Assembly (NCBI GenBank): GCA_001769535.1
Contig: MEOH01000011.1
Span: 1-64,000, forward strand
From: Bacteroidetes bacterium GWF2_38_335
Lineage (GTDB): Bacteria; Bacteroidota; Bacteroidia; Bacteroidales; GWF2-38-335
Length of the DNA stretch: 64,000 nucleotides
Direction of reading: 5' to 3'
Shown: piece by piece, positions 1 through 64,000 of the stretch
How the letters are laid out: each line of letters starts with the position of its first letter
Numbering within the stretch: the first letter of the stretch is position 1
Notes under the pieces: generated by a model
Told to the model about the DNA's origin: nothing
The model's database searches: none
What the model saw: only the letters and a program-made list of their open reading frames with translations
Program-made: the position numbers and the translations under genes

Positions 1-269
1 ATTGAATAGGGTCCGGCTTCCACATCAGAAGAATCAACCATTGTTTGCATTTCAATATCTAAAATGGTTTCATAAAACAATTTTGCCCGGTCAAAATCAG
101 TTACAGGTATTTCAAACCAGTTTATTACATGATTCCATTCACAACATGCCGCAGTTTTTACATTTGTTGAATCGGTTGATTTTTCATTTTTCTTAGATTC
201 TTCCTTTTTTTCGTTACTACACGAAACTAATAATGAGATAATTGCAATTGATAAAAAAAGTGTTTTCAT
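1..269 (-). CDS. VOC/glyoxalase-fold lipoprotein, partial (3' end beyond left edge)
   Basis: Reading from the ATG at 267-269 toward position 1 gives an open frame of 89 codons with no stop, so the gene is cut by the window edge. The product begins with a lipoprotein signal (lipobox LLVSC, Cys17), followed by a short Lys/Glu/Ser-rich linker. From about residue 50 comes a stretch (NWFEIPVTDFDRAKLFYE) typical of the first beta-alpha unit of the VOC superfamily (glyoxalase/bleomycin-resistance fold). The family motif 'WFEIPV.D..RA..FY' is well known in small Bacteroidota proteins annotated as predicted lactoylglutathione-lyase-related enzymes. Its substrate cannot be told from this fragment. The lipobox implies a membrane-anchored periplasmic protein, whereas most VOC proteins are cytosolic. 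Confidence 0.75.
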   Translation of the reverse strand, partial: MKTLFLSIAIISLLVSCSNEKKEESKKNEKSTDSTNVKTAACCEWNHVINWFEIPVTDFDRAKLFYETILDIEMQTMVDSSDVEAGPYS

Positions 270-293
270 AGTTTAAATTTTTAAATTAGGATA

Positions 294-301
294 CAAAAAT
301 A
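294..301 (-). promoter_or_regulatory. Possible -7 element for the VOC lipoprotein
   Basis: On the minus strand the octamer TATTTTTG matches the Bacteroidota -7 consensus TAnnTTTG, 25 bp upstream of the ATG. I see no matching TTTG about 19-21 bp further upstream, so the call is weak. Confidence 0.3.
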
Positions 302-503
302 ATAAAAGTGAAAAGGAATATTAATAAAACAGAAAATAAAATGAATAGTTTTTTATAAGTACCCAAACCTTTCCTTAAATACTTAAACTGTAGATTTTCA
401 TTGAATATTCAACGCGCCAGGCAACTATTAAGTGTACAAATTTGTCTTATTATTAGAATTAGCAATTGAACCAGTCTAATTAATTCTTTTCAAAATAATT
501 TGA

Positions 504-3356
504 TCATAGCTTAATAAATTTAATTGTGGCTATTTCATGGCTAATATTATTAATTCTAAGCAAATATGATCCCGGAGCTAAATCCTCGATGTTGATATTA
601 TTTCCTTTGGATACTTTGACTAAAACACCCAAAGAGTTATACACATAACAATCCACTTCTTCTATCATTTCAATAGTAATATTATTAGTTGCAGGATTAG
701 GATACACATGTATATCTTCAATTTCAATTTTAGGATTACTAACCAGAAATTCCACAATTGTATTTGTAGTTGAATTTGTTTGAACTGGAGTATTATAGTC
801 GAAATAAATATAAGAAGTATTTTTTATTACATCACCTATTACGGCATTTTCCTTTACTCTGATTTCAAAAGAAACATGTCCATGACTTTCCGGTTCGTTT
901 GTTGTGCTATCAACTAATAAAATGTCGTTAAAAGTAAATGTTAATGCACCAACTTCTGTCAGTTCCCATATATAATCATGACTCGCAGCACCGGGGCTAA
1001 AACTTGTTATTTCTAATTTTGGAGAGAGCGTATCAACAATTTGTACCAGGAATGCTGTATCTGTTCCTGTATTTTGAAAATGAATGGTGTATGTTAATAC
1101 GCTGTCTTCTAATAATATATCGCCATTTGTTCCAATTCCGGGAGGATAAACTTCTTTGAAGTTCGGGTCGTAAGAAGAATTAATTATTGAATGTCGGTAA
1201 TAAATGTTATTGCTGGAGTCAATATCTCCTGAATTGCCGTAAACTTGCGCTGTAGATAAAAGACTATCTCCAATTGATATTCCACCGGTAGGAATGCTAA
1301 AAGAGATACTAAAAACACTTTCATTCCAAGGTAAAATGTCATTAATTTCAAAAGAGATAAAAGAATCAGTTGAGTCGATGAATGGTAATGATGAAGAATT
1401 ATAAATTAGCATTGAATCGTAGTAAAAATCAAGATAAGCAACAGGTAATAAATAGTCGCTATTATTTTTAACAAACAGATAATAATTCAGATTCTCGCCA
1501 ATCCTTGCTGCTCCTGAAGATACTGTAACCCCTATGTCTGTTAAAGAACTTGGAAAAATGCCAAAATCAAGGCTATCACTTACTTCATCAATTGTAGCAT
1601 TAATAGAATAGCTGTAAGATACAGGGCAGACTATTGAGTCGTACATTTGAGGCACCAGATTAACCGTATATGCGCCTTGGTTTACCATTAATTCGTAGTA
1701 TCCATTTTCGTCTGAAGATGAATAATAGGGGCCGGGAGTTACCTCAATAATTCTTCCGTAAATTTTTTGTTCAGATGAATCCATAATGCAATTTAAATTT
1801 GCATCATGATAAATAGTACCTGAAATAATTGCCGGTGTATCAATTACATGAACCAGAGTAGAAAATTCATACGCACAACCTGCCAAATCTGTTAAATTTA
1901 TCTGATAGGTGAAGGACCCGGCAATATCGGGTAACGCTGTGGCATTATTATCAACTTGATTAATTATATATTCTCCCATCCAATCAGAGAATTCAATATT
2001 TGGATCGTTAAGGGGATTAAAAAAATACAAATCCTCATCAAGGGTAATATTCCAGCCATGTACATAACCATCATCAATACTAAAAATATCTGTAATTCCC
2101 AAAAGCCACTCGCCATTTAATTGGCAACCAACCAAAGCATCTAATGGTTCGGAGGGTAAATAATTACCTTCAGGAAGAATTGAAAAGCTGCCGGAGAGAG
2201 CATAATCTCCCATATCCATCATGAAATCAGCATTTTCCGGATTAGTCCAACAATATTGATATCCAATTCCGGGATAATAACCACCCTCAATTGGATTTGT
2301 CTCTCCTAAATTTACTCCATTTCCATGAGGTTCTTCCAAAACAACAGATACCGGTCCACCTGTAAAAATATTATTAGGACAAATTACTTCTATTTCAAGC
2401 TCTGAAAGAAATGAATGATCCAATACCGCACAAATACTAATTATGTCTGCAATTGATTCCAACACCTGACCGGGGGCAAAAGAATGAACATTTAATGGAT
2501 AATAATGAGTGAATCCATCGTTGTCTGGAATTATAAGTGGTGGATCATAAAACGGCATTTCATCGTGCATAAATGGAGGCCCAACCATAAGTTCTATTTC
2601 TTCGCCTAAAAAATAGTATGAAAAATTTGGGGGATAAATAAGAATTTCCGGAGGGTAAGTATATGAAACATAAATACCTGTATCATTCAATTTTCCACAG
2701 CCCTGTTCATCAATTATTCTAACATTAAGAAAGGCATTTGTAAAATCTGAAACCGGAAAATTTAAAGTTGCTCCTGAACCTGTAGAGTCTCCGCTATTAT
2801 ACCAAATAAAGGTTGAAGTTGCATCTGATTGATTATAAGTAGTATTTTGGTATATTCCGGTGGCAGTTATTTCTAAATCAAGATCTTCGCAAGTGTAGAT
2901 ATTAAAAAACGAACTTGTATCCGTTATTGGAATATTTGTAGAAATTGCAACATCCAGACTTTGACAACTGAAATTGCAGCTAATAGTACCTTCCTTTATT
3001 ACACCTGCAGTATCGCAATAGAATACTAATGTAAGACAGCCGGAAGTATTGCCGGAAGTTGCAGAGTATGAAGAACCTGTGTAAAAATAATTGGTATGCA
3101 TACCACTTGCCGTTTCTGAGTTATACAATGATAACCCATAATTTGAATTTGCAAGATCACAAAATGCTCTCATATGAGAACACAAAGGGTCATCATAACA
3201 AAAAGTCAAAGTATAGGTCACCCCAGGAACATAGTCGCCTATTTCAAATGTTGCGTTGGAGGTATTTATTGTTTCTCCGTTATTATCAACAAGCGAGTAT
3301 TGAGAATATGAAAAAAAGCTAAGTAAAATAAAACAAGAAAGTAGTATTTTTTGCAT
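504..3356 (-). CDS. T9SS-secreted protein with P-domain-like, SdrD-like and DUF7619 modules
   Basis: The start is placed at the ATG at 3354-3356, because it directly precedes a clean signal peptide (MQKILLSCFILLSFFSYSQ); an ATG 39 bp upstream only adds an odd extension. Order of modules in the 950-aa product: an N-terminal Cys-containing region; a proprotein-convertase P-domain-like segment at about 290-440 (ends with GEWLLGITD and GWNITLDE); an SdrD_B-like segment near 515-570 (IYHDANLNCIMDSSE); a DUF11-like stretch; a DUF7619 region near 730-875 (YDPNFKEV, TYTIHFQNTGTDTA); and a type A T9SS sorting domain over the last 67 residues (VYPNPATN to IKFIKL). No protease domain is present, so the P-domain is probably a structural or adhesive module. 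The protein is predicted to be at the cell surface. Its function is unknown. Confidence 0.85.
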   Translation of the reverse strand: MQKILLSCFILLSFFSYSQYSLVDNNGETINTSNATFEIGDYVPGVTYTLTFCYDDPLCSHMRAFCDLANSNYGLSLYNSETASGMHTNYFYTGSSYSATSGNTSGCLTLVFYCDTAGVIKEGTISCNFSCQSLDVAISTNIPITDTSSFFNIYTCEDLDLEITATGIYQNTTYNQSDATSTFIWYNSGDSTGSGATLNFPVSDFTNAFLNVRIIDEQGCGKLNDTGIYVSYTYPPEILIYPPNFSYYFLGEEIELMVGPPFMHDEMPFYDPPLIIPDNDGFTHYYPLNVHSFAPGQVLESIADIISICAVLDHSFLSELEIEVICPNNIFTGGPVSVVLEEPHGNGVNLGETNPIEGGYYPGIGYQYCWTNPENADFMMDMGDYALSGSFSILPEGNYLPSEPLDALVGCQLNGEWLLGITDIFSIDDGYVHGWNITLDEDLYFFNPLNDPNIEFSDWMGEYIINQVDNNATALPDIAGSFTYQINLTDLAGCAYEFSTLVHVIDTPAIISGTIYHDANLNCIMDSSEQKIYGRIIEVTPGPYYSSSDENGYYELMVNQGAYTVNLVPQMYDSIVCPVSYSYSINATIDEVSDSLDFGIFPSSLTDIGVTVSSGAARIGENLNYYLFVKNNSDYLLPVAYLDFYYDSMLIYNSSSLPFIDSTDSFISFEINDILPWNESVFSISFSIPTGGISIGDSLLSTAQVYGNSGDIDSSNNIYYRHSIINSSYDPNFKEVYPPGIGTNGDILLEDSVLTYTIHFQNTGTDTAFLVQIVDTLSPKLEITSFSPGAASHDYIWELTEVGALTFTFNDILLVDSTTNEPESHGHVSFEIRVKENAVIGDVIKNTSYIYFDYNTPVQTNSTTNTIVEFLVSNPKIEIEDIHVYPNPATNNITIEMIEEVDCYVYNSLGVLVKVSKGNNINIEDLAPGSYLLRINNISHEIATIKFIKL

Positions 3357-4016
3357 AATTGTATTTATTATTGGTAATAAGACAAAACTTAACACAGATT
3401 AGTTGTCTGAGGTATGACAAAAATTTCTAGTAAAAGAATATCTTAATACACGATAAAAATTTTGTAACATATAGACTGTTAATTAAACGCACGCTTTTTG
3501 TCAATAAAAAGGCATGAAAAAAAATGTAAATATCATTGATATTTAATTTGTTAGTGTTGTAAACTGAAACATTGCTAACCATGAATACCAATATCGAATG
3601 TAAAACTAACCAATTAGTTGCAAACCTCAAAGGAAAAACACAATGGAATTTGGCCCGCGTAAAGTTCCTTACAGCGTTTATTTGTGTCCTCCCATAAAAA
3701 CTATAAAAAAAAAGTTCATAAAACTAATCGACAAGTAAATTCAGATAATGATTCTGATTTTTTTATATCAATGGCAATTTCAATGATTACTTCCTGCACT
3801 CTCAGGCAACTTTTAGGTAATAAAATTTGTCTTACAAATAGAAAACGCATTTTATTGGTCAAATTTCGAAATATTTAATCAATTTTCACGAGTTAAAAAC
3901 CCTATTGGTAATGATTGTTACTAAATTCGCAGTCTGTCTTTTTAAAATGCTTTGAAATATTCTTATGCAGAAATTTTGTGAATATAATATTTATTGCTCC
4001 AATTTGTTTTTGAAAA
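3357..4016. other. Intergenic region with a possible IS4 remnant
   Basis: This lies between two divergently transcribed secreted-protein genes. Apart from the possible transposase fragment at 3581-3697 I see no gene. Two short reading frames here (minus strand near 3427-3630, plus strand near 3684-3878) have no recognisable protein pattern. No convincing TTTG-N19-TAnnTTTG promoter was found. Confidence 0.5.
3581..3697 (+). pseudogene. Possible N-terminal remnant of an IS4-type DDE transposase
   Basis: The 38-residue frame includes the stretch LVANLKGKTQWNLARVKF followed by LTAFICVL. It resembles the N-terminus of IS4-family transposases of Bacteroidota, in which a 'K.NLARI.F...FI.AL' pattern is common. 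A stop follows at once and no DDE region can be found downstream, so at most this is a decayed tip of an element. The match is by eye only and could be chance. Confidence 0.35.
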
Positions 4017-7000
4017 ATGGGAATATTTAGCAAAAATTATTATAAAATAATGGGTAATTTAAACTTTTTAAATCACCTGATTATTTTAGGTTTTATTTTG
4101 GTTGCTTCAACCATTTCCTCTTATGGTCAATATGGAGGGAGCAACTGTTCTCTGGCTCAATCTGCACCCATATCATTTACCGAAACCACGCCATTTTACC
4201 ACGGAAACGACACTCTTTTTGGACAAGGAAATGATTACAACTCAATTAATACTGCACTTTTGCCCTCTTTTTCCCCTACGTATTTTAATGGTCCTGACTT
4301 TGTTTATTACTTTACAGCCAGCGCTACGGGTTCAATAACAATTAGAATAAACTATGAAGGTGCTATTACAAGACATCTTTCAGTCAGTTTGTTTGAGGAA
4401 GCTCCGGGCTTTACGCTTGGTAATCATATTTCAGGTTCATATGATGTAATTTCAGGTTTTTCTCATCCGGGAATACTGACAATTGCAAATGTTAACATGG
4501 GAAATTCATATTATATCGTAGTTGATGGATCAAATACTTGGATTAATATGGCAGTAAAGTCCATATATAGTATCGAAGTCTTTTATAATCCTGTTTCTCC
4601 GCCATGCTCGAATTTGGGATTCGAAGACGGTAATTTTGATTATTGGTACGGAACATCAGGTTATATTCAATTATGTGAAAACCCACTGGCTATTCATGCA
4701 AATTATTATCCACATACTTATGGAATTTCAAGTGATCAGCATTCAATAATAAATAGCGGTACTGATTTATATGGAGGATTCCCATGTGTTTTTGAAGGTA
4801 ATTATTCCGCAATGATTGGAGATGGAACAGGAATAGGTGGGAAAGGTGCGCAGCTAATAAATACATTTGAAGTAAATTCCATTTCATCGTTTTTTACTTT
4901 AAATTATGCCATGGTTGTTGATGATGGTGAGCACGAAGATAGTATAAGTGCATTTATTAAAATAAATATGTTTGACCAGTCTGGGTTGCCAATTTCATGT
5001 GGGGATTATCTTGTTATTGCCGGAGGGGAGGACGAAGGGTTTATAAAGTCACCATTGGATTCTTTGGTATCATATTGTCAATGGCAGTCGGTAACAACCG
5101 ACCTTTCGGCATATATAGGTCAGAATGTTACAATTATGGTAACGGTTGGTGATTGCTCTGAATTGGGACATTTCGCTTATGCATATATTGATTGTTCCTG
5201 TAGTTCAATAGAACTTGAAACTTTTGGGTGCAATCCATTAAATCATAGTGCGCCGGCGGGTTTTGATTTCTATTTATGGTCTCCCGGAGGCGAAACTTCT
5301 CAAACAATTGAAAATATTTCTGAGGGCACATATTGTTGCGAACTTGTCCAAAACACTTGTACACTGAATGTTTGCAAAGAGGTAATCATTGAACCACTGA
5401 CCTATACTTTGACCTATAATAACTCCGATTGTGCCGGAATCGACAATGGTTTTGCAAATGTTACAGTAAACGGCATTCCTCCTTTTAGCTTTGTTTGGTC
5501 TGAGGGAAGTAGTCTTGTTGAGACTTCAACCAATATTTATTCTGTTGATTCTTTGTCAGAAGGATTATATTATTTAAGCATTACCGATGGTTTGGGATGC
5601 CTATATATCGATTCTGTGCAAATACAAAACAATTATTCAATAAACACAAATTTTGTTGTAAACCAAAATGTTAGTTGTTATGGACTCAACGATGGCTCTG
5701 CAACTGTTTTTGTCGATAACCTGCATCCTCCTTATACCTTTTCATGGCCGGATTCAACGCAACTGAATTATAATCTAAATCTTGAAAGTGGTTCTTCCAT
5801 AGTTTCAATAAGTGACAACCTTGGCTGTACAAGTTCTGTTGAAATTGAAATTACACAACCTGAAGAATTGATTGTATTACTCTTTGAATCAGATAGTGCT
5901 TCATGCTTCACCGCATGTAATGGTTTTGCTCTTGTTTCAGTTTCAGGGGGCACAAGTCCGTATTTCTATTTTTGGGAAAATGGAGAAACAGGTTCATCAA
6001 ACAATGCTTTATGTGCCGGAATTAATTCTGTTGTTGTTGCAGACTCTCATAATTGTATTGACACTTTGACTTTTTCAATAAATAGTCCAGATTCTATTTT
6101 TATTATTGCCAATTCAATAACGAATGTTAGCTGTTCAGGTTATTGTAACGGTAATATTTCAATTGATGTTTCGGGGGGTATTACTCCATACTCATATGAA
6201 TGGACTAATGGTGATGATTCAATTTATTCTGATTCGCTTTGCCCAGGCTTGGTAAATGTTACTATTACAGATGCCAACTTATGTGCAAGTGTGTTTTCAT
6301 ATGCAATTGAAGAACCAGATCCCTTACAAGTGTCAATAAACCAAATAGATATAAGCTGTTATGGTGAAACAAATGGAATAATAGATTTAACGGTTATTGG
6401 AGGAGTCGCTCCTTATTCGTATTTATGGAATGATTCTTTGGTTACCGAAGACTTGATGAACATCCCCTCCGGTGATTATAGTGTAACTATTTCAGATGCA
6501 AACTCATGCACTTATTCTTCTGAAATAGAAATATCTTCACCGGCGCCCTTAATTGCAACCATTGAGTATTCTGATTTGCTTTGTTATGGCGATTTTTCCG
6601 GACAAATATCAATTTCAAATATAACCGGAGGTACAACTCCTTATTCTTTTATTTGGAGTACAGGCGATACCACAGCAGGAATCACCGGACTTAGCAGTGG
6701 GTTGTATTATCTAACAATTTATGATTCCAACGATTGCATGGTAGAAATTTCTCAATTAATAAAAGAACCAACTCAATTGGAAATTGGTTTACCTAACCAC
6801 TATTCCCTTTGCAATGAAGAATTTGTAATAATTGATCCTTTAGAAAACGGAGGAACTCCTGAATACTATTATCATTGGTCAACAGGCAGCTCAGACAGCT
6901 TGATATTAGTTTATCCTGTTGAAGCAGGTTTATATCTTCTTACAATCACCGACGCTAATGGATGTATGACCTATGATAGCATTTTGATCGGAGTACATCC

Positions 7001-8024
7001 CGGAATAACTTTTGAGGCATTTGCAAGCAATGATATTGTGTGCCCAAATATCCCGGTTACCATATCCGGAATTTATGAAGGAGGCACTGGAGGTCCATAC
7101 ACAATAACATTAAATGATAGTGTAGTGGAATTGCCATTGATTTATTATCCAAGTGGAACCGATACACTGATTCTTGTGGTAAATGATTCTTGTTCAAACA
7201 CGGCTTCAGACACAGTTGTCATGAACACATATACTGTTAACATGCCTGATTTATATCCTTCAGCATATAGCGGATGTCAACCTCTTGAAATAGAATTTAT
7301 TCTTGACACCACTTGTGCTGAATGCACTTATTTTTGGCATATTACAGATGGATCATACGTATTTGAATCAACCGAACCAACACTAAATCATATTTTTGAA
7401 CACAGTGGTAATTATAGTTTAGAACTGTATTATTCAAATGAATATGGTTGTGTTGATTCTTTATTTCGGGAAAATTTCATTAGTGTTTTTCCCATTCCCG
7501 AAGCTGATTTTCACCCCAACCCTTCGGTTATGGATATGTTCCATGCTCTTTGTACATTTTATAATCAAAGTGAGGGTGCCAGTCAATATTACTGGAACTT
7601 TGGTGACGGAAATACTAGCAACCTTGAAAATCCCGAATACTATTATTCCACTCCGGGCAGCTTTTGGGTGGAATTAGTTGCTATTTCAGATAACGGATGT
7701 ACTGACACCACTGGATTGTATGTTATAGTAAATGAGATTTTCACTTTTTATGCACCCACTGCTATTACATTAGATAAAAACAATATTAACGACGTTTTTA
7801 GAGTACTCGGGACAGGAATAGATGAGGAAAATTTTAATCTTTACATTTATGACCGCTGGGGGGAACAAATATTTCATTCTGAAAATATTATGATTGGCTG
7901 GGATGGCAAAGTAAAAAATGGCGATAAAATTGCTCCTATAGGAAGCTATGTCTGGCTTTCAACTTTTAAAGATTTTATGGGAAATTCTCATGAATATTCC
8001 GGAATTGTAACAATAATAAAATAG
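4017..8024 (+). CDS. Large SprB/PKD-repeat adhesin-like protein with T9SS type B (CHU_C) C-terminus
   Basis: 1335 aa. The hydrophobic signal sequence ends at SSYGQ. The second ATG at 4050 gives a more standard signal peptide than the first, so the start is uncertain by 11 codons. Order: an N-terminal Cys-containing domain (about 40-190); a 'CSNLGFEDGNF..W' beta-sandwich region (about 195-400); about seven SprB-type repeats at roughly 460-990, each with C....G...V.GG..PY.Y.W and a closing TD..GC; Ig-like segments; a PKD domain at about 1160-1240 (WNFGDGNTS); and a gliding-motility-associated C-terminal domain at about 1245-1335 (TAITLDKNNINDVF, YDRWGEQIF, WDGKVKNGD, GSYVW). SprB repeats are known from the mobile surface adhesin of Flavobacterium gliding. 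Here they suggest a surface adhesin, but motility is not shown. A second, broken copy of the type B tail lies at 16058-16207. Confidence 0.9.
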   Translation: MGIFSKNYYKIMGNLNFLNHLIILGFILVASTISSYGQYGGSNCSLAQSAPISFTETTPFYHGNDTLFGQGNDYNSINTALLPSFSPTYFNGPDFVYYFTASATGSITIRINYEGAITRHLSVSLFEEAPGFTLGNHISGSYDVISGFSHPGILTIANVNMGNSYYIVVDGSNTWINMAVKSIYSIEVFYNPVSPPCSNLGFEDGNFDYWYGTSGYIQLCENPLAIHANYYPHTYGISSDQHSIINSGTDLYGGFPCVFEGNYSAMIGDGTGIGGKGAQLINTFEVNSISSFFTLNYAMVVDDGEHEDSISAFIKINMFDQSGLPISCGDYLVIAGGEDEGFIKSPLDSLVSYCQWQSVTTDLSAYIGQNVTIMVTVGDCSELGHFAYAYIDCSCSSIELETFGCNPLNHSAPAGFDFYLWSPGGETSQTIENISEGTYCCELVQNTCTLNVCKEVIIEPLTYTLTYNNSDCAGIDNGFANVTVNGIPPFSFVWSEGSSLVETSTNIYSVDSLSEGLYYLSITDGLGCLYIDSVQIQNNYSINTNFVVNQNVSCYGLNDGSATVFVDNLHPPYTFSWPDSTQLNYNLNLESGSSIVSISDNLGCTSSVEIEITQPEELIVLLFESDSASCFTACNGFALVSVSGGTSPYFYFWENGETGSSNNALCAGINSVVVADSHNCIDTLTFSINSPDSIFIIANSITNVSCSGYCNGNISIDVSGGITPYSYEWTNGDDSIYSDSLCPGLVNVTITDANLCASVFSYAIEEPDPLQVSINQIDISCYGETNGIIDLTVIGGVAPYSYLWNDSLVTEDLMNIPSGDYSVTISDANSCTYSSEIEISSPAPLIATIEYSDLLCYGDFSGQISISNITGGTTPYSFIWSTGDTTAGITGLSSGLYYLTIYDSNDCMVEISQLIKEPTQLEIGLPNHYSLCNEEFVIIDPLENGGTPEYYYHWSTGSSDSLILVYPVEAGLYLLTITDANGCMTYDSILIGVHPGITFEAFASNDIVCPNIPVTISGIYEGGTGGPYTITLNDSVVELPLIYYPSGTDTLILVVNDSCSNTASDTVVMNTYTVNMPDLYPSAYSGCQPLEIEFILDTTCAECTYFWHITDGSYVFESTEPTLNHIFEHSGNYSLELYYSNEYGCVDSLFRENFISVFPIPEADFHPNPSVMDMFHALCTFYNQSEGASQYYWNFGDGNTSNLENPEYYYSTPGSFWVELVAISDNGCTDTTGLYVIVNEIFTFYAPTAITLDKNNINDVFRVLGTGIDEENFNLYIYDRWGEQIFHSENIMIGWDGKVKNGDKIAPIGSYVWLSTFKDFMGNSHEYSGIVTIIK

Positions 8025-8895
8025 GTTTAAACTGGCCTAGAATTAATTTTAATAAGTTAGGATTAATTTGCGTATTTTTTTTTCTTTAGTTTGGTATGCC
8101 GAGTCAGAAACGATTAAAAGCAAGAGATGAAATCGAATTGTTTTTTTAGCGTTTCTTGCATTGGTATAACTGTATGTTTTTTTAAAGTTTTCCATATTGC
8201 ATCTTAATTAGCTTATCCGAGTACAAGGAAAACCCATGAATGCCGGCCGGCAACAGGGATAGTCCTTGGCGCTGAGGAGTGGGAATGATAAGAAATTTGA
8301 AGAAATAAAATTTAAGAGCCACACGAACACAGTAACTTAGGAATATCCATTTTAACAATTCTTGCCTTTGATGAGTGAGTGAAATCAAGGGCATAGAATT
8401 GTAATCCTCGAATTGGAAATTCGGGATATCTTCTGTTGTGGATGGCTTTTCGGCTTTCCACCTTTGCAGATTCAAACAGGAAACAGATTAAGTCGCATTA
8501 ACTGGAATTTTAAAAAGTGATGGGTGCAAAAACATTTTGGGGAATAAGTAGGTTGGGAGGTAAAACAAATCAAATTTCCTTTTTTTGCTAAATAAAAAAA
8601 AGACTTGCTTTTTCGAACGAAAAGAAAAATGTTTTTTTTTGTAAAGGTTGAGTACCAACAATAGAAGGAAATCAAAAGAAAACTGAAACAAGCAACGAAC
8701 AAAAGACAAATAGTTATAAGTCATTTGACCAAAAAAGTTGCTAAAATGTTACTTTGAAATAGACCACATTTTGTTTATAATTTAATTCTAAGGTGTTTTA
8801 ATAATCTGTTAATTTTTGTCATGTAACTAAATCAGAATAAAATCACAATACATTTGAGATTTTTGCAAGCGGTTTCCCTACGATTTTTAAACTCC
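8025..8895. other. Long intergenic region, no gene seen
   Basis: 870 bp between convergent genes. The short reading frames on the minus strand (about 8182-8475 and 8472-8724) have no signal peptide, motif or plausible composition and are not called. The region contains one of two copies of a conserved non-coding sequence (8430-8530) and a small TGCCGGCCGGCA palindrome near 8240. I see no clear intrinsic terminator. Confidence 0.5.
8430..8530. repeat. Dispersed non-coding repeat, copy 1
   Basis: About 100 bp here resemble 60786-60895 across several blocks: GGGATATC, GTTGTGGA, TTTCGGC, TTCCACCTTTGCAGAT, GATTAAGT and TGGAATTTT, then GATGGGTG. Between the blocks the copies differ by substitutions and small indels. 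It carries no protein that I can support on either strand. It could be the end of an unrecognised mobile element. Confidence 0.55.
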
Positions 8896-9660
8896 TTAAC
8901 TCTCCCAGTTCCTGAATAATCGGTTACCAAAAATATTACAACAAAGTATCAAAATTAAAGAGCCTGCAAATGGCTGCCAATTAATTACAGAATTACTTAT
9001 TATTGTTTGAGATTCTTCAATCAGTTGTGATGGAGAATAAATACCTACATTATCTATCATCGAAAACAAACCCACCAACAAAATGATTACAAATGCAAGA
9101 ATTCCAGCCGGTATCTGATTTTTCAATACTATGCTGAAAAAAATAGAAATAGATTGAACAACCATTAAGTACAAATAAAGAATCAAAACAGATTCTGCAA
9201 ATAAAAGTACTGGCACTGATCCAAAAAAAACTTTTGTATATAAAACTAACGCTAAAAACCCAATTGCTATTGATACAAAAAGAAGGACATACCTTGAAAA
9301 GAATTTACATATAATATACTGATTTCTTGAAACTGGCTTAACTAAAAGAAAAGAAGCTGTTCCATTTTCCTTTTCTCTTGCCACTGCACCCATATTTAGG
9401 AGAATGAGTATGAAAACACCAATTTGAGAAATGTTTTTAACAAATTGTTCCATCGCATCTTTCCATGTGCCTTCTGGCATCTGAATGGTTATATTCTGCT
9501 CCTTTACCATTGATGAAATAATATCAGGCATAAATTTCGCTGTAAGTGGTGAAATAATTCCAAAAAACAAAAACACCAATAATAATATTAGAAAGCGCGA
9601 TGAACGCCATTGCTCAGAAAATTCTTTTTTTATTAATACCAAAAATAAATTTGTCTTCAT
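8896..9660 (-). CDS. ABC-2 type transporter permease
   Basis: 254 aa integral membrane protein with about six hydrophobic segments. An N-terminal cytoplasmic 'LIKKEFSEQWRS' precedes TM1, a large extracytoplasmic loop follows (about 45-70), and the segment VAREKENGTASFLLVKPVSR is the conserved coupling region of ABC-2 permeases. Its ATG overlaps the TGA stop of the upstream ATPase gene (ATGA arrangement), so the two are translationally coupled. The pair forms an exporter of unknown substrate. NosFY-, bacitracin- or gliding-type (GldAF) exporters all share this layout, and nothing here singles one out. Confidence 0.85.
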   Translation of the reverse strand: MKTNLFLVLIKKEFSEQWRSSRFLILLLVFLFFGIISPLTAKFMPDIISSMVKEQNITIQMPEGTWKDAMEQFVKNISQIGVFILILLNMGAVAREKENGTASFLLVKPVSRNQYIICKFFSRYVLLFVSIAIGFLALVLYTKVFFGSVPVLLFAESVLILYLYLMVVQSISIFFSIVLKNQIPAGILAFVIILLVGLFSMIDNVGIYSPSQLIEESQTIISNSVINWQPFAGSLILILCCNIFGNRLFRNWES

Positions 9661-10592
9661 TCTGATTGACCAATTAATTTAACAAAAACATCTTCAAGTC
9701 CTGCGTCTTTTATTTCGAATCTGTCAATAGAAAAATGATTTGCAGAAATTATATCAAGACATTTATGCTTAACCAAATCCATTTCTAACGAATTGATTGT
9801 TATTCTTCTGCACTCACCATTTAAAACACAATTCCATTTCATTGTTTTTGCAATATTTTCAAAAGATTGAAATGCTTCAGCTGTTTCAAATACAATTTCA
9901 ATTTGTTTTGAAGCAAAACGTTTTTTCAAATCATGCATTTTATCCTGTACAACTAAATGTCCTTTATTGATAATTGCAACAGAATCGCATATTCTCTCAA
10001 CGTCTGAAAGTATATGGGTTGACATAAAAATTGTTGTACACTGTTTTAATTCCAGAATAAATTCTAGCATTTCTTTTCGACCAATCGGATCAAGTGAAGA
10101 GGTGGGTTCATCTAAAAACAAAACTTCCGGTTTTCCCATTAAAGCCTGAGCAATACCAAGCCGCTGAAGCATTCCTCCCGAATAAGATGAAATCTTTTTA
10201 TTTGCGGATTCACATAGACCTGCCAAAGCCAGCATTTCTTGTGCTCTAGTTGTGCTTTCTATTGTTGAAAACCCAAAAACTCTTCCTACAAAAACCAGCA
10301 ACTCTAATCCTTTCATCCATCCATACATCTTGGGTTCCTGACCGAGATATCCGATTTTTCTCCTAAGATTAACGGAGTTTAACTTCACGGTTTCACCCGC
10401 AACCATAGCTTCTCCTCCTGTGGGTTTCATCATCCCGGTCAATATTTTTATTGTTGTGGTTTTTCCGGCTCCATTCGGACCAAGAAAACCAAAAACAGTA
10501 TTCTGCTCAACCATCATATCTAATCCTGATAAAGCATAACCTGATTCTCCCTTATACTGTTTTTTTAGTCCGCTACAATTAATGATCGTCAT
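9657..10592 (-). CDS. ABC transporter ATP-binding protein
   Basis: 311 aa. All ATPase motifs are present: Walker A GPNGAGKTT (38-46), Q-loop GYLGQEP (81-87), signature SYSGGMLQR (136-144), Walker B VLFLDEP (157-163), D-loop SSLDP and H-switch STHILSD (His193). The C-terminal 90 residues form the accessory domain common to ABC-2 exporters. The start overlaps the end of the PLDc_N gene by 14 bp, and the stop overlaps the permease start, so all three genes are one transcription unit. It energises export by the permease at 8896-9660; the substrate is unknown. Confidence 0.92.
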   Translation of the reverse strand: MTIINCSGLKKQYKGESGYALSGLDMMVEQNTVFGFLGPNGAGKTTTIKILTGMMKPTGGEAMVAGETVKLNSVNLRRKIGYLGQEPKMYGWMKGLELLVFVGRVFGFSTIESTTRAQEMLALAGLCESANKKISSYSGGMLQRLGIAQALMGKPEVLFLDEPTSSLDPIGRKEMLEFILELKQCTTIFMSTHILSDVERICDSVAIINKGHLVVQDKMHDLKKRFASKQIEIVFETAEAFQSFENIAKTMKWNCVLNGECRRITINSLEMDLVKHKCLDIISANHFSIDRFEIKDAGLEDVFVKLIGQSE

Positions 10593-10785
10593 TGTTTTTG
10601 ATTAAAATGATGTATAAAATCGGACCAATAAATTGAATGAATACAAATATGGCAAGCCAAGCCCATTTGTCCATCAATTTAAATTCATTTCTTTTTAGCC
10701 AATCAATAAGGCAATAGAGGATAAGGCTTAAATTGATAAGTGCTAAAGGGATAGCAGCCCATAAATACATTGCATCAAATTCCAT
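10579..10785 (-). CDS. Small two-TM membrane protein with PLDc_N domain
   Basis: 68 aa. Two hydrophobic helices (about 8-28 and 42-63) are separated by a charged loop with W..DKWAWL. The pattern 'LI.Y.L.D...R.......KW.W...I......GP..Y' is the PLDc_N (cardiolipin-synthase N-terminal) domain, here as a free-standing protein without a phospholipase domain. Genes of this kind often sit in front of ABC-2 exporter genes, as here. It probably assists or anchors the exporter; no enzymatic role is implied. It lies 23 bp after the oxidoreductase gene and overlaps the ATPase gene. Confidence 0.8.
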   Translation of the reverse strand: MEFDAMYLWAAIPLALINLSLILYCLIDWLKRNEFKLMDKWAWLAIFVFIQFIGPILYIILIKNNDDH

Positions 10786-10808
10786 AGTTCTATATTTTTA
10801 ATTTGTTT

Positions 10809-12365
10809 TCATCTCCTCTTTTTAAACGAAGCATTACCATTCATGATTTTTCTGCCACTAATCATGTCAACAACCTGCAGTCCTGCCTGCATGGATGGCC
10901 ATATTCCGTGACTAAATTTCGGGTGATACAGATTTTTTACCGGCGTACGGGTTTTTAATCGTTTCCTTCCAAAATTATTTGGAACTGGAAGCATGTCGTA
11001 GTTTGATCCTGTAGGCGTTCCCAAATACCTCTCATAAGTTGCCGGACTTGCCACATCAATAAATGTAATATGCTTCCTTAAATTGGATATCATATATTCC
11101 TCTACTTTGCTGATATAAAAGTCTGCAAACTTCTGCTTTTCTTTATTATAGGCATCTATATCGGTCTTCCTGAGTTTTATCCAGTTGTTAGCGGCAACAG
11201 GCACTACTCTGATGATAAGATTTGGCTTTCCCCCGGTTTTTAAACAGGGTGCTATGACCCCGCAATGAAAATCTTCGTCAGACAATATAAAATTACCTTT
11301 TGACCAATCATCAAACAGTTTTTCATGGGTTTTTCTTCCTGTTGTAAGAACATTATACCCGCAGTCAAAGCCCATTCCCCTCAGATCAATTTTATCATCA
11401 AGTCCAACATGAATAGTAATTGCCGATGGAGACATTCTCAGTTCCCTTACTTTTTTCTCATATCCACTATCCGCTTTTTCAAGAACATCATAGCCCAAAA
11501 GTTTTCCAAAAGTGAGTTTGGTATCAGTGGTACTAACCACATTTTCAGCATACAACTCTCTGCCATCAGCAAGCCTTACACCTTTTGCTTTTCCTTCATC
11601 AGTCAGAATTTTCTCTACTATTGTATTCAACATTATCTGGCCGCCGTTTTCTTCAAATTTTTTCTTAAGCTGAACAGGAAACTCTATAAAACCTTTTCGT
11701 GTCCTGTATGAACCATTTAGGGTGGTTATCATGGCACACGCTGTAAGTAAAGCGGCACATCTGTTTCCTGATAACCCACTGAAGGTTGAAAAAGTATCGA
11801 GTATTTCATAAATCTCAGGATTTCTGAAGTTAAAACCTGAAAGAAACTCTTTATATGTTTTACCAGAATTGGCCAGTATTTTAGGGCACCTGAAAAGTAT
11901 TCCCGGAAATTCATATAACCGGGGTTCGGTTTTAAGATACTGCAGTTCGGCATGCATTTTACTGCAATAATTAAAAAAACGGTTTATTTGTACACGATCA
12001 TCAGGAAAAAATCCAATAAGATTGTCTTTGAACTTTTCAAGCTCTGAATGTATAGGAAATATTCTTGCTATTTTGTTTTTAGGATCAGCAAGAAACAGCC
12101 TTGCATAAAAATTGTCAAATTTAACCAGTTCGATGTCAATATTGTAAAACTCAAGAATGTCACTCACATCTGGAATTATCTGTACTGTATCAAACCGGTA
12201 CCCTTCCCTTGCAAAGGTGGAAACACAGCCACCAGGAACAGTTTGTTTTTCAATAATCAAAACGGGATTTTCTACTGCATTGTAAATCTTTGTCCATGCC
12301 AACCCGGTGCTTAGTCCTGTTATTCCCGAACCTATAATTATCAATTTATATTTTTCTTGCTCCAT
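10809..12365 (-). CDS. FAD-dependent phytoene desaturase/retinol-saturase-like oxidoreductase
   Basis: 518 aa. The N-terminal FAD-binding Rossmann motif is G12-S-G14-I-T-G17, followed by a strand ending in LIIEK (GG-type motif VPGGCVSTF). The C-terminus has GTPTGSNYDMLPVPNNFGRK and LYHPKFSHGIWPSMQAGLQV, the closing FAD-contact region of the CrtI/COG1233 family. Family members desaturate, isomerise or saturate polyene lipids such as carotenoids. No carotenoid genes are nearby, so the substrate is open. It is the first gene of an apparent four-gene operon with the PLDc_N protein and the ABC exporter, which may link the lipid-type product to export or envelope function (inference). Confidence 0.85.
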   Translation of the reverse strand: MEQEKYKLIIIGSGITGLSTGLAWTKIYNAVENPVLIIEKQTVPGGCVSTFAREGYRFDTVQIIPDVSDILEFYNIDIELVKFDNFYARLFLADPKNKIARIFPIHSELEKFKDNLIGFFPDDRVQINRFFNYCSKMHAELQYLKTEPRLYEFPGILFRCPKILANSGKTYKEFLSGFNFRNPEIYEILDTFSTFSGLSGNRCAALLTACAMITTLNGSYRTRKGFIEFPVQLKKKFEENGGQIMLNTIVEKILTDEGKAKGVRLADGRELYAENVVSTTDTKLTFGKLLGYDVLEKADSGYEKKVRELRMSPSAITIHVGLDDKIDLRGMGFDCGYNVLTTGRKTHEKLFDDWSKGNFILSDEDFHCGVIAPCLKTGGKPNLIIRVVPVAANNWIKLRKTDIDAYNKEKQKFADFYISKVEEYMISNLRKHITFIDVASPATYERYLGTPTGSNYDMLPVPNNFGRKRLKTRTPVKNLYHPKFSHGIWPSMQAGLQVVDMISGRKIMNGNASFKKRR

Positions 12366-12374
12366 AAACTAAGA

Positions 12375-12406
12375 CAAATTTAAGAATGTTGGTTATAAAT
12401 TACAAG
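12375..12406 (-). promoter_or_regulatory. Bacteroidota-type promoter for the oxidoreductase-ABC operon
   Basis: Minus strand TTG (12405-12403), 20-bp spacer, then TAAATTTG (12382-12375), matching TTTG-N19-21-TAnnTTTG. The -7 box ends only 10 bp before the ATG at 12365, so the transcript would be almost leaderless. Confidence 0.6.
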
Positions 12407-12499
12407 TTTAATATTGTATCAGAAAACATCATTTAATTCACTTCTGACCGATTAAAAATTCTTGTCAGGCCTAAAGGTCTATCTTAACGAGCATTTCAT

Positions 12500-12523
12500 A
12501 ACCCCTGCCTTAAGGCAGGGGTT
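12500..12523. repeat. Perfect 24-bp palindrome spanning the stop codon of the DUF4249 gene
   Basis: The two arms AACCCCTGCC and GGCAGGGGTT surround a central TTAA with no mismatch. The minus-strand TAA stop of the DUF4249 gene (12510-12512) lies in its centre. It may act as a terminator stem, but no T-run follows on the minus strand. Alternatively it is an inserted palindromic repeat that supplied the stop codon. Confidence 0.6.
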
Positions 12524-13343
12524 TGATAACACCCGACAGTGAATGTACTCCCCGTGTAATAAAAAAGCCCGCGGCCCCACCCGAAAAGTTTGTATCGGCA
12601 TTTGCTGGCGGACCAGAAAACGGATTTCCACTAAACTGAGTCTGTATCACACTGTAAACGAAAAGAAAATATTCGCGCTGAATGGTCGAAATGGAAAAGT
12701 TTATCTCATCACCGGGTACTGCATTGATCTGGATTGCTCTGTATCCATCGAGGTAAGAACCATTGACCACTTCGTCGTCCATGATTATTTTTTTTGCCAA
12801 TGTATCGGTAAGCATCACACCGTTTTTAATGACATCTACCATATAGAAATCCTTTGTATTTCCAGGCTCCTGACAATATACACAAATGTTATAATATGAT
12901 TTGGCCGGATCAATAATTACTCCGGGTTGAATTGGCAATGTTGTTTTTTCAAAAACAATGGAATCCATAGGAACAACCTGTGGCATAACCGAGGTGGCTG
13001 TGTATTTTTTTCCATCATATGAAACAGTTAACATGTATGTTTTACCGGGTATCCCAGCAAAATCATCAGGTGTTGAGTAAACTCCGGGATCTGTTTCATT
13101 GAGCATCAAATCACCTGATCCGTCATTCAATATTACCAATGCTCCCGAAACTGTTGGCATTGAGCCTTCTTCAAAATAGCTTGTACTCATGTTAAGTTTT
13201 ACAGAATGAACTTTTTTTTCTGTGGTAAGTTCTGCATCAATTACCAGTCTTGAGGTTGTTTCATCAAGGTCAATTTCTATTTTTTCTTTACATCCAGTAA
13301 GGACAGCAACAACGGCAAGTAAGCTAAAAATTATTGTTTTCAT
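12510..13343 (-). CDS. DUF4249 family lipoprotein, partner of a TonB-dependent receptor
   Basis: 277 aa. A lipoprotein signal ends at LTGC (Cys18), followed by KEKIEIDLDE and a 'LVIDAELTTE...HSVKLNMSTSYF' beta-rich region typical of DUF4249. DUF4249 lipoproteins are usually encoded next to a carboxypeptidase-regulatory-domain TonB receptor, as here (33 bp downstream of it on the same strand). It is probably an outer-membrane surface lipoprotein assisting the receptor, comparable in position to SusD, although not homologous by eye. The ligand is unknown. The last codons lie inside a perfect palindrome (12500-12523), so the extreme C-terminus may be altered. Confidence 0.85.
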   Translation of the reverse strand: MKTIIFSLLAVVAVLTGCKEKIEIDLDETTSRLVIDAELTTEKKVHSVKLNMSTSYFEEGSMPTVSGALVILNDGSGDLMLNETDPGVYSTPDDFAGIPGKTYMLTVSYDGKKYTATSVMPQVVPMDSIVFEKTTLPIQPGVIIDPAKSYYNICVYCQEPGNTKDFYMVDVIKNGVMLTDTLAKKIIMDDEVVNGSYLDGYRAIQINAVPGDEINFSISTIQREYFLFVYSVIQTQFSGNPFSGPPANADTNFSGGAAGFFITRGVHSLSGVIKPLP

Positions 13344-13376
13344 ATTTGTAACTTTAAAAGATTATTTAATTGATGA

Positions 13377-15734
13377 TCAAAATTTAATATTGTAAGTAAC
13401 AGCCGGTATCACGGGGAACAAATACACTTTGTATGCTTCCATTTTTGCTGGATTTTCCTTACTCTGTTCGAAACTCAGTGAAAAAGCATTTTTTCTGTTA
13501 TATGCATTGTAAACTGAGAAGTTCCATTCACCGTTTATTTTTTTACCTTCTTTTTCTTTTCCTTTCAGGGTTACAGAAAGATCGAAGCGGTGATAGTCGG
13601 GCATCCTATAGCCATTGCGTTCGGTGTAAACAGGAACAATAGTATTATTGAATTCAAAGCGACCTGCCGGAATAGTAACAGGGGAGCCGGTAATATAAAC
13701 CCAGTTAGCCGAAACGCTTAGTCTTTTTGAAAACTCGTAACAGGCAACAACAGAAATATTATGGGTTTTATCATAACTGGCCGGATAATATTCATTATTA
13801 TTTATTCCTTCAATTTTACGTTCGGTTCTTGAAAGGGTGTAGCTGATCCAACCGTTTAATTTGCCTTCTTGTTTGCGAAGCATCAGTTCGGCTCCATATG
13901 CCCTTGCATCACCAAAGCGTAGTTCGCCTTCAAGCTTAGGGTTCATAATAAGGATTGCATTGTCTTTAAAATCTATCTGATTGTTCATGTTTTTGTAATA
14001 AAGTTCGAGCGAACCTTCAATAACATTGTGATGTAGATTTTTAAACAAGCCAATGGCATACTGGTCCGAAATCTGGGGTTTAACATTCGGACTGGTTGGA
14101 AACCAAAGATCAAGTGGAGTTCCTCCCTGAGAATTTGAAGCCAGGTGAATGTACTGACGGGTTCTGGAATAGCTTGCTTTTACCGAAGTTTTTTCATTAA
14201 TGGTATATTTGAGTCCTAATCTGGGTTCAGGTCCTATTTCGTTGTGAATTACCTTGCCTGATTCATAAACAATTGAATCGGAAGCAAAATGATTGTCATC
14301 AATATTGTAAATGGTGCCTTTTCCTAAATTATGGAATGATGAAAAGCGTATTCCGTAATCAACTGAAAGCAAACCGGTAATTCTTTGCTCATTTGAAAGG
14401 TAAATACCATTTTCTATGGCTCGGCTTTTCGGAATCTGAAGGTCCCTGATATCAGGATTGTCAACTCCTTTAACTGTTCCAGGATTAAACAAATGATACA
14501 TTGATGAAAATCCAAACCTGATGGTGTTATCAGAATTCAGAAAATATGTGTAATCCATTTTTACACCGTAGTCTTTCACTCCTGATTTCCAGTCCATGCC
14601 AATAATTTCAGGTTCAACCAACATGTCATAATTATAATTGGTATTAAACAATGAAGTACTGGCCAATAATTTCGACGAAAACACATGGTTCCATTTCACA
14701 GATTGAACGGTATTCCCCCAGTTCATGCACATTGCCCTTTTAAATCCATACAGATCATGGCCATTATAAGCTGAATAGGATAATTTATCTTTTCCCGAAA
14801 TATTGTAATACAATTTCAGGTTCAGGTCATAGAAGTAAAGTTTATTTTTGTTGATGTTCGAATCTTTTGACATTGCCAAAAATGCATCGGCATATGAACG
14901 GCGGGCAGAAACAAGAAAGTTTAGTTTTTCATTAATAACCGGTCCTTCAATGGTTAATCGACTTGAAATAGTTCCAATACCTGCAACACCGGAAATTTTG
15001 TTACTGTTGCCTTCTTTCATTTTGATGTCGAGCAATGAGGATAATCTGCCTCCATAGGAAGCCGGAATATCACCTTTATATAATTTGATTTCTTTGAGCG
15101 CATCGTTGTTAAATACCGAGAAAAAACCCATGAGGTGTGAAGCATTATAAACGGGCGACTCATCAAGCAGAATAAGATTCTGATCAGTGCTGCCACCCCT
15201 TACATTGAAACCCGAAAAACCTTCGCCCGAAGCCTGAACACCAGGCATTAGCTGAATGGCCTTAATTACATCCACTTCGCCCATTAGTGCCGGAATAGTT
15301 TTTATTTGTTGGGTTTTCATTTTAATGACACTCATCTCGTTTTTTTCGATGTTTGCATTCTTTTTTTCGGCAGTAACTACAACTTCGCCTATTGTCATTT
15401 GTTTTTCCCTAAGACTGTAATTAAACACAGTATTATTTCCTATCTGTAATTTTTGTTCATGGCCTTCGTACCCTGTGTAGGAAATCGAAACAGTGTAAAG
15501 CCCTTTTGGAATTGCAATAGAAAAATGCCCGTCGAAACTAGTAGCCGTTCCGGTTTTAAGCTCATTAATATAGATAGTAGCTCCGTACAGACCTTCACCC
15601 GTTGCTTTGTCATTAATATTTCCTGAGAATATCACTTTTCCGGATGCATCTGGATTGTTTTTATAAGCCATTTGAGCGTTAAGCAATCCGTTCATAAAAA
15701 TCAGAACTGATGAGAAGATTAAAATTGTTTTCAT
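13377..15734 (-). CDS. TonB-dependent outer-membrane receptor
   Basis: 785 aa. Signal peptide (1-21, ends LLNAQ), then a CarboxypepD_reg-like domain (about 32-115; GYEGHEQKLQIGN), a plug domain at about 135-240 (IQLMPGVQ, FNVRGGSTDQNLILLDE, PASYGGRLSSLLDI) and a beta-barrel to the C-terminal aromatic residue (TYNIKF). It imports a substrate over the outer membrane using TonB-ExbBD energy; those genes are not in the window. It is transcribed together with the DUF4249 lipoprotein. Nothing here resembles a SusD gene, so a polysaccharide utilisation locus is not supported; iron or cofactor uptake remain possible. Confidence 0.92.
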   Translation of the reverse strand: MKTILIFSSVLIFMNGLLNAQMAYKNNPDASGKVIFSGNINDKATGEGLYGATIYINELKTGTATSFDGHFSIAIPKGLYTVSISYTGYEGHEQKLQIGNNTVFNYSLREKQMTIGEVVVTAEKKNANIEKNEMSVIKMKTQQIKTIPALMGEVDVIKAIQLMPGVQASGEGFSGFNVRGGSTDQNLILLDESPVYNASHLMGFFSVFNNDALKEIKLYKGDIPASYGGRLSSLLDIKMKEGNSNKISGVAGIGTISSRLTIEGPVINEKLNFLVSARRSYADAFLAMSKDSNINKNKLYFYDLNLKLYYNISGKDKLSYSAYNGHDLYGFKRAMCMNWGNTVQSVKWNHVFSSKLLASTSLFNTNYNYDMLVEPEIIGMDWKSGVKDYGVKMDYTYFLNSDNTIRFGFSSMYHLFNPGTVKGVDNPDIRDLQIPKSRAIENGIYLSNEQRITGLLSVDYGIRFSSFHNLGKGTIYNIDDNHFASDSIVYESGKVIHNEIGPEPRLGLKYTINEKTSVKASYSRTRQYIHLASNSQGGTPLDLWFPTSPNVKPQISDQYAIGLFKNLHHNVIEGSLELYYKNMNNQIDFKDNAILIMNPKLEGELRFGDARAYGAELMLRKQEGKLNGWISYTLSRTERKIEGINNNEYYPASYDKTHNISVVACYEFSKRLSVSANWVYITGSPVTIPAGRFEFNNTIVPVYTERNGYRMPDYHRFDLSVTLKGKEKEGKKINGEWNFSVYNAYNRKNAFSLSFEQSKENPAKMEAYKVYLFPVIPAVTYNIKF

Positions 15735-16057
15735 ATAAATAAATTTTCAAATTATTTTCATGACAAAGATTCACTTAAAAAACTCCCTCCGAAATTGAAA
15801 AAAGGTGAACACCTGAAACAAGTAGATAAATGAAATATTTGAAAAGGTGAATTAAAAAAAAGTGGACGGTGAATAGATGAATAGAGGAGGTGAAATTTTT
15901 GAAAGGTAGGTGGATGCAACAGTAAAAAAGTAAATTAATATTCCAATCCACAATATTTCTGAGCAAGCTGGCTTGCCCCTAAGTAGGGAGTTAAGAAACA
16001 TAACAAAAGCCCGCTCGTCTAAGGGACGAAAATTAATAAAAACGATTCAACGCACTC
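15735..16057. other. Intergenic region upstream of the TonB receptor
   Basis: No gene is seen. The minus-strand reading frame near 15775-15966 is rich in Phe/His/Leu and has no motif. A near-match to the -7 consensus (AATCTTTG, minus strand, about 15768-15775) may belong to the receptor gene. The right end of the gap leads into the broken type B sorting domain. Confidence 0.4.
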
Positions 16058-16207
16058 ACATCCACAGCTATTACGCTGGATAAAAACAACATTAACGACA
16101 TATTTAGAGTAGTTGGAACAGGAATTGAAGAAGATGATTTTAATCTTTACATCTATAACAGGTAGGGAGAATTAATATTTTATTCAGAAAATATTTTAAA
16201 TGGATGG
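16058..16207 (+). pseudogene. Remnant of a T9SS type B (CHU_C) sorting domain
   Basis: The plus-strand frame reads TAITLDKNNINDIFRVVGTG, then FNLYIYNR, a TAG at 16163-16165 in place of the conserved Trp, then GELIFYSEN and NGW. It parallels the C-terminus of the protein at 4017-8024 almost residue by residue. There is no upstream body. The match stops near 16207, where IS66-derived sequence begins. It is the last trace of a second type B surface protein. Confidence 0.8.
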
Positions 16208-17110
16208 GTGGACAAGCTTGTTGACTTTATGTTCAGGGATGATTTCCAGAATTTTTTTGAGCCAGTCAAATGGGTTTACACCATTCTTTTTGCACGTTCC
16301 AAAAAATGAGTAGAACATGGCAGCCCGCTCAGCCCCACATTTAGATCCGGCAAAAAGGGAATTTTTCCTTCCCAGGGCAATCGGACGGATGGCATTTTCT
16401 GCCAGATAGTTGTCTATTTCCAAAGACCCATCGTGCAAATAATTTGTCAGGTTGTCCCATCGGGGTATGCAATAAGCCAGCGCTTTTCCTATGGCTGATT
16501 TCGGCAATACAGTTTTGTATGTCTCAACTATCCACTTCCCCAACTCGTTGATCATCGGCAGGGATTTGTCAAGCCGCAGACTATGACGTTGCTCTGGCAA
16601 CAGGTTTTTTTCGTTGTCCTCCCTTTCGGCTTCGTACAGCTTCTGGAACATTGCCATAGCATATTCTGCTCTTGGTTTATCCTAATCCAGTGCTTTTTCA
16701 AAGCCCCTTCGCGCATGGGCCATACAATTTAGCAGCGTTATATGCTTTTTATCGCCAAAACTGTCATATACTTTATAACCATCGGTTTGAAGATAACCTT
16801 TAAAATCCTTTAGCAAGATGGTCGGCCCTGTGGCCGACCTTCCCTTTCGGAAGTCAAAAAGAACAACCTTTTCAAGTGGCGATTAATACACCCAGTGGCA
16901 CCCCCTGAACACGTTGTTTTTGTGCCCCTTGTCCAGCACCTGGACTGGAGTTTCATCCACCTGCAGGTAGCCCTGCGATAAAACTCTGCGTTTTAATGAT
17001 TCATACAACGGCACCAACAGATTGCACACGGACTCCTGCCAACCATTTATGGTCGATGACGGTATTTTGATGTTTTCACGCTTAAAATTTTTGTCTTTCA
17101 AAAAAACCAT
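16196..17110 (-). pseudogene. IS66-family transposase (tnpC) remnant
   Basis: A single minus-strand frame of about 305 codons, interrupted by TAA at 16885-16883 and TAG at 16684-16682, matches the catalytic two-thirds of IS66 TnpC. Recognisable are IPSSTINGW, YLQVDETPVQVL (first Asp), YLQTDGYKVYDSF (second Asp), HARRGFEKALD and DNYLAENAIRPIALGRKN (Glu), then FAGSKCGAERAAMFYSF. The N-terminal third is missing, the C-terminus ends near NKLV instead of the usual extension, and neither tnpA/tnpB nor terminal inverted repeats are visible. It is inactive. The left end is joined to a broken sorting-domain sequence, and the right end provides the promoter region of the next gene. Confidence 0.9.
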
Positions 17111-17119
17111 ATATATTTG
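17090..17119 (+). promoter_or_regulatory. Promoter of the first VCBS gene pair, at the edge of the IS66 remnant
   Basis: TTTG (17090-17093), an 18-bp spacer and TATATTTG (17112-17119) match the Bacteroidota consensus with a spacer one base short. The -33 element and most of the spacer lie inside the decayed transposase frame. The ATG is about 49 bp downstream of the -7 box. Confidence 0.55.
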
Positions 17120-17167
17120 ATTGTGTTTGTAGTTTTTGAAAAAACTAACTTAATATAAATAGCTATT

Positions 17168-19645
17168 ATGAATAAAACATTTACTTTTTTCACACTAATC
17201 TTCATGTTGTCCATGATAACAATTCAAGCTCAACCAACATTTAGTGAGCCAAACGTGATTATTGAAAGTGGAACCACAGATGGTGCGCGTTCGGTTTATT
17301 CTGCCGATATAGATGGTGACAGCGATTTGGATGTGATTACGGCTTCATATAATGATGATAAAATTGCCTGGTATGAAAACATTGATGGTCAGGGAACTTT
17401 CGGTGTACAAAAAATAATTACCTTATCTGCAACTGGTGCTAATTCAGTCTGTTCCGTTGATATTGATGGCGATGGCGATTTTGACGTACTTTCATCTTCT
17501 TCAATGGATAATAAAATTACCTGGTATGAAAACACTGACGGATTTGGAACTTTCAGTACTACACATGTTATTTGTAATACTGTAAATAATCCCCAGTCAG
17601 TCTTTTTTGCAGACATTGATGGTGACAGTGATATGGATGTGCTTTCTGCTTCTGCCGGAGATGACAAAATAGCCTGGTATGAAAACACAGACGGAGCAGG
17701 AACATTCGGACCACAAATTATTATTTCGACTAATGCAAACGGAGCAACCTCAGTATATTCAGCAGATATTGACCTGGATGGTGATATGGATGTTTTATCA
17801 GCTTCTGTTGCTGACAATAAAATTGCATGGTATGAAAATACTAACGGAACAGGAACCTTCGGGATACAGAGGGTCATTACAACATCCGCTTACACAGCTT
17901 ACTCTGTTTGTTGCGCCGATATTGACGGAGATGGCGATTTAGACGTTCTTTCAGCTTCGGCGACAACTTATGATAACAGAGTGGCCTGGTATGAAAACAC
18001 CGATGGGGCAGGATCTTTTGGTCCGCAACAAATCATTTCTGTGATCGCATATGGCTCAAATTCTGTTTATTATGCCGATATTGATAATGATGATGATATT
18101 GATGTCCTTTCATCATCCTTTTGGGACAAAAAAATTGCCTGGTACGAAAATACTGATGGAGCAGGAACTTTCGGTGTCCAGCAAATCATTTCTGAAAATG
18201 CTGATGGAGCATATTCAGTATTTTGTGCTGATATTGACAACGACGGAGACATTGATGTGTTCTCTGCATCAAGTTCCGATGATAAAATTGCATGGTATGA
18301 AAACACCGACAGTGCCGGCACTTTCGGACCTGAACTAATGATTTCTGCTTTTGTTAACGGAGTAAATACTGTTTGTTCTGCAGATATTGATGGTGATGGA
18401 GATATGGATGTACTTTCTGCTTCACATTATGATGATAAAATTGCATGGTATGAAAATTTAGATGGTCTTGGAACTTTTGGGCCCCAGAAAATAATTTCAA
18501 TATTGGTCGAAAATGCTCAGGATGTCTGTTGTGCAGATATCGATAACGATGGGGATTTGGATGTGCTTTCTGCTTCCTATGATGACGACATGATTGCATG
18601 GTATGAAAATACAGATGGTGCGGGTACTTTTGGCCCTCAACAAACAATCACAAATCTTGTAAATGGAGCCCAATCGGTTTATTTTGCAGATGTTGACGAC
18701 GATGGCGATATGGATGTCCTTGCTGCCGGTTATTTAAGTGGCAAAATATCATGGTTCGAAAATACAGATGGAACAGGAGTATTCGGCCCGCAACAGGTCA
18801 TTTCATCTTCCGTCTCCGGAGCTTATTCAGTATATTGTTCAGACATTGACGGCGATGGGGATATTGATGTGCTTTCTGCCTCTTATTGGGATGATGAAAT
18901 TGCATGGTATGAAAATACTGACGGCACAGGAACTTTTGGGCCACAACAAGTTATTACATCACTGGCAGAACGTGCAGTAGATGTCTACAGTGCAGATGTC
19001 GACGGTGATGGGGATATGGATGTTCTCTCTGCCTCAAGTTATGACAGTAAAATAGCATGGTACCAAAATACCGATGGTGCCGGAACCTTCGGATCCCAAA
19101 ACATTATTTCAACAAATGCTGTTGTTGCCCAATCGGTGCTTGCTGATGATCTGGATTGTGATGGAGATATGGACGTAATCTCTGCTTCAATGGAAGACAA
19201 CAAGATAGCCTGGTATGAAAATACTGACGGAAGTGGACTATTTGGATCTCAGAACATTATTTCTAATGATGCAAATGGAGCACGATCAGTCTATTCTGCA
19301 GATATTGATGGTGATGGTGATATGGACGTGCTTTCGGCTTCCTGGACTGATAACAAAATAGCCTGGTATGAAAATATTCTTGAAACCGGAATTGAAACAA
19401 TTGACCATAAAGACCTTTTTATTTACCCAAACCCGACAAACGGTATATTTACGCTTTATTATCCATTCACTATCAGTGAGTTTAAAATCATTAACATCAC
19501 GGGAAATGTTGTTTTATCATCATCAGACAAATTAATTAGTAAACCAACATTTCAAATAGATTTATCTGGCTATGAAAGTGGAATTTATTTCATCCTTATA
19601 CAAACAGATAATCAAATTGTTACAGAGAAGATAATAAAAGAATAA
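17168..19645 (+). CDS. VCBS/FG-GAP 14-repeat T9SS-secreted protein (1)
   Basis: 825 aa. The signal peptide ends at TIQAQ. Fourteen units of about 51 aa follow (about 35-735), each with a Ca-binding-type D-x-D-x-D-x-D loop (ADIDGDGDMDVLSAS), a KIAWYEN strand and an 'NTDGaGTFGpQ.I' strand. The C-terminal T9SS type A domain (about 750-825) contains IYPNPTNGIF and ESGIYFILIQ. VCBS/FG-GAP units form blades of seven-bladed propellers as in integrin alpha, so 14 suggests two propellers (inference). The gene is followed after 25 bp by a paralogue and probably shares its transcript. The ligand is unknown. The variants used here (GPQ, NTDGAG) differ from those of the paralogues at 22622 and 41246. Confidence 0.92.
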   Translation: MNKTFTFFTLIFMLSMITIQAQPTFSEPNVIIESGTTDGARSVYSADIDGDSDLDVITASYNDDKIAWYENIDGQGTFGVQKIITLSATGANSVCSVDIDGDGDFDVLSSSSMDNKITWYENTDGFGTFSTTHVICNTVNNPQSVFFADIDGDSDMDVLSASAGDDKIAWYENTDGAGTFGPQIIISTNANGATSVYSADIDLDGDMDVLSASVADNKIAWYENTNGTGTFGIQRVITTSAYTAYSVCCADIDGDGDLDVLSASATTYDNRVAWYENTDGAGSFGPQQIISVIAYGSNSVYYADIDNDDDIDVLSSSFWDKKIAWYENTDGAGTFGVQQIISENADGAYSVFCADIDNDGDIDVFSASSSDDKIAWYENTDSAGTFGPELMISAFVNGVNTVCSADIDGDGDMDVLSASHYDDKIAWYENLDGLGTFGPQKIISILVENAQDVCCADIDNDGDLDVLSASYDDDMIAWYENTDGAGTFGPQQTITNLVNGAQSVYFADVDDDGDMDVLAAGYLSGKISWFENTDGTGVFGPQQVISSSVSGAYSVYCSDIDGDGDIDVLSASYWDDEIAWYENTDGTGTFGPQQVITSLAERAVDVYSADVDGDGDMDVLSASSYDSKIAWYQNTDGAGTFGSQNIISTNAVVAQSVLADDLDCDGDMDVISASMEDNKIAWYENTDGSGLFGSQNIISNDANGARSVYSADIDGDGDMDVLSASWTDNKIAWYENILETGIETIDHKDLFIYPNPTNGIFTLYYPFTISEFKIINITGNVVLSSSDKLISKPTFQIDLSGYESGIYFILIQTDNQIVTEKIIKE

Positions 19646-19670
19646 TTATTGAAATCAAATTAAAAAAATT

Positions 19671-22130
19671 ATGCGCAAAAAGTTAGAATTTTTCATAATA
19701 GGTATCACCCTTTTTCAACTATCAATACAAGCCCAAACTACTTTTGGAGACCAAAATGTGATAGTTGAAAACGGAGCTATCATTCTTCCATACGCTACAG
19801 TTTCTGTTGATCTGGACAACGATGGAGATATGGACGTGCTTTCTGCTTCCTATTATGAAAATAAAATTGCATGGTACGAAAATACAGATGGGAATGGAAA
19901 TTTCGGGTCTCAAAACATTATTTCCATAGCTGCTAATGGAGCATATTCGGTATGTTCAGCTGACCTTGATGGTGATGGAGATAAGGACGTGCTTTCTGCT
20001 TCCCGATTTGACAACAAAATAGCATGGTATGAAAATACTGATGGAAACGGGACTTTTGGAGATCAAAAAGTAATTACCATTAACGCTGATGGTGCAAGCT
20101 CTGTCTGTTCTGTAGATATTGATGGAGACGGAGATATGGATGTGCTTTCAGCTTCATATAATGATAATAAAATAGCATGGTATGAAAATACCGATGGAAG
20201 CGGGACTTTTGGACCTCAAAATGTTATTACTACTTTTACGATTCAAGCATTATCAGTTTATTCAGACGATCTTGACGGTGATGGAGATATGGACGTGCTT
20301 TCTGCTTCTAAGGAGGACCATAAAATTGCATGGTATGAAAATATTGATGGATTTGGCACTTTCGGATCTCAAAATGTTATTACAACCTCTTTAAGTGATG
20401 CATACTCAGTCTATTCTGCCGATCTTGACGGTGATGGGGACAAAGACGTGCTTTCTGCTTCCTGGTCCGGAAGTAATATTGGATGGTATGAGAATTTGGA
20501 TGGAAATGGAACTTTCAGTACTCAACAAATAATTTCAACCGCTGCGGTTGGTGCAACTTCAGTATATTCTGCCGATGTTGACGGTGATGGAGATATGGAC
20601 GTTCTTTCTGCTTCTTCTGCTGACAGCAAATTTGCCTGGTATGAAAACACTGATGGAAATGGCACTTTCGGGTCTCAAAATGTCATCGCCACTTCTGTTA
20701 GTGTTGCAATGTCAATCTTTTGTTCAGATATTGACAGTGACGGAGATCTGGATGTGATTTCTGCTTCTACATTAAACGACAACATCTCCTGGTATGAAAA
20801 TACTGATGGAAACGGAATTTTCGGCATAGAGCATATCATTACTATTATTATTGATGGTGCACGGTGTGTGCATTCTGCGGATATTGATGGTGATGGAGAT
20901 ATGGACATGCTTTCTGCTTCTGTTAATGACAATAAAATAGCATGGTATGAAAATACTAATGGAGATGGAGCTTTCGGACCTCAAAAAGTTATTACTACTT
21001 CTGTCAATGGGGTTTGCTCAATTTATTGTACAGACCTTGACGGAGATGGAGATATAGATATACTTTCTGCTTCATCTGATGACGACAAAATTGCCTGGTA
21101 TGAAAATATCGATGGAAACGGGTCTTACAGCATTCAACAAGTCATAACTTCTGTTGCCAATGGAGCACAATGTGTATCTTCAGCTGATCTTGATGGCGAT
21201 GGAGACATGGATGTTCTTTCAGCTTCTAAAGATGACGACAAAATTGCCTGGTTTGAAAATATTGACGGATATGGAACTTTCAGTTTTCAACAAATCATTT
21301 CAACGGCTGCCAATAGTCCTCGCTCAGTTAATTGTGCCGATCTTGACGGTGATGGAGATCTGGATGTGATTTCTGCTTCTTATCAGGACGACAAAATTGC
21401 CTGGTATGAGAACACAGACGGATTCGGAACTTTTGGAACTCAAAATGTTGTTACTACATTAGCCGATGCTGCACACTCAATAAATTCTGCTGACCTTGAT
21501 GGCGATGGAGACATTGATTTACTTTCTGCTTCATATTATGACGACAAAATTGCATGGTATGAAAATGTAGATGGAAATGGAACGTTTGGAGTTCAGCAAA
21601 TCATTTCAACTTTAGCAGATTATGCTGTCTCAATATTTCCCGCTGATCTTGATGGAGATGGTGATATGGATGTGCTTTCTGCTTCAAAAGGGGACGACAA
21701 AATTGCCTGGTATGAAAACACAGATGGAAACGGAGCTTTCGGGCCTCAACAAGCTATTACTACAATTGCAGATTTTGCAATGTCAGTCTATTCTGCTGAC
21801 ATTGATGGCGATGGTGATATGGATGTGCTTTCTGCTTCAGTTGATGACGACAAAATAGCCTGGTATGAGAATTTACTTGTAACCGGAATTGAAACAATAC
21901 AACAAAACAGCATTTCAATTTATCCCAATCCCACAAACGGCGAATTCACAATAAAAACAAATGAAATGCAAAGGATTGATATTTTCAATTTAAATGGACA
22001 GCTTATAAATCAGACCGAAGCAATGAAAGATGAAATGAAAATTGATTTGAACGGAAATTCAAAGGGTATTTACACTGTAAAAGTAATTACATCAAAGGGA
22101 ACTTCGGTTCATAAAGTAGTTGTGGAGTAA
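19671..22130 (+). CDS. VCBS/FG-GAP 14-repeat T9SS-secreted protein (2)
   Basis: 819 aa. Signal peptide MRKKLEFFIIGITLFQ to SIQAQ, fourteen 51-aa VCBS units, each with the D-x-D-G-D-x-D loop, and a type A sorting domain from about residue 749 (IYPNPTNGEF). The C-terminal 75 residues are nearly the same as those of the protein at 41246-43864 (RIDIFNLNGQL, NGNSKGIYTVKVITSKG, HKVVVE). The similarity continues through the stop codon into a downstream hairpin and a phage-like gene remnant, so the two loci share ancestry as a whole segment. It is probably the second gene of an operon with 17168-19645. Confidence 0.92.
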   Translation: MRKKLEFFIIGITLFQLSIQAQTTFGDQNVIVENGAIILPYATVSVDLDNDGDMDVLSASYYENKIAWYENTDGNGNFGSQNIISIAANGAYSVCSADLDGDGDKDVLSASRFDNKIAWYENTDGNGTFGDQKVITINADGASSVCSVDIDGDGDMDVLSASYNDNKIAWYENTDGSGTFGPQNVITTFTIQALSVYSDDLDGDGDMDVLSASKEDHKIAWYENIDGFGTFGSQNVITTSLSDAYSVYSADLDGDGDKDVLSASWSGSNIGWYENLDGNGTFSTQQIISTAAVGATSVYSADVDGDGDMDVLSASSADSKFAWYENTDGNGTFGSQNVIATSVSVAMSIFCSDIDSDGDLDVISASTLNDNISWYENTDGNGIFGIEHIITIIIDGARCVHSADIDGDGDMDMLSASVNDNKIAWYENTNGDGAFGPQKVITTSVNGVCSIYCTDLDGDGDIDILSASSDDDKIAWYENIDGNGSYSIQQVITSVANGAQCVSSADLDGDGDMDVLSASKDDDKIAWFENIDGYGTFSFQQIISTAANSPRSVNCADLDGDGDLDVISASYQDDKIAWYENTDGFGTFGTQNVVTTLADAAHSINSADLDGDGDIDLLSASYYDDKIAWYENVDGNGTFGVQQIISTLADYAVSIFPADLDGDGDMDVLSASKGDDKIAWYENTDGNGAFGPQQAITTIADFAMSVYSADIDGDGDMDVLSASVDDDKIAWYENLLVTGIETIQQNSISIYPNPTNGEFTIKTNEMQRIDIFNLNGQLINQTEAMKDEMKIDLNGNSKGIYTVKVITSKGTSVHKVVVE

Positions 22131-22150
22131 AAATAGAAAAATCGTTATGT

Positions 22151-22182
22151 AAAAAGCACTGCCAAAAAAAACAGTGTTTTTT
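22151..22182 (+). terminator. Intrinsic terminator after VCBS gene 2
   Basis: The stem arms AAAAAGCACTG and CAGTGTTTTTT (one G-T pair) enclose an A-rich loop and are followed by T/A-rich sequence, 20 bp after the stop codon. The same element is present in perfect form at 43885-43914. Confidence 0.75.
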
Positions 22183-22204
22183 CATTTATACCCTCTAAGC
22201 CCCT

Positions 22205-22532
22205 TATTCGTCCAAAACTACAACATCATTATTCGGGACACAACCATCATTCCCGGTGCGTAACTCGACATCGTCGTTCTCTATTTCAGCTTAAAAGACA
22301 CCATCACCATAGAATAAGAAAACCTTGAGGTTAAGCTTTATGCGGTTAATGATACGTTTTTTTGGACTGAACAGAAAGGCGACGCAGTGGTGGTGGAAAA
22401 GGAGGTAGTGGTTGAGATGGTGGCTGGGAAGAAAAACAATGAAACTATTTAAAATATTAATTGGGAAATACTTTTATTTGCATTGATCGGAATTATATTT
22501 GTAATCAAAATGATAATAATAAGTCATTTTGA
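22205..22532 (+). pseudogene. Decayed copy of the spanin-like lipoprotein gene
   Basis: It aligns with the distal two-thirds of the intact gene at 40693-41160, for example the counterparts of DTTIIPG, LKDTI, VNDT, GD.VVVEK and the C-terminal hydrophobic segment ending before TGA at 22530-22532. Three in-frame stops are present: CAA to TAA after IIPG, AAA to TAA near 'TI.E', and one before the TM segment. The 5' part with the lipobox is absent. Just upstream (22182-22202) lie about 20 bp of the 3' end of the zinc-ribbon gene family. The 3' end carries the promoter of the next VCBS gene. Confidence 0.85.
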
Positions 22533-22558
22533 TTCTTTAAGAAAATATTGTAAGTTTG
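22528..22558 (+). promoter_or_regulatory. Promoter of VCBS gene 3, starting at the stop codon of the spanin-like remnant
   Basis: TTTG (22528-22531), a 19-bp spacer, then TAAGTTTG (22551-22558): a full Bacteroidota consensus. It is near-identical to the promoter at 41156-41186 upstream of the paralogous gene. The start codon of the VCBS gene lies 64 bp further on. Confidence 0.75.
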
Positions 22559-22621
22559 ATAGTAATAATAGTGTTTAATATAATTTCATAGAAATAAAGA
22601 GTCTATAAAAAATAAAAAAGT

Positions 22622-25087
22622 ATGAGTAATATGGTAAAATTTCTAACACTTATTTTTACTGTTTCATTATTTTCATTACAAGCCCAAACTACTTTTGGTG
22701 ACCAGAATGTGATAATTGAAAATGGATCTGTCGATAATGCTTACTCAGTCTATTGCGCCGATCTTGATGGTGATGGAGATATGGATGTGCTTTCGGCTTC
22801 ACTTAGTGATGACAAAATAGCATGGTATGAAAACACTGACGGAAATGGAACTTTCGGAGCTCAACAAGTCATTACTACTTCTGCCGATCGTCCTGGCTCA
22901 GTCTATTCAGCGGACATTGACAGCGATGGAGATATGGACGTTCTTTCGGCTTCTTGGAATGATGACAAAATAGCATGGTATGAAAACACTGACGGAAGCG
23001 GAACCTTCGGAGCTCAGCAGGTTATTATTGATACTGCCAGTGTAAGTACCTCAGTTTATTGCGCCGACATTGATGGCGATGGAGATATGGACATCCTTTC
23101 GGCTTCTTGGGGGGACAACAAAATAGCCTGGTATGAAAACACCGATGGAAACGGATCTTTTGGAATTCAGCAAGTTATTACAACTGTTGCTCATGGTGCT
23201 CACTCAGTTTACAGTGTTGACATTGACGGCGATGGTGATATGGATGTGCTTTCGGCTTCTGAGGATGACGACAAAATAGCCTGGTATGAAAATACTGATG
23301 GAAATGGAACTTTCGGAACCCAACAAGTTATTACAACTGATGCCGATTATGCTCATTCAGTTTATGCCTCCGACCTTGATGGAGATGGAGATATGGACGT
23401 GCTTTCGGCTTCTTTTGGTGACGATAAAATAGCATGGTATGAAAACACCGACGGAAACGGAACTTTCGGAGCTCAACAAGTCATTACTACTGCTGCTGGG
23501 GCTATCTCAGTCTATTGCGTCGATCTTGACGGTGATGGTGATTTGGACGTACTTTCTGCATCTGGAGATGACAATAAAATAGCCTGGTATGAAAATACCG
23601 ACGGCCACGGAACTTTCGGAGCTCAACAAGTAATTACTACCATTGCCAATGGTGCTAATTCAGTTTATTCTACTGACCTTGACGGGGATGGTGATATGGA
23701 CGTGCTATCGATTTCATCTTATCTTAGTGATAACAAAATAGCATGGTATGAAAACACCGACGGAAACGGAACTTTCGGAGCTCAACAAGTCATTAATATT
23801 GCTGCTGATGGTGCTTTCTCGGTTTTTTGCGCTGATATTGACAGCGATGGAGATATGGACGTGCTTTCGGCTTCTGAGTTAGATGACAAAATAGCCTGGT
23901 ATGAAAACACTGACGGAAACGGAACTTTCGGAACCCAACAACTTATTACTACTTCTGCTGATTGTGCGAGCTCAGTTTTTTCTGTCGACATTGACAGCGA
24001 TGGAGATGTAGACGTGCTTTCGGCTTCTCAGTTAGACAACAAAATAGCATGGTATGAAAACACCGACGGAAATGGAACTTTTGGAACCCAACAACTTATT
24101 ACTACTGATGCTTATGCTTTCTCAGTCTATTGCGCCGATCTTGACGGCGATGAAGATATGGATGTGCTTTCTGTTTCTGTGGATCATAAAATAGCATGGT
24201 ATGAAAACACCGACGGCCACGGAACTTTTGGAACCCAACAAGTCATTACTGCTGCTACTAATGCTTCCTCAGTCTATTGTGCTGATCTTGATGGTGATGG
24301 CGATATGGATGTTATTTCGGCTTCTGAGTATGAGGCCAAAATAGCATGGTATGAAAACACCGATGGAAACGGAACTTTCGGAGTTCAACAAGTAATTACA
24401 ACTGCTGTCGATGATGCTTGCTCAGTCTGTTCAGCCGACCTTGATGGCGATGGAGATATGGACGTGCTTTCGGCTTCTTCTGAAGATGACAAAATAGCAT
24501 GGTATGAAAACACTGACGGAAATGGAACTTTTGGAACTCAACAAATCATTACCACTGCTGCCAATGGAGCAAAATCAGTTTTTTCTGCAGATCTTGATGG
24601 TGATGGAGATATGGACGTGGTTTCTGCTTCTTGGAATGATGACAAAATAGCATGGTATGAAAACACTGACGGAAGCGGAACCTTCGGAACCCAACAAGTT
24701 ATTACTACTGATGCCGATTATGCTCATTCAGTTTATGCCTCCGACCTTGATGGAGATGGAGATATGGACGTTCTTTCGGCTTCTTTTGATGACGATAAAA
24801 TAGCATGGTACGAAAATTTGCTCGAAACAGAAATTGAAACTATTCAACCCTGCAGCATTTCAATATATCCCAACCCAACCAACGGAATATTGATGATTGA
24901 AAACACTCAGTGGCCAATTTCAGGTTATAAAATATCAGACATTCTCGGGAATATCATCATTGAGTCTCAGCAAATCACAAACAAAACATCCAGTCAGATT
25001 GATATGTCCGGAATGCATAACGGTATATACCTGATAAACATTCAGACAAAAGAAGGAAATATCACAGAAAAGGTCATAAAGGAATAA
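22622..25087 (+). CDS. VCBS/FG-GAP 14-repeat T9SS-secreted protein (3)
   Basis: 821 aa. Signal peptide ends SLQAQ. There are 14 VCBS units of about 51 aa with very low divergence between units (most read NTDGNGTFGTQQVITT), which points to recent homogenisation. For example, the units around 23331-23460 and 24706-24815 are almost the same at DNA level. The type A sorting domain begins near residue 745 (IYPNPTNGIL) and ends ITEKVIKE, closer to that of gene 1 (TEKIIKE) than to gene 2, so tails and repeat bodies have been mixed. It is transcribed from the promoter at 22528-22558, which it shares in design with the gene at 41246. Predicted surface-exposed or released Ca-binding double propeller; ligand unknown. 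Confidence 0.92.
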   Translation: MSNMVKFLTLIFTVSLFSLQAQTTFGDQNVIIENGSVDNAYSVYCADLDGDGDMDVLSASLSDDKIAWYENTDGNGTFGAQQVITTSADRPGSVYSADIDSDGDMDVLSASWNDDKIAWYENTDGSGTFGAQQVIIDTASVSTSVYCADIDGDGDMDILSASWGDNKIAWYENTDGNGSFGIQQVITTVAHGAHSVYSVDIDGDGDMDVLSASEDDDKIAWYENTDGNGTFGTQQVITTDADYAHSVYASDLDGDGDMDVLSASFGDDKIAWYENTDGNGTFGAQQVITTAAGAISVYCVDLDGDGDLDVLSASGDDNKIAWYENTDGHGTFGAQQVITTIANGANSVYSTDLDGDGDMDVLSISSYLSDNKIAWYENTDGNGTFGAQQVINIAADGAFSVFCADIDSDGDMDVLSASELDDKIAWYENTDGNGTFGTQQLITTSADCASSVFSVDIDSDGDVDVLSASQLDNKIAWYENTDGNGTFGTQQLITTDAYAFSVYCADLDGDEDMDVLSVSVDHKIAWYENTDGHGTFGTQQVITAATNASSVYCADLDGDGDMDVISASEYEAKIAWYENTDGNGTFGVQQVITTAVDDACSVCSADLDGDGDMDVLSASSEDDKIAWYENTDGNGTFGTQQIITTAANGAKSVFSADLDGDGDMDVVSASWNDDKIAWYENTDGSGTFGTQQVITTDADYAHSVYASDLDGDGDMDVLSASFDDDKIAWYENLLETEIETIQPCSISIYPNPTNGILMIENTQWPISGYKISDILGNIIIESQQITNKTSSQIDMSGMHNGIYLINIQTKEGNITEKVIKE

Positions 25088-25130
25088 TCTTTCTTTCAGT
25101 ATGTTGTTATAAAAAAGTAAAACCTTGTTA

Positions 25131-25202
25131 CCCCCAAGGTCTGAAAGACCGTTCTGTATCAACATCGGGTGAAGCAAAGCGAAGCGCCGCGTAACCCGAT
25201 GA
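25131..25202. repeat. 72-bp structured repeat, copy 1
   Basis: It starts CCCCCAAGGTCTGAAAGACC and ends GTAACCCGATGA. It contains two potential hairpins: GGTCT/AGACC, and CATCGGGT paired with ACCCGATG around a GC-rich AAGCGAAGCGCCGCG core. It differs from copy 2 at only a few bases. Confidence 0.8.
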
Positions 25203-25221
25203 CCCCCGCCATCCGACAAAA

Positions 25222-25257
25222 AATCAGTCTAATCAGTCCAATCAGTCCAATCAGTGT
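25222..25257. repeat. Four tandem 9-bp units (AATCAGTCC type)
   Basis: The units AATCAGTCT, AATCAGTCC, AATCAGTCC and AATCAGTGT are directly adjacent, between the two 72-bp repeats. There are no spacers, so this is a microsatellite-like array and not a CRISPR. Confidence 0.8.
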
Positions 25258-25283
25258 CCCCCCATCAAAAAAATCCACTTCCA

Positions 25284-25355
25284 CCCCCAAGGTCTGAAAG
25301 ACCGTTCTGTACCAACATCATGTGAAGCAAAGCGAAGCGCCGCGTAACCCGATGA
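25284..25355. repeat. 72-bp structured repeat, copy 2
   Basis: Same length and direction as 25131-25202. The first arm of the large hairpin is changed (CATCATGT instead of CATCGGGT), so its pairing is weakened here. Confidence 0.8.
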
Positions 25356-25592
25356 AAACATCCTCAGATAATTAAAGTTTTCAGCTGCGGTGAAAAAAAA
25401 CCACAATCACCGCAAAAATGCGGTAAATAATTCGTGTATTCACCAAACCATCAAACAGATTGAAATAAAGAAACATGGAAGAAAAGCAATGAGTTTTTTC
25501 AAATATGGTCTAAACAATATTGCAAATGCTATATTTGACAGAAAAACAAATGATTACAACAATTGTGTTAAACTTTTGTCATGTACTTAGAA

Positions 25593-27317
25593 TTACTTAT
25601 TAACTATAATCTTTTTTAAACTATATCCATTAATTGATTTAATTTTTATAATATAGATTCCATTATTGCAGTTTTGCATATTAACTTTATGCTGATTTCC
25701 CTTTATAAAGGAATGATTAACAACCCTACCATTAAAATCATATATTTTGTATTCAATTAAATCTTTTGAATTTATTAAAAAAATTCCATTGCTGGGATTA
25801 GGAAATAATTCGGTAAAAGTATTGACATCGTATTCAATATTAGAAGATACTTCCTGCCTCATCTTGTGAACAAAAACATCCGTATACATACCAGATGCAC
25901 TTAGCGTAAGATCATCACCAGTAAATGGGTTAAAATTAACATCATTCATGTAAATCCCAGTGGTATAAATATTCCCAGCTAAGTCAACTTTAATATCATT
26001 AATCAAATCATCTTCGTTTCCACCAATTTGGTGAGCATAAATAAAGTTTCCTGCAGAATCCAATTTAAGTAAAAACATGTCTCCTCCATATGTATATGTT
26101 TCTGAAAGAATATATTCAGACCATGATGGGTCAAAATCAGCATCACCATAAAATTGCCCCCCAATATATGAATTTCCATCATTATCATTACAAATTGAAG
26201 TTGCGAATATTAAAATCTCACCTGAAACTTGTTTTACCCACACAAAATTTCCATTCGAATCAAGTTTTGAGACAAAAATATTATCTCCTGGATAACCATC
26301 AACAAGAAAATAACCTGATGGAGATGGATCAAAATCGGTTAATGATGAAATATCTCCTACTGTAAAAACATTATTAAAAATATCTGTAGAAATACTGTAA
26401 GAATAATTATCACTTTCACCGTCAAAGTATTTTGCCCACACAAGACATCCTAATGTATCATATTTGGCAATGAATACATCTTTGTTTCCATCAGGATCTA
26501 ATATGAATTCTTCTCCAGGATCAGGGTCAAAGTCGGTTTGAGAATAGAAATATCCTGTTAATAATAAATTATATGAATTATCAAAAACCATATCTTTAAC
26601 TACCACATCTCCAGAACTTGTTATTTGCTTAACCCATACATAATCACCAACTGAATTAAGTTTTGAAATATAAACATCTTTCCCTCCACTTGATATTAAA
26701 TCATATGTATTTAAAGGATCTGGATCAAAATCAGCTGTATCTTTGAACCAACCGGTTGAATAAACATTACCAAATTCATCAACAATAATTGATATTCCCT
26801 TGTCTTCATATTTCCCGCCAAATCTTCTTGCCCAAACGAACTCTCCATCTGAATCAAGTTTTGAAACAAAAATATCTGTATTTCCGGAAGATGTTAAATT
26901 AAAAACAGAATCAAAATCAGGATCAAAATCACCTGTCCAATAAAAACAACCTGTTGTAAAAACATTACCGTAATTATCACAATCAATAGAGTAGGAATTA
27001 TCTACAGCTGTCCCACCAAAACTCTTTGCCCATACAAAAGTACCATTTGAATCTAGTTTTGACACAAATACATCACTCATCCCATTTGAATTTAATTCAT
27101 AAATCGAAGCGCTAGGATCAAAATCAGCTGTTTCATAATATGTACCGGTGGTGTACACATTTCCATCAAGATCAATCGATAATGAATTCCCATAATTATG
27201 ACCTTCAATTCCACCCATACTTTTTGCCCATACTGTGTTTACATCCTGTGATTTGATTTTAATAGTTGTGGTAAGTACTATTGCCATAATCATAAATAAT
27301 GTAATTCTCTGTTTCAT
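25593..27317 (-). CDS. SBBP-type seven-repeat beta-propeller protein, T9SS-secreted
   Basis: The start is put at the ATG at 27315-27317 (MKQRITLFMIMAIVLTT... signal); an upstream ATG adds 12 unlikely residues. The 574-aa product has seven units, each with 'WAKS.GG', a DxDGNVYTTG strand, a DFDPS loop and a 'DVFVSKLDSNG.FV' strand, the pattern of the SBBP beta-propeller repeat. The last unit reads YAHQIGGNEDD. The T9SS type A domain starts near residue 504 (LFPNPSNGIF). It is divergent from the gene at 27476 and has its own consensus promoter. It is predicted to be exported to the surface; ligand unknown. Confidence 0.9.
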   Translation of the reverse strand: MKQRITLFMIMAIVLTTTIKIKSQDVNTVWAKSMGGIEGHNYGNSLSIDLDGNVYTTGTYYETADFDPSASIYELNSNGMSDVFVSKLDSNGTFVWAKSFGGTAVDNSYSIDCDNYGNVFTTGCFYWTGDFDPDFDSVFNLTSSGNTDIFVSKLDSDGEFVWARRFGGKYEDKGISIIVDEFGNVYSTGWFKDTADFDPDPLNTYDLISSGGKDVYISKLNSVGDYVWVKQITSSGDVVVKDMVFDNSYNLLLTGYFYSQTDFDPDPGEEFILDPDGNKDVFIAKYDTLGCLVWAKYFDGESDNYSYSISTDIFNNVFTVGDISSLTDFDPSPSGYFLVDGYPGDNIFVSKLDSNGNFVWVKQVSGEILIFATSICNDNDGNSYIGGQFYGDADFDPSWSEYILSETYTYGGDMFLLKLDSAGNFIYAHQIGGNEDDLINDIKVDLAGNIYTTGIYMNDVNFNPFTGDDLTLSASGMYTDVFVHKMRQEVSSNIEYDVNTFTELFPNPSNGIFLINSKDLIEYKIYDFNGRVVNHSFIKGNQHKVNMQNCNNGIYIIKIKSINGYSLKKIIVNK

Positions 27318-27350
27318 AGCTTTATAATTTGTGAAATGATATAACTTTAA

Positions 27351-27380
27351 CAAAGATATTAATATTTATAAATATCCAAA
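27351..27380 (-). promoter_or_regulatory. Promoter of the SBBP-repeat gene
   Basis: On the minus strand TTTG (27380-27377), an 18-bp spacer and TATCTTTG (27358-27351), about 33 bp upstream of the ATG. It forms a divergent pair with the promoter at 27410-27439. Confidence 0.65.
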
Positions 27381-27409
27381 AACAGCTTTCTTTTTTTTTC
27401 AAAAAAAAA

Positions 27410-27439
27410 TTGAGCAAAATCAATAAATTACTACATTTG
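27410..27439 (+). promoter_or_regulatory. Promoter of the seven-repeat/DUF7619 gene
   Basis: TTG (27410-27412), a spacer of exactly 19 bp and TACATTTG (27432-27439), 36 bp before the ATG at 27476. This fits the Bacteroidota primary sigma consensus. Confidence 0.75.
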
Positions 27440-27475
27440 CATATCAGTTAATAATAGTTCAAAAAGCCAAATGCT

Positions 27476-30091
27476 ATGAAAAAATTATTCTCGATTATTT
27501 TTGTTTTGACTTTTTCTTCCATGGTGAATTGTCAGGTACAGATTCAATGGCAAAAATGTTTGGGGGGAATAAGTGAGGAATATGCACGTTCTATTAAACA
27601 GACCGCCGAGGGTGGGTATATAGTGGCAGGATATACAAAGTCAACCGATGGCGATGTTTCCGATAATCATGGTTTATTAGATATGTGGGTCGTAAAACTT
27701 GATAATATTGGCAATATACAATGGAAAAAGTGTTTTGGGGGAACAAATGATGATTATGCATATTCAATTCAACAGACAAATGATGGTGGTTATATAGTGG
27801 CTGGTGCGACACAGTCAAATGACGGTGATGTTTCCGGAAATCATGGAGGAATGGATATGTGGGTAGTAAAATTAGATAATCTAGGAAATATTATATGGCA
27901 AAAATGTTTGGGGGGTACAGATGTGGATTGGGCATATTCAATACAACTGACAACAGATGGTGGCTATATTGTGGCAGGATTATCACAATCAAATAATGGA
28001 GATGTTACCGGAAATCATGGAGAAGGGGATATGTGGGTAGTAAAATTAGATAATCTCGGAAATATTCAATGGCAGAAATGTTTGGGAGGGAGTACAGGTG
28101 CAGGTTGGGAAAGAGCACTTTCCATTCAGCAGACCACCGATAGTGGCTATATTGTTGTAGGAACTGCTGTTTCAAATGATGGGGATGTTTCCGGAAATCA
28201 TGGAGGAAAGGATATGTGGGTAGTAAAAATAGATAATCTAGGAAATATTCTATGGCAGAAATGCTTTGGGGGAACAGCAGATGATTTGGGAAATTCGATT
28301 CAACAGACCACCGATGGTGGCTATATTGTTTCAGGAGATACAGAATCTAATGATGGCGATGTTTTAGAAAATAATGGTTTTTCTGATACATGGGTAGTTA
28401 AAATAAATGATATCGGAAATATTCAATGGCAGAAATGTTTAGGAGGGACAAGTTATGATTATGCAAAATCAATTCAACAGACAAGTGATGGTGGTTATAT
28501 ATTTGCAGGTAAAGTAAGATCAAATGATGGCGATGTTTTTGGAAATAATGGTTTATCTGATATATGGGTAGTTAAATTTGATAATATTGGAAATATTCAA
28601 TGGAATGAATGTTTTGGGGCAACAGGTAATGAAGAAGGATATTCAATTCAGCAGACCACTGATGGTGGTTATATAGTGACTGGTGCGACAAGTTCAAATG
28701 ATGGAGATGTTATTGGAATGCATGGATTCTATGATATGTGGGTAGTGAAACTTTTTGATCCAAATATTAGTGGTATAATATATCTTGATGAAAACGAAAA
28801 TCAAATTAAAGACATGGGCGAAGTAGTTGTTGCAGGACAAATGGTTAAGCTTGACCCCGGGCCTCAATTTACTTTCACAAATAATGATGGATATTATCAT
28901 TTTGTTGCTGAACCGGGTAATTACACAGTTTCTTTTGTTCCTCAACCTTTTTGGTTTTCAACAACAGATGATTATATTTTAAGCATAGATTCTGTTGATC
29001 ACCTTGTTGATAGTATTGATATTGGAGTGTTTACCTCAGAAAGCATTCCCGATGTTGCAATGTATTTAACAGGCGGATCCACCCGTGCAGGTTTTGATAC
29101 TCATTATTGGCTTACTTACAAAAATTGGGGTACTGTTAATACTTCGGGTACTATTAGTTTTGAGTATGATCCTTTGCTTACTTATGTTTCTAGTACAGTA
29201 ATCCCAAGTTCAATTATTGGAAATATTCTTGAATTTAATTATGAAAATTTAGGTCCGGGTGTGCAAAATGTAATTAGAACAGATTTTGTTGTTTCCGGTG
29301 TGGAAAATTTGGGCGACACCCTAATTTCGACTGCATTTATTACCCCAATAGACCCGGATAATTGTCTGGTTAACAATTACGATACCTTGCAACAAATAAT
29401 TACAGGTTCATACGACCCCAACGATAAAAATGTGAGTCCCGCCGGCATTGGCACTCCCGGATATTTGTTGCACGGAGAAAGACTTACTTACACCATACGT
29501 TTTCAAAATACCGGCAACGATACGGCTTTTAATGTGATTTTACGGGATACAATAAGCAATAATCTGGATTTTGAAACTTTCACACTTGAAGCATACAGTC
29601 ATCCCGTTAGCCTGGAATTGCATACCAATAACGAACTGTTTTTTAATTTTCAAAACATATTGCTGCCGGATAGTACTATAAACGAACCGGAAAGTCAAGG
29701 TTATGTCAGATATTCCATTTCACCGAAACCCGGACTTGCAGAAGGAACTCAGGTAACAAACACAGCTTATATTTTCTTCGATTTCAATCCTGCTGTTGTT
29801 ACAAATACCACTTTTAACACCTTTGTAAGTGAGATTCCTGTTTCAATAATTGAACAAAAATTAACACAAACCATTGCCTATCCCAATCCTTCAAAAGATG
29901 TTGTTTATATTAATTTACCCGAATCAACAAGCAAAATTGAAGTTTACAATATCAATGGTGAGAAATTGATTCAGATGATACCTGACAGGCAAGTGGCTGA
30001 AATTAATATTAGTTCATTTTCTAAGGGGATTTATTTAGTGAAGATATACAGCAATAAAGGAGTTGTTAATTCGAAGTTTATTAAGGATTAA
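27476..30091 (+). CDS. Seven-repeat propeller protein with SdrD-like and DUF7619 modules, T9SS-secreted
   Basis: 871 aa. Signal peptide (ends MVNCQ). Seven units of about 58 aa follow (20-425), each with 'WQKCLGG...DYA.SIQQT.DGGYIVAG', then 'SNDGDV.GNHG..DMWVVKLDN.GNI', compatible with one seven-bladed propeller. Next come an SdrD_B-like domain (about 430-500; IYLDENENQIKDMGE), a DUF11-like stretch (520-640), DUF7619 (about 643-790; YDPNDKNVSP, IRFQNTGNDTA, AYIFFDFNPAVVTNT) and a type A sorting domain (800-871; AYPNPSKDVV). The C-terminal half has the same module order as the proteins at 504-3356 and 55400-59965, whose N-terminal halves are unrelated to it. Confidence 0.9.
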   Translation: MKKLFSIIFVLTFSSMVNCQVQIQWQKCLGGISEEYARSIKQTAEGGYIVAGYTKSTDGDVSDNHGLLDMWVVKLDNIGNIQWKKCFGGTNDDYAYSIQQTNDGGYIVAGATQSNDGDVSGNHGGMDMWVVKLDNLGNIIWQKCLGGTDVDWAYSIQLTTDGGYIVAGLSQSNNGDVTGNHGEGDMWVVKLDNLGNIQWQKCLGGSTGAGWERALSIQQTTDSGYIVVGTAVSNDGDVSGNHGGKDMWVVKIDNLGNILWQKCFGGTADDLGNSIQQTTDGGYIVSGDTESNDGDVLENNGFSDTWVVKINDIGNIQWQKCLGGTSYDYAKSIQQTSDGGYIFAGKVRSNDGDVFGNNGLSDIWVVKFDNIGNIQWNECFGATGNEEGYSIQQTTDGGYIVTGATSSNDGDVIGMHGFYDMWVVKLFDPNISGIIYLDENENQIKDMGEVVVAGQMVKLDPGPQFTFTNNDGYYHFVAEPGNYTVSFVPQPFWFSTTDDYILSIDSVDHLVDSIDIGVFTSESIPDVAMYLTGGSTRAGFDTHYWLTYKNWGTVNTSGTISFEYDPLLTYVSSTVIPSSIIGNILEFNYENLGPGVQNVIRTDFVVSGVENLGDTLISTAFITPIDPDNCLVNNYDTLQQIITGSYDPNDKNVSPAGIGTPGYLLHGERLTYTIRFQNTGNDTAFNVILRDTISNNLDFETFTLEAYSHPVSLELHTNNELFFNFQNILLPDSTINEPESQGYVRYSISPKPGLAEGTQVTNTAYIFFDFNPAVVTNTTFNTFVSEIPVSIIEQKLTQTIAYPNPSKDVVYINLPESTSKIEVYNINGEKLIQMIPDRQVAEINISSFSKGIYLVKIYSNKGVVNSKFIKD

Positions 30092-30530
30092 TAGGCACCT
30101 TTTTTTTATTTTTTTTTGTAATATTATAAAAAAAGTCATAATCAATAAGTCAATAGTTAAAAACAAAAAAAATAACATTTATGAATAAATTATAACAATT
30201 GACGGAGAAAAAATTAGTCAAATAAAAGTAACCGATGTGAATGGAAGGTTAATAAAAAAACTGCAAATTTCAAATAACATCGTAACGATTGATTTAACAG
30301 GAAATGCAAAAGGTGTTTACTTTGTTAATGTAGTAACAAAAGAAGAAGTAATAATAAAAAAGATAGTGTTTGAATAAATAACGCAAGGTAACATTTTGTA
30401 TATGTAATGGTAGATAAAGTACTAAATATCAAGGTATGTAGCTCGATCAAGCTGTGTGGTGGTTTGACAGGAAACTACCACGCAATCTGCCACTACTCAT
30501 ACAATTTACTGTGAGACAATAAATAAAAAT
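30092..30530. other. Intergenic region with an orphan sorting-domain remnant
   Basis: Besides the remnant at 30189-30377 there is an imperfect inverted repeat near 30450-30482 (GTGGTGGTTT against AAACTACCAC), which may act as a terminator or attenuator. No gene is seen. Confidence 0.5.
30189..30377 (+). pseudogene. Orphan T9SS type A sorting-domain remnant
   Basis: The frame reads ITIDGEKISQIKVTDVNGRL, then GNAKGVYFVNVVTKEE and ends KKIVFE before TAA. This is the distal half of a type A sorting domain (strand, DVNGRL turn, KGVYFV, KKIV). The upstream YPNP motif and the body of the protein are missing, with a stop directly upstream (30186-30188). Confidence 0.75.
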
Positions 30531-32048
30531 ATGTACATGAAATCCATTTGCTTTTTACTAACCATCGTCATGGCATACATATCAAATGCCCAAAATATTG
30601 AATGGGCAAAATGCTATGGTGGATCAGATTTTGATTGCGCCACGTCAGTTCAACAAACAACAGATGGAAGTTTTATCATTGCTTGTCATGCAGGATCAAA
30701 TGATGGAGATATAAATAATAATAATGGGTTACGTGATTATTGGATATTGAAATTAACTGAATTTGGAGATACTATATGGACAAAATGCTATGGTGGTTCA
30801 AATTATGATGATGCTTATTCCATTCAACAAACCACAGATGGAGGTTATATTGTAGGAGGTAATTCAAGATCGAATAATGGAGATGTTCATGGTAATCACG
30901 GCTTATATGATATTTGGATACTAAAGCTTAATGAATTTGGAGATACACTTTGGTCAAAATGTTATGGTGGTTCTAGTGAAGAACATGCAGAATCAATTCA
31001 ACAAACCACAGACGGAGGTTTTATTATTGCTGGTTATTCAGGATCAATTGATGGTGATGTAAATGAAAATAATGGTTTGTCTGATGTTTGGATATTAAAA
31101 CTTAATGAATATGGAGATGCACTTTGGTCAAAAAGCTATGGTGGTTCAGATTTTGATTATTCTTATTCCATTCAGCAAACCACAGATGGTGGTTATATTG
31201 TTGCAGGCCTTTCAGAATCAAATGATGGTGATGTGAATGGAAATCATGGAACTAGAGATATATGGGTTCTTAAACTAAATGAGTATGGAGATACAACCTG
31301 GACAAGATGTTATGGAGGATCATATTGGGAAGAAACTAATTCAATACAACAAACCTCAGATGGAGGTTATATTGTAGCAGGTAGTTCATATTCAAATGAT
31401 GGAGATTTAAATAACAATAATGGGTTGAGCGATTATTGGATATTGAAGTTAAATGAATTTGGAGACACAATATGGACAAAAAGCTACGGTGGCTCAAATG
31501 ATGATTATTCTTATTCCATTCAACAAACCACAGATGGGGGTTATATTGTAGCAGGATATTCAAATTCAAATGATGGTGACGTATTTGGAAATCACGGAAA
31601 CAATGATTATTGGGTATTGAAACTTGATGAGTATGGAGATACACTTTGGACTAAATGTTATGGAGGCTCTGGTAGTGAAAAGACAGAATCACTTCAAAAA
31701 ACAACAGATGGTGGTTCAATCATTGTTGGTTTTTCAGAATCAAATGATGGTGATGTTAATGGCTTTCATGGATATTTTGATTCTTGGGTATTAAAGATTG
31801 ATGATTATACAAGTACTTTAGTACAGGAAACATATAAGAATATTCAAATTTATCCTAATCCAACTTATGGAATGGTAAATATAAAGTCAGATAAAGTCCA
31901 AAAGGTCGAGGTTGTTAATTTGATTGGTGAAGTAATATTAGTATCTCAAAATAAAATGATAGATATTAAAAATCAACCTTCTGGAGTTTATTATATCAAA
32001 GTTTTTAATGGAGAAGAAACAATAACAAGAAAGATTATAAAAATATAA
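30531..32048 (+). CDS. Seven-repeat propeller protein, T9SS-secreted (paralogue a)
   Basis: 505 aa. Signal peptide ends ISNAQ; the ATG at 30537 is an equally good start. Seven units of about 59 aa, of the form 'LW.KCYGGS..D.A.SIQQTTDGGYIVAG.S.SNDGDV.GNHG..D.WILKLNE.GDT', occupy residues 22-425. The type A sorting domain runs from about 438 (IYPNPTYGMV) to RKIIKI. A paralogue of exactly the same length lies at 38784-40301, and the repeats are cousins of those at 27476. One seven-bladed propeller is the simplest structural reading. No enzymatic residues are recognised. Confidence 0.9.
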   Translation: MYMKSICFLLTIVMAYISNAQNIEWAKCYGGSDFDCATSVQQTTDGSFIIACHAGSNDGDINNNNGLRDYWILKLTEFGDTIWTKCYGGSNYDDAYSIQQTTDGGYIVGGNSRSNNGDVHGNHGLYDIWILKLNEFGDTLWSKCYGGSSEEHAESIQQTTDGGFIIAGYSGSIDGDVNENNGLSDVWILKLNEYGDALWSKSYGGSDFDYSYSIQQTTDGGYIVAGLSESNDGDVNGNHGTRDIWVLKLNEYGDTTWTRCYGGSYWEETNSIQQTSDGGYIVAGSSYSNDGDLNNNNGLSDYWILKLNEFGDTIWTKSYGGSNDDYSYSIQQTTDGGYIVAGYSNSNDGDVFGNHGNNDYWVLKLDEYGDTLWTKCYGGSGSEKTESLQKTTDGGSIIVGFSESNDGDVNGFHGYFDSWVLKIDDYTSTLVQETYKNIQIYPNPTYGMVNIKSDKVQKVEVVNLIGEVILVSQNKMIDIKNQPSGVYYIKVFNGEETITRKIIKI

Positions 32049-32497
32049 ATTACAAGAGTCAATAAGTGTTAAAATGCAAACTGTAAAAGATGAAATAAAT
32101 ATGTAAATATTGATAGCCAAGTAATTCGTCTAGTCTAGCATTTAATGCCCAGGTGTAAAAACCACCAGTGTCAATCTGTAAACATCAACAATTAATCAAT
32201 AATCCTTGTCCTTTCCCCTCATTCCCTTCCATGTTAAATTCACCACATGGAAAAAACAATCGACATATTCTCAGCCATAATGGACATGCGAGAACTGATT
32301 GTGGTGCAGGAAGAGTTGAAATAGGAAAATGAATGAAAAGCTTCACTTAAGATTTTGTCTTTCAGTTAATAAGAAATTAAAAAAATGAAAGTTTTAAATC
32401 GGATATTCATATTATTATAAAATCCTTGGATGTGTTTTATCTGTTTAATATCTGTTTATATAGGTATCCATCATAAAGATTAAATAATTTTATATAT
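32049..32497. other. Intergenic region with a small mobile-gene fragment
   Basis: It contains the 26-codon fragment at 32247-32324 and otherwise A/T-rich sequence leading to the GloVer-repeat gene. No consensus promoter is seen. Confidence 0.4.
32247..32324 (+). pseudogene. Fragment of a small gene of the 'MEKTIDIF..I..MREL' type
   Basis: The frame ATG to TAG gives MEKTIDIFSAIMDMRELIVV plus five residues. Small Bacteroidota proteins of phage-like or mobile elements often start with a similar 'IDIFEAI..MREL' segment, so this may be the 5' end of such a gene cut by an early stop. The assignment is from memory of the pattern only. Confidence 0.35.
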
Positions 32498-32524
32498 TTG
32501 AATTTCCAATTCAATACAATAAAT

Positions 32525-35500
32525 ATGAGAGGAATATTTTTTTTTCTATTTTTATCAATTACGATAAATTCATATAATCAAAACACTTTTTGGGGAACAA
32601 CAGAAAGCGGTGGTGCTGGTCAAGGTGTAATATTTAAAACTGATGTGAATGGTAATTTTAAGTCTGTTGAACATATTTTTAATGGTATAAGTGGCAGTGC
32701 CGGATGCTATCATAGTTTGTGTCAATCTCCCAATGGTAAACTTTATGGATTATCTATAGGGGGTGGTACATTTAATTACGGTTCAATTTATGAATATAAT
32801 CCTATCTCAGATACATTAATTGAATTATTTTATTTTAATGGTGAAGAAACGGGTAAAGCACCCTATGGTAATTTAGTTATGTCAGACGAAGGTATTTTAT
32901 ATGGTATGACATGTAATGGAGGTAGTTTTGATTATGGTGTGATTTTTAAGTTTGATCCAATAAATAAAGTATATACAAAAATTTTTGACTTTAATTGGTC
33001 AAAAGGAATTCATCCTTATGGTAGTCTTTTTATAGCAGAGAACGGAAAACTTTATGGGATGACTTCTGCAGGTGGTGCAAATAATAAGGGTGTCCTTTTT
33101 GAATATGACACATATACTGAAGAATACAAAATAAAAGTTGATTTTGACGGAGCGAATAAAGGTAAAACACCATATGGAAGTCTTATTGAATTTAACAATA
33201 AATTTTATGGACTTACTAAAAATGGTGGGATTTATAATTGTGGAGTACTTTTCGAATATGATTATATTAATAATATTTTTATAAGAAAGGTAAGTTTTGA
33301 TAATTATACAATGGGAAAACATCCATATGGAAGTTTGATGAAATCTTCTGATGATAAGTTATATGGGATGACAAGTCTCGGGGGAATAAACAATGACGGT
33401 GTACTTTTTCAATATAATCCTTTGACAAGTGTTTTTGAAAAAAAAGTTGATTTTGACGCTGCAATTACCGGGTATTATCCTTTAGGAAATCTAGTTGAAG
33501 CTTTGAACGGAAGTTTCTATGGGATGACTTCTGAAGGTGGTGTTAATAATAATGGGGTTCTTTTTGAATTTAATCCAATTGATAATGAAATTTCTATTAT
33601 GATTAATTTTGATGAAACTAATTTAGGTAATTCGCCAAAAGGAAGTCTAATGGAATATTCCGATGGAAAACTATATGGTACTACATTATATATGGGTACT
33701 TTATTTGCATATGACCCAATAACTAATAATTATATAAAAAAGAAAACTTTTAGTAGTTCTATAAATGGGAATAGCCCAGTTTTTGGTTTATTATCATCAA
33801 AAAATAAAAAATTATATGGAATGACTAATGAAGGAGGAATAAATAATTTTGGTGTAATTTATGAATACGATCCAGCATTAAAGAAATATACTAAGCTTTT
33901 CGATTTCGATGGTGTGAACTCCGGTTCACATCCATATTCCGGTCTAATACAGGCTGATAATGGTTTATTATATGGTACAGCTGCAGGAGGTGGCAGCTAT
34001 AATTTTGGTGTGATTTTTTCTTTTGATATCGCAACAAATAATTTCACGAAACTTTATGATTTTAATGATTCAACTAGTGGCAGCTATCCTATAGGGAAGT
34101 TAACTCAAATTGAAGGTAATAAACTATATGGTATAACTAGAGAAGGAGGGTTACACGGTGATGGTGTAATTTTTGAATATAATCTTTCTACAAACATGTT
34201 TATTAAGAAATTTGACTTTTGGGATTATTCCTATGGTAGAGAGCCATACAATTCTATGATTCAAGCTGACAATGGAAAATTATATGGCACCACTTTATTT
34301 GGGGGATCCGAAGACTCAGGTATTATTTACGAATTTGACCCAATTACTGATATCTTTTCAAAAGTATTTGATTTTCCAGGTGAAAATGGTCAGTATCCAA
34401 GAAGTAGTTTAGTAAAGAGAAGCGATGGTATTTTATATGGATTAACCTCTGGTGGAACATATTCATTTAGTGAAACTATATATAGCTTAGATGTAAACAC
34501 AAATACACATACAGTATTATATACTTTCTCTGACGAGATTGATTGTAAGCCTATTAGTAATTTACTTCTTTCAGATGATAATGTATTATATGGTATTTCT
34601 TTTAGGTCAGGTTTGTACAACGGAGGAATATTATATAAATATGATATTGAAAATGACACACTGATTAAAAAATTTGATTTTGATTATAATAATGGAGCTA
34701 ACTCAGTTACTGGAAGTTTAATTGAAATATGTGAGCCTTCAATTGATTCATTAAATATTACATATTGTGGCACATTCACCTCTCCAAGTGGAAATAATAT
34801 TTGGTCTATATCAGGTAATTATGTAGATACGCTTGTTGCTTCAACAGGATGTGATAGCATTCTTTTTATAGATTTATATTTTTATTCATCTTCTGAAATT
34901 AGTGTTATTGCTTGTGGAAATTATACATCTCCAAGTGGTCATTATATCTGGACTGAATCAGGAATATATGTTGATACAATTTCAAATTATTTAGGGTGCG
35001 ATAGTATTATTACAATTAATTTGCAATTTAATAGTACTTCAACAATATATGAAAATGCATGTAATTCATACGTTTCACCAAGTGGTAATTATATTTGGAA
35101 TGAAACAGGATTATATATTGATACAATCCCTAATTATTTAGGGTGTGATAGTGTTATTAACATAAATCTTAGCATGTATACATCTTCCGTAATTTTTGAA
35201 TCAGCTTGTAAAGAATATTTTTCTCCAAGTGGTAATTATATTTGGACTGAATCAGGAATATATAATGATACTATTTCAAATTATTTGGGTTGCGACAGTA
35301 TTATCACAATTAATCTTTCAATAAATAATAGTGAATCAATTATAAATGAATATGCATGTGGGTATTATATTTCACCAAGTGGAAATAACATCTGGACAGA
35401 TCCGGGAATATACAATGATACACTATTAAATAGTTTTGGTTGTGATAGTATAATAACAATAAATTTGTACTTCTCAACTTATTCATATATTAGACCACAG

Positions 35501-36094
35501 GTTTGTGAATTTTATATTTCTCCAAGTGGAAATTACACATGGTTCGAAACAGGTCTTTATTCTGATACAATAGTAAATCATTTAGGATGTGATAGTGTAA
35601 TATCTATTGAATTAAATGTAAATAAAATTAATGTTTATGCCACAAGTGAGGGTCCATGTTTATCAGCAAATATTTCAGGTATTAATTATCAATGGGTTGA
35701 CTGCAATGATGCCTTTTCTCCGATTTTAGGTCATACAAGTGAAAGTTTTTGCCCTGAATTTGGAGGAAATTATGCCGTAATTGTTACTGAAAATTCATGT
35801 CAAGACACCTCTGAATGCATAATTTTTACTTCATCATTTCAAGTTGAAAAATTAGATAATAATAAAATACTCATTTTCCCTAATCCTTCAAATGGCAAAT
35901 TCAAAGTTGATTTGGGATACAATAAAGATTATTATGAAGTATCTATATTGGATATTTATGGAGAAGAAATATATAAAGATCAAATAATTAATAAACAATC
36001 AACGGAAATATACTTCAATAGTCCTGCAGGAATATATTTCCTTAAAATTGAATCTGAAAGAACTCATGACATTATTAAAATAATAAAACAATAA
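32525..36094 (+). CDS. GloVer-type 14-repeat protein with Cys/PSGN repeats, T9SS-secreted
   Basis: The start is put at the ATG at 32525, which begins the signal peptide MRGIFFFLFLSITINSYNQ. The first part (about 20-735) has 14 units of about 50 aa with 'KLYGMTS.GG.NN.GVLFEYDP.T..Y.KK.DFD', the GloVer-type tandem repeat, consistent with two seven-bladed propellers. Six Cys-containing units follow (about 740-1030; 'C..Y.SPSGNYIW.ESG.Y.DTI.NYLGCDSIITINL'), then a YQWVDC beta-sandwich domain (also found in the protein at 44600) and a type A sorting domain from about 1114 (IFPNPSNGKF). One unit near 33650-33720 is shortened. The codon usage is visibly more A/T-rich than in the VCBS genes 17168-25087. 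Confidence 0.9.
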   Translation: MRGIFFFLFLSITINSYNQNTFWGTTESGGAGQGVIFKTDVNGNFKSVEHIFNGISGSAGCYHSLCQSPNGKLYGLSIGGGTFNYGSIYEYNPISDTLIELFYFNGEETGKAPYGNLVMSDEGILYGMTCNGGSFDYGVIFKFDPINKVYTKIFDFNWSKGIHPYGSLFIAENGKLYGMTSAGGANNKGVLFEYDTYTEEYKIKVDFDGANKGKTPYGSLIEFNNKFYGLTKNGGIYNCGVLFEYDYINNIFIRKVSFDNYTMGKHPYGSLMKSSDDKLYGMTSLGGINNDGVLFQYNPLTSVFEKKVDFDAAITGYYPLGNLVEALNGSFYGMTSEGGVNNNGVLFEFNPIDNEISIMINFDETNLGNSPKGSLMEYSDGKLYGTTLYMGTLFAYDPITNNYIKKKTFSSSINGNSPVFGLLSSKNKKLYGMTNEGGINNFGVIYEYDPALKKYTKLFDFDGVNSGSHPYSGLIQADNGLLYGTAAGGGSYNFGVIFSFDIATNNFTKLYDFNDSTSGSYPIGKLTQIEGNKLYGITREGGLHGDGVIFEYNLSTNMFIKKFDFWDYSYGREPYNSMIQADNGKLYGTTLFGGSEDSGIIYEFDPITDIFSKVFDFPGENGQYPRSSLVKRSDGILYGLTSGGTYSFSETIYSLDVNTNTHTVLYTFSDEIDCKPISNLLLSDDNVLYGISFRSGLYNGGILYKYDIENDTLIKKFDFDYNNGANSVTGSLIEICEPSIDSLNITYCGTFTSPSGNNIWSISGNYVDTLVASTGCDSILFIDLYFYSSSEISVIACGNYTSPSGHYIWTESGIYVDTISNYLGCDSIITINLQFNSTSTIYENACNSYVSPSGNYIWNETGLYIDTIPNYLGCDSVININLSMYTSSVIFESACKEYFSPSGNYIWTESGIYNDTISNYLGCDSIITINLSINNSESIINEYACGYYISPSGNNIWTDPGIYNDTLLNSFGCDSIITINLYFSTYSYIRPQVCEFYISPSGNYTWFETGLYSDTIVNHLGCDSVISIELNVNKINVYATSEGPCLSANISGINYQWVDCNDAFSPILGHTSESFCPEFGGNYAVIVTENSCQDTSECIIFTSSFQVEKLDNNKILIFPNPSNGKFKVDLGYNKDYYEVSILDIYGEEIYKDQIINKQSTEIYFNSPAGIYFLKIESERTHDIIKIIKQ

Positions 36095-36096
36095 TT

Positions 36097-36276
36097 CAAT
36101 ATCCGTGGTACACGCTCAAAGAACTTGCAAAGTATTACAATGTTAATACCCGCACGTTATACTCCTGGCTGGTTCCCATCCGGCAACAATTGTTCGACAT
36201 GAACCCCATTAGAAAAAAAAGAATCCGGATTTTAATTCCAAAACAGGTGAAGCTGATTAGGGAGTTTTTGGGGTAG
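36097..36276 (+). pseudogene. Truncated small helix-turn-helix gene, copy 1
   Basis: The frame reads YTLKELAKYYNVNTRTLYSW (a helix-turn-helix), then LVPIRQQLF and RKKRIRILIPKQVKLIREFL and stops at TAG 36274-36276. There is no start codon: the frame abuts the stop codon of the GloVer-repeat gene (36094). The pattern resembles a small DNA-binding protein of mobile elements and is related to the frame at 63478-63660. Its last 120 bp are repeated at 38557-38676. Confidence 0.7.
36157..36276 (+). repeat. 120-bp direct repeat, copy 1
   Basis: From TTATACTCCTGGCTGG to GGGGTAG, it matches 38557-38676 with about six differences. The two copies flank the minus-strand gene 36334-38436 and have the same orientation. 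Confidence 0.85.
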
Positions 36277-36284
36277 GGTGTAAA

Positions 36285-36315
36285 TAAAAAAGCCGATAAA
36301 TAATCGGCTTTTTTA
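36285..36315. terminator. Bidirectional intrinsic terminator
   Basis: The stem AGCCGAT / ATCGGCT (36291-36309) with a 5-bp loop is preceded by six A and followed by six T, so it works on both strands. It separates the plus-strand GloVer-repeat gene and the HTH remnant from the convergent gene at 36334. Confidence 0.85.
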
Positions 36316-36333
36316 ATAAGATGCTGCTATTTG

Positions 36334-38436
36334 TTATTTTTCTTTAACTATCTTTTTAATAAACACATTATTATCATATCTGAATGTCAAATAATAAATG
36401 CCTGATGGAAGATCAGAGAAAACATCAAGTTTCAATTTTTGAATATCAGTTGAGTTATTTTCTCCATTTTGTTGAATAATAATTTTCCCGTTACCGTCAA
36501 TAATTGATATTGAAATTTGTAGTGGTTTTTCAGTTTTATATTCAATTACAAGAAAATCTGATGTTGGATTCGGGTATGTTGAAATTGAAAAACCTTCGTT
36601 ATTTTCTAATATAAAGTTACCTCCTGATGCATAAATTCCGTATCTTTTCACAGAGCCTGAAGTATCTACAATAAAATTATAATCTTCAAGTAAAGTATCG
36701 GCGCTGCTTATTGAAAATTCATGAAATGAAATTAATGGTATTCCGGGAATATCTGCCAACAAACTGTATTCACCAGAAGGAATTTCTTGAATTAAATAAT
36801 ACCCGGTATCATTAGTGAAGGTGTGTTTATAAACTTCATCAATATTTGATTGTTTAGTAAGAAAAATATTAACATTTGAAATGGGATTGGTTTCGTCTTT
36901 TTCAAAAAAGTCATAATATACCTTTCCTGAAATTGTTCCTGTTCCTGTTGAAATTGGAAATAAATCTTTCATTTCAAGTATTATATTCATTTCTTCCTGA
37001 CAAGTTAAATGAAATGTATCAGCATTTTGCCATAAAAATTCATCCGAATAATATGTGGGAAGTATTTCAGGATAAATGCTTCCGGCTGTAAGTGAAGCTC
37101 TGATATAAAAATCACCGGTGAAAATGCTGTTTAAAGTAAAAAAACCCCCTGTAGTAATTAAGCATGAATCAATAACATGTCCATTGGGATATTCTGTATG
37201 GAAAAGTTCAACAAAAGCTTCGCTTTCATCTAATGGAACGCCTGAATTTTCAACATTTCCGGTAATAGTAACGTGGTTGTCATCTGATAAAAAAACTGTA
37301 TCAACGGCAACACAATCATAAAAATCAGTTATTTCAACTAGGTATTCACCTTCAGGAAGATTTGTGACATGAATTGAATCTTCATAAATTGTGACATCAC
37401 CCATACCGCTTAGCCAATTCAATTCATGGTGCATAAACGGACTTGAACCTCCATTGCCGGCAAACATTACTTCTCCGTTTGATAAACCGGGACATGGATT
37501 TGAAAGGGAAAGAATATCAAGATAATTTAAAGGGACTTCATAAACAGTGTCCCGATAAATTGAAGAATTGCATAAGTATTGGTTTGTTGCAACAACGTCA
37601 ACAAGATGCCATGGAGCGCCATCAAGATAGTGAATATCATAGGCATAATTACCTCCGAAAGCATTTTGCAAAAAGGTATCTATTTCATATTCACCTTCTT
37701 CACCAAATGTCCAGTTGTAGTTGGTATATGTTTGAATATTTGCTTCTATACTATGAATTCCTCCTGTGCAGTTAGAACTTGTCAGATAATATTGACCATA
37801 TGGAATTGGTGCAAATTTGATTAAAATAGAAGTTTGAACTGCGCAACAATTACAATAAGGGTAATATTCAGTGAAATTAATATATCTGGATGTGTCAATG
37901 ATTGTTACACAAACAGTATCAATTAGGTTGGTACCAATTATGCTTCCGGTTGAAGAAAAAGTGAGGCCTGATGGAGATAATGATGACCAAACAAATACAG
38001 TTGTGTCAATTGATAGAGTTCCTTCAAGAGCATAACAATTTCCGCAGGCTGTATCATTGCTTTGTACGTATGGCTCAGGCCATTTATAAAATTTTATAGT
38101 TAAAGTATCAGAGAAGTATAGTGTTCCTATGTTGTCTTCAGCCACAGCAATAAATTGGTGATATCCCCATGTTGTAACATGAACAGAGTCATGGAGGTTT
38201 GTTGGGTCTGCCGGGTTGCAACTGTAAAAAGTTGTTCCGACAGGATCAGTCAGGTCAACCCAGTATGCCGTATCTGCTCCAATTGCACTGGCATCTATTG
38301 CGAAGTATTTGGGACCGCAGACCCAATCATCCCATGTTGTTAAAGTTACCGAAACTTCCTTATTTGTGCCGTGATGTGTTTGACTTATGCAGGTAATTGA
38401 TATCAAAACAAGTAAAGTAAAGAGAAGTTTTTTCAT
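36334..38436 (-). CDS. T9SS-secreted protein with carboxypeptidase-regulatory-like module
   Basis: The start is chosen at the ATG at 38434-38436 (MKKLLFTLLVLISITCISQ); an upstream ATG adds ten unlikely residues. About 700 aa. The N-terminal half contains Ig-like/SprB-like Cys-containing segments (for example PCPGLSNGEVMFAGNGGSSP). A carboxypeptidase-regulatory-like beta-sandwich lies near 400-470, and a second one near 500-600 (ISGKVYYDFFEKDETNPISN, TGYYLIQEIPSGEYSL). The type A sorting domain runs from about 620 (TYPNPTSDFL) to KKIVKEK. The gene is opposite to its neighbours and is flanked by 120-bp direct repeats of an HTH gene fragment, which suggests it arrived as a unit. Function unknown. 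Confidence 0.88.
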   Translation of the reverse strand: MKKLLFTLLVLISITCISQTHHGTNKEVSVTLTTWDDWVCGPKYFAIDASAIGADTAYWVDLTDPVGTTFYSCNPADPTNLHDSVHVTTWGYHQFIAVAEDNIGTLYFSDTLTIKFYKWPEPYVQSNDTACGNCYALEGTLSIDTTVFVWSSLSPSGLTFSSTGSIIGTNLIDTVCVTIIDTSRYINFTEYYPYCNCCAVQTSILIKFAPIPYGQYYLTSSNCTGGIHSIEANIQTYTNYNWTFGEEGEYEIDTFLQNAFGGNYAYDIHYLDGAPWHLVDVVATNQYLCNSSIYRDTVYEVPLNYLDILSLSNPCPGLSNGEVMFAGNGGSSPFMHHELNWLSGMGDVTIYEDSIHVTNLPEGEYLVEITDFYDCVAVDTVFLSDDNHVTITGNVENSGVPLDESEAFVELFHTEYPNGHVIDSCLITTGGFFTLNSIFTGDFYIRASLTAGSIYPEILPTYYSDEFLWQNADTFHLTCQEEMNIILEMKDLFPISTGTGTISGKVYYDFFEKDETNPISNVNIFLTKQSNIDEVYKHTFTNDTGYYLIQEIPSGEYSLLADIPGIPLISFHEFSISSADTLLEDYNFIVDTSGSVKRYGIYASGGNFILENNEGFSISTYPNPTSDFLVIEYKTEKPLQISISIIDGNGKIIIQQNGENNSTDIQKLKLDVFSDLPSGIYYLTFRYDNNVFIKKIVKEK

Positions 38437-38467
38437 TTTTATGGATTTTTGATTTCTTAAACACAAG

Positions 38468-38475
38468 CAAATATA
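38468..38475 (-). promoter_or_regulatory. -7 element for the gene 36334-38436
   Basis: Minus-strand TATATTTG, about 31 bp upstream of the chosen ATG, matches TAnnTTTG. No clear TTTG at the proper distance. Confidence 0.4.
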
Positions 38476-38556
38476 AAAAAAATGTATGATAAAAGAAAAA
38501 CTTTTGAATTATGGAATTAAAAGAAATTACAACGAATTAAACATCGATTACTTCCA

Positions 38557-38676
38557 TTATACTCCTGGCTGGTCCCCATCCGGCAACAATTGTTCGACAT
38601 GAACTCCATCAGAAAAAAAAGAATCAGGATTTTAATACCTAAACAGGTGAAGCTGATTAGGGAGTTTTTGGGGTAG
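38557..38676 (+). repeat. 120-bp direct repeat, copy 2 (HTH gene fragment)
   Basis: This is the second copy of the 3' part of the small HTH gene. It lacks the helix-turn-helix half that is still readable in copy 1, and again ends at a TAG (38674-38676). It is followed by unrelated sequence leading to the gene at 38784. Confidence 0.85.
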
Positions 38677-38783
38677 GGAAAGAAATAATCAGGAATTAAT
38701 TTTTGGTTTTTTTGGAAATTTTTGAGAATTATCGTACTATTGAACTATTGTTAGAGCAAGTTTAGTCCTTTAATAAACTGACT

Positions 38784-40301
38784 ATGAAAAATATTTCTTT
38801 TTTAATTTTCTTAATCACTATTACGAATTTTGTAAATTCTCAAAACATTGAGTGGTCTATGTGTTATGGTGGTACTGAGGATGATCAGATAAATGAAATT
38901 ATACAAATAGAAGATAATCATTTTATCGCTGTGGGCTATACTAGTTCAGATAATGGAGATGTGAGTGAAAACAATGGGTATGTTGATTATTGGATAATTA
39001 AACTTAATGAATATGGAAGTATTATTTGGGAAAAAACTTATGGTGGTTCATATTATGATTGGGTTAATTCAGTTCAACAGACCACAGATGGAGGTTTTAT
39101 AGTAGTTGGCACAACAAGATCGATAGATGGGGATGTAAATGGAAATCACGGGTATAACGATTACTGGATTTTAAAGCTTGATGAATATGGAGATACATTA
39201 TGGACTAGGTGTTATGGTGGTTCACTAAATGATCAGGTTAGTGCAGTTCAACAAACCACGGATGGAGGATATATTTTAACTGGCTCAACTAGATCGATAG
39301 ATGGGGATGTGAATGGAAATAATGGGTTGGATGATTTTTGGATTTTAAAACTAGATGAATTTGGCGAAATATTATGGTCAAAAACTTATGGTGGATCAAA
39401 TAATGATTATGGTAAAAGTGTTGAACAAACCGCTGATGGTAAATACATGGTTTTAGGTACTACCACTTCGAATGATGGCGATGTTAGTTCACCTCTTGGT
39501 GAAACTGATTATTGGATTTTAAAACTTGATGAATTTGGAGATATTTTGTGGGCAAGGTGTTATGGCGGAACAAATGATGATTATGCTAGTTCAATACAAC
39601 AAGTTTTAGACGGAGGGTATGTGGTTTTAGGTTACTCTAAATCAGATAATTGCCATTTAAATGAAAATAATGGAGAAACTGATTATTGGATTTTAAAACT
39701 TAATGAATTAGGAAACACTCAGTGGTCAAAATCTTACGGTGGGTCAGATACTGAATCAGCTTTTTCAATGCATCAAACTACTGACGATGGGTTTATTGTA
39801 GCAGGTTACACAAAATCGAATGATTTGGATGTGAATGGAAATCATGGCTATTGGGATAGTTGGATTTTAAAACTTGATATGTTTGGTGATACAATCTGGA
39901 CAAGATGTTATGGTGGCTTGGAATTAGACAAGTCAATAGCTGTTATTCAGTCAAATGATGGTGGTTTTGTTATAGCTGGTGAAACAAAATCAAATGATGG
40001 TGATATTGAAGGAAATCATGGAAATAGTGATTGTTTTGTTTTGAAGTTAAATAATAATAATACAGGGATATTAAATCAAAAATTATCCGATGTAGTTCAG
40101 GTTTTTCCCAATCCTACAACAGGAATAATAAATATTAAAACAGAAAAAATCACAAAAATTGAAGTTTATAATTTGTTAGGAGAATTGATTTTAGAATCAA
40201 ATTCTGAAAAAATAGACATTGGTGATCATTCTTCAGGAATTTATTATATCAAGATATTTAACGATAAGGAAATAGCCACCAAAAAAATCATTAAAAATTA
40301 A
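38784..40301 (+). CDS. Seven-repeat propeller protein, T9SS-secreted (paralogue b)
   Basis: 505 aa, the same length as the paralogue at 30531-32048. Signal peptide ends FVNSQ. Seven units follow (WSMCYGGTEDD; WEKTYGGSYYD; WTRCYGGSLND; WSKTYGGSNND; WARCYGGTNDD; WSKSYGGSDTE; WTRCYGGLELD), each with 'DGG..V.G.T.S.DGDV..N.G..DYWILKLDE.G'. The type A sorting domain from about 440 has VFPNPTTGII and SSGIYYIKIF. The two paralogues differ in most units, so the duplication is not recent, yet unit number and length are preserved. Predicted extracellular. Confidence 0.9.
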   Translation: MKNISFLIFLITITNFVNSQNIEWSMCYGGTEDDQINEIIQIEDNHFIAVGYTSSDNGDVSENNGYVDYWIIKLNEYGSIIWEKTYGGSYYDWVNSVQQTTDGGFIVVGTTRSIDGDVNGNHGYNDYWILKLDEYGDTLWTRCYGGSLNDQVSAVQQTTDGGYILTGSTRSIDGDVNGNNGLDDFWILKLDEFGEILWSKTYGGSNNDYGKSVEQTADGKYMVLGTTTSNDGDVSSPLGETDYWILKLDEFGDILWARCYGGTNDDYASSIQQVLDGGYVVLGYSKSDNCHLNENNGETDYWILKLNELGNTQWSKSYGGSDTESAFSMHQTTDDGFIVAGYTKSNDLDVNGNHGYWDSWILKLDMFGDTIWTRCYGGLELDKSIAVIQSNDGGFVIAGETKSNDGDIEGNHGNSDCFVLKLNNNNTGILNQKLSDVVQVFPNPTTGIINIKTEKITKIEVYNLLGELILESNSEKIDIGDHSSGIYYIKIFNDKEIATKKIIKN

Positions 40302-40434
40302 ATAAAAGGGATTTCAAAAGAATTGTAAAGGAGAAAATAAAAGAAAATATTTCTCTTTAACCATCAATTACTCCCATTACCCCACATAAAAGAAACCACC
40401 AATTTTCCCCATCATAATATTGCAGTAGATTTTA

Positions 40435-40641
40435 TTGCAATATATGTTCAAACTTAAGACCATAATCATCATAGTAATAGTGATTCTCACTCTGGGGATT
40501 GCTTATAAATATTACCGGAAACTCAAGGATACTGAGAAACTTAAGCTCGGCGAGACTTCTCTGAAACCGGTTAAAGAAATCAAGGATTTTAATGACATTG
40601 TGGATGTCCTGAAAAACGGACTGAGACTCACCGGCTTTTAA
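40435..40641 (+). CDS. Small single-TM protein upstream of the spanin-like gene
   Basis: 68 aa (possible start also at 40444). One strongly hydrophobic segment (IIIIVIVILTLGIAYKYY, about 9-28) is followed by a Lys-rich cytoplasmic-type tail with VKEIKDFNDIVDVLKNGLRL. It lies 51 bp upstream of the lipobox gene and may be co-transcribed. Size and topology would allow a holin-like or accessory role, but nothing in the sequence proves that. I do not recognise a family. Confidence 0.6.
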   Translation: MQYMFKLKTIIIIVIVILTLGIAYKYYRKLKDTEKLKLGETSLKPVKEIKDFNDIVDVLKNGLRLTGF

Positions 40642-40692
40642 TCTGAAGAAAGTAGCAAAATCATAGAATTTAACAAACTAAAAAATAAAGCT

Positions 40693-41160
40693 ATGAAAAA
40701 GAACAGCCCAAATATTTATATGATAATCAGGATTTCTATCCTGATTTTTTGGAATATAGCTGGAATCCTCATCCTTGTTTCATGCAGTCCGCAAAAACGA
40801 CTCAACCGGCTCCTGACTCTCCATCCCGAATTAGTTCAAAATGACCCGATCAGGATCCGGGACACAACCATCATCCCCGGTGTGCAACTCGACACAGTCG
40901 TTCTATATTCAGCTTTAAAAGACACCATCACAATAGAAAAAGAAAACCTTCAGGTGAAACTTTTTGCGGTGAATGACACGGTTTATTTATTGGCTGAGAC
41001 GAAAGGGGATACTGTTGTGGTGGAGAAGGAGATTGTGGTGGAGAGGGTGATTAGGAAAAAAAACAATGAAACTTTTAAAGAATTTAATTGGATAATAATA
41101 ATATTTGCATTTATCGGAATTATACTTGTAATTAAAAGGATAATAAATAAGTCATTTTGA
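40693..41160 (+). CDS. Lipoprotein with C-terminal TM, spanin-like (phage-type)
   Basis: 155 aa. An N-terminal signal with lipobox ILVSC (Cys31) is followed by PQKRLNRLL.LHPELVQND, a periplasmic part rich in predicted beta strands (DTTIIPG, LDTVVLYSALKDTITI, VKLFAVNDTVYL, GDTVVVEKEIVVERV) and a C-terminal TM segment (about 128-150) with a basic tail. Lipid anchor at one end and inner-membrane TM at the other is the layout of unimolecular spanins, phage proteins that join outer and inner membranes during lysis; this is inference from topology. 'HPELV..DT' lipoproteins are familiar from Bacteroidota phage-like regions. It is intact here, while three other copies in the window are broken. The promoter of the next gene starts at its stop codon. 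Confidence 0.75.
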   Translation: MKKNSPNIYMIIRISILIFWNIAGILILVSCSPQKRLNRLLTLHPELVQNDPIRIRDTTIIPGVQLDTVVLYSALKDTITIEKENLQVKLFAVNDTVYLLAETKGDTVVVEKEIVVERVIRKKNNETFKEFNWIIIIFAFIGIILVIKRIINKSF

Positions 41161-41186
41161 TTTTTTAAGAAAATATTGTAAGTTTG
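41156..41186 (+). promoter_or_regulatory. Promoter of VCBS gene 4, overlapping the stop codon of the spanin-like gene
   Basis: TTTG (41156-41159) overlaps the TGA stop (41158-41160). A spacer of exactly 19 bp is followed by TAAGTTTG (41179-41186). The VCBS ATG lies 60 bp downstream. The same arrangement exists at 22528-22558. Confidence 0.78.
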
Positions 41187-41245
41187 ATACTAATTAATAG
41201 CGTTTAAAATAATTTCCTGGATATAGAGTCTTTAAATAAAAAAGT

Positions 41246-43864
41246 ATGAATAATAAATTAAAATTTCTAGCACTAATTTTCTCTGTTACATTATTTGCAG
41301 TACAAGCCCAAACTACTTTTGGAGACCAAAATGTGATAATTGAACAAGGCGTTGCTGAAGGTGCTAGTTCAGTCTATTGTGCGGATATAGATGGTGATGG
41401 AGATATGGATGTGCTTTCTGCTTCAATGGATGACAACAAAATAGCCTGGTATGAAAACAAGGATGGAAATGGAACATTCGGAACTCAACAAGTTATTACT
41501 ACTGATGTCGATTGGGCTTCTTCGGTCTTTGCCTCCGACCTTGATGGAGATGGAGACCTGGACGTCGTTTCGTCTTCAGGAGATGGCATCGATATCACTT
41601 GGTATGAAAACACCGATGGAAACGGAACTTTCGGAGCTCAACAAGTAATTACAGCCGACCCGAATGGTGCTAGTGCAGTTTATTGCTCAGATATTGATGG
41701 TGATGGAGATATGGATGTCCTTTCTGCTTTATCGAATGACAACAAAATAGCCTGGTATGAAAACACCGACGGAAACGGAACATTCGGAACTCAACAAGTC
41801 ATTTCAATAAATGCAAATGGCGCCAATTCAGTTTATTGCGCGGATATGGACGGCGATGGAGATATGGATGTGCTTTCTGCTTCCTGGAATGATGACAAAA
41901 TAGCCTGGTATGAAAACACCGACGGAAACGGAACATTCGGAACCCAACAAGTTATTACTACTGATGTCGATTGGGCTTCTTCGGTCTTTGCCTCCGACCT
42001 TGATGGAGATGGAGACCTGGACGTCGTTTCGTCTTCAGGAGATGGCATCGATATCACTTGGTATGAAAACACCGATGGAAACGGAACTTTCGGAGCTCAA
42101 CAAGTAATTACAGCCGACCCGAATGGTGCTAGTGCAGTTTATTGCTCAGATATTGATGGTGATGGAGATATGGATGTGCTTTCTGCTTCCTGGAATGATG
42201 ACAAAATAGCCTGGTATGAAAACACCGACGGAAACGGAACATTCGGAACCCAACAAGTCATTTCAATAAATGCAAATGGAGCCAATTCAGTCTATTGCGG
42301 GGATATTGATGGTGATGGAGACATGGATGTGCTTTCGGCTTCTGAGGATGACAACAAAATAGCTTGGTATGAAAACACAGACGGAAACGGAACATTCGGA
42401 ACTCAACAAGTCATTTCAATAAATGCAAATGGAGCCACTTCAGTCTATTGCGGGGATATTGATGGTGATGGAGACATGGATGTGCTTTCGGCTTCTGAGG
42501 ATGACAACAAAATAGCTTGGTATGAAAACACCGACGGAAATGGAACATTCGGGACTCAACAAGTTCTTACAATTGCTGCCAATACACCAGAATCAATATG
42601 CAGTGCCGACATTGACGGTGATGGAGATATGGACGTGCTTTCTGCATCATTTCATGATGACAAAATAGCATGGTATGAAAATACTGATGGAAGCGGAACC
42701 TTCGGAACTCAACAATCCATTACAACAGATGCCAATGGTGCTCGTGATGTTTGTTGCGCCGACATTGATGGTGATGGAGATATGGATGTTCTTTCTGCTT
42801 CTTCAACAGACGATAAAATTGCATGGTATGAAAACACCGACGGAAACGGATCTTTTGGAATTCAGCAAGTTATTACAACTGTTGCCGATAATGCTCGCTC
42901 AGTTTACAGTGCTGACCTTGACGGTGATGGTGATATGGATGTGCTTTCGGCTTCTGAGGATGACGACAAAATAGCCTGGTATGAAAATACTGATGGAAAT
43001 GGAACTTTTGGAGTTCAGCAAATAATTTCAACTACAGCATATTATGCCCTCTCGGTATATTCCGCCGATCTTGACAGTGATGGGGATATGGATGTGCTTT
43101 CGGCTTCGGCTACTGAGTATGAAGACAAAATATGCTGGTATGAAAACACCGATGGAAACGGAACATTTGGAACTCAGCAAATAATTACTACAGATGCATA
43201 TTATGCTGTCTCGATATATTCTGCCGATATTGACGGTGATGGAGATATGGATGTGCTTTCTGCCTCTTCATCAGACGATAAAATTGCATGGTATGAAAAC
43301 ACCGACGGAAACGGTATTTTCGGTCCTCAAAATGTCATTACTACTGCTGCTAATGGAGCACAATCAGTTTATTCTGCCGATCTTGACGGTGATGGAGACA
43401 TGGATGTCCTTTCTGCTTCTTTTTCGGATAACAAAATTGCCTGGTATGAAAACACCGATGGAAACGGAACTTTTGGAGCTCAACAAGTTATTACAACCGA
43501 AGCGAATGCTGCTATTGCAGTTTATTGCTCTGATCTTGATGGTGATGGAGATATGGATGTTATTTCTGCTTCTATAATAGGATACAAAATAGCCTGGTAT
43601 GAAAATTTGCTTGTAACCAGAATTGAAACGATACAACAAAACGGCATTTCTATTTACCCAAACCCCTCATCCGGCGAATTTACAATCCAAGGAAACGAAA
43701 TCCAAAGGATTGATATTTTCAATTTAAATGGTCAGCTTATAAAACAGACAGAAGCAACGAAAGATGAAATTAAAATTGATTTGAACGGAAATTCAAAAGG
43801 CATTTACACCGTAAAAGTAATTACATCAAAGGGAACATCGGTGCATAAAGTAGTTGTGGAGTAA
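41246..43864 (+). CDS. VCBS/FG-GAP 15-repeat T9SS-secreted protein (4)
   Basis: 872 aa. Signal peptide ends AVQAQ. Fifteen 51-aa VCBS units are present, one more than in the four other VCBS genes of the window; the extra length over the 821-aa paralogue is exactly 51 aa. Units 7 and 8 (42251-42403 and 42404-42556) are near-identical, so the 15th unit can be explained by one recent tandem duplication. In addition, 233 bp recur at a distance of 459 bp (three units; 41486-41718 and 41945-42177). The type A sorting domain from about 797 (IYPNPSSGEF) ends HKVVVE as in gene 2. Two units read DITWYEN instead of KIAWYEN. Confidence 0.92.
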   Translation: MNNKLKFLALIFSVTLFAVQAQTTFGDQNVIIEQGVAEGASSVYCADIDGDGDMDVLSASMDDNKIAWYENKDGNGTFGTQQVITTDVDWASSVFASDLDGDGDLDVVSSSGDGIDITWYENTDGNGTFGAQQVITADPNGASAVYCSDIDGDGDMDVLSALSNDNKIAWYENTDGNGTFGTQQVISINANGANSVYCADMDGDGDMDVLSASWNDDKIAWYENTDGNGTFGTQQVITTDVDWASSVFASDLDGDGDLDVVSSSGDGIDITWYENTDGNGTFGAQQVITADPNGASAVYCSDIDGDGDMDVLSASWNDDKIAWYENTDGNGTFGTQQVISINANGANSVYCGDIDGDGDMDVLSASEDDNKIAWYENTDGNGTFGTQQVISINANGATSVYCGDIDGDGDMDVLSASEDDNKIAWYENTDGNGTFGTQQVLTIAANTPESICSADIDGDGDMDVLSASFHDDKIAWYENTDGSGTFGTQQSITTDANGARDVCCADIDGDGDMDVLSASSTDDKIAWYENTDGNGSFGIQQVITTVADNARSVYSADLDGDGDMDVLSASEDDDKIAWYENTDGNGTFGVQQIISTTAYYALSVYSADLDSDGDMDVLSASATEYEDKICWYENTDGNGTFGTQQIITTDAYYAVSIYSADIDGDGDMDVLSASSSDDKIAWYENTDGNGIFGPQNVITTAANGAQSVYSADLDGDGDMDVLSASFSDNKIAWYENTDGNGTFGAQQVITTEANAAIAVYCSDLDGDGDMDVISASIIGYKIAWYENLLVTRIETIQQNGISIYPNPSSGEFTIQGNEIQRIDIFNLNGQLIKQTEATKDEIKIDLNGNSKGIYTVKVITSKGTSVHKVVVE
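41486..41718 (+). repeat. Exact-looking 233-bp repeat inside VCBS gene 4, copy 1
   Basis: From CAACAAGTTATTACTACTGA to ATGGATGT, it recurs at 41945-42177 (offset 459 bp, or three 153-bp units) with no difference that I could see, including synonymous sites. Confidence 0.85.
41945..42177 (+). repeat. Exact-looking 233-bp repeat inside VCBS gene 4, copy 2
   Basis: Second copy of 41486-41718. The borders lie inside repeat units, which points to unequal exchange between units, not insertion. Confidence 0.85.
42251..42556 (+). repeat. Recent 153-bp tandem duplication in VCBS gene 4
   Basis: 42251-42403 and 42404-42556 differ at only a few bases (for example GCCAATTCAG against GCCACTTCAG) and encode units with the rare ISINANGA/SVYCGDIDGD variant. 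Confidence 0.85.
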
Positions 43865-43884
43865 AAATAGAAACATATAATTAT

Positions 43885-43914
43885 AAAAAGCACTGCCAAA
43901 AAGCAGTGCTTTTT
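43885..43914 (+). terminator. Intrinsic terminator after VCBS gene 4
   Basis: Perfect stem AAAAAGCACTGC / GCAGTGCTTTTT with a CAAAAA loop, 20 bp after the stop codon. Same element as at 22151-22182. Confidence 0.9.
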
Positions 43915-44073
43915 CATTTATACCCCATAAGATCCTTAATCTCCTTAACATTTTTATCTTTCATGATCTGGTCCATTCGGGCCGGTGGGTTCCATCCCTT
44001 TTTCCTTTGCCTGGTTAAATTCTGAGAGCAACGTTTGCAACACGCAAACGAGCTGCGGCGGTTGCTCTTATGC
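43914..44073 (-). pseudogene. 3' fragment of the zinc-ribbon gene family
   Basis: The minus-strand frame reads SSFACCKRCSQNLTRQRKKG, then WNPPARMDQIMKDKNVKEIK and ends DLMGYK. It corresponds to the C-terminal half of the intact protein at 60286-60621 (ACSSRCCNNL, KKGLNPPARMDVITKEKNVR). The N-terminal half is missing: the frame runs into the spanin-like remnant on the opposite strand. Confidence 0.8.
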
Positions 44074-44452
44074 CGGATTCTGGCCCTCCATCCCGAGCTT
44101 GTCCAAAACGACACTATCAGGATTTAGGACACAACCATTATTCCCGGAGTGAAAATTGAAACATTGGTTTTGTTTTCGCAGTTGAAAGATACTGTCACAA
44201 TTACAAAAGAAAAGCTTCAGGTGAAAATTTATGCTGTTAATGATACGGTTTATGTTTGGGCTGAACAAGAAAATGATACGGTTGTGGTTTACTAAGGAGA
44301 TTGCGGTGGAGAGGGTGGTTCAACATAAAACAAATAATAAATACTTGAAATTAATGAATTTACTTTGGTCTAAGTGGATGAGTTATTTTCTTATTGTTTT
44401 AGTAGCTATTTGTTTGATTAAAAGATTTTTGAAAAATAATAGAAAAGATTGA
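44074..44452 (+). pseudogene. Decayed copy of the spanin-like lipoprotein gene
   Basis: It starts at the counterpart of LHPELVQND. It contains TAG in place of the Arg-Asp junction (AGG ATT TAG GAC), and one extra base near 44290 shifts the VVVEKEIVVERV segment. The last part still encodes a TM segment and ends RKD before TGA 44450-44452. The lipobox part is missing, replaced by the zinc-ribbon fragment on the other strand. It lies upstream of the delta-60-repeat gene. Confidence 0.82.
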
Positions 44453-44593
44453 TAATTCTTTTTTCTTAAGAATTATTGATTTATATTTACATTAAAATCT
44501 CAAAAAAGTATAATTATATAGCTAAAGCAAATATTAAAAAAAGTTTTTTGAGTTTTAGTAGTTTAAAAACAGACCATAAAATCATTACAAAAA
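44453..44593. other. Leader region of the delta-60 operon
   Basis: Contains the weak promoter-like TATATTTA (about 44481-44488), one base from TAnnTTTG, at the same place relative to the remnant as the strong promoters at 22551 and 41179. The matching stretch after 55238 reads the same. No gene. Confidence 0.35.
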
Positions 44594-44599
44594 ATGATT

Positions 44600-47500
44600 A
44601 TGAAAAAACATATTTTTTTTGTTACGATTGTATTTTTTTTACACCTAGCCACTTATGCACAGTGGGGCTCAGTTGATACAACATTTAATCCGGGCGATCA
44701 GGGCTTTGGTTATGGTGATGGAGCAGAGGCAACTGTTCAATCTTCAGTTATTCAAAGTGATGGAAAAATTTTAATAGTTGGTTCCTTTGCGAAATATAAT
44801 GGAACAATAAGTAGAAATATTGCAAGATTATACCCAAATGGTGATATTGATAATACTTTTAATATTGGAAGTGGGGCTAATGGAATAATATATGCATCAG
44901 CAATACAAACAGATGAGAAAATATTAATAGGTGGTGATTTTACTAGTTTTAATGGAACAAGCATTAATCGGATAGCACGATTGAATAGTGATGGAAGTAT
45001 TGATACATCTTTTCATGTTGGAACGGGTATTGATGATTTAATTTTTACAATAAAAATCCAAAACGATGGTAAAATAATTATTGGCGGCGAATTTATTACT
45101 TATAATGGAACAAGTGTAAATCGAATAGTACGTTTAAATAATGATGGGAGTATTGATACTTCTTTTAATATTGGGACAGGAGCAAATAATTATATTAGGG
45201 CCATTGAAATTCAATCAGATGAAAAGATAATTATTGGTGGTGATTTCACAACTTTTAATGGTGCCAATAAATATCGAATTGCTCGATTAAACAGTAATGG
45301 AAGCAATGATGGGACTTTTAACACATTTTCGGGAATGGAAGATCCGGTTTTTGGAATTGCAATTCAATCAGATGGAAAAGTAATTATTGTGGGGGAATTT
45401 GGTTTATTTCAAGGATTTAGCGTAAATGGAATCGTTAGATTAAATACCAATGGAACCAAAGATGTGACATTTAGCACTGGAACTGGATTTAATAATACTG
45501 TTTATTCGCCAGTAATTCAATCAGATGGAAAAATTATCATTGGCGGGGCTTTTTCAAATTACAATGGATATACAAGGAACTATTTGGTCAGATTAAATTC
45601 AAATGGTAGTATAGATTTATCTTTTAATCCAGGGGAAGGGCCAAGTGGATGGATTAGTTCTATTTCTAATTATACAGATGGAAAAATTATTATTACAGGC
45701 GGTTTTGAACTTTATCGTGGAATTGGAAGGCATCATATCGCTTGTTTGAATACAGATAGTAGTTTTGATGAATCATTTAACAAAGGAACAGGAGCAGATA
45801 ACGTGATTATGATTACTAAAATAAATTCTAATGGTAAGGTTTTAATATGTGGCACCTTTAAAAAGTTTAATAATTATGGTAGAAATCAAATTGCTCTTTT
45901 GAATTCAGATGGTACTATAGACACAACTTTCAATCCGGGAACTGGGATTAATGGTAGTATTTGGGATGCTATTTTTCAAAATGATGGAAAAGTTATTGTT
46001 TGTGGAAATTTTTCTGAATATAATGGTATAGCAACAAATAATTTAATTCGAATAAATACAGATGGTTGTATAGATAATTCATTTAATATTGGAACAGGAC
46101 CATCTTCAGGGGTTTATTCATTAGCTATACAAACTGACGGAAAAATTATTATTGGAGGAGGGTTTTCAAGTTTTAATGGAATATCAATAAAAAAAATTGC
46201 AAGATTAAATTCCGATGGAAGTCTTGATAATTCCTTCAACCCCGGAATTGGACCAAATGGAGGGGTTTTTTCAATTGCTATTCAAAATGATGGGAAATAT
46301 ATTATTGGGGGTCAATTTAACACATATGTGTATTCAGATAGAAATTGTATAGCAAGAATTAATATAGACGGAAGCCTTGATGAATCATTCGATCCAGGAA
46401 CAAGTGTAGACAATACAATAGAAACTGTTGAATTACAAAGTGATGGTAAAATTTTAATTGGAGGTTATTTTAATAGCTATAATGGAGTTTCAATTAAAAA
46501 TCTTGCAAGATTGAATTCTGATGGAAGCCTTGATGCCTCATTTTATGTTGGAACAGGAGCAAATAACGGTGTTTTTGAAATTTCTGAACAAACAGATGGT
46601 AAAATTTTAATTGGAGGTGAGTTTACTTATTATAATGGAGTAAATAAAAAATATTTTGTTCGTTTAAACAATGATGGGAGTATTGATAATTTATTCATTA
46701 TGGGATCAGGTCCAAGTTATAAAATTAGAGCAATTGAAATTCAAAATGATGGAAAGATTATTATTGGAGGTGAATTTGTAAGTTACAACGGTGTTGGAAG
46801 AAACAGAATTGCCAGATTATTGGCTTGCTCAGAATATTATTCATCTGAATCAATTGATATTTGTGAAGGAGAGTCCTATAATTGGCATGGAATTGATTAT
46901 GAAACAACGGGAATTTATTATGACACTATAACAAATTTTAATGGATGCGAAAGTGAATTTCAATTATTATTAAATATTAATTATAAATATTTATATTCAG
47001 ATACTGCCAGTATTTGTGGAGGAGAGTCCTTTAATTGGCGTGGTATTGAATATAATACTTCTGGAGTGTATTATGATAGTTTAATAACTAATAAAGGATG
47101 CGATAGCATTTTTATGTTAGTACTCATTGTTAATCCAAGTTACTCATTTTCAGAAGCGCAAAGCATTTGTGTTGGTGATGTTTATACATGGCAAGGTATG
47201 GATTATACCTCTACAGGAGTTTATTACAATAATCTTACTTCTGCTTTTGGTTGTGATAGTCTTTTTCAATTGGATTTAACAACTTATTTTATTGATACAA
47301 GTGTTTCATATTCAGGAAACAATCTTTATTCAAATTTCATTGCAGATTCTTACCAATGGGTTGATTGTGACGATGGATATTCTTCAATTCCAGGAGCTCA
47401 TTATCCAATATTTTCTGCCTCAGAAAATGGAAATTATGCTATAATTTTAACAATGGGGTCATGTTCAGATACTTCATCATGCATTCCTGTTACATCAGTA

Positions 47501-47752
47501 GAGGTTGCTTCTAATCAATTTGAAAACGAAATTTCTATATATCCTGTTCCATTTTCTGACGAAATAACAATTGAAGATGAAAATGATTTTAATCAATGGA
47601 GTTTTAAGATATTAAATGCATTAGGACAAGTAGTTTATAATGGAAATGTCATAAATAAAACTATAGTACAGACTGAAAAATTCGCTTCCGGGGTTTATTT
47701 TGTAAGATTTGAAAATGACAATTCGTTTTTTTATAAAAAGATAATAAAGTAA
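44600..47752 (+). CDS. Delta-60-repeat (14 units) protein with Cys modules, T9SS-secreted
   Basis: The start is either 44594 or 44600; the second gives MKKHIFFVTIVFFLHLATYAQ, a standard signal peptide. The first 740 residues contain 14 units of about 50 aa of the form 'A.Q.DGKIIIGG.F..YNG....RIARLN.DGSIDTSFN.GTG', the delta-60 repeat; 14 fits two seven-bladed propellers. Three Cys units follow (about 742-900; 'ICEGESYNWHGIDYETTGIYYD', 'GCDS.F.L.L.VN'), then the YQWVDC domain shared with the protein at 32525 and a type A sorting domain (about 977-1050; IYPVPFSDEI). It is the first gene of a likely operon with the three following secreted-protein genes (gaps of 15, 11 and 20 bp). Confidence 0.9.
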   Translation: MKKHIFFVTIVFFLHLATYAQWGSVDTTFNPGDQGFGYGDGAEATVQSSVIQSDGKILIVGSFAKYNGTISRNIARLYPNGDIDNTFNIGSGANGIIYASAIQTDEKILIGGDFTSFNGTSINRIARLNSDGSIDTSFHVGTGIDDLIFTIKIQNDGKIIIGGEFITYNGTSVNRIVRLNNDGSIDTSFNIGTGANNYIRAIEIQSDEKIIIGGDFTTFNGANKYRIARLNSNGSNDGTFNTFSGMEDPVFGIAIQSDGKVIIVGEFGLFQGFSVNGIVRLNTNGTKDVTFSTGTGFNNTVYSPVIQSDGKIIIGGAFSNYNGYTRNYLVRLNSNGSIDLSFNPGEGPSGWISSISNYTDGKIIITGGFELYRGIGRHHIACLNTDSSFDESFNKGTGADNVIMITKINSNGKVLICGTFKKFNNYGRNQIALLNSDGTIDTTFNPGTGINGSIWDAIFQNDGKVIVCGNFSEYNGIATNNLIRINTDGCIDNSFNIGTGPSSGVYSLAIQTDGKIIIGGGFSSFNGISIKKIARLNSDGSLDNSFNPGIGPNGGVFSIAIQNDGKYIIGGQFNTYVYSDRNCIARINIDGSLDESFDPGTSVDNTIETVELQSDGKILIGGYFNSYNGVSIKNLARLNSDGSLDASFYVGTGANNGVFEISEQTDGKILIGGEFTYYNGVNKKYFVRLNNDGSIDNLFIMGSGPSYKIRAIEIQNDGKIIIGGEFVSYNGVGRNRIARLLACSEYYSSESIDICEGESYNWHGIDYETTGIYYDTITNFNGCESEFQLLLNINYKYLYSDTASICGGESFNWRGIEYNTSGVYYDSLITNKGCDSIFMLVLIVNPSYSFSEAQSICVGDVYTWQGMDYTSTGVYYNNLTSAFGCDSLFQLDLTTYFIDTSVSYSGNNLYSNFIADSYQWVDCDDGYSSIPGAHYPIFSASENGNYAIILTMGSCSDTSSCIPVTSVEVASNQFENEISIYPVPFSDEITIEDENDFNQWSFKILNALGQVVYNGNVINKTIVQTEKFASGVYFVRFENDNSFFYKKIIK

Positions 47753-47767
47753 ATTATTAAATGTATA

Positions 47768-49660
47768 ATGTTTAGGTATAAATCTATATTAATTGTAATT
47801 TATGTGTTTCTAAATTTATTTGCTGAATCTCAGCCAATGAATGGAAACTATACAATAGGAGGAACATCCCCTGATTTTACAGATTTTACAACTGCTGTAA
47901 ATTATTTAAATAATAATGGAGTAGACGGTCCAGTGATTTTCAATGTAAGACCTGGTACTTACGTTGAACATTTTATAATAAATTTTGTGACAGGAAGTTC
48001 GTCAGTTAATACGATTGCCTTTCAATCTGAGGAAATGGATAGTAACTCTGTAATATTGCAATATGCAACAACATCAACTGAAAACTATGTTATTTATCTT
48101 GCAGGAGCTCAGTTTATTAATTTTAATCATTTAACAATTAAAACAACATCAACATCTAACTATCAAATTGTCATATCGGTTTCAAATGGATCAAGTAATA
48201 ATATTTTTAGTAATAATGTAATCAGAAGTAACGTCATTAGTGGAATTTCATCTGCCGCCTTAATTTTAATTAACGGAGGAGGTGATAATAATTCTATTAC
48301 TGAGAATCTATTTGTTAATGGTGGATATCAGATAAAAATAATAGGAATGGCTTCAGATTACTGCATAAATAATAATATAATTAGAAATGTTTTTAGTGGG
48401 ACTGCGGGGTATTCAATCTATGCTCAACTAGAACAAGACATTAGTATTTCAGGCAATAATATAAATTGTAATTTGTATAATTCTTCTTCAGGAATTAGAT
48501 TCGTTAATTGTGGCGGTTTGATATATTTAGAAAAAAATATTTTATGCTTTGGTGGTACTTTAATAAATATTGTGGAATTTAACGATTGTAATGGTTCATT
48601 AATTAATCCAATAATTTTCAAGAATAATTTTGTTTCAGCAACATCAGGTTCATACATTAGATGTATAGTGCTTTACAATGTTTCTTTTGTAAAAATTATA
48701 AATAATAGTTTTAACTTTAATGTTTGGGATAGTTACATAATTGAGTTTGCTATTGGCCTTTCGAATATAGATCTTTTTAATAATATTTTTAATTGGACAC
48801 ATGGAGGTAGTTTTTATGCATCATCCAATTCTATTGATACGTCTCAAATTCACTCAGATTATAATGTTTTCTATTCTTCTGGAAATATTAAGTTTTTGGA
48901 TGATGACAATTATATGACATTTGATGAATGGAGATTCTTAAAAGGACAGGATAACAATAGTTTGATTACTAATCCTTTTTATATTAGCAATACGGATTTA
49001 CACGTAAACAACGCCATTGAAATAATGGGGAAAGCACTTCCAATAATAGAAGTTAACGAAGATATTGATGGAGATTTAAGGGATGTTTTTCATCCTGATA
49101 TTGGTGCAGATGAATTTGAAATAAATTATGCTACTTTTCATGATATAGAATTAATCGAAATTTTATATCCTGATACTAATATTTATTTGCCCATTGACTC
49201 AATTAAAATTAGAGTAAAAAACAATTCGATTTTTGACATTGATTCATTCAATGTTAAATTTTTGTTGTTTGATTTATTACAATATGATGGGAGCGTAATT
49301 AAAAATATTCATCCGGGTGACACTGTTACTGTAGATTTGGGACCTTTTGATTATATTAAAAATACATATTACGAATTTGAGTTTGAAATATCAAATCCTA
49401 ATGGAAATATAGATAATTATTTTGAAAATAATGAAATGGATACGTGGTATTACTATTTAAATGATGTTGAGATTTTTAAAAGAACTAATGATTGCAATGA
49501 TGAGATAGAACTATTTATTAAAAATTTTCCAAAAGCATCTGTTTTATGGTCGAATGGTTCAACTGACAATAGAATAATTGTTACCTCTCCTGGATCTTAT
49601 AGTGTTATTGTAACCGGAGATAATGGTAATCAGGTGACGGATACAATAATTGTATATTAA
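47768..49660 (+). CDS. Secreted right-handed beta-helix protein without a sorting domain
   Basis: 630 aa. A signal peptide (ends AESQ) is followed by NGNYTIGG.SPDFTDFTTAV and then 'NGV.GPVIFNVRPGTYVEH', the entry of a right-handed parallel beta-helix. Asn-rich coils (NNIFSNNVIRSN, CINNNIIRNVF) run to about residue 400, with the closing 'DIDGD.RD..HPDIGADEFE' near 435. A CARDB-like beta-sandwich (about 455-565) and a short Ig-like end (WSNGSTDN..., GSYSVIVTGDNGNQ) follow. Unlike its neighbours it has no YPNP-type sorting domain. The last strand runs directly to the stop, 11 bp before the next gene, so it may rely on a partner or have lost its tail. No pectate-lyase catalytic residues are evident. 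Confidence 0.85.
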   Translation: MFRYKSILIVIYVFLNLFAESQPMNGNYTIGGTSPDFTDFTTAVNYLNNNGVDGPVIFNVRPGTYVEHFIINFVTGSSSVNTIAFQSEEMDSNSVILQYATTSTENYVIYLAGAQFINFNHLTIKTTSTSNYQIVISVSNGSSNNIFSNNVIRSNVISGISSAALILINGGGDNNSITENLFVNGGYQIKIIGMASDYCINNNIIRNVFSGTAGYSIYAQLEQDISISGNNINCNLYNSSSGIRFVNCGGLIYLEKNILCFGGTLINIVEFNDCNGSLINPIIFKNNFVSATSGSYIRCIVLYNVSFVKIINNSFNFNVWDSYIIEFAIGLSNIDLFNNIFNWTHGGSFYASSNSIDTSQIHSDYNVFYSSGNIKFLDDDNYMTFDEWRFLKGQDNNSLITNPFYISNTDLHVNNAIEIMGKALPIIEVNEDIDGDLRDVFHPDIGADEFEINYATFHDIELIEILYPDTNIYLPIDSIKIRVKNNSIFDIDSFNVKFLLFDLLQYDGSVIKNIHPGDTVTVDLGPFDYIKNTYYEFEFEISNPNGNIDNYFENNEMDTWYYYLNDVEIFKRTNDCNDEIELFIKNFPKASVLWSNGSTDNRIIVTSPGSYSVIVTGDNGNQVTDTIIVY

Positions 49661-49671
49661 AGATCATAATT

Positions 49672-52428
49672 ATGAAATATATTTTAAAAATAGCTATTTT
49701 ATTAATTAACTTTCCACTATTTGGACAGTTGATTGAATTTCAATATTTTTCAGATACAAGTTATACGCAGATTGGTATTGATAAAATGTATAAATACATT
49801 GAAGTTAATGATGGAGTTTTAGTATCTGGATATAAAATTATTGCTGATGAGAAAAAACCGTTGATTTTGAAATTAAACAAAAACGGTGAAGTAATATGGT
49901 CAACTTTGGAAAATTTTGAGTCAAATATTTCCAATGTTGTACAATTTTATTTTAGTTTATTTAATGATGGATATATTTATGGTTGTTCGTATGATTCAAG
50001 TGAAAAAACCTTTTGGAAAATTAATGAAGAGACAGGTATTGTACAATGGATTAAAACTTATTCCTTAGATTTAATATCTACAATAAATTTTCGTGATTAT
50101 GATTCAACTAAATTCCTAATTTTATATAGTACATATGATTATATTTATTTAGCAACATTAAGTAAGGTTGATGGTTCAATTTTATCCATAAAAAATCTTG
50201 GGGGATTTTCTTCAAAAATAAGCTTAACAACTGATAATAATAAAAATATTTATACAACAATTGATGATCAGTTTACCAAATATAATGGAAATAATACTAA
50301 TCAAATAATATGGCAAAGAAAATACATTGGACCTTATTCTGGTATTTCAACAGAAATGGAAGCAATTCACTTTGCGTACATTGATAATTATGATGATATT
50401 TATATATTTGGGCAGAACTTTGAGGAAAATGGATTAATAAAAAAAATTGATATTTCAACTGGAATGGAAATATGGAGTGTTGAAGCATGTAGTCAAGAAG
50501 TTGCCGTTCAAAAAGTAATTGATAAAAACAATAAATTATATGTAATTTATAGACAAATTTCTTTTGGGGCATCTCCACAATTTTTCAGGACCTCTAAGGT
50601 TGATAAGTCATCTGGGAATTTGGATTGGGCTTCAATTCAAGATATTGAGGCACTAGGGACACCTGTTGGATCTCATAGTGGTAATCAGCAAGCAGCCATA
50701 TCTCTTGATGTTGACTGCTTTGGCGATATTTATCAAGCTGGTTTTTATGGAGATAGTAATAATGGAACTGAAGCATGGGGTATAAATAAACTGAACGGAA
50801 TTAATGGATTAGAAGTGTTTGATTTAACAATAACTCAGGATTCTGCTGAATTTGATGATTTAAGTATTGGGTTAGCATCTTGTGTTTTTGAAAACTCCCC
50901 TGTTTTTTTAGGAAATTTAGAGTATATCCCCGGAACAGTAAAGCCATTATATGTTACGGTTGAACCAGAAAGCGGCGAAGTAGTTCAAAGATTTTTTATT
51001 GGGACAAGAAAGTATCAAGAAATTTCAAAAACGCTTGATATAATAAATAAAAATGAAAAAGTATATGTACTGAAGCAGGAAGGTAACCATGTTGTGGCGG
51101 AGAAATATGATGAAAATGGAAATTTATTATGGAAAAAAGTTTTCACAGAATCAAAAAAATTAATTGGTGGGCAAATTAATGTAACAGAAAATAACGTTTA
51201 TATTTCTTTAAGCAGGGCTGTTCCTGATACTATTGAGCCATTTTACACTGAAAACATTGATAAAATTTGTTTATTCAAATTAAATAAATCAGATGGGAAT
51301 ATTATTGGAACCGATTCAATAAATTTTTCTCCTTCACCTATGATTCCGTTTGAATTGGAATCAGATGAAGATACTTCATATTTATTTTTTAAGGATGAAA
51401 TATTCATTTATTATACAAAATGGAGTGATGATGGATTTTCATCGGTTGAGATTCTTGAAGCAGCGGGCAGTAATAATGGATACGATGGGAAAATTAATAT
51501 TGTAAAAAATGATACTAATTCATTGTATGTTTTAGGAAGGAATAGGATTTATAAGGTAGTGAAAGAGTCACTTGAAAAGGAAACTGTTTTCATTTATCCT
51601 GGTGAAAGAGAATATTATGATTTTATCCAAATTGATGATTCTATTTATCTCTCAGGAAATGATATTTTTGGAACACAAATAATTACTTCAATTGATTTTT
51701 CTGAAATGACTCAAAATTGGGAAATATCATATAGTGGTAATGGTAAATTATACAAGTCTGTTCGTGATTCTGAAAATAATCTTTATGTAATTGGTACAGT
51801 TAATAATATAATGAATATTTATAAGATTTCATCTGAAAACGGAGAATTAATATGGGGTTATTTCGAAGATTCCTTAATTAACCCAAATACAGTCCCATTA
51901 GATATGGAATTAATTGAAGAGAACAATTGTCTGGCAGTTGGAAGTGCAAAATACAATTCTGATGAAAACTCAGATGTTGTCATGACTTTTTTAAATTTGC
52001 AAGGAGATTTATTAAATGAATATACCAAAACAGATGAGTTGGAAAATAAAAGTCAGGCTTATGTAATTGAAAAAGTTGATACTTTTTTTTGGATTGGTGG
52101 AGCTTATAATAGAGTAACGTTTTCAAAAGAAGGATTTATATATCAAATACATTTAGATTATAGTGATGATTCAACTGTTAATATTGTAAATCCAGACCAT
52201 GGAGAAATATCACTTTTCCCAAATCCTTCAGAAGGTATAATAAATGTAAAGTATGAGAAAGGAGAAGTTTTAAATTATGAAATTTTTGATTTAATTGGAA
52301 GGAAAAGAATAGAGGGTAGATTTATTAATAATAGAACAATGGATATTTCATGTTTAAGCGCGGGTGTTTACATTTTAAAAATTAGATTTCAGAATAAAAC
52401 AGAAGTGTTTAAAGTGGTAAAAAAATGA
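49672..52428 (+). CDS. PQQ-like propeller T9SS-secreted protein
   Basis: 918 aa. Signal peptide ends LFGQ. Repeated strands of the form 'D..Y..G..........KI....G...W' (for example NKNIYTTIDDQFTKYNGNNT, NLYVIGTVNNIMNIYKIS...GELIWGY) suggest PQQ-like or WD-type blades over residues 20-800; the units are too degenerate to count. The type A sorting domain starts near 845 (LFPNPSEGII) and ends EVFKVVKK. It is the third gene of the operon 44600-54635. No cofactor-binding residues can be claimed. Confidence 0.82.
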   Translation: MKYILKIAILLINFPLFGQLIEFQYFSDTSYTQIGIDKMYKYIEVNDGVLVSGYKIIADEKKPLILKLNKNGEVIWSTLENFESNISNVVQFYFSLFNDGYIYGCSYDSSEKTFWKINEETGIVQWIKTYSLDLISTINFRDYDSTKFLILYSTYDYIYLATLSKVDGSILSIKNLGGFSSKISLTTDNNKNIYTTIDDQFTKYNGNNTNQIIWQRKYIGPYSGISTEMEAIHFAYIDNYDDIYIFGQNFEENGLIKKIDISTGMEIWSVEACSQEVAVQKVIDKNNKLYVIYRQISFGASPQFFRTSKVDKSSGNLDWASIQDIEALGTPVGSHSGNQQAAISLDVDCFGDIYQAGFYGDSNNGTEAWGINKLNGINGLEVFDLTITQDSAEFDDLSIGLASCVFENSPVFLGNLEYIPGTVKPLYVTVEPESGEVVQRFFIGTRKYQEISKTLDIINKNEKVYVLKQEGNHVVAEKYDENGNLLWKKVFTESKKLIGGQINVTENNVYISLSRAVPDTIEPFYTENIDKICLFKLNKSDGNIIGTDSINFSPSPMIPFELESDEDTSYLFFKDEIFIYYTKWSDDGFSSVEILEAAGSNNGYDGKINIVKNDTNSLYVLGRNRIYKVVKESLEKETVFIYPGEREYYDFIQIDDSIYLSGNDIFGTQIITSIDFSEMTQNWEISYSGNGKLYKSVRDSENNLYVIGTVNNIMNIYKISSENGELIWGYFEDSLINPNTVPLDMELIEENNCLAVGSAKYNSDENSDVVMTFLNLQGDLLNEYTKTDELENKSQAYVIEKVDTFFWIGGAYNRVTFSKEGFIYQIHLDYSDDSTVNIVNPDHGEISLFPNPSEGIINVKYEKGEVLNYEIFDLIGRKRIEGRFINNRTMDISCLSAGVYILKIRFQNKTEVFKVVKK

Positions 52429-52448
52429 ATTAATCTGATATTAAATTA

Positions 52449-54635
52449 TTGAAATTTGTGAAAATTAAATGTATAATTTTTTTATTTTTTACGCTTGTTC
52501 AAGTAATAAGCTTAAAATCACAGGAAAATTGTGAGGCTTTGTTAATAGGAGATACAGTAAATCTTTCCGTTTCAGGTTATAATGGTTCAATTCAATGGCA
52601 GCAAAGTAGTGATTGCATTATTTGGACAGATATTGTGGGTTTTGTTAATGAAAATGAACAATATATAGTAAATTATCCGGTTGGAGAAAAATATATTAGG
52701 GTAAAAATCACAAATTCATTAATATGCGAATATTCTTCGTGGTTCGGAGATATTTTAAAATTAAAGGTAATAAACTCAACAAATGACCTACAAGTTGGAG
52801 ATCGATTTCATGGGGGAATAGTTTTTTATATTAACGGTTTAGGTGAAGGAGTGATTGCTCCTCAATCAGATCAATATTCAGAAGTCCAATGGGGTTGTTT
52901 TGGAACAAATATTTCAGGGGCATCAAGTACTTCTAATGGCTTTTCAAATACAAACGCAATAGTAACAGGGTGTGCTACAAGGCCAATAGCTGCAAGTATT
53001 TGTGATGAATTGAATTTATTTGATTATTCTGATTGGTACTTACCTGCTATAGATCAAATGGAGGAATTGTATATTCAAAAAGAAATAATTGGAGGTTTTA
53101 CAAGTGAATTATATTGGTCAAGTTCAGAGGTTAGTGCCAATAATGCTTGGAATAAAAATATTTTAACGGGAGAAAGTAGTCCATTATGGAATAAAAATCA
53201 AAGTTACTGTGTAAGATGTATCAGATCATTTAATGGTACTGAAGAAAATAAAAAGACTTTTTTTAATTGTATTGTTGAAGATCCTCAACCACTTGAAATT
53301 ACTGCACAACCAACTTCTATGGTGGTTTGCAAAGGCGATAATGCAAATTTTTTTGTTGTTATAAGTAATTCGTTAGCTACTTTTCAATGGATAAAAGATG
53401 GAGAACCACTTTTAGATTCTATTAATAGTTATATTTCAATTTCTGATGCTTCAGCTATTGATGAAGGCATATATAAATGTGAGATAACTGATTTGTGTTC
53501 TAATAGCGTGACTGAGACAATAAATGCTGAATTAAATGTAATATATTTAGAAGTTGATGCAGGCGATCCATATGGACTATGCACAAGCGACACTTATTTA
53601 ACTTTGCATGCAAATACTATATCAAGTCATCCATTTTTTTCTGGTGAAATTAATTATTTATGGGCACCATCATATGCATTAAGTTCAACAACAATTTCAA
53701 ATCCTATTGCAAGTCCTTCTGTTTCGATTGAGTATAAAGTTTATATAAATGATGAAGTTGGATGCTCTTCATTTGATTCTGTATTTATTAATAAACAAAA
53801 CATCTATAACGATCAACAAATATGTGTGGTTTCATTTGATAAAGAAACAGGAAAAAACAAGATCATGTGGGTGCCTAATACTGAGGTTGGTACAGAAAAA
53901 TATATAATAAAAAAACAAATTTCACCTTTTAACTTTTATTCGTTAGGTGAAGTGTTATCTGGGGAATCACCAATATTTATTGATTACACATCTAATCCAA
54001 GTTTAGGTAGTAGCATTTATAAATTATCTGTTATTGATACTTGTGGAACTGAATCAAATATTGTTTTTTGTGAATATCATAAAACAATTCATCTTGATTT
54101 GACAATGGAAGGTAGTGACGTTGCTTGTTTGACATGGGAACCATACGAGGTTCAATATGATTCATTTATTCCAGAAAAATATTATTTGTATAGAGGGTCA
54201 AGTCCAGAGAGTATTGAATTAACGGATTCAATAGATGCGTTATCAAATTTCTTCTGTTATACAGAAGTTGATGGCTTGAATTATTTTATGGTTGCAACAG
54301 CAAGAGAAGATTGTGCTGGTGAGGAGGGTTCGAGGTACTTATCATTTTCAAATATTGTAGATAATTCTGAATACGTTGGAGATAATGAAATAATAATTGA
54401 CAGTGAATTTTCAGTGTTTCCAAACCCTGCAGATGATATTTTAAACATTAGATCTACAAAGATAAATATCGATTTTAGTTTTAATATTTATGATGCTATG
54501 GGCATTGAAGTATTTGTTAAAGCGGAATTAGTGAATGAGATTATGAAAATTGATATTTCAAATCTGAAGCCGGGTGTTTATTTTATTGAAATAAATGGAG
54601 AAAAAACATCAAGAAAGAAAGTCGTTATTTATTAA
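52449..54635 (+). CDS. DUF1566/Ig-domain T9SS-secreted protein, non-ATG start
   Basis: 728 aa. No ATG lies in frame before the signal peptide (KFVKIKCIIFLFFTLVQVIS), so translation must begin at TTG 52449 or GTG 52458, rare choices for this phylum. The segment at about 113-261 (GDRFHGGIVFYI, WYLPAIDQMEELY, YWSSSE, CVRCIRSF) is a DUF1566/Lcl-type domain related to C-type-lectin-like folds. An Ig domain at about 279-365 (QPTSMVVCKGDNANF, FQWIKDGEPL, DEGIYKCEI) and fibronectin-like segments (460-650) follow. The type A sorting domain starts near 654 (VFPNPADDIL). It is the last gene of the operon. The domain set suggests surface binding. Confidence 0.85.
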   Translation: MKFVKIKCIIFLFFTLVQVISLKSQENCEALLIGDTVNLSVSGYNGSIQWQQSSDCIIWTDIVGFVNENEQYIVNYPVGEKYIRVKITNSLICEYSSWFGDILKLKVINSTNDLQVGDRFHGGIVFYINGLGEGVIAPQSDQYSEVQWGCFGTNISGASSTSNGFSNTNAIVTGCATRPIAASICDELNLFDYSDWYLPAIDQMEELYIQKEIIGGFTSELYWSSSEVSANNAWNKNILTGESSPLWNKNQSYCVRCIRSFNGTEENKKTFFNCIVEDPQPLEITAQPTSMVVCKGDNANFFVVISNSLATFQWIKDGEPLLDSINSYISISDASAIDEGIYKCEITDLCSNSVTETINAELNVIYLEVDAGDPYGLCTSDTYLTLHANTISSHPFFSGEINYLWAPSYALSSTTISNPIASPSVSIEYKVYINDEVGCSSFDSVFINKQNIYNDQQICVVSFDKETGKNKIMWVPNTEVGTEKYIIKKQISPFNFYSLGEVLSGESPIFIDYTSNPSLGSSIYKLSVIDTCGTESNIVFCEYHKTIHLDLTMEGSDVACLTWEPYEVQYDSFIPEKYYLYRGSSPESIELTDSIDALSNFFCYTEVDGLNYFMVATAREDCAGEEGSRYLSFSNIVDNSEYVGDNEIIIDSEFSVFPNPADDILNIRSTKINIDFSFNIYDAMGIEVFVKAELVNEIMKIDISNLKPGVYFIEINGEKTSRKKVVIY

Positions 54636-54700
54636 TGTTATTGTATTGATTAATAATTAAGAATTAAAGGTAAATAATGGGGGTTGATTAACTCCATTTT

Positions 54701-54860
54701 TCATTTATACCCCCTAAGATCCTTAATCTCCTTTACATTTTTATCTTTCATAATTTGGTCCATTCGGGCCGGTGGGTTCCATCCTTTTTTTCTTTGCCTG
54801 GTTAAATTCTGAGAGCAACGTTTGCAGCAGGCAAACGAACTTCGGCGGTTGCTCTCATGC
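54701..54860 (-). pseudogene. 3' fragment of the zinc-ribbon gene family
   Basis: Same fragment and same junction as 43914-44073, ending DLRGYK before the TGA at 54703-54701. The minus-strand frame has CCKRCSQNL, RQRKKGWNPPARMDQIM and KNVKEIKD. Shared borders show that the composite with the spanin-like sequence was formed once and then copied. Confidence 0.8.
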
Positions 54861-55238
54861 CAGATTCTGGCCCTCCATCCCGAGCTTGTTCAAAACGACA
54901 CCATCAGGATCCAGGACACGACCATCATTCCCGGAGTGAAAATTGACACATTGGTTCTGTTTTCGCAGTTGAAAGATACCATCACAATTACAAAAAAAAA
55001 GCTGCAAGTGAAGCTTTTTGCTGTTAATGATACGGTTTATTTGTGGGCTGAGCAAAAGGGGGATACCGTGGTGGTGGAGAAGGAGGTTGTGGTGGAGAGG
55101 GTGGTTTTACCTAAAACTAATAGTATATTTTTTGAATTAATGAAATTGCAATGGTTTAAAGAGATAAGTTATTTTATTATTGTATTAGTAGCTATTTATT
55201 TGATTAAAAGATTATTGAAAAATTATAGAAAAGATTGA
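54861..55238 (+). pseudogene. 5'-truncated spanin-like gene, frame still open
   Basis: From LALHPELVQND to the C-terminal TM and KNYRKD the frame has no stop (IIPGVKIDTLVLFSQLKDTI, VKLFAVNDTVYLW, GDTVVVEKEVVVERVV, YFIIVLVAIYLIKRLL). An ATG at 54822 in the zinc-ribbon-derived part would give a 138-aa chimera, but the signal peptide and a proper lipobox are missing, so the protein could not be lipid-anchored. I treat it as a pseudogene that is younger than those at 22205 and 44074. It precedes the largest VCBS gene. Confidence 0.78.
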
Positions 55239-55399
55239 TAATTATTTTTTCTTATGAATTATTGGTTTATATTTACATTTATATTATAAAATTAAAAGTT
55301 ACTTTTAATTTGAAGTTTTGAAATCAATTGATTAATTTTATTTTTTCAAAAATTCTTTTTATAAATAAAGATTAGCTCTTAACAAAAATTTTATGTCAA
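55239..55399. other. Leader region of VCBS gene 5
   Basis: The first 40 bp match the stretch after 44452 (…GATAATT, TTATATTTACATT), then diverge. No full promoter consensus; TATATTTA near 55269 is the best candidate. Confidence 0.35.
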
Positions 55400-58300
55400 A
55401 TGAAAATTATTATTTTATTAATAATTTTATGTATTTCAATAATTGGATATTCTCAATTTGAGGAAGAACATGTAATTGCAGGTCAATGCAAAGAAGCAAG
55501 ATCTGTATTTGGATGTGATTTGGACGGAGATGGAGATAAAGATGTTCTTACAGCAGCAAAGAAAGATAGAACAATATCATGGTTTGAAAATACAGATAGC
55601 ATAGGTGTTTTTGGAATACAAAAAATAATCGACAATAATTGTGTTGGAAGCTCCAGTGTTTTTGCTATAGATTTAGATGGAGACAATGATTTAGATGTTA
55701 TATCTGCTTCAAGAGAATATCACACAATTTATTGGTATGAAAATATTGATGGTTTAGGTAATTTTGGATTAAGAAAGATAATTTCAAATAATGCACAATG
55801 GGCAATGTCAGTATTTGCAATTGATCTTGATGGGGATGGAGATAATGATGTGGTCTCTGCATCACAAAATGATGATAAAATAGCCTGGTATGAAAATACT
55901 GATGGGGTTGGAACATTTGGGATAGAAAAAATAATTTCTACGAGTGCAAATGGCGCAAGTTGTGTTTTTTCATGTGATATTGATGGTGATGGAGACAATG
56001 ATGTTCTTTCTGCATCACCATTAGATGATAAAATTGCATGGTACGAAAATATTGATGGTATGGGAATTTTTAGTTCTCAAAAAATTATTTCAACAAGTGC
56101 AAATGGTGCTTGTTGTGTATATTCTGTTGATATTGATTTAGATGGAGATAACGATGTGATTTCTGCATCTGAATTTGATGGAAAAATAGCTTGGTACAAT
56201 AACATTGATGGATTGGGAACTTTTAGTTCTGCAAACATAATTACGACAAATGCAGAAGGTGTATTTAGTATTTTTGCAAATGATTTAGATAATGATGGAG
56301 ATTGTGACATAATTTCAGGAACAAATACCGATAATGATATAGCATGGTACGAAAATACTGATGGAGCTGGTAGTTTTGGAGTAAAACAATTAATATCTTC
56401 ACAAACAATAGATGCTTATAGTGTTTTCTCATGTGATATTGATAATGACGGGGATAATGATGTTTTATCAGCATCAATGACAGATAATAAAATAGCATGG
56501 TATGAAAATTTAGATGGGAGTGGTAGCTTCGGTCAACAAATATGTATTGCCATTTCCCCAAAGCAAGTAAAGTCGATTTATAGTTGTGATATAGATGGAG
56601 ATGGACATTATGATATTATTTCAGCATCAATTGGAGATAATAAAATAGCTTGGTATAGAAACCTTGATGGTAAAGGAAATTTTGGTTTTGAGAATATTAT
56701 ATCAAACAGTTTTTATTTAGCTTATTGCGTTGTTGCATGTGACATTGATGGTGATGGAGATAATGATGTTGTTTCAACTTCATACTTAGGCAATAAAATT
56801 GCATGGTTTAAAAATACAGATGGATCGGGAAGTTTTAGTACGGAATTTGTCATATCGGATTCAATTATAAGGCCGATTTCAGTAATTTGTTCTGACATTG
56901 ATAATGATGGCGATTTTGACATATTGGTACCTTCATACACTGGAGGAAAAATTGTATTATATAAAAATATAGATGGTTTAGGAACGTTTAGCTCTGAAAT
57001 TTTAATTTCTGCGTCTGTAATTGGCCCAGCGTATTTATATTCTTCAGACATAGATAATGATGGAGATAATGATTTATTATCTGCATCATTAACTGATCAT
57101 AAAATAGCGTGGTATAATAATATTGATGGGATAGGAACATTTGGTCCACAAAATTTAATTAATTTATCAGATGGAGCTAATGTGGTTTATTCTTGTGATA
57201 TTGATAATGATGGAGATTTGGATGTTGTATCTTCATCCACAAATGATAGAAAAATAGTATGGAATGAGAATTTGGATGGAAATGGAAATTTTGGCCCAGC
57301 TAAGGTAATTATTGATCCTTCTCCAAATTTTGTGAATAGTTTATTTATGTCTGATGTTGATGGGGATGGAGATAAAGATTTGGTATCAGCATATGATTAT
57401 GAAATACCTGTTTTGTTTTGGTGCGAAAATATGAACGGATTAGGATTGTTTAGCGCACCAAAATATATTGAATCAAAGGTAGACAATGGTGAATCTGTAT
57501 TTGTTTGTGATATTGATAGTGATGGAGATAATGATATTGTTTTGGCATGTGATCTATATGATAAAATTCTATGGTATGAAAATTATTTGTATGGTTGGTC
57601 TAATTATATCAAGGGAAGTGTTTTTTTTGATAGTAACCAAAATGGAGTAAAAGACAGTTCTGAGAGCACATTAAATTATATACAGACTCATTTATCACCA
57701 AACAGCTATGTGAGTTTTTCAAATACTTCAGGTAACTTTTGGTATGCAGTTGAAACTGGGGATTATCAATTATTTTGCGATTCAATAGATTTTTGGAGTT
57801 TAACTACAGATTCATTAGAATACAACATTTCTATTATATCTGAAAATACAATTGTTGACAGCTTAGATTTTGGTTTTTATCCAGATAGTCTTTTTAATAA
57901 TATTAATGTATCTATTACTGGAGGAATCCGCCGGTGTGATCAACTTTCTAATTACTGGATAAACTATATGAATTGGGGAACCGTAACACCAACGGGAGTA
58001 ATTGAACTTGTTTTAGATGATTCAATATCATTTATATCAGCAGAAATAGTTCCAGATTCAATAATTGGGCAGAAAATTTATTGGAATTTTGATACGTTAA
58101 ACTATTTTTCAGAAGGAGTAATCTCAATGATTGTTAAAATGCCTAATTATTTAAGCATGGGGAGGAATATGAGATCAATAGTAAATATTTTTACAAATAA
58201 TAATATTGGAGATAGTATTTTCTGTGATACATTGACTGAAGTTCTTTTATGCTCTTTTGATCCCAATGATAAATTAGTATCTCCACAGGGAATAGGCGAG

Positions 58301-59965
58301 GAAGGAATAATAAAAAAAGACGAAATAATGGAATATACAATACGTTTTCAAAATACTGGAAATGACACTGCTATAAATATAAAAATAAGGGATCAATTAG
58401 ATTTAAATTTGAAAATAGAAACTTTACAAATATTGGGAAGTAGTCATCCAGTTGATGTTTATATTCAAGATGATAGATGTTTAGTTTTTCAATTTGACAA
58501 CATTTTATTACCGGATTCTTCATCAAATTGGTTGTTAAGTCAAGGATTTGTTAAATATAGAATTTGTATTGATTCTCTGGTTTTGCCTAATAAAAAAATA
58601 AAAAATACTGCCAATATATACTTTGATAATAATCCTGCTGTAATAACAAATACTGTAACAAATACAATTGAGTGTTATATTAAACCGGAACCACCTATAC
58701 TACATTGGCATATAAACCATTTAGAAGTGAATACAATTTATGATGTACAATGGTATTATGATAGTACGATAATTATTGGTGCTGATGATAATGGGTACAT
58801 TCCAATTCAAAATGGTGTTTATCAAGTTATGGTTATCGATTCAAACGAATGTAATTCATTTACAAATGTTTATGATTTGAATTGCTTTATTTTGCCAAGT
58901 GTGCCAGAAATAGTTTTTAATGGGTTAGATTTAATTGCAATTTCTACAAATAATATTCAATGGTACTTTAATAATGAGCCTATTGATGGTGAAAATGATA
59001 CGATTTATTCTCCGACACAGGATGGAGAGTATTCTGTACAGATAATGGATGATGATTCTTGTATTGCATTTTCAGAAATCTATCTGATTGAGTGTATCAA
59101 TTTACCGTCTATTCCAGAAATATTATTTAATGATACAAATTTTGTAATAGAGACAACAAATGAAATACAGTGGTATTTTAATGATTCAATAATTGATGGT
59201 GCAAATGAGTTAACATATTATCCAATAGAAAATGGTGCTTATGTCGTTCAAGTAACAGATTCTCTTGGATGCAATGCCTTTTCAGATACTTTTTTATTAG
59301 AATGTTTTATCCTCCCTGAAACTCCAGAAATAATTTTTAATGGATCATATTTAGAGGTTGTTACTAGTTCTTATGTTCAATGGTATTTCAATGGTGAGCT
59401 TATTATCGATGCAAATGATGGAATTTACTTTCCAGAACAAAATGGTTTATACGAAGTAATTGTTACAGATATTTATGGTTGTTCATCGGATTCCGGTAGT
59501 TATTTATTGGAATGTTTTATTTTGCCTGAACCACCTATAATTTATTTTAACTATCCATATCTGCATGTAAGCACACCATATTTTATTCAATGGTATTTCT
59601 ACGATATTTTAATTGAAGGATGTAATGACAGTATATATTTTCCAGATCAAGATGGATACTATTTTGTTCAGGTAACAGACAGCAGTGGTTGTTCGTCAAT
59701 TTCTCAAGGATATTTTTTTAATTTGACAGAATATATTGAGAACGAAAGTAATAAAGATGTTTTTGTTTATCCAAATCCTACGGATGGACAAATAATGGTT
59801 GTTGCTAAAAATTTTGTTTATTTTGAAATTTATGATGTAAAAGGAATAAATGTATTAAGGGGAGAAAACAAAAGTATTAATTTGTCATGTTTTGAAAAAG
59901 GAGTGTATAATTTAAAAATAGTAACAGAAGAAATAACAGTAATTAAGAAAATAGTAATATTTTGA
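55400..59965 (+). CDS. VCBS 14-repeat protein with SdrD-like, DUF7619 and five Ig-like repeats, T9SS-secreted (5)
   Basis: 1521 aa, the largest protein of the window. Signal peptide ends IIGYSQ. Fourteen VCBS units (about 20-730), more diverged from each other than in genes 1-4 and with CDIDGDGDNDVLSAS loops. Then an SdrD_B-like domain (734-800; VFFDSNQNGVKDSSE), a DUF11-like stretch, DUF7619 (950-1095; FDPNDKLVSPQGIG, IRFQNTGNDTAINI), five Ig-like units of about 65 aa (1095-1445; 'PEI.FN......T...IQWYFN...I.GAND..Y.P...G.Y.VQV.DS.GC..FS......EC') and a type A sorting domain (from 1452; VYPNPTDGQI). The middle modules are shared with 504-3356 and 27476-30091. Confidence 0.92.
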   Translation: MKIIILLIILCISIIGYSQFEEEHVIAGQCKEARSVFGCDLDGDGDKDVLTAAKKDRTISWFENTDSIGVFGIQKIIDNNCVGSSSVFAIDLDGDNDLDVISASREYHTIYWYENIDGLGNFGLRKIISNNAQWAMSVFAIDLDGDGDNDVVSASQNDDKIAWYENTDGVGTFGIEKIISTSANGASCVFSCDIDGDGDNDVLSASPLDDKIAWYENIDGMGIFSSQKIISTSANGACCVYSVDIDLDGDNDVISASEFDGKIAWYNNIDGLGTFSSANIITTNAEGVFSIFANDLDNDGDCDIISGTNTDNDIAWYENTDGAGSFGVKQLISSQTIDAYSVFSCDIDNDGDNDVLSASMTDNKIAWYENLDGSGSFGQQICIAISPKQVKSIYSCDIDGDGHYDIISASIGDNKIAWYRNLDGKGNFGFENIISNSFYLAYCVVACDIDGDGDNDVVSTSYLGNKIAWFKNTDGSGSFSTEFVISDSIIRPISVICSDIDNDGDFDILVPSYTGGKIVLYKNIDGLGTFSSEILISASVIGPAYLYSSDIDNDGDNDLLSASLTDHKIAWYNNIDGIGTFGPQNLINLSDGANVVYSCDIDNDGDLDVVSSSTNDRKIVWNENLDGNGNFGPAKVIIDPSPNFVNSLFMSDVDGDGDKDLVSAYDYEIPVLFWCENMNGLGLFSAPKYIESKVDNGESVFVCDIDSDGDNDIVLACDLYDKILWYENYLYGWSNYIKGSVFFDSNQNGVKDSSESTLNYIQTHLSPNSYVSFSNTSGNFWYAVETGDYQLFCDSIDFWSLTTDSLEYNISIISENTIVDSLDFGFYPDSLFNNINVSITGGIRRCDQLSNYWINYMNWGTVTPTGVIELVLDDSISFISAEIVPDSIIGQKIYWNFDTLNYFSEGVISMIVKMPNYLSMGRNMRSIVNIFTNNNIGDSIFCDTLTEVLLCSFDPNDKLVSPQGIGEEGIIKKDEIMEYTIRFQNTGNDTAINIKIRDQLDLNLKIETLQILGSSHPVDVYIQDDRCLVFQFDNILLPDSSSNWLLSQGFVKYRICIDSLVLPNKKIKNTANIYFDNNPAVITNTVTNTIECYIKPEPPILHWHINHLEVNTIYDVQWYYDSTIIIGADDNGYIPIQNGVYQVMVIDSNECNSFTNVYDLNCFILPSVPEIVFNGLDLIAISTNNIQWYFNNEPIDGENDTIYSPTQDGEYSVQIMDDDSCIAFSEIYLIECINLPSIPEILFNDTNFVIETTNEIQWYFNDSIIDGANELTYYPIENGAYVVQVTDSLGCNAFSDTFLLECFILPETPEIIFNGSYLEVVTSSYVQWYFNGELIIDANDGIYFPEQNGLYEVIVTDIYGCSSDSGSYLLECFILPEPPIIYFNYPYLHVSTPYFIQWYFYDILIEGCNDSIYFPDQDGYYFVQVTDSSGCSSISQGYFFNLTEYIENESNKDVFVYPNPTDGQIMVVAKNFVYFEIYDVKGINVLRGENKSINLSCFEKGVYNLKIVTEEITVIKKIVIF

Positions 59966-60000
59966 AGTTTAAATGAGAGTAAATTCTAAAAATTAAAACA

Positions 60001-60148
60001 GCTTTTTTAAACTCCTTCATTTCCTTTACTTCCCAGACATTTTTTACTTATTAATCATACACATTTGGGCATGAGGGTTTATTTCCTTTTTCGTAGCATA
60101 AATAAGATTATTGCAGCACTTGAAAGAGAATGTTTAAGAATTGTATTG
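60001..60148 (-). pseudogene. Decayed tandem copy of the zinc-ribbon gene
   Basis: Minus-strand remnants of the C-terminal half are readable: CCNNLIYATKKEINPHAQM against CCNNLMYAMKKGLNPPARM in the intact gene. After a 1-base frameshift, KNVWEVKEMKEFKK follows. A stop replaces the Tyr before the first Cys (NS*TF). It lies directly downstream of the intact copy in the same orientation. Confidence 0.75.
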
Positions 60149-60285
60149 TAAGGGCAAGTTACCACCGCCTAAAATTTCCAGTTAGTAGGTTTATTTTATC
60201 TTGCAGGCGGCCAACAGTCTTCCATTTTTAGTCATTCATTGAGAATCGATGTCTTTGGTAAATTTTATAACTCATTTTCATTTTT

Positions 60286-60621
60286 TCAAAACCCCTTCAA
60301 TTCCCTAACCTCCCGAACATTCTTCTCCTTAGTAATCACATCCATCCGGGCTGGCGGGTTTAATCCTTTTTTCATAGCATACATAAGATTATTGCAGCAC
60401 CTGGAGGAGCAGGCGTAAGAATTGTTCCCGAAAGCTTTCGGGATGAAGCTTTCGTAAGCGGATCCGCACATCCAACAAATTTTCAAGTACCTGGTCCGGC
60501 GAATGGTTTTTGTAATGGTTCCGGATTGGGTCCAGCGGTAGTCCCTTTTTTCATTTTCAACTTTTACGGCGATGATATTCTGCCGGCACATTTCTTCTTT
60601 AGTGATAATTGGTTTTCTCAT
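60286..60621 (-). CDS. Small zinc-ribbon protein, intact member of the dispersed family
   Basis: 111 aa. A basic N-terminal part with RDYRWTQSGTITKTIRRTRY is followed by a Cys motif C49-x2-C52 ... C71-x3-C75-C76 (CWMCGSAYESF, YACSSRCCNNLM) and the conserved tail KKGLNPPARMDVITKEKNVR. The Cys spacing implies a zinc-binding ribbon, a frequent feature of small mobile-element or phage proteins that bind nucleic acid; a specific role cannot be assigned. Between the Cys pairs lies the 16-bp palindrome CCCGAAAGCTTTCGGG (60427-60442), which may be a short insertion (IPKAFG) kept in frame. Three fragments of the same family lie elsewhere in the window. Confidence 0.7.
   Translation of the reverse strand: MRKPIITKEEMCRQNIIAVKVENEKRDYRWTQSGTITKTIRRTRYLKICWMCGSAYESFIPKAFGNNSYACSSRCCNNLMYAMKKGLNPPARMDVITKEKNVREVRELKGF
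60427..60442. repeat. 16-bp perfect palindrome inside the zinc-ribbon gene
   Basis: CCCGAAAGCTTTCGGG. A partial second copy (GAAGCTTTCG) follows within 15 bp. The insertion lengthens the loop between the two Cys pairs and does not break the frame. Confidence 0.7.
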
Positions 60622-61010
60622 GGCTTTTTATTTTCAAATATAAAACATCTGAAAAAACCACTTTCCGCTAAAAGAATTAAAGGTTTTTATTTGCTTTTAA
60701 TTTCCTGAATTAACAATGAACTGAAGATGAAGCTGCATTGAAATCTACTTCACATTACCATGATATAATTATGATGATATTATAGGGATATCATCAGTTG
60801 TGGACTGTATTTCGGCATTCCACCTTTGCAGATGCTTTAGCATGCCGAAACTGATTAAGTTGCTTGGAATGGAATTTTGAAAAGTTGATGGGTGTGGAAA
60901 ACTTTTGAAGATTGCGGAGGGGGAAGTGAATTTATCTTAACCCTTTGATTGTTATTAGTTTATTTTTTTGTAATATTGGGTATTATTAGAATAAGTAAAA
61001 AAATCATAAA
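60622..61010. other. Intergenic region with non-coding repeat copy 2
   Basis: No gene is seen. It contains 60786-60895, a relative of 8430-8530. The start of the following secreted-protein gene is preceded by A/T-rich sequence without a clear promoter. Confidence 0.45.
60786..60895. repeat. Dispersed non-coding repeat, copy 2
   Basis: Shares the blocks GGGATATC, GTTGTGGA, TTTCGGC, TTCCACCTTTGCAGAT, GATTAAGTTGC, TGGAATTTT and GATGGGTG with 8430-8530, in the same order and orientation. Confidence 0.55.
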
Positions 61011-61832
61011 ATGAAAATAGTTTTTTACGTTTTTGTTGTGATTTCTTCAATTACAATTTATAGTCAAGAACAATATGGAATTATAAAAGTAACAGATAAT
61101 GAAGGCAGGGTTGATTCTGTAATATTTGGGGATGGCGGAACAATGGGAATTGATGAAAGTATAGGTGAAGTTGATTTATATGGCATACCGTATGATAGTT
61201 TGGAAATTAGGTCAATAATAAGAGATACAATGTGTGCTTTTTATGTTCCATGGTTAGAGTATCTAATTTATGGGCAAAATGTTGATTTAAAAAAAGATTA
61301 TAGAGGAGCGATTGGCGCAACATTACCAAGTTATAGCAACTTTACTTTTTTTGTAAATGCAATTGATTTTCCTGTTACTGTTGAAATGAATCAATTTAAT
61401 TTTTATCTATCATACATTTACTTTATAAATTATGACAGCTTATGCCAATCACTAACAGATTCGATGGTATGGGATATTGATTTTGCAGAAATTGATACAA
61501 TATTTATTTTGACAGAAACCTCATCGCCTTATTTAAGAGTATATCCTGAGGTAAATTACTTTAAGGCACCATTATTAGGGAATAATATTGAGTTTGAGAT
61601 TTTACCAAATCCAAGTAGGGCAAATTTTTTTGTAAAAACAGAATTAAATGAAAAGTCAAAAGCAGAATTAAAAATTTGTGATCTATATGGACAAATTATA
61701 AAAGAAATTAAAATTACTTCAGGATTGACAGAGATAAACACCAAAGGATGGACAAAGGGAACTTATGTTTGTAATTTGTTTGTAGATGGGAAACTTTTCA
61801 AATGTGAAAAGTTGATTTTTATTGATTTATAA
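61011..61832 (+). CDS. Small T9SS-secreted protein of unknown function
   Basis: 273 aa. Signal peptide (MKIVFYVFVVISSITIYSQ). The middle part has no repeat or domain that I recognise (VDSVIFGDGGTMGIDE, YVPWLEYLIYGQ). The type A sorting domain (about 197-273) is well formed: ILPNPSRANFFV, KICDLYGQIIKEIK, TKGTYVCNLFVDGK, ending KLIFIDL. It is the shortest cargo in the island. It is convergent with the gene at 61879 and has no evident operon partner. Confidence 0.8.
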   Translation: MKIVFYVFVVISSITIYSQEQYGIIKVTDNEGRVDSVIFGDGGTMGIDESIGEVDLYGIPYDSLEIRSIIRDTMCAFYVPWLEYLIYGQNVDLKKDYRGAIGATLPSYSNFTFFVNAIDFPVTVEMNQFNFYLSYIYFINYDSLCQSLTDSMVWDIDFAEIDTIFILTETSSPYLRVYPEVNYFKAPLLGNNIEFEILPNPSRANFFVKTELNEKSKAELKICDLYGQIIKEIKITSGLTEINTKGWTKGTYVCNLFVDGKLFKCEKLIFIDL

Positions 61833-61878
61833 AGCTCAGATGATATAGGAGTTTTGATATTTAAATAAAATGAAATAT

Positions 61879-63330
61879 TTATTGAATAAGGGTGACCTTT
61901 TTTGTATAACTTAAACCATTTATTAACCATTTAATAAAATAAGTTCCTTGAGATAAATATCTAAAATTTATTATTGATTCCCCTGTTTTTGCCAAATATG
62001 ACATTACTTTATTTCCATTAATATTGTAAATATTAAGAAGAATGGCATTTTGGGTTTCGTTTAAAACAAAACAATTTTCATTAAACATACTAGGATATAT
62101 CTGTAAATCCGAATATTTTTCTTTAATTAAATCACCAAAGGAAATAATAAATTCAAAATACGAAGAGCAATTTGCACTATCATTAACAATTAATAAATAA
62201 TTACCAGAACAAAGGTCCGTAATTACAGGGGTTGAAAAATCTCCTGGAATCCATGTTAGATCATATGGTTGGAGCCCTCCTGTAATAATTGCTTCTGCTT
62301 GACCATCACAAAAACCAAACTCAGTTTCATCTATAGTCAGCACTTCAATATTAATGCTGTCAAAAAAAGTTATATATATTGTATCTGAGCAAGTTGCAGT
62401 ATCTTGAGTTGTAATTTCCCAAATTAACGGATAAGTTCCAGAGCTATCAACAAAAACATTTGTATTATAATCACTAGGGTTAGTAAAAAAAACTTCTGAG
62501 TTAGGAGAAAGCCATGAAGAATATATAAAATCGGTTTGGTAATTTCCGCTTAATTCATTATAAAATAGTCCACAAACAGAATCTGAAATACCAGCAACTG
62601 ACTCACAGCACAGTTCAACATTTACAGTAACTGTGTCAGTTTGAGGAGGGCATGATGAATCAAGAAAAGAAATTTCAACAATATAATTTATAGTATCTTG
62701 AGGAAAAACAATTGGATTTGAAATTGCAGTGCTGTTTATAAAAGTATCAGGAATCCAGCTATACAAGTATCCACTTGAAGCATGAAGCATAACAGAGTCA
62801 TTTTTACATATTGTTATGTCTTCACCTGCGTCTATTAAAGGCATTCCGGCAATAGCATTGATAAAATACTCACAATAATTACCAGCAAATCCATCAATCA
62901 TAATATAATAAGTTTCACCTGGAATAAGCGGTGAAGCTGTTAGTTGAAAATTATTGCCGGCTGAAATACATCCAGAAACAGGGGTAAAATTTAAACAATC
63001 TTCCGTTGAATAAATTTCCATTTGAACACCATCTCCTGAAGAACAATTAAAAGTACTAACATCAACTGTAATTAAGGTATCAATAGCATCAAATTTAAGC
63101 CACGAATTAATTTCAATACTTCCACAAAATATAGAACCAAGAGGTAGATTATTCTCAATTGTTGAATCTGATTCTGAATAAAAGTTGGTATAACCTGAAT
63201 GAACAATTCCATGGTAATTGTTAAATGTACAAATATGTGTTGCTGTTCCACAATAATCACTTGCTACTTGAGAAAAAACGAATGAAATTTGTATAATAAA
63301 AGTTGTAACAAAAAAGAGTAATATTTTCAT
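61879..63330 (-). CDS. T9SS-secreted protein with Cys-rich N-terminal and SprB-like modules
   Basis: The start is chosen at the ATG at 63328-63330 (MKILLFFVTTFIIQISFVFSQ); an upstream ATG adds 14 residues. About 484 aa. The N-terminal domain (YCGTATHICTFNNYHG, WLKFDAIDTLITVDVSTFNC, GETYYIMIDGFAGNYCEYFI) resembles the pre-peptidase C-terminal type beta-sandwich. Ig-like and SprB-like segments follow (DAGEDITICKNDSVMLHASS, TGGLQPYDLTWIPGD, LCSGNYLLIVNDSANCSSYF). A type A-like sorting domain covers about 407-484 (IYPSMFNENCFV, SQGTYFIKWLING, KKVTLIQ); the usual YPNP is YPSM here. Its function is unknown. Confidence 0.85.
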   Translation of the reverse strand: MKILLFFVTTFIIQISFVFSQVASDYCGTATHICTFNNYHGIVHSGYTNFYSESDSTIENNLPLGSIFCGSIEINSWLKFDAIDTLITVDVSTFNCSSGDGVQMEIYSTEDCLNFTPVSGCISAGNNFQLTASPLIPGETYYIMIDGFAGNYCEYFINAIAGMPLIDAGEDITICKNDSVMLHASSGYLYSWIPDTFINSTAISNPIVFPQDTINYIVEISFLDSSCPPQTDTVTVNVELCCESVAGISDSVCGLFYNELSGNYQTDFIYSSWLSPNSEVFFTNPSDYNTNVFVDSSGTYPLIWEITTQDTATCSDTIYITFFDSINIEVLTIDETEFGFCDGQAEAIITGGLQPYDLTWIPGDFSTPVITDLCSGNYLLIVNDSANCSSYFEFIISFGDLIKEKYSDLQIYPSMFNENCFVLNETQNAILLNIYNINGNKVMSYLAKTGESIINFRYLSQGTYFIKWLINGLSYTKKVTLIQ

Positions 63331-63369
63331 TTGGAGTAGTCTCTTGTTTTTTTTATAATATTTGTTTAT

Positions 63370-63377
63370 CAAATATA
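63370..63377 (-). promoter_or_regulatory. -7 element for the gene 61879-63330
   Basis: Minus-strand TATATTTG, 39 bp upstream of the chosen ATG. A TTTG lies about 25 bp further upstream, longer than the usual 19-21. Confidence 0.4.
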
Positions 63378-63477
63378 GTATAAATTAGGTAGAAGAGAAG
63401 AGCAAATTTAAAATATTTTATTAGAAAGGTTTATAAAATAGTAACTTATAACAAGAGAATTAAAAAATGAAAAAACA

Positions 63478-63660
63478 TCAGCATTCGTTTAAAAAACGAG
63501 AAACCATTTCCACCTGCCACGGCAACAAAAGTTTCCGGTTATTCAATTTCAGATCGTTTTTAATGGGTTTAATCCATCGGCGAAGGGTGTTGATGTGGAT
63601 TACGTATTCCGAAGCAATCTGCGAAAGCGTCTTCATTGATTTTTCCAAATAAACCAGCAC
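63478..63660 (-). CDS. Small helix-turn-helix protein or remnant
   Basis: 60 aa. The segment MKTLSQIASEYVIHINTLRR is a clear helix-turn-helix (AxxYxIxxxTLxRW), followed by IKPIKNDLKLNNRKLLLPWQ and VEMVSRFL. It has the same layout as the fragments at 36097-36276 (ELAKYYNVNTRTLYSW, then IRQQL..N.IRKKRIRILIPKQVKLIREFL), so it belongs to the same family of small DNA-binding proteins. It may be complete (many such proteins are 60-100 aa), or a remnant. The start could also be the internal ATG at 63636. Confidence 0.55.
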   Translation of the reverse strand: MLVYLEKSMKTLSQIASEYVIHINTLRRWIKPIKNDLKLNNRKLLLPWQVEMVSRFLNEC

Positions 63661-63884
63661 TGATTATTTAACTACCAAAAAGCCTTTTTAACACATTCAT
63701 GTTGAAAATTAACTTATAGACAGATAATCAATGGTTTATGCAAGTGTAAGAATATCAATACTTTTTCAACAATACGTTGAAATGTATCTGTAAAATAATG
63801 AAAATGAATTTGTTATGTAATAAAACACTGTAAGATGTTGATAACCATGTTGAAAAGAAGATTAGGGCAAAGCTTAAGGCCTCT

Positions 63885-63948
63885 GTATCTTTGTAATCAA
63901 TAAATTAAAAAAAAGCATAAATGAAGTTTGGACGCTCCCATTTATGCT
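63885..63948 (+). promoter_or_regulatory. -7 element and structured leader at the right edge
   Basis: TATCTTTG (63885-63892) matches TAnnTTTG. About 22 bp downstream lies a perfect inverted repeat, AGCATAAATG / CATTTATGCT (63914-63923 and 63939-63948), with a 15-bp loop. No TTTG at 19-21 bp upstream. This may be a structured 5' leader of the gene beginning at 63978, or a terminator-like stem flanked by A and T runs. Confidence 0.4.
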
Positions 63949-63977
63949 TTAAATAAAAACCGTTTAAAATTTTTTTT

Positions 63978-64000
63978 ATGTACAAATTAAAATTAATTTT
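63978..64000 (+). CDS. Possible start of a gene cut by the right edge
   Basis: ATG at 63978-63980 followed by Tyr-Lys-Leu-Lys-Leu-Ile, which would suit the start of a signal peptide. Only seven codons are in the window. The call depends on the promoter-like sequence upstream. Confidence 0.25.

Follow-up and report, generated by a model that had tools for sequence, protein, structure and literature searches.

In the 64,000-nucleotide stretch of DNA analyzed here (the window; positions 1 to 64,000 of contig MEOH01000011.1 from Bacteroidetes bacterium GWF2_38_335), a small spanin-like gene stands just upstream of four large genes for cargo of the type IX secretion system (T9SS), and the locus raises the question of how a phage-like gene came to keep such company. 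An earlier note on this DNA proposed that a unit composed of the small gene, a promoter, and a secreted repeat protein was copied as a block. Our data point to a much larger entity. We consider it likely that the window represents a series of decayed proviruses, all of one family, which carried T9SS genes in slots and whose main gene block would encode a tailless virion.

A repeat search of the window recovered the small gene, hereafter g18, as four 247-nt repeats at 22182, 40806, 44073, and 54860, with identities of 65, 69, and 80% to the 40806 reference among the other three. A genome-wide tblastn search with the 155-amino-acid (aa) g18 protein found five places, all on the plus strand of the window's own contig (C11); a sixth row, on C26, was noise (E = 0.08). 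The copy at 40693 is intact, as is the fifth copy, at 198538, which lies 134 kb past the window with 63% aa identity. The match at 22120 is interrupted by four TAA codons and that at 44068 by one TAG, and the match at 54861 begins at residue 39 with no internal stop. The large genes that come next start at 22622, 41246, 44594/44600, and 55400, separated from g18 by ~85 to 165 bp in constant orientation, and all score above the Pfam cut-off for Por_Secre_tail (PF18962). Repeat search, tblastn, and Pfam thus agree with the earlier note that one intact and three damaged copies directly precede large T9SS genes, and its observation that the likeness between the units at 22205 and 40693 reaches the promoter and signal peptide of the cargo gene is borne out by blastn (22206-22696 against 40830-41320, 82% over 497 bp). 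All five copies in the genome precede secreted genes, rather than being scattered without regard to T9SS cargo.

The surroundings of the copy at 198538 reveal the context to which g18 belongs. There, g18 closes a 10-kb block of 18 genes (g01 to g18) and is followed by T9SS genes and then by a convergent gene, g23. The element opens with a 347-aa-type gene, an HTH gene, a BT4734/VapE primase-helicase, defense genes (AbiE, type I RM, SIR2-like, and DRT2), an RNase_H_2 gene on the minus strand, and another HTH gene, after which come a left slot, the block, a right slot, and g23 on the minus strand. T9SS genes fill the right slot, between g18 and g23 (g21 and g22), and in this genome the left slot as well (two genes); all four carry Por_Secre_tail by Pfam. 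GC content is 42.4% in the block versus 29.7% in the right-slot cargo. An ArdC gene and an integrase gene, both on the minus strand, lie next to tRNA-Ser on C20, probably the following contig of this element, and we infer that C11:164-204 kb and C20:1-8.3 kb form a single element. The integrase adjoins tRNA-Ser(gct) both on C20 and in a related locus (L129), and the C20 protein is a 65% homologue of the L129 tyrosine integrase, itself called by Pfam, which also recognized the primase-helicase (BT4734/PriCT_2/VapE), ArdC, and integrase as such. The element measures roughly 40 to 45 kb here, in genome G393, and in IMG/VR records.

Other Bacteroidota have the block too, again in the company of primase-helicase, ArdC, and integrase genes. 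Gene order is kept in six further loci (L072, L073, L074, L075, L077, and L080), in all of which g18 comes last and the next ORF has a signal-peptide-like start; g15 and g17 are each unmatched in five of the six, and g04 is broken in L073. L129, L119, and L125 hold cargo between g18 and g23, as does the intact element described above; in L125 (genome G398) the cargo follows a g18 remnant, as it does in the window. G393:C140 holds two right ends in one orientation, the L131 set being recognized by its likeness to the L129 set. In a more distant member, L082, the slot is empty and g23 directly follows g18.

What would such a block build? Hydrophobic starts ending in SC before S/T-P, read by eye as a lipobox, occur at the N terminus of all nine g18 homologues (six under a strict pattern), and a C-terminal transmembrane segment exceeds the hydrophobicity threshold in eight, L124 falling below it. 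This spanin-like topology, within a phage-like element as the earlier note had supposed, makes g18 most likely a unimolecular spanin, judged from protein sequence. Such u-spanins of the T1 gp11 type belong to diverse families, according to PMC6139136, and share with g18 the N-terminal lipoprotein signal, the C-terminal membrane segment, and the last position after the lysis enzymes; unlike them, g18 has no PHROGs match below 0.1. The candidate lysis enzymes are g15, a Glucosaminidase in Pfam that matches phage endolysin families in PHROGs, including a tail protein with an endopeptidase domain (2.9e-19), and g14, which matches endolysin families, one of them filed under head and packaging (1.4e-5). 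Lysis families vary in kind, with Glucosaminidase in the element on C11 and Amidase_2, SLT, and GH108 in distant members. The g07 protein shows weak Rz-like and tape-measure (0.031) matches, and L058 has a holin match exactly at the Pfam cut-off.

The virion candidates are g02 and g04. A g02 profile hit gp34, an annotated, transglutaminase-like structural protein of Salisaeta icosahedral phage 1 (SSIP-1), at 6.9e-20 in a search of 26 of the 57 SSIP-1 proteins. Two low-confidence models of g04 homologues (mean pLDDT, 55) both matched BFVD entry I1ZBH9 with probability 1.00, and in VIA the best match of each was a virion chain of SPV1 (Z scores of 6.5 and 8.1), followed by chains of HHIV-2, SH1, and HCIV-1 (5.5 to 5.9); nucleoplasmin and PHM score like most of these virion chains, so that the SPV1 match alone is distinctive, and clearly so in just one of the two models. 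These weak fold matches are accompanied by no PDB match below 0.001 in Foldseek and none for the g04 profile among PDB sequences, and 14 g04 members reached two PHROGs families, with one member each, at E = 0.09. BFVD entries A0A141HS21-23 also matched a g04-homologue model with probability 1.00. An attribution of I1ZBH9 to virus SNJ1 was rejected, as the SNJ1 record lacks a capsid pair of 211 and 256 aa. Adjacent proteins gp46 and gp47 of SSIP-1 have exactly these lengths, and I1ZBH9/I1ZBI0 fit them by length and order, BFVD naming neither. The model and profile matches make g04 a candidate jelly-roll capsid protein and g02 most likely a transglutaminase-like virion protein, and they suggest that g01 to g18 is probably a tailless virion module, possibly of an SSIP-1-like or Halopanivirales-like virus with a single jelly roll.

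The best-surviving alternative, which we nonetheless regard as unlikely, is that the element is not viral at all: it would be an integrative island of defense and surface genes whose block builds an envelope machine. BT4734/VapE primases, ArdC, and tyrosine integrases are typical of integrative elements too, and the heavy load of defense genes accords with such an island. So does the lack of any recognized terminase, portal, or packaging ATPase among all 18 block genes in PHROGs and the 11 scanned in Pfam; a P-loop motif scan of the block found only a GLLELGKS-type motif, in g11, and tail and head labels in PHROGs arose only through the lysis-type domains of g15 and g14 and the weak tape-measure match of g07. 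A non-viral island, however, accounts poorly for endolysin-type genes whose kind changes from member to member, for the u-spanin topology together with the Rz-like and holin matches, and for the SSIP-1 homologue of g02 and the virion-protein-like fold predicted for g04. Two relatives (L138 and L139), moreover, are IMG/VR records: a distant-lineage alignment (A6), alone of five scans of the viral contig collection, retrieved them, and scans with g18, g02, the g04 alignment A1, and alignment A7 retrieved nothing, as did tblastn of the phage collection with g04 and with a distant g02.

Compared with the intact element, the window is best read as a row of proviruses that have shrunk while retaining T9SS cargo, because every g18 copy in it is fused to a piece of g23 or g01. 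The earlier note, correct in supposing that a phage part had decayed, overlooked these fragments. At the left edge lie a minus-strand IS66 transposase fragment (16196 to 16657; DDE_Tnp_IS66, 1.1e-29) and two plus-strand cargo genes, one with FG-GAP repeats (17168 to 19645; Por_Secre_tail, 1.2e-13) and an FG-GAP gene (19671 to 22130) that shares 89% identity with 41246-43864 over the final 240 bp of each but has an unrelated upstream region. The last ~32 bp of g23 (22178 to 22209, minus strand; 87.5% to 54697-54728) then meet the g18 remnant found by tblastn and blastn at 22206 to 22524 (plus), ahead of an FG-GAP cargo gene (22622 to 25087, plus) that matches 41246 at 86% identity in its 5' end and upstream DNA but is unrelated to it at the 3' end. 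A left slot is marked by a remnant of the 60-aa HTH gene region of the element (36103 to 36348, plus; 64% by tblastn, and 92% over 242 bp of DNA to the intact element) and by a second such remnant (38557 to 38677, plus; 97% over 121 bp), each followed by a T9SS gene (36334 to 38436, minus, 1.7e-13; 38784 to 40301, plus, 1.5e-12). The initial 195 bp of g01, preceded by its upstream region (together 40335 to 40638, plus; 87% to C11:188742-189045), adjoin the intact g18 and its leader (40654 to 41160, with the ORF from 40693, plus; 78% to C11:198499-198900, and recognized by topology), and this junction, 40638/40654, is, by blastn alignment to the intact element, a deletion of ~9.45 kb that removed the g01-g17 span.

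Behind the intact g18 stands a cargo gene with FG-GAP repeats (41246 to 43864, plus; 5.2e-15), abutted by the 3' part and downstream region of the zinc-ribbon-like g23 (43865 to 44071, minus; 88% to C11:203443-203651), a g18 remnant that begins mid-gene (44073 to 44452, plus; matching the intact copy at 91.5% over 248 bp), and a cargo gene with a DUF5122 beta-propeller (44594 to 47752, plus; 5.7e-11). Three plus-strand genes follow: a secreted-type ORF of 630 aa with a hydrophobic N terminus, no Pfam family, and no detected T9SS tail (47768 to 49660), a T9SS cargo gene (49672 to 52428; 8.7e-11), and one with an Ig domain (52449 to 54635; 6.6e-14). Another 3' part of g23 (54697 to 54858, minus; 92% to C11:203490-203651) is joined to a g18 remnant that has lost the N-terminal lipoprotein signal (54860 to 55238, plus; 86% by blastn), followed by an FG-GAP and DUF7619 cargo gene (55400 to 59965, plus; 2e-9). 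A near-complete g23 (60286 to 60634, minus; 57% by tblastn over query residues 6 to 115 of 116) closes the array.

These scars also bear on the idea that a phage-like small gene, a promoter, and a secreted gene form a self-spreading cassette, which we now find very improbable. Some duplication did occur. Besides the 497-bp match given above, the g23'|g18' junction is common to 44071/44073 and 54858/54865, with 88% identity over 584 bp across it (43910-44493 against 54697-55279), and the ends and upstream regions of the 19671, 22622, and 41246 genes resemble products of tandem duplication. The proposed unit itself does not hold: each g18 copy is joined to fragments of other genes from a far larger provirus-like element, g18 ends a block both in the intact element and in related loci, no copy occurs away from C11 in this genome, and the cargo differs behind the two scars that share a junction (DUF5122 at 44594, FG-GAP/DUF7619 at 55400). 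In a g18 tree, the five copies of this genome cluster (95/100) with weak support at most other forks, and the copy at 44073 looks mosaic, its middle nearest the intact copy and its 3' part common to the 54860 copy, so that the tree gives no clean history.

Because almost every large gene in the window is a T9SS gene, a T9SS gene next to g18 says little there, and the association is based on places outside it. Of 15 large ORFs scanned between 17168 and 59965, 14 carry the tail, with 47768 the exception; adding 61011, 61879, and four genes of the intact element (g21, g22, and the left-slot pair) brings the count to 20 of 21. Among 16 g18 places with readable downstream DNA across genomes, a Por_Secre_tail gene occurs in the following run in 11, secreted genes are cut by a contig end in 2, and T9SS cargo is absent from 3, namely G396:C17 (an AAA protein), G395:C127 (a g18 remnant and, by eye, a RhuM-like gene), and G399:C45 (an empty slot). 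L008 (G053:C45) and G399:C45, being one contig, were counted once, G395:C164 was dropped for want of downstream DNA, and weak matches in G001 and G015 were left uncounted, the ORFs of L010 (G015) being unrelated genes. Signal peptides behind g18 were seen as hydrophobic N termini. Mere coincidence, in a genome where at least 150 of 386 candidates match the tail, is scarcely credible, given that by rough estimate only a few per cent of genes carry tails and that T9SS cargo in the same orientation also stands behind the fifth copy and behind 6 of 11 places in other genomes.

The earlier note called this association undescribed, which is too strong. Cryophage, a circular 76-kb Bacteroidetes phage with tail-fiber variants, already has three variable genes for T9SS cargo, as outlined by Bellas et al. 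(2020; PMC7468147); set beside that outline, the differences here are that runs of large T9SS genes occupy a fixed slot in a different, probably tailless lineage and that decayed copies leave scarred chromosomal arrays. PhiCjT23 and FLiP are tailless, lipid-containing Flavobacterium phages, PhiCjT23 being temperate with related prophages, and are similar in their Bacteroidota hosts and in the taillessness suggested here by gene content; PhiCjT23-like genomes, however, comprise 6 to 8 kb of ssDNA, integrate at dif sites, and encode a double jelly-roll capsid (PMC9719478), whereas the present elements span ~40 to 45 kb, have their tyrosine integrase next to a tRNA gene, and, from the models, may encode a single jelly roll. 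Likeness to SSIP-1 extends to gp34 by sequence and to the capsid by predicted fold alone; other block profiles gave nothing below E = 0.04 among the 26 SSIP-1 proteins, and a counterpart of its virion ATPase, gp40, was not found here. The SSIP-1 host was formerly classed with Bacteroidetes. Our search of the open-access literature for the element family or for phage-borne T9SS cargo listed no report of the family.

In the provirus history that we favor, the proviruses would have carried T9SS genes for presumably exported cargo in the right slot, and here also in the left, and their block would have formed tailless particles from the g04 capsid and g02 virion proteins, released by the g14 and g15 lysis enzymes and the g18 u-spanin. 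Where proviruses stood in tandem, deletions would have run from the g23 of one copy to the g18 of the following copy, or else from g01 to g18, and would have spared the cargo, leaving g23'|g18' or g01'|g18 scars before cargo genes; scars and repeat-rich cargo genes may afterwards have duplicated and recombined. A bolder generalization, possible but on present evidence doubtful, is that tailless temperate viruses of Bacteroidales with a dedicated T9SS slot behind a lysis gene and a defense slot, through repeated tandem infection and loss of their bodies, give rise to chromosomal T9SS arrays in which g23'/g18' scars and repeats provide homology for reshuffling, and that this is a main route by which surface proteins are gained and diversified.

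A family of proviruses with a fixed slot for cargo would offer a concrete source for some of the at least 150 T9SS cargo genes in a genome such as this one, and it makes their origin a testable question, through scars beside T9SS genes and through the turnover of slot cargo relative to the viral block. It also brings to light a probably tailless provirus group, hardly recognized by PHROGs, that carries both defense and host-surface genes, so that lysogeny by these possibly mobile elements may alter the resistance of the host and what it displays outside, to the potential benefit of host or virus.

Our analysis identifies an integrating element that carries T9SS (type IX secretion) genes at a set position and whose decayed copies have retained them. 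An intact element lies beyond the window on the same contig (C11), where a block of 18 plus-strand genes, g01 to g18, spans C11:188851-199008. It encodes a transglutaminase-like protein (g02), a 213-aa protein (g04), a peptidoglycan-binding protein (g14), a glucosaminidase (g15), and a RadC-like protein (g16), and it closes with the spanin-like gene g18 (C11:198538-199008, plus strand). Behind g18, in what we term the right slot, follow a 149-aa ORF, a lipoprotein-like ORF, and two T9SS genes with the C-terminal sorting domain Por_Secre_tail (PF18962; 2e-11 and 4.6e-10), and then g23 (C11:203494-203844), a 116-aa, zinc-ribbon-like gene convergent to the block. Left of the block, two minus-strand T9SS genes occupy a left slot, and farther left lie a 60-aa HTH gene, an RNase_H_2 gene, defense genes, and a BT4734/PriCT_2/VapE primase-helicase. 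The defense genes, densely packed at C11:164033-183037 and outside the window, comprise AbiEi, two AbiEii, a type I RM system, PDC-S13, a SIR2-like PDC-S21, and a DRT2 reverse transcriptase. C11 stops 0.6 kb past g23. It probably continues in contig C20 of the same genome, which begins with an insertion-split ArdC gene, a 154-aa gene, and an integrase adjoining tRNA-Ser(gct); a second, partial element lies at the end of contig C8. The ArdC gene is split by three consecutive ORFs (C20:570-4145) that by eye resemble tyrosine recombinases, in an arrangement that we take to resemble a RIT-type element, and similar sequence recurs at the end of contig C26, just past a second ArdC.

All five g18 copies in the genome are on the plus strand of C11. 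Four lie in the window (C11:1-64000) and are those that the earlier note had recognized: 22205 and 44074, both with in-frame stops; 40693, which is whole; and 54861, which lacks its first 38 residues. Each does sit ~85 to 165 bp before a gene with a T9SS sorting domain, but inside the window alone this means little, because a scan of the large ORFs from 17168 to 59965 detected that domain in 14 of 15 (all but 47768). Over the window and the intact element together, 20 of 21 scanned ORFs carry it. Copies scattered without regard to T9SS cargo, which the note said would refute its reading, were not found: all five copies in the genome have a Por_Secre_tail gene in the run behind them.

By placing junctions with blastn against the intact element, we were able to read the window as a series of scars. 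Its order runs from an HTH remnant through a minus-strand T9SS gene, a second HTH remnant, a T9SS gene, a g01 remnant fused to g18, and another T9SS gene to a g23 remnant joined to a g18 remnant; four secreted genes, a second such g23-g18 junction, a T9SS gene, and g23 follow. The left slot is recognizable from the two HTH remnants (36103 and 38557), and an IS66 transposase fragment (16196-16657) borders the T9SS array on its left. At 40335-40638, the g01 upstream region and first 195 bp (87%) are fused to the g18 leader and whole g18 (78%), and thus ~9.45 kb between them is gone. Two scars, at 44071/44073 and at 54858/54865, keep a 3' part of g23 that ends at one and the same base (C11:203651), after which g18 resumes from inside the gene, and 43910-44493 matches 54697-55279 at 88% identity straight across the junction. 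A single deletion that was then copied by duplication or gene conversion would explain this common junction most simply, although different cargo follows each of the two scars. Ahead of g18 at 22178-22209, g23 is reduced to ~32 bp. Tandem elements are the natural substrate for deletions of this kind, and G393:C140, a contig of another genome, has two right ends that point the same way. A g18 remnant also lies between T9SS genes in G398 (locus L125), so the scarring process is not private to our genome.

Of the note's proposal, copying as a block is the part that holds, and three FG-GAP genes show a sharing pattern in line with it. Genes 22622 and 41246 are alike in the upstream region and the gene start (86% in both) but not at the gene end (50%); 19671 and 41246 are alike at the end (89%) and over the 50 bp beyond (74%) but not in the upstream region (54%). 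Such a pattern would result if the 40693-43945 unit had been copied in tandem and its FG-GAP genes had then recombined with others. The FG-GAP T9SS genes of 17168-25087 and 41246-43864 appear mosaic, as if recombined within 153-bp repeats.

We surveyed the right slot wherever the DNA downstream of g18 could be read, which gave 16 places. A Por_Secre_tail gene stands in the run behind g18 at 11 of them (the five own copies, G393:C140, G394:C80, G396:C18, G396:C12, and G398:C43 with its remnant), and at 7 of the 16 it is the very next gene. On G393:C17 and G395:C109, the contig ends within the signal-bearing ORFs that follow g18, and the remaining three places are without T9SS cargo: an AAA protein on G396:C17, a RhuM-like gene (by eye) on G395:C127, and an empty slot on G399:C45. 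Genome-wide, our organism has between 150 and 386 T9SS tail matches in 5.27 Mb, or ~3 to 8% of genes, assuming one gene per kb. The slot is filled in closer members and empty in distant ones, in which g23 follows ~50 bp after g18 (L082) or 120 bp after another gene (L063). The GC content of the cargo (29.7%) is low against that of the block (42.4%; host stretch, 37.6%), which fits acquired cargo. At L123 (G396:C12, 2564-13952), a right-slot T9SS gene precedes a large, broken YD/RHS-like gene (by eye); a similar pair lies on G394:C80, its second gene cut by the contig end.

Alignment of g02 against genome contigs yielded 35 loci, of which the first 11 (L072 to L082) are from Bacteroidota and most of the rest are weak, part-protein matches from many phyla. 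Block order is kept, with g18 last, in six loci (L072, L073, L074, L075, L077, and L080); g15 is unmatched in five of these six, g17 likewise in five, and g04 is broken in L073. Where sequence extends far enough, the flanks hold the same HTH, RNase_H_2, primase-helicase, ArdC, and integrase genes, and the L129 integrase also adjoins tRNA-Ser(gct). Counting our own genome, g02 matches occur in 32 of 393 genomes of the order, some perhaps through a common domain only, and g04 profile matches occur in 7 of 395 genomes of the phylum; g04 itself is matched in all six genomes carrying these elements. A much wider family of elements with g02 and g04 homologues (L062, L065, L067, L069, L070, L138, and L139) has g08 and g13 in most loci and different replication and lysis genes.

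Our best reading is that the g01-g18 block would encode a tailless virion. Two relatives (L138 and L139) are present in IMG/VR, and members carry lysis-type genes of four different kinds. Against 26 of the 57 proteins of Salisaeta icosahedral phage 1 (SSIP-1), the g02 profile matched gp34, an annotated structural protein, at 6.9e-20. Models of g04 homologues from L074 and L138 have low confidence (mean pLDDT, 55.1 and 55.5), yet both match BFVD entry I1ZBH9 at probability 1.00; only length and order link I1ZBH9 and I1ZBI0 to SSIP-1 gp46 and gp47. The best VIA match of both models is an SPV1 virion chain (Z 6.5, 138 aligned, 4.5 Å; Z 8.1, 148 aligned, 4.1 Å). The second model also matches HHIV-2, SH1, and HCIV-1 virion chains (Z 5.5 to 5.9), interspersed with unrelated proteins (PHM and nucleoplasmins) at like Z. 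We take these virion chains to be single jelly-roll capsid proteins. Against this reading, Foldseek gave no PDB match below 0.001 for a g04-homologue model, PHROGs recognized little besides the lysis and RadC genes, and no packaging ATPase or terminase was seen in the block, all 18 genes of which were compared with PHROGs and 11 with Pfam. In its favor, g18 has a layout that matches the u-spanin plan as PMC6139136 defines it: of nine homologues, all begin with what by eye is an SC[ST]P signal (six with a strict lipobox), and eight have a C-terminal membrane segment.

The route had been put forward as possibly undescribed, which overstates the case: PMC7468147 describes Cryophage as a unique occurrence of phage-encoded T9SS cargo. 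In contrast to Cryophage as portrayed there, the present, putatively viral elements belong to another lineage, have a slot dedicated to cargo that can hold long runs of genes, and leave scars in the chromosome. Other tailless phages include PhiCjT23 and FLiP (PMC9719478), and more appear in a review of membrane phages (PMC6356626). Among the open-access papers listed in our literature searches, there was no earlier report of the g01-g18 family. We envision a virus that would integrate beside tRNA-Ser and whose slot genes would be expressed in the lysogen, where the host T9SS would place their products on the surface. There, the cargo may alter adhesion or exclude other phages, and tandem infections and deletions would then leave it to the host.
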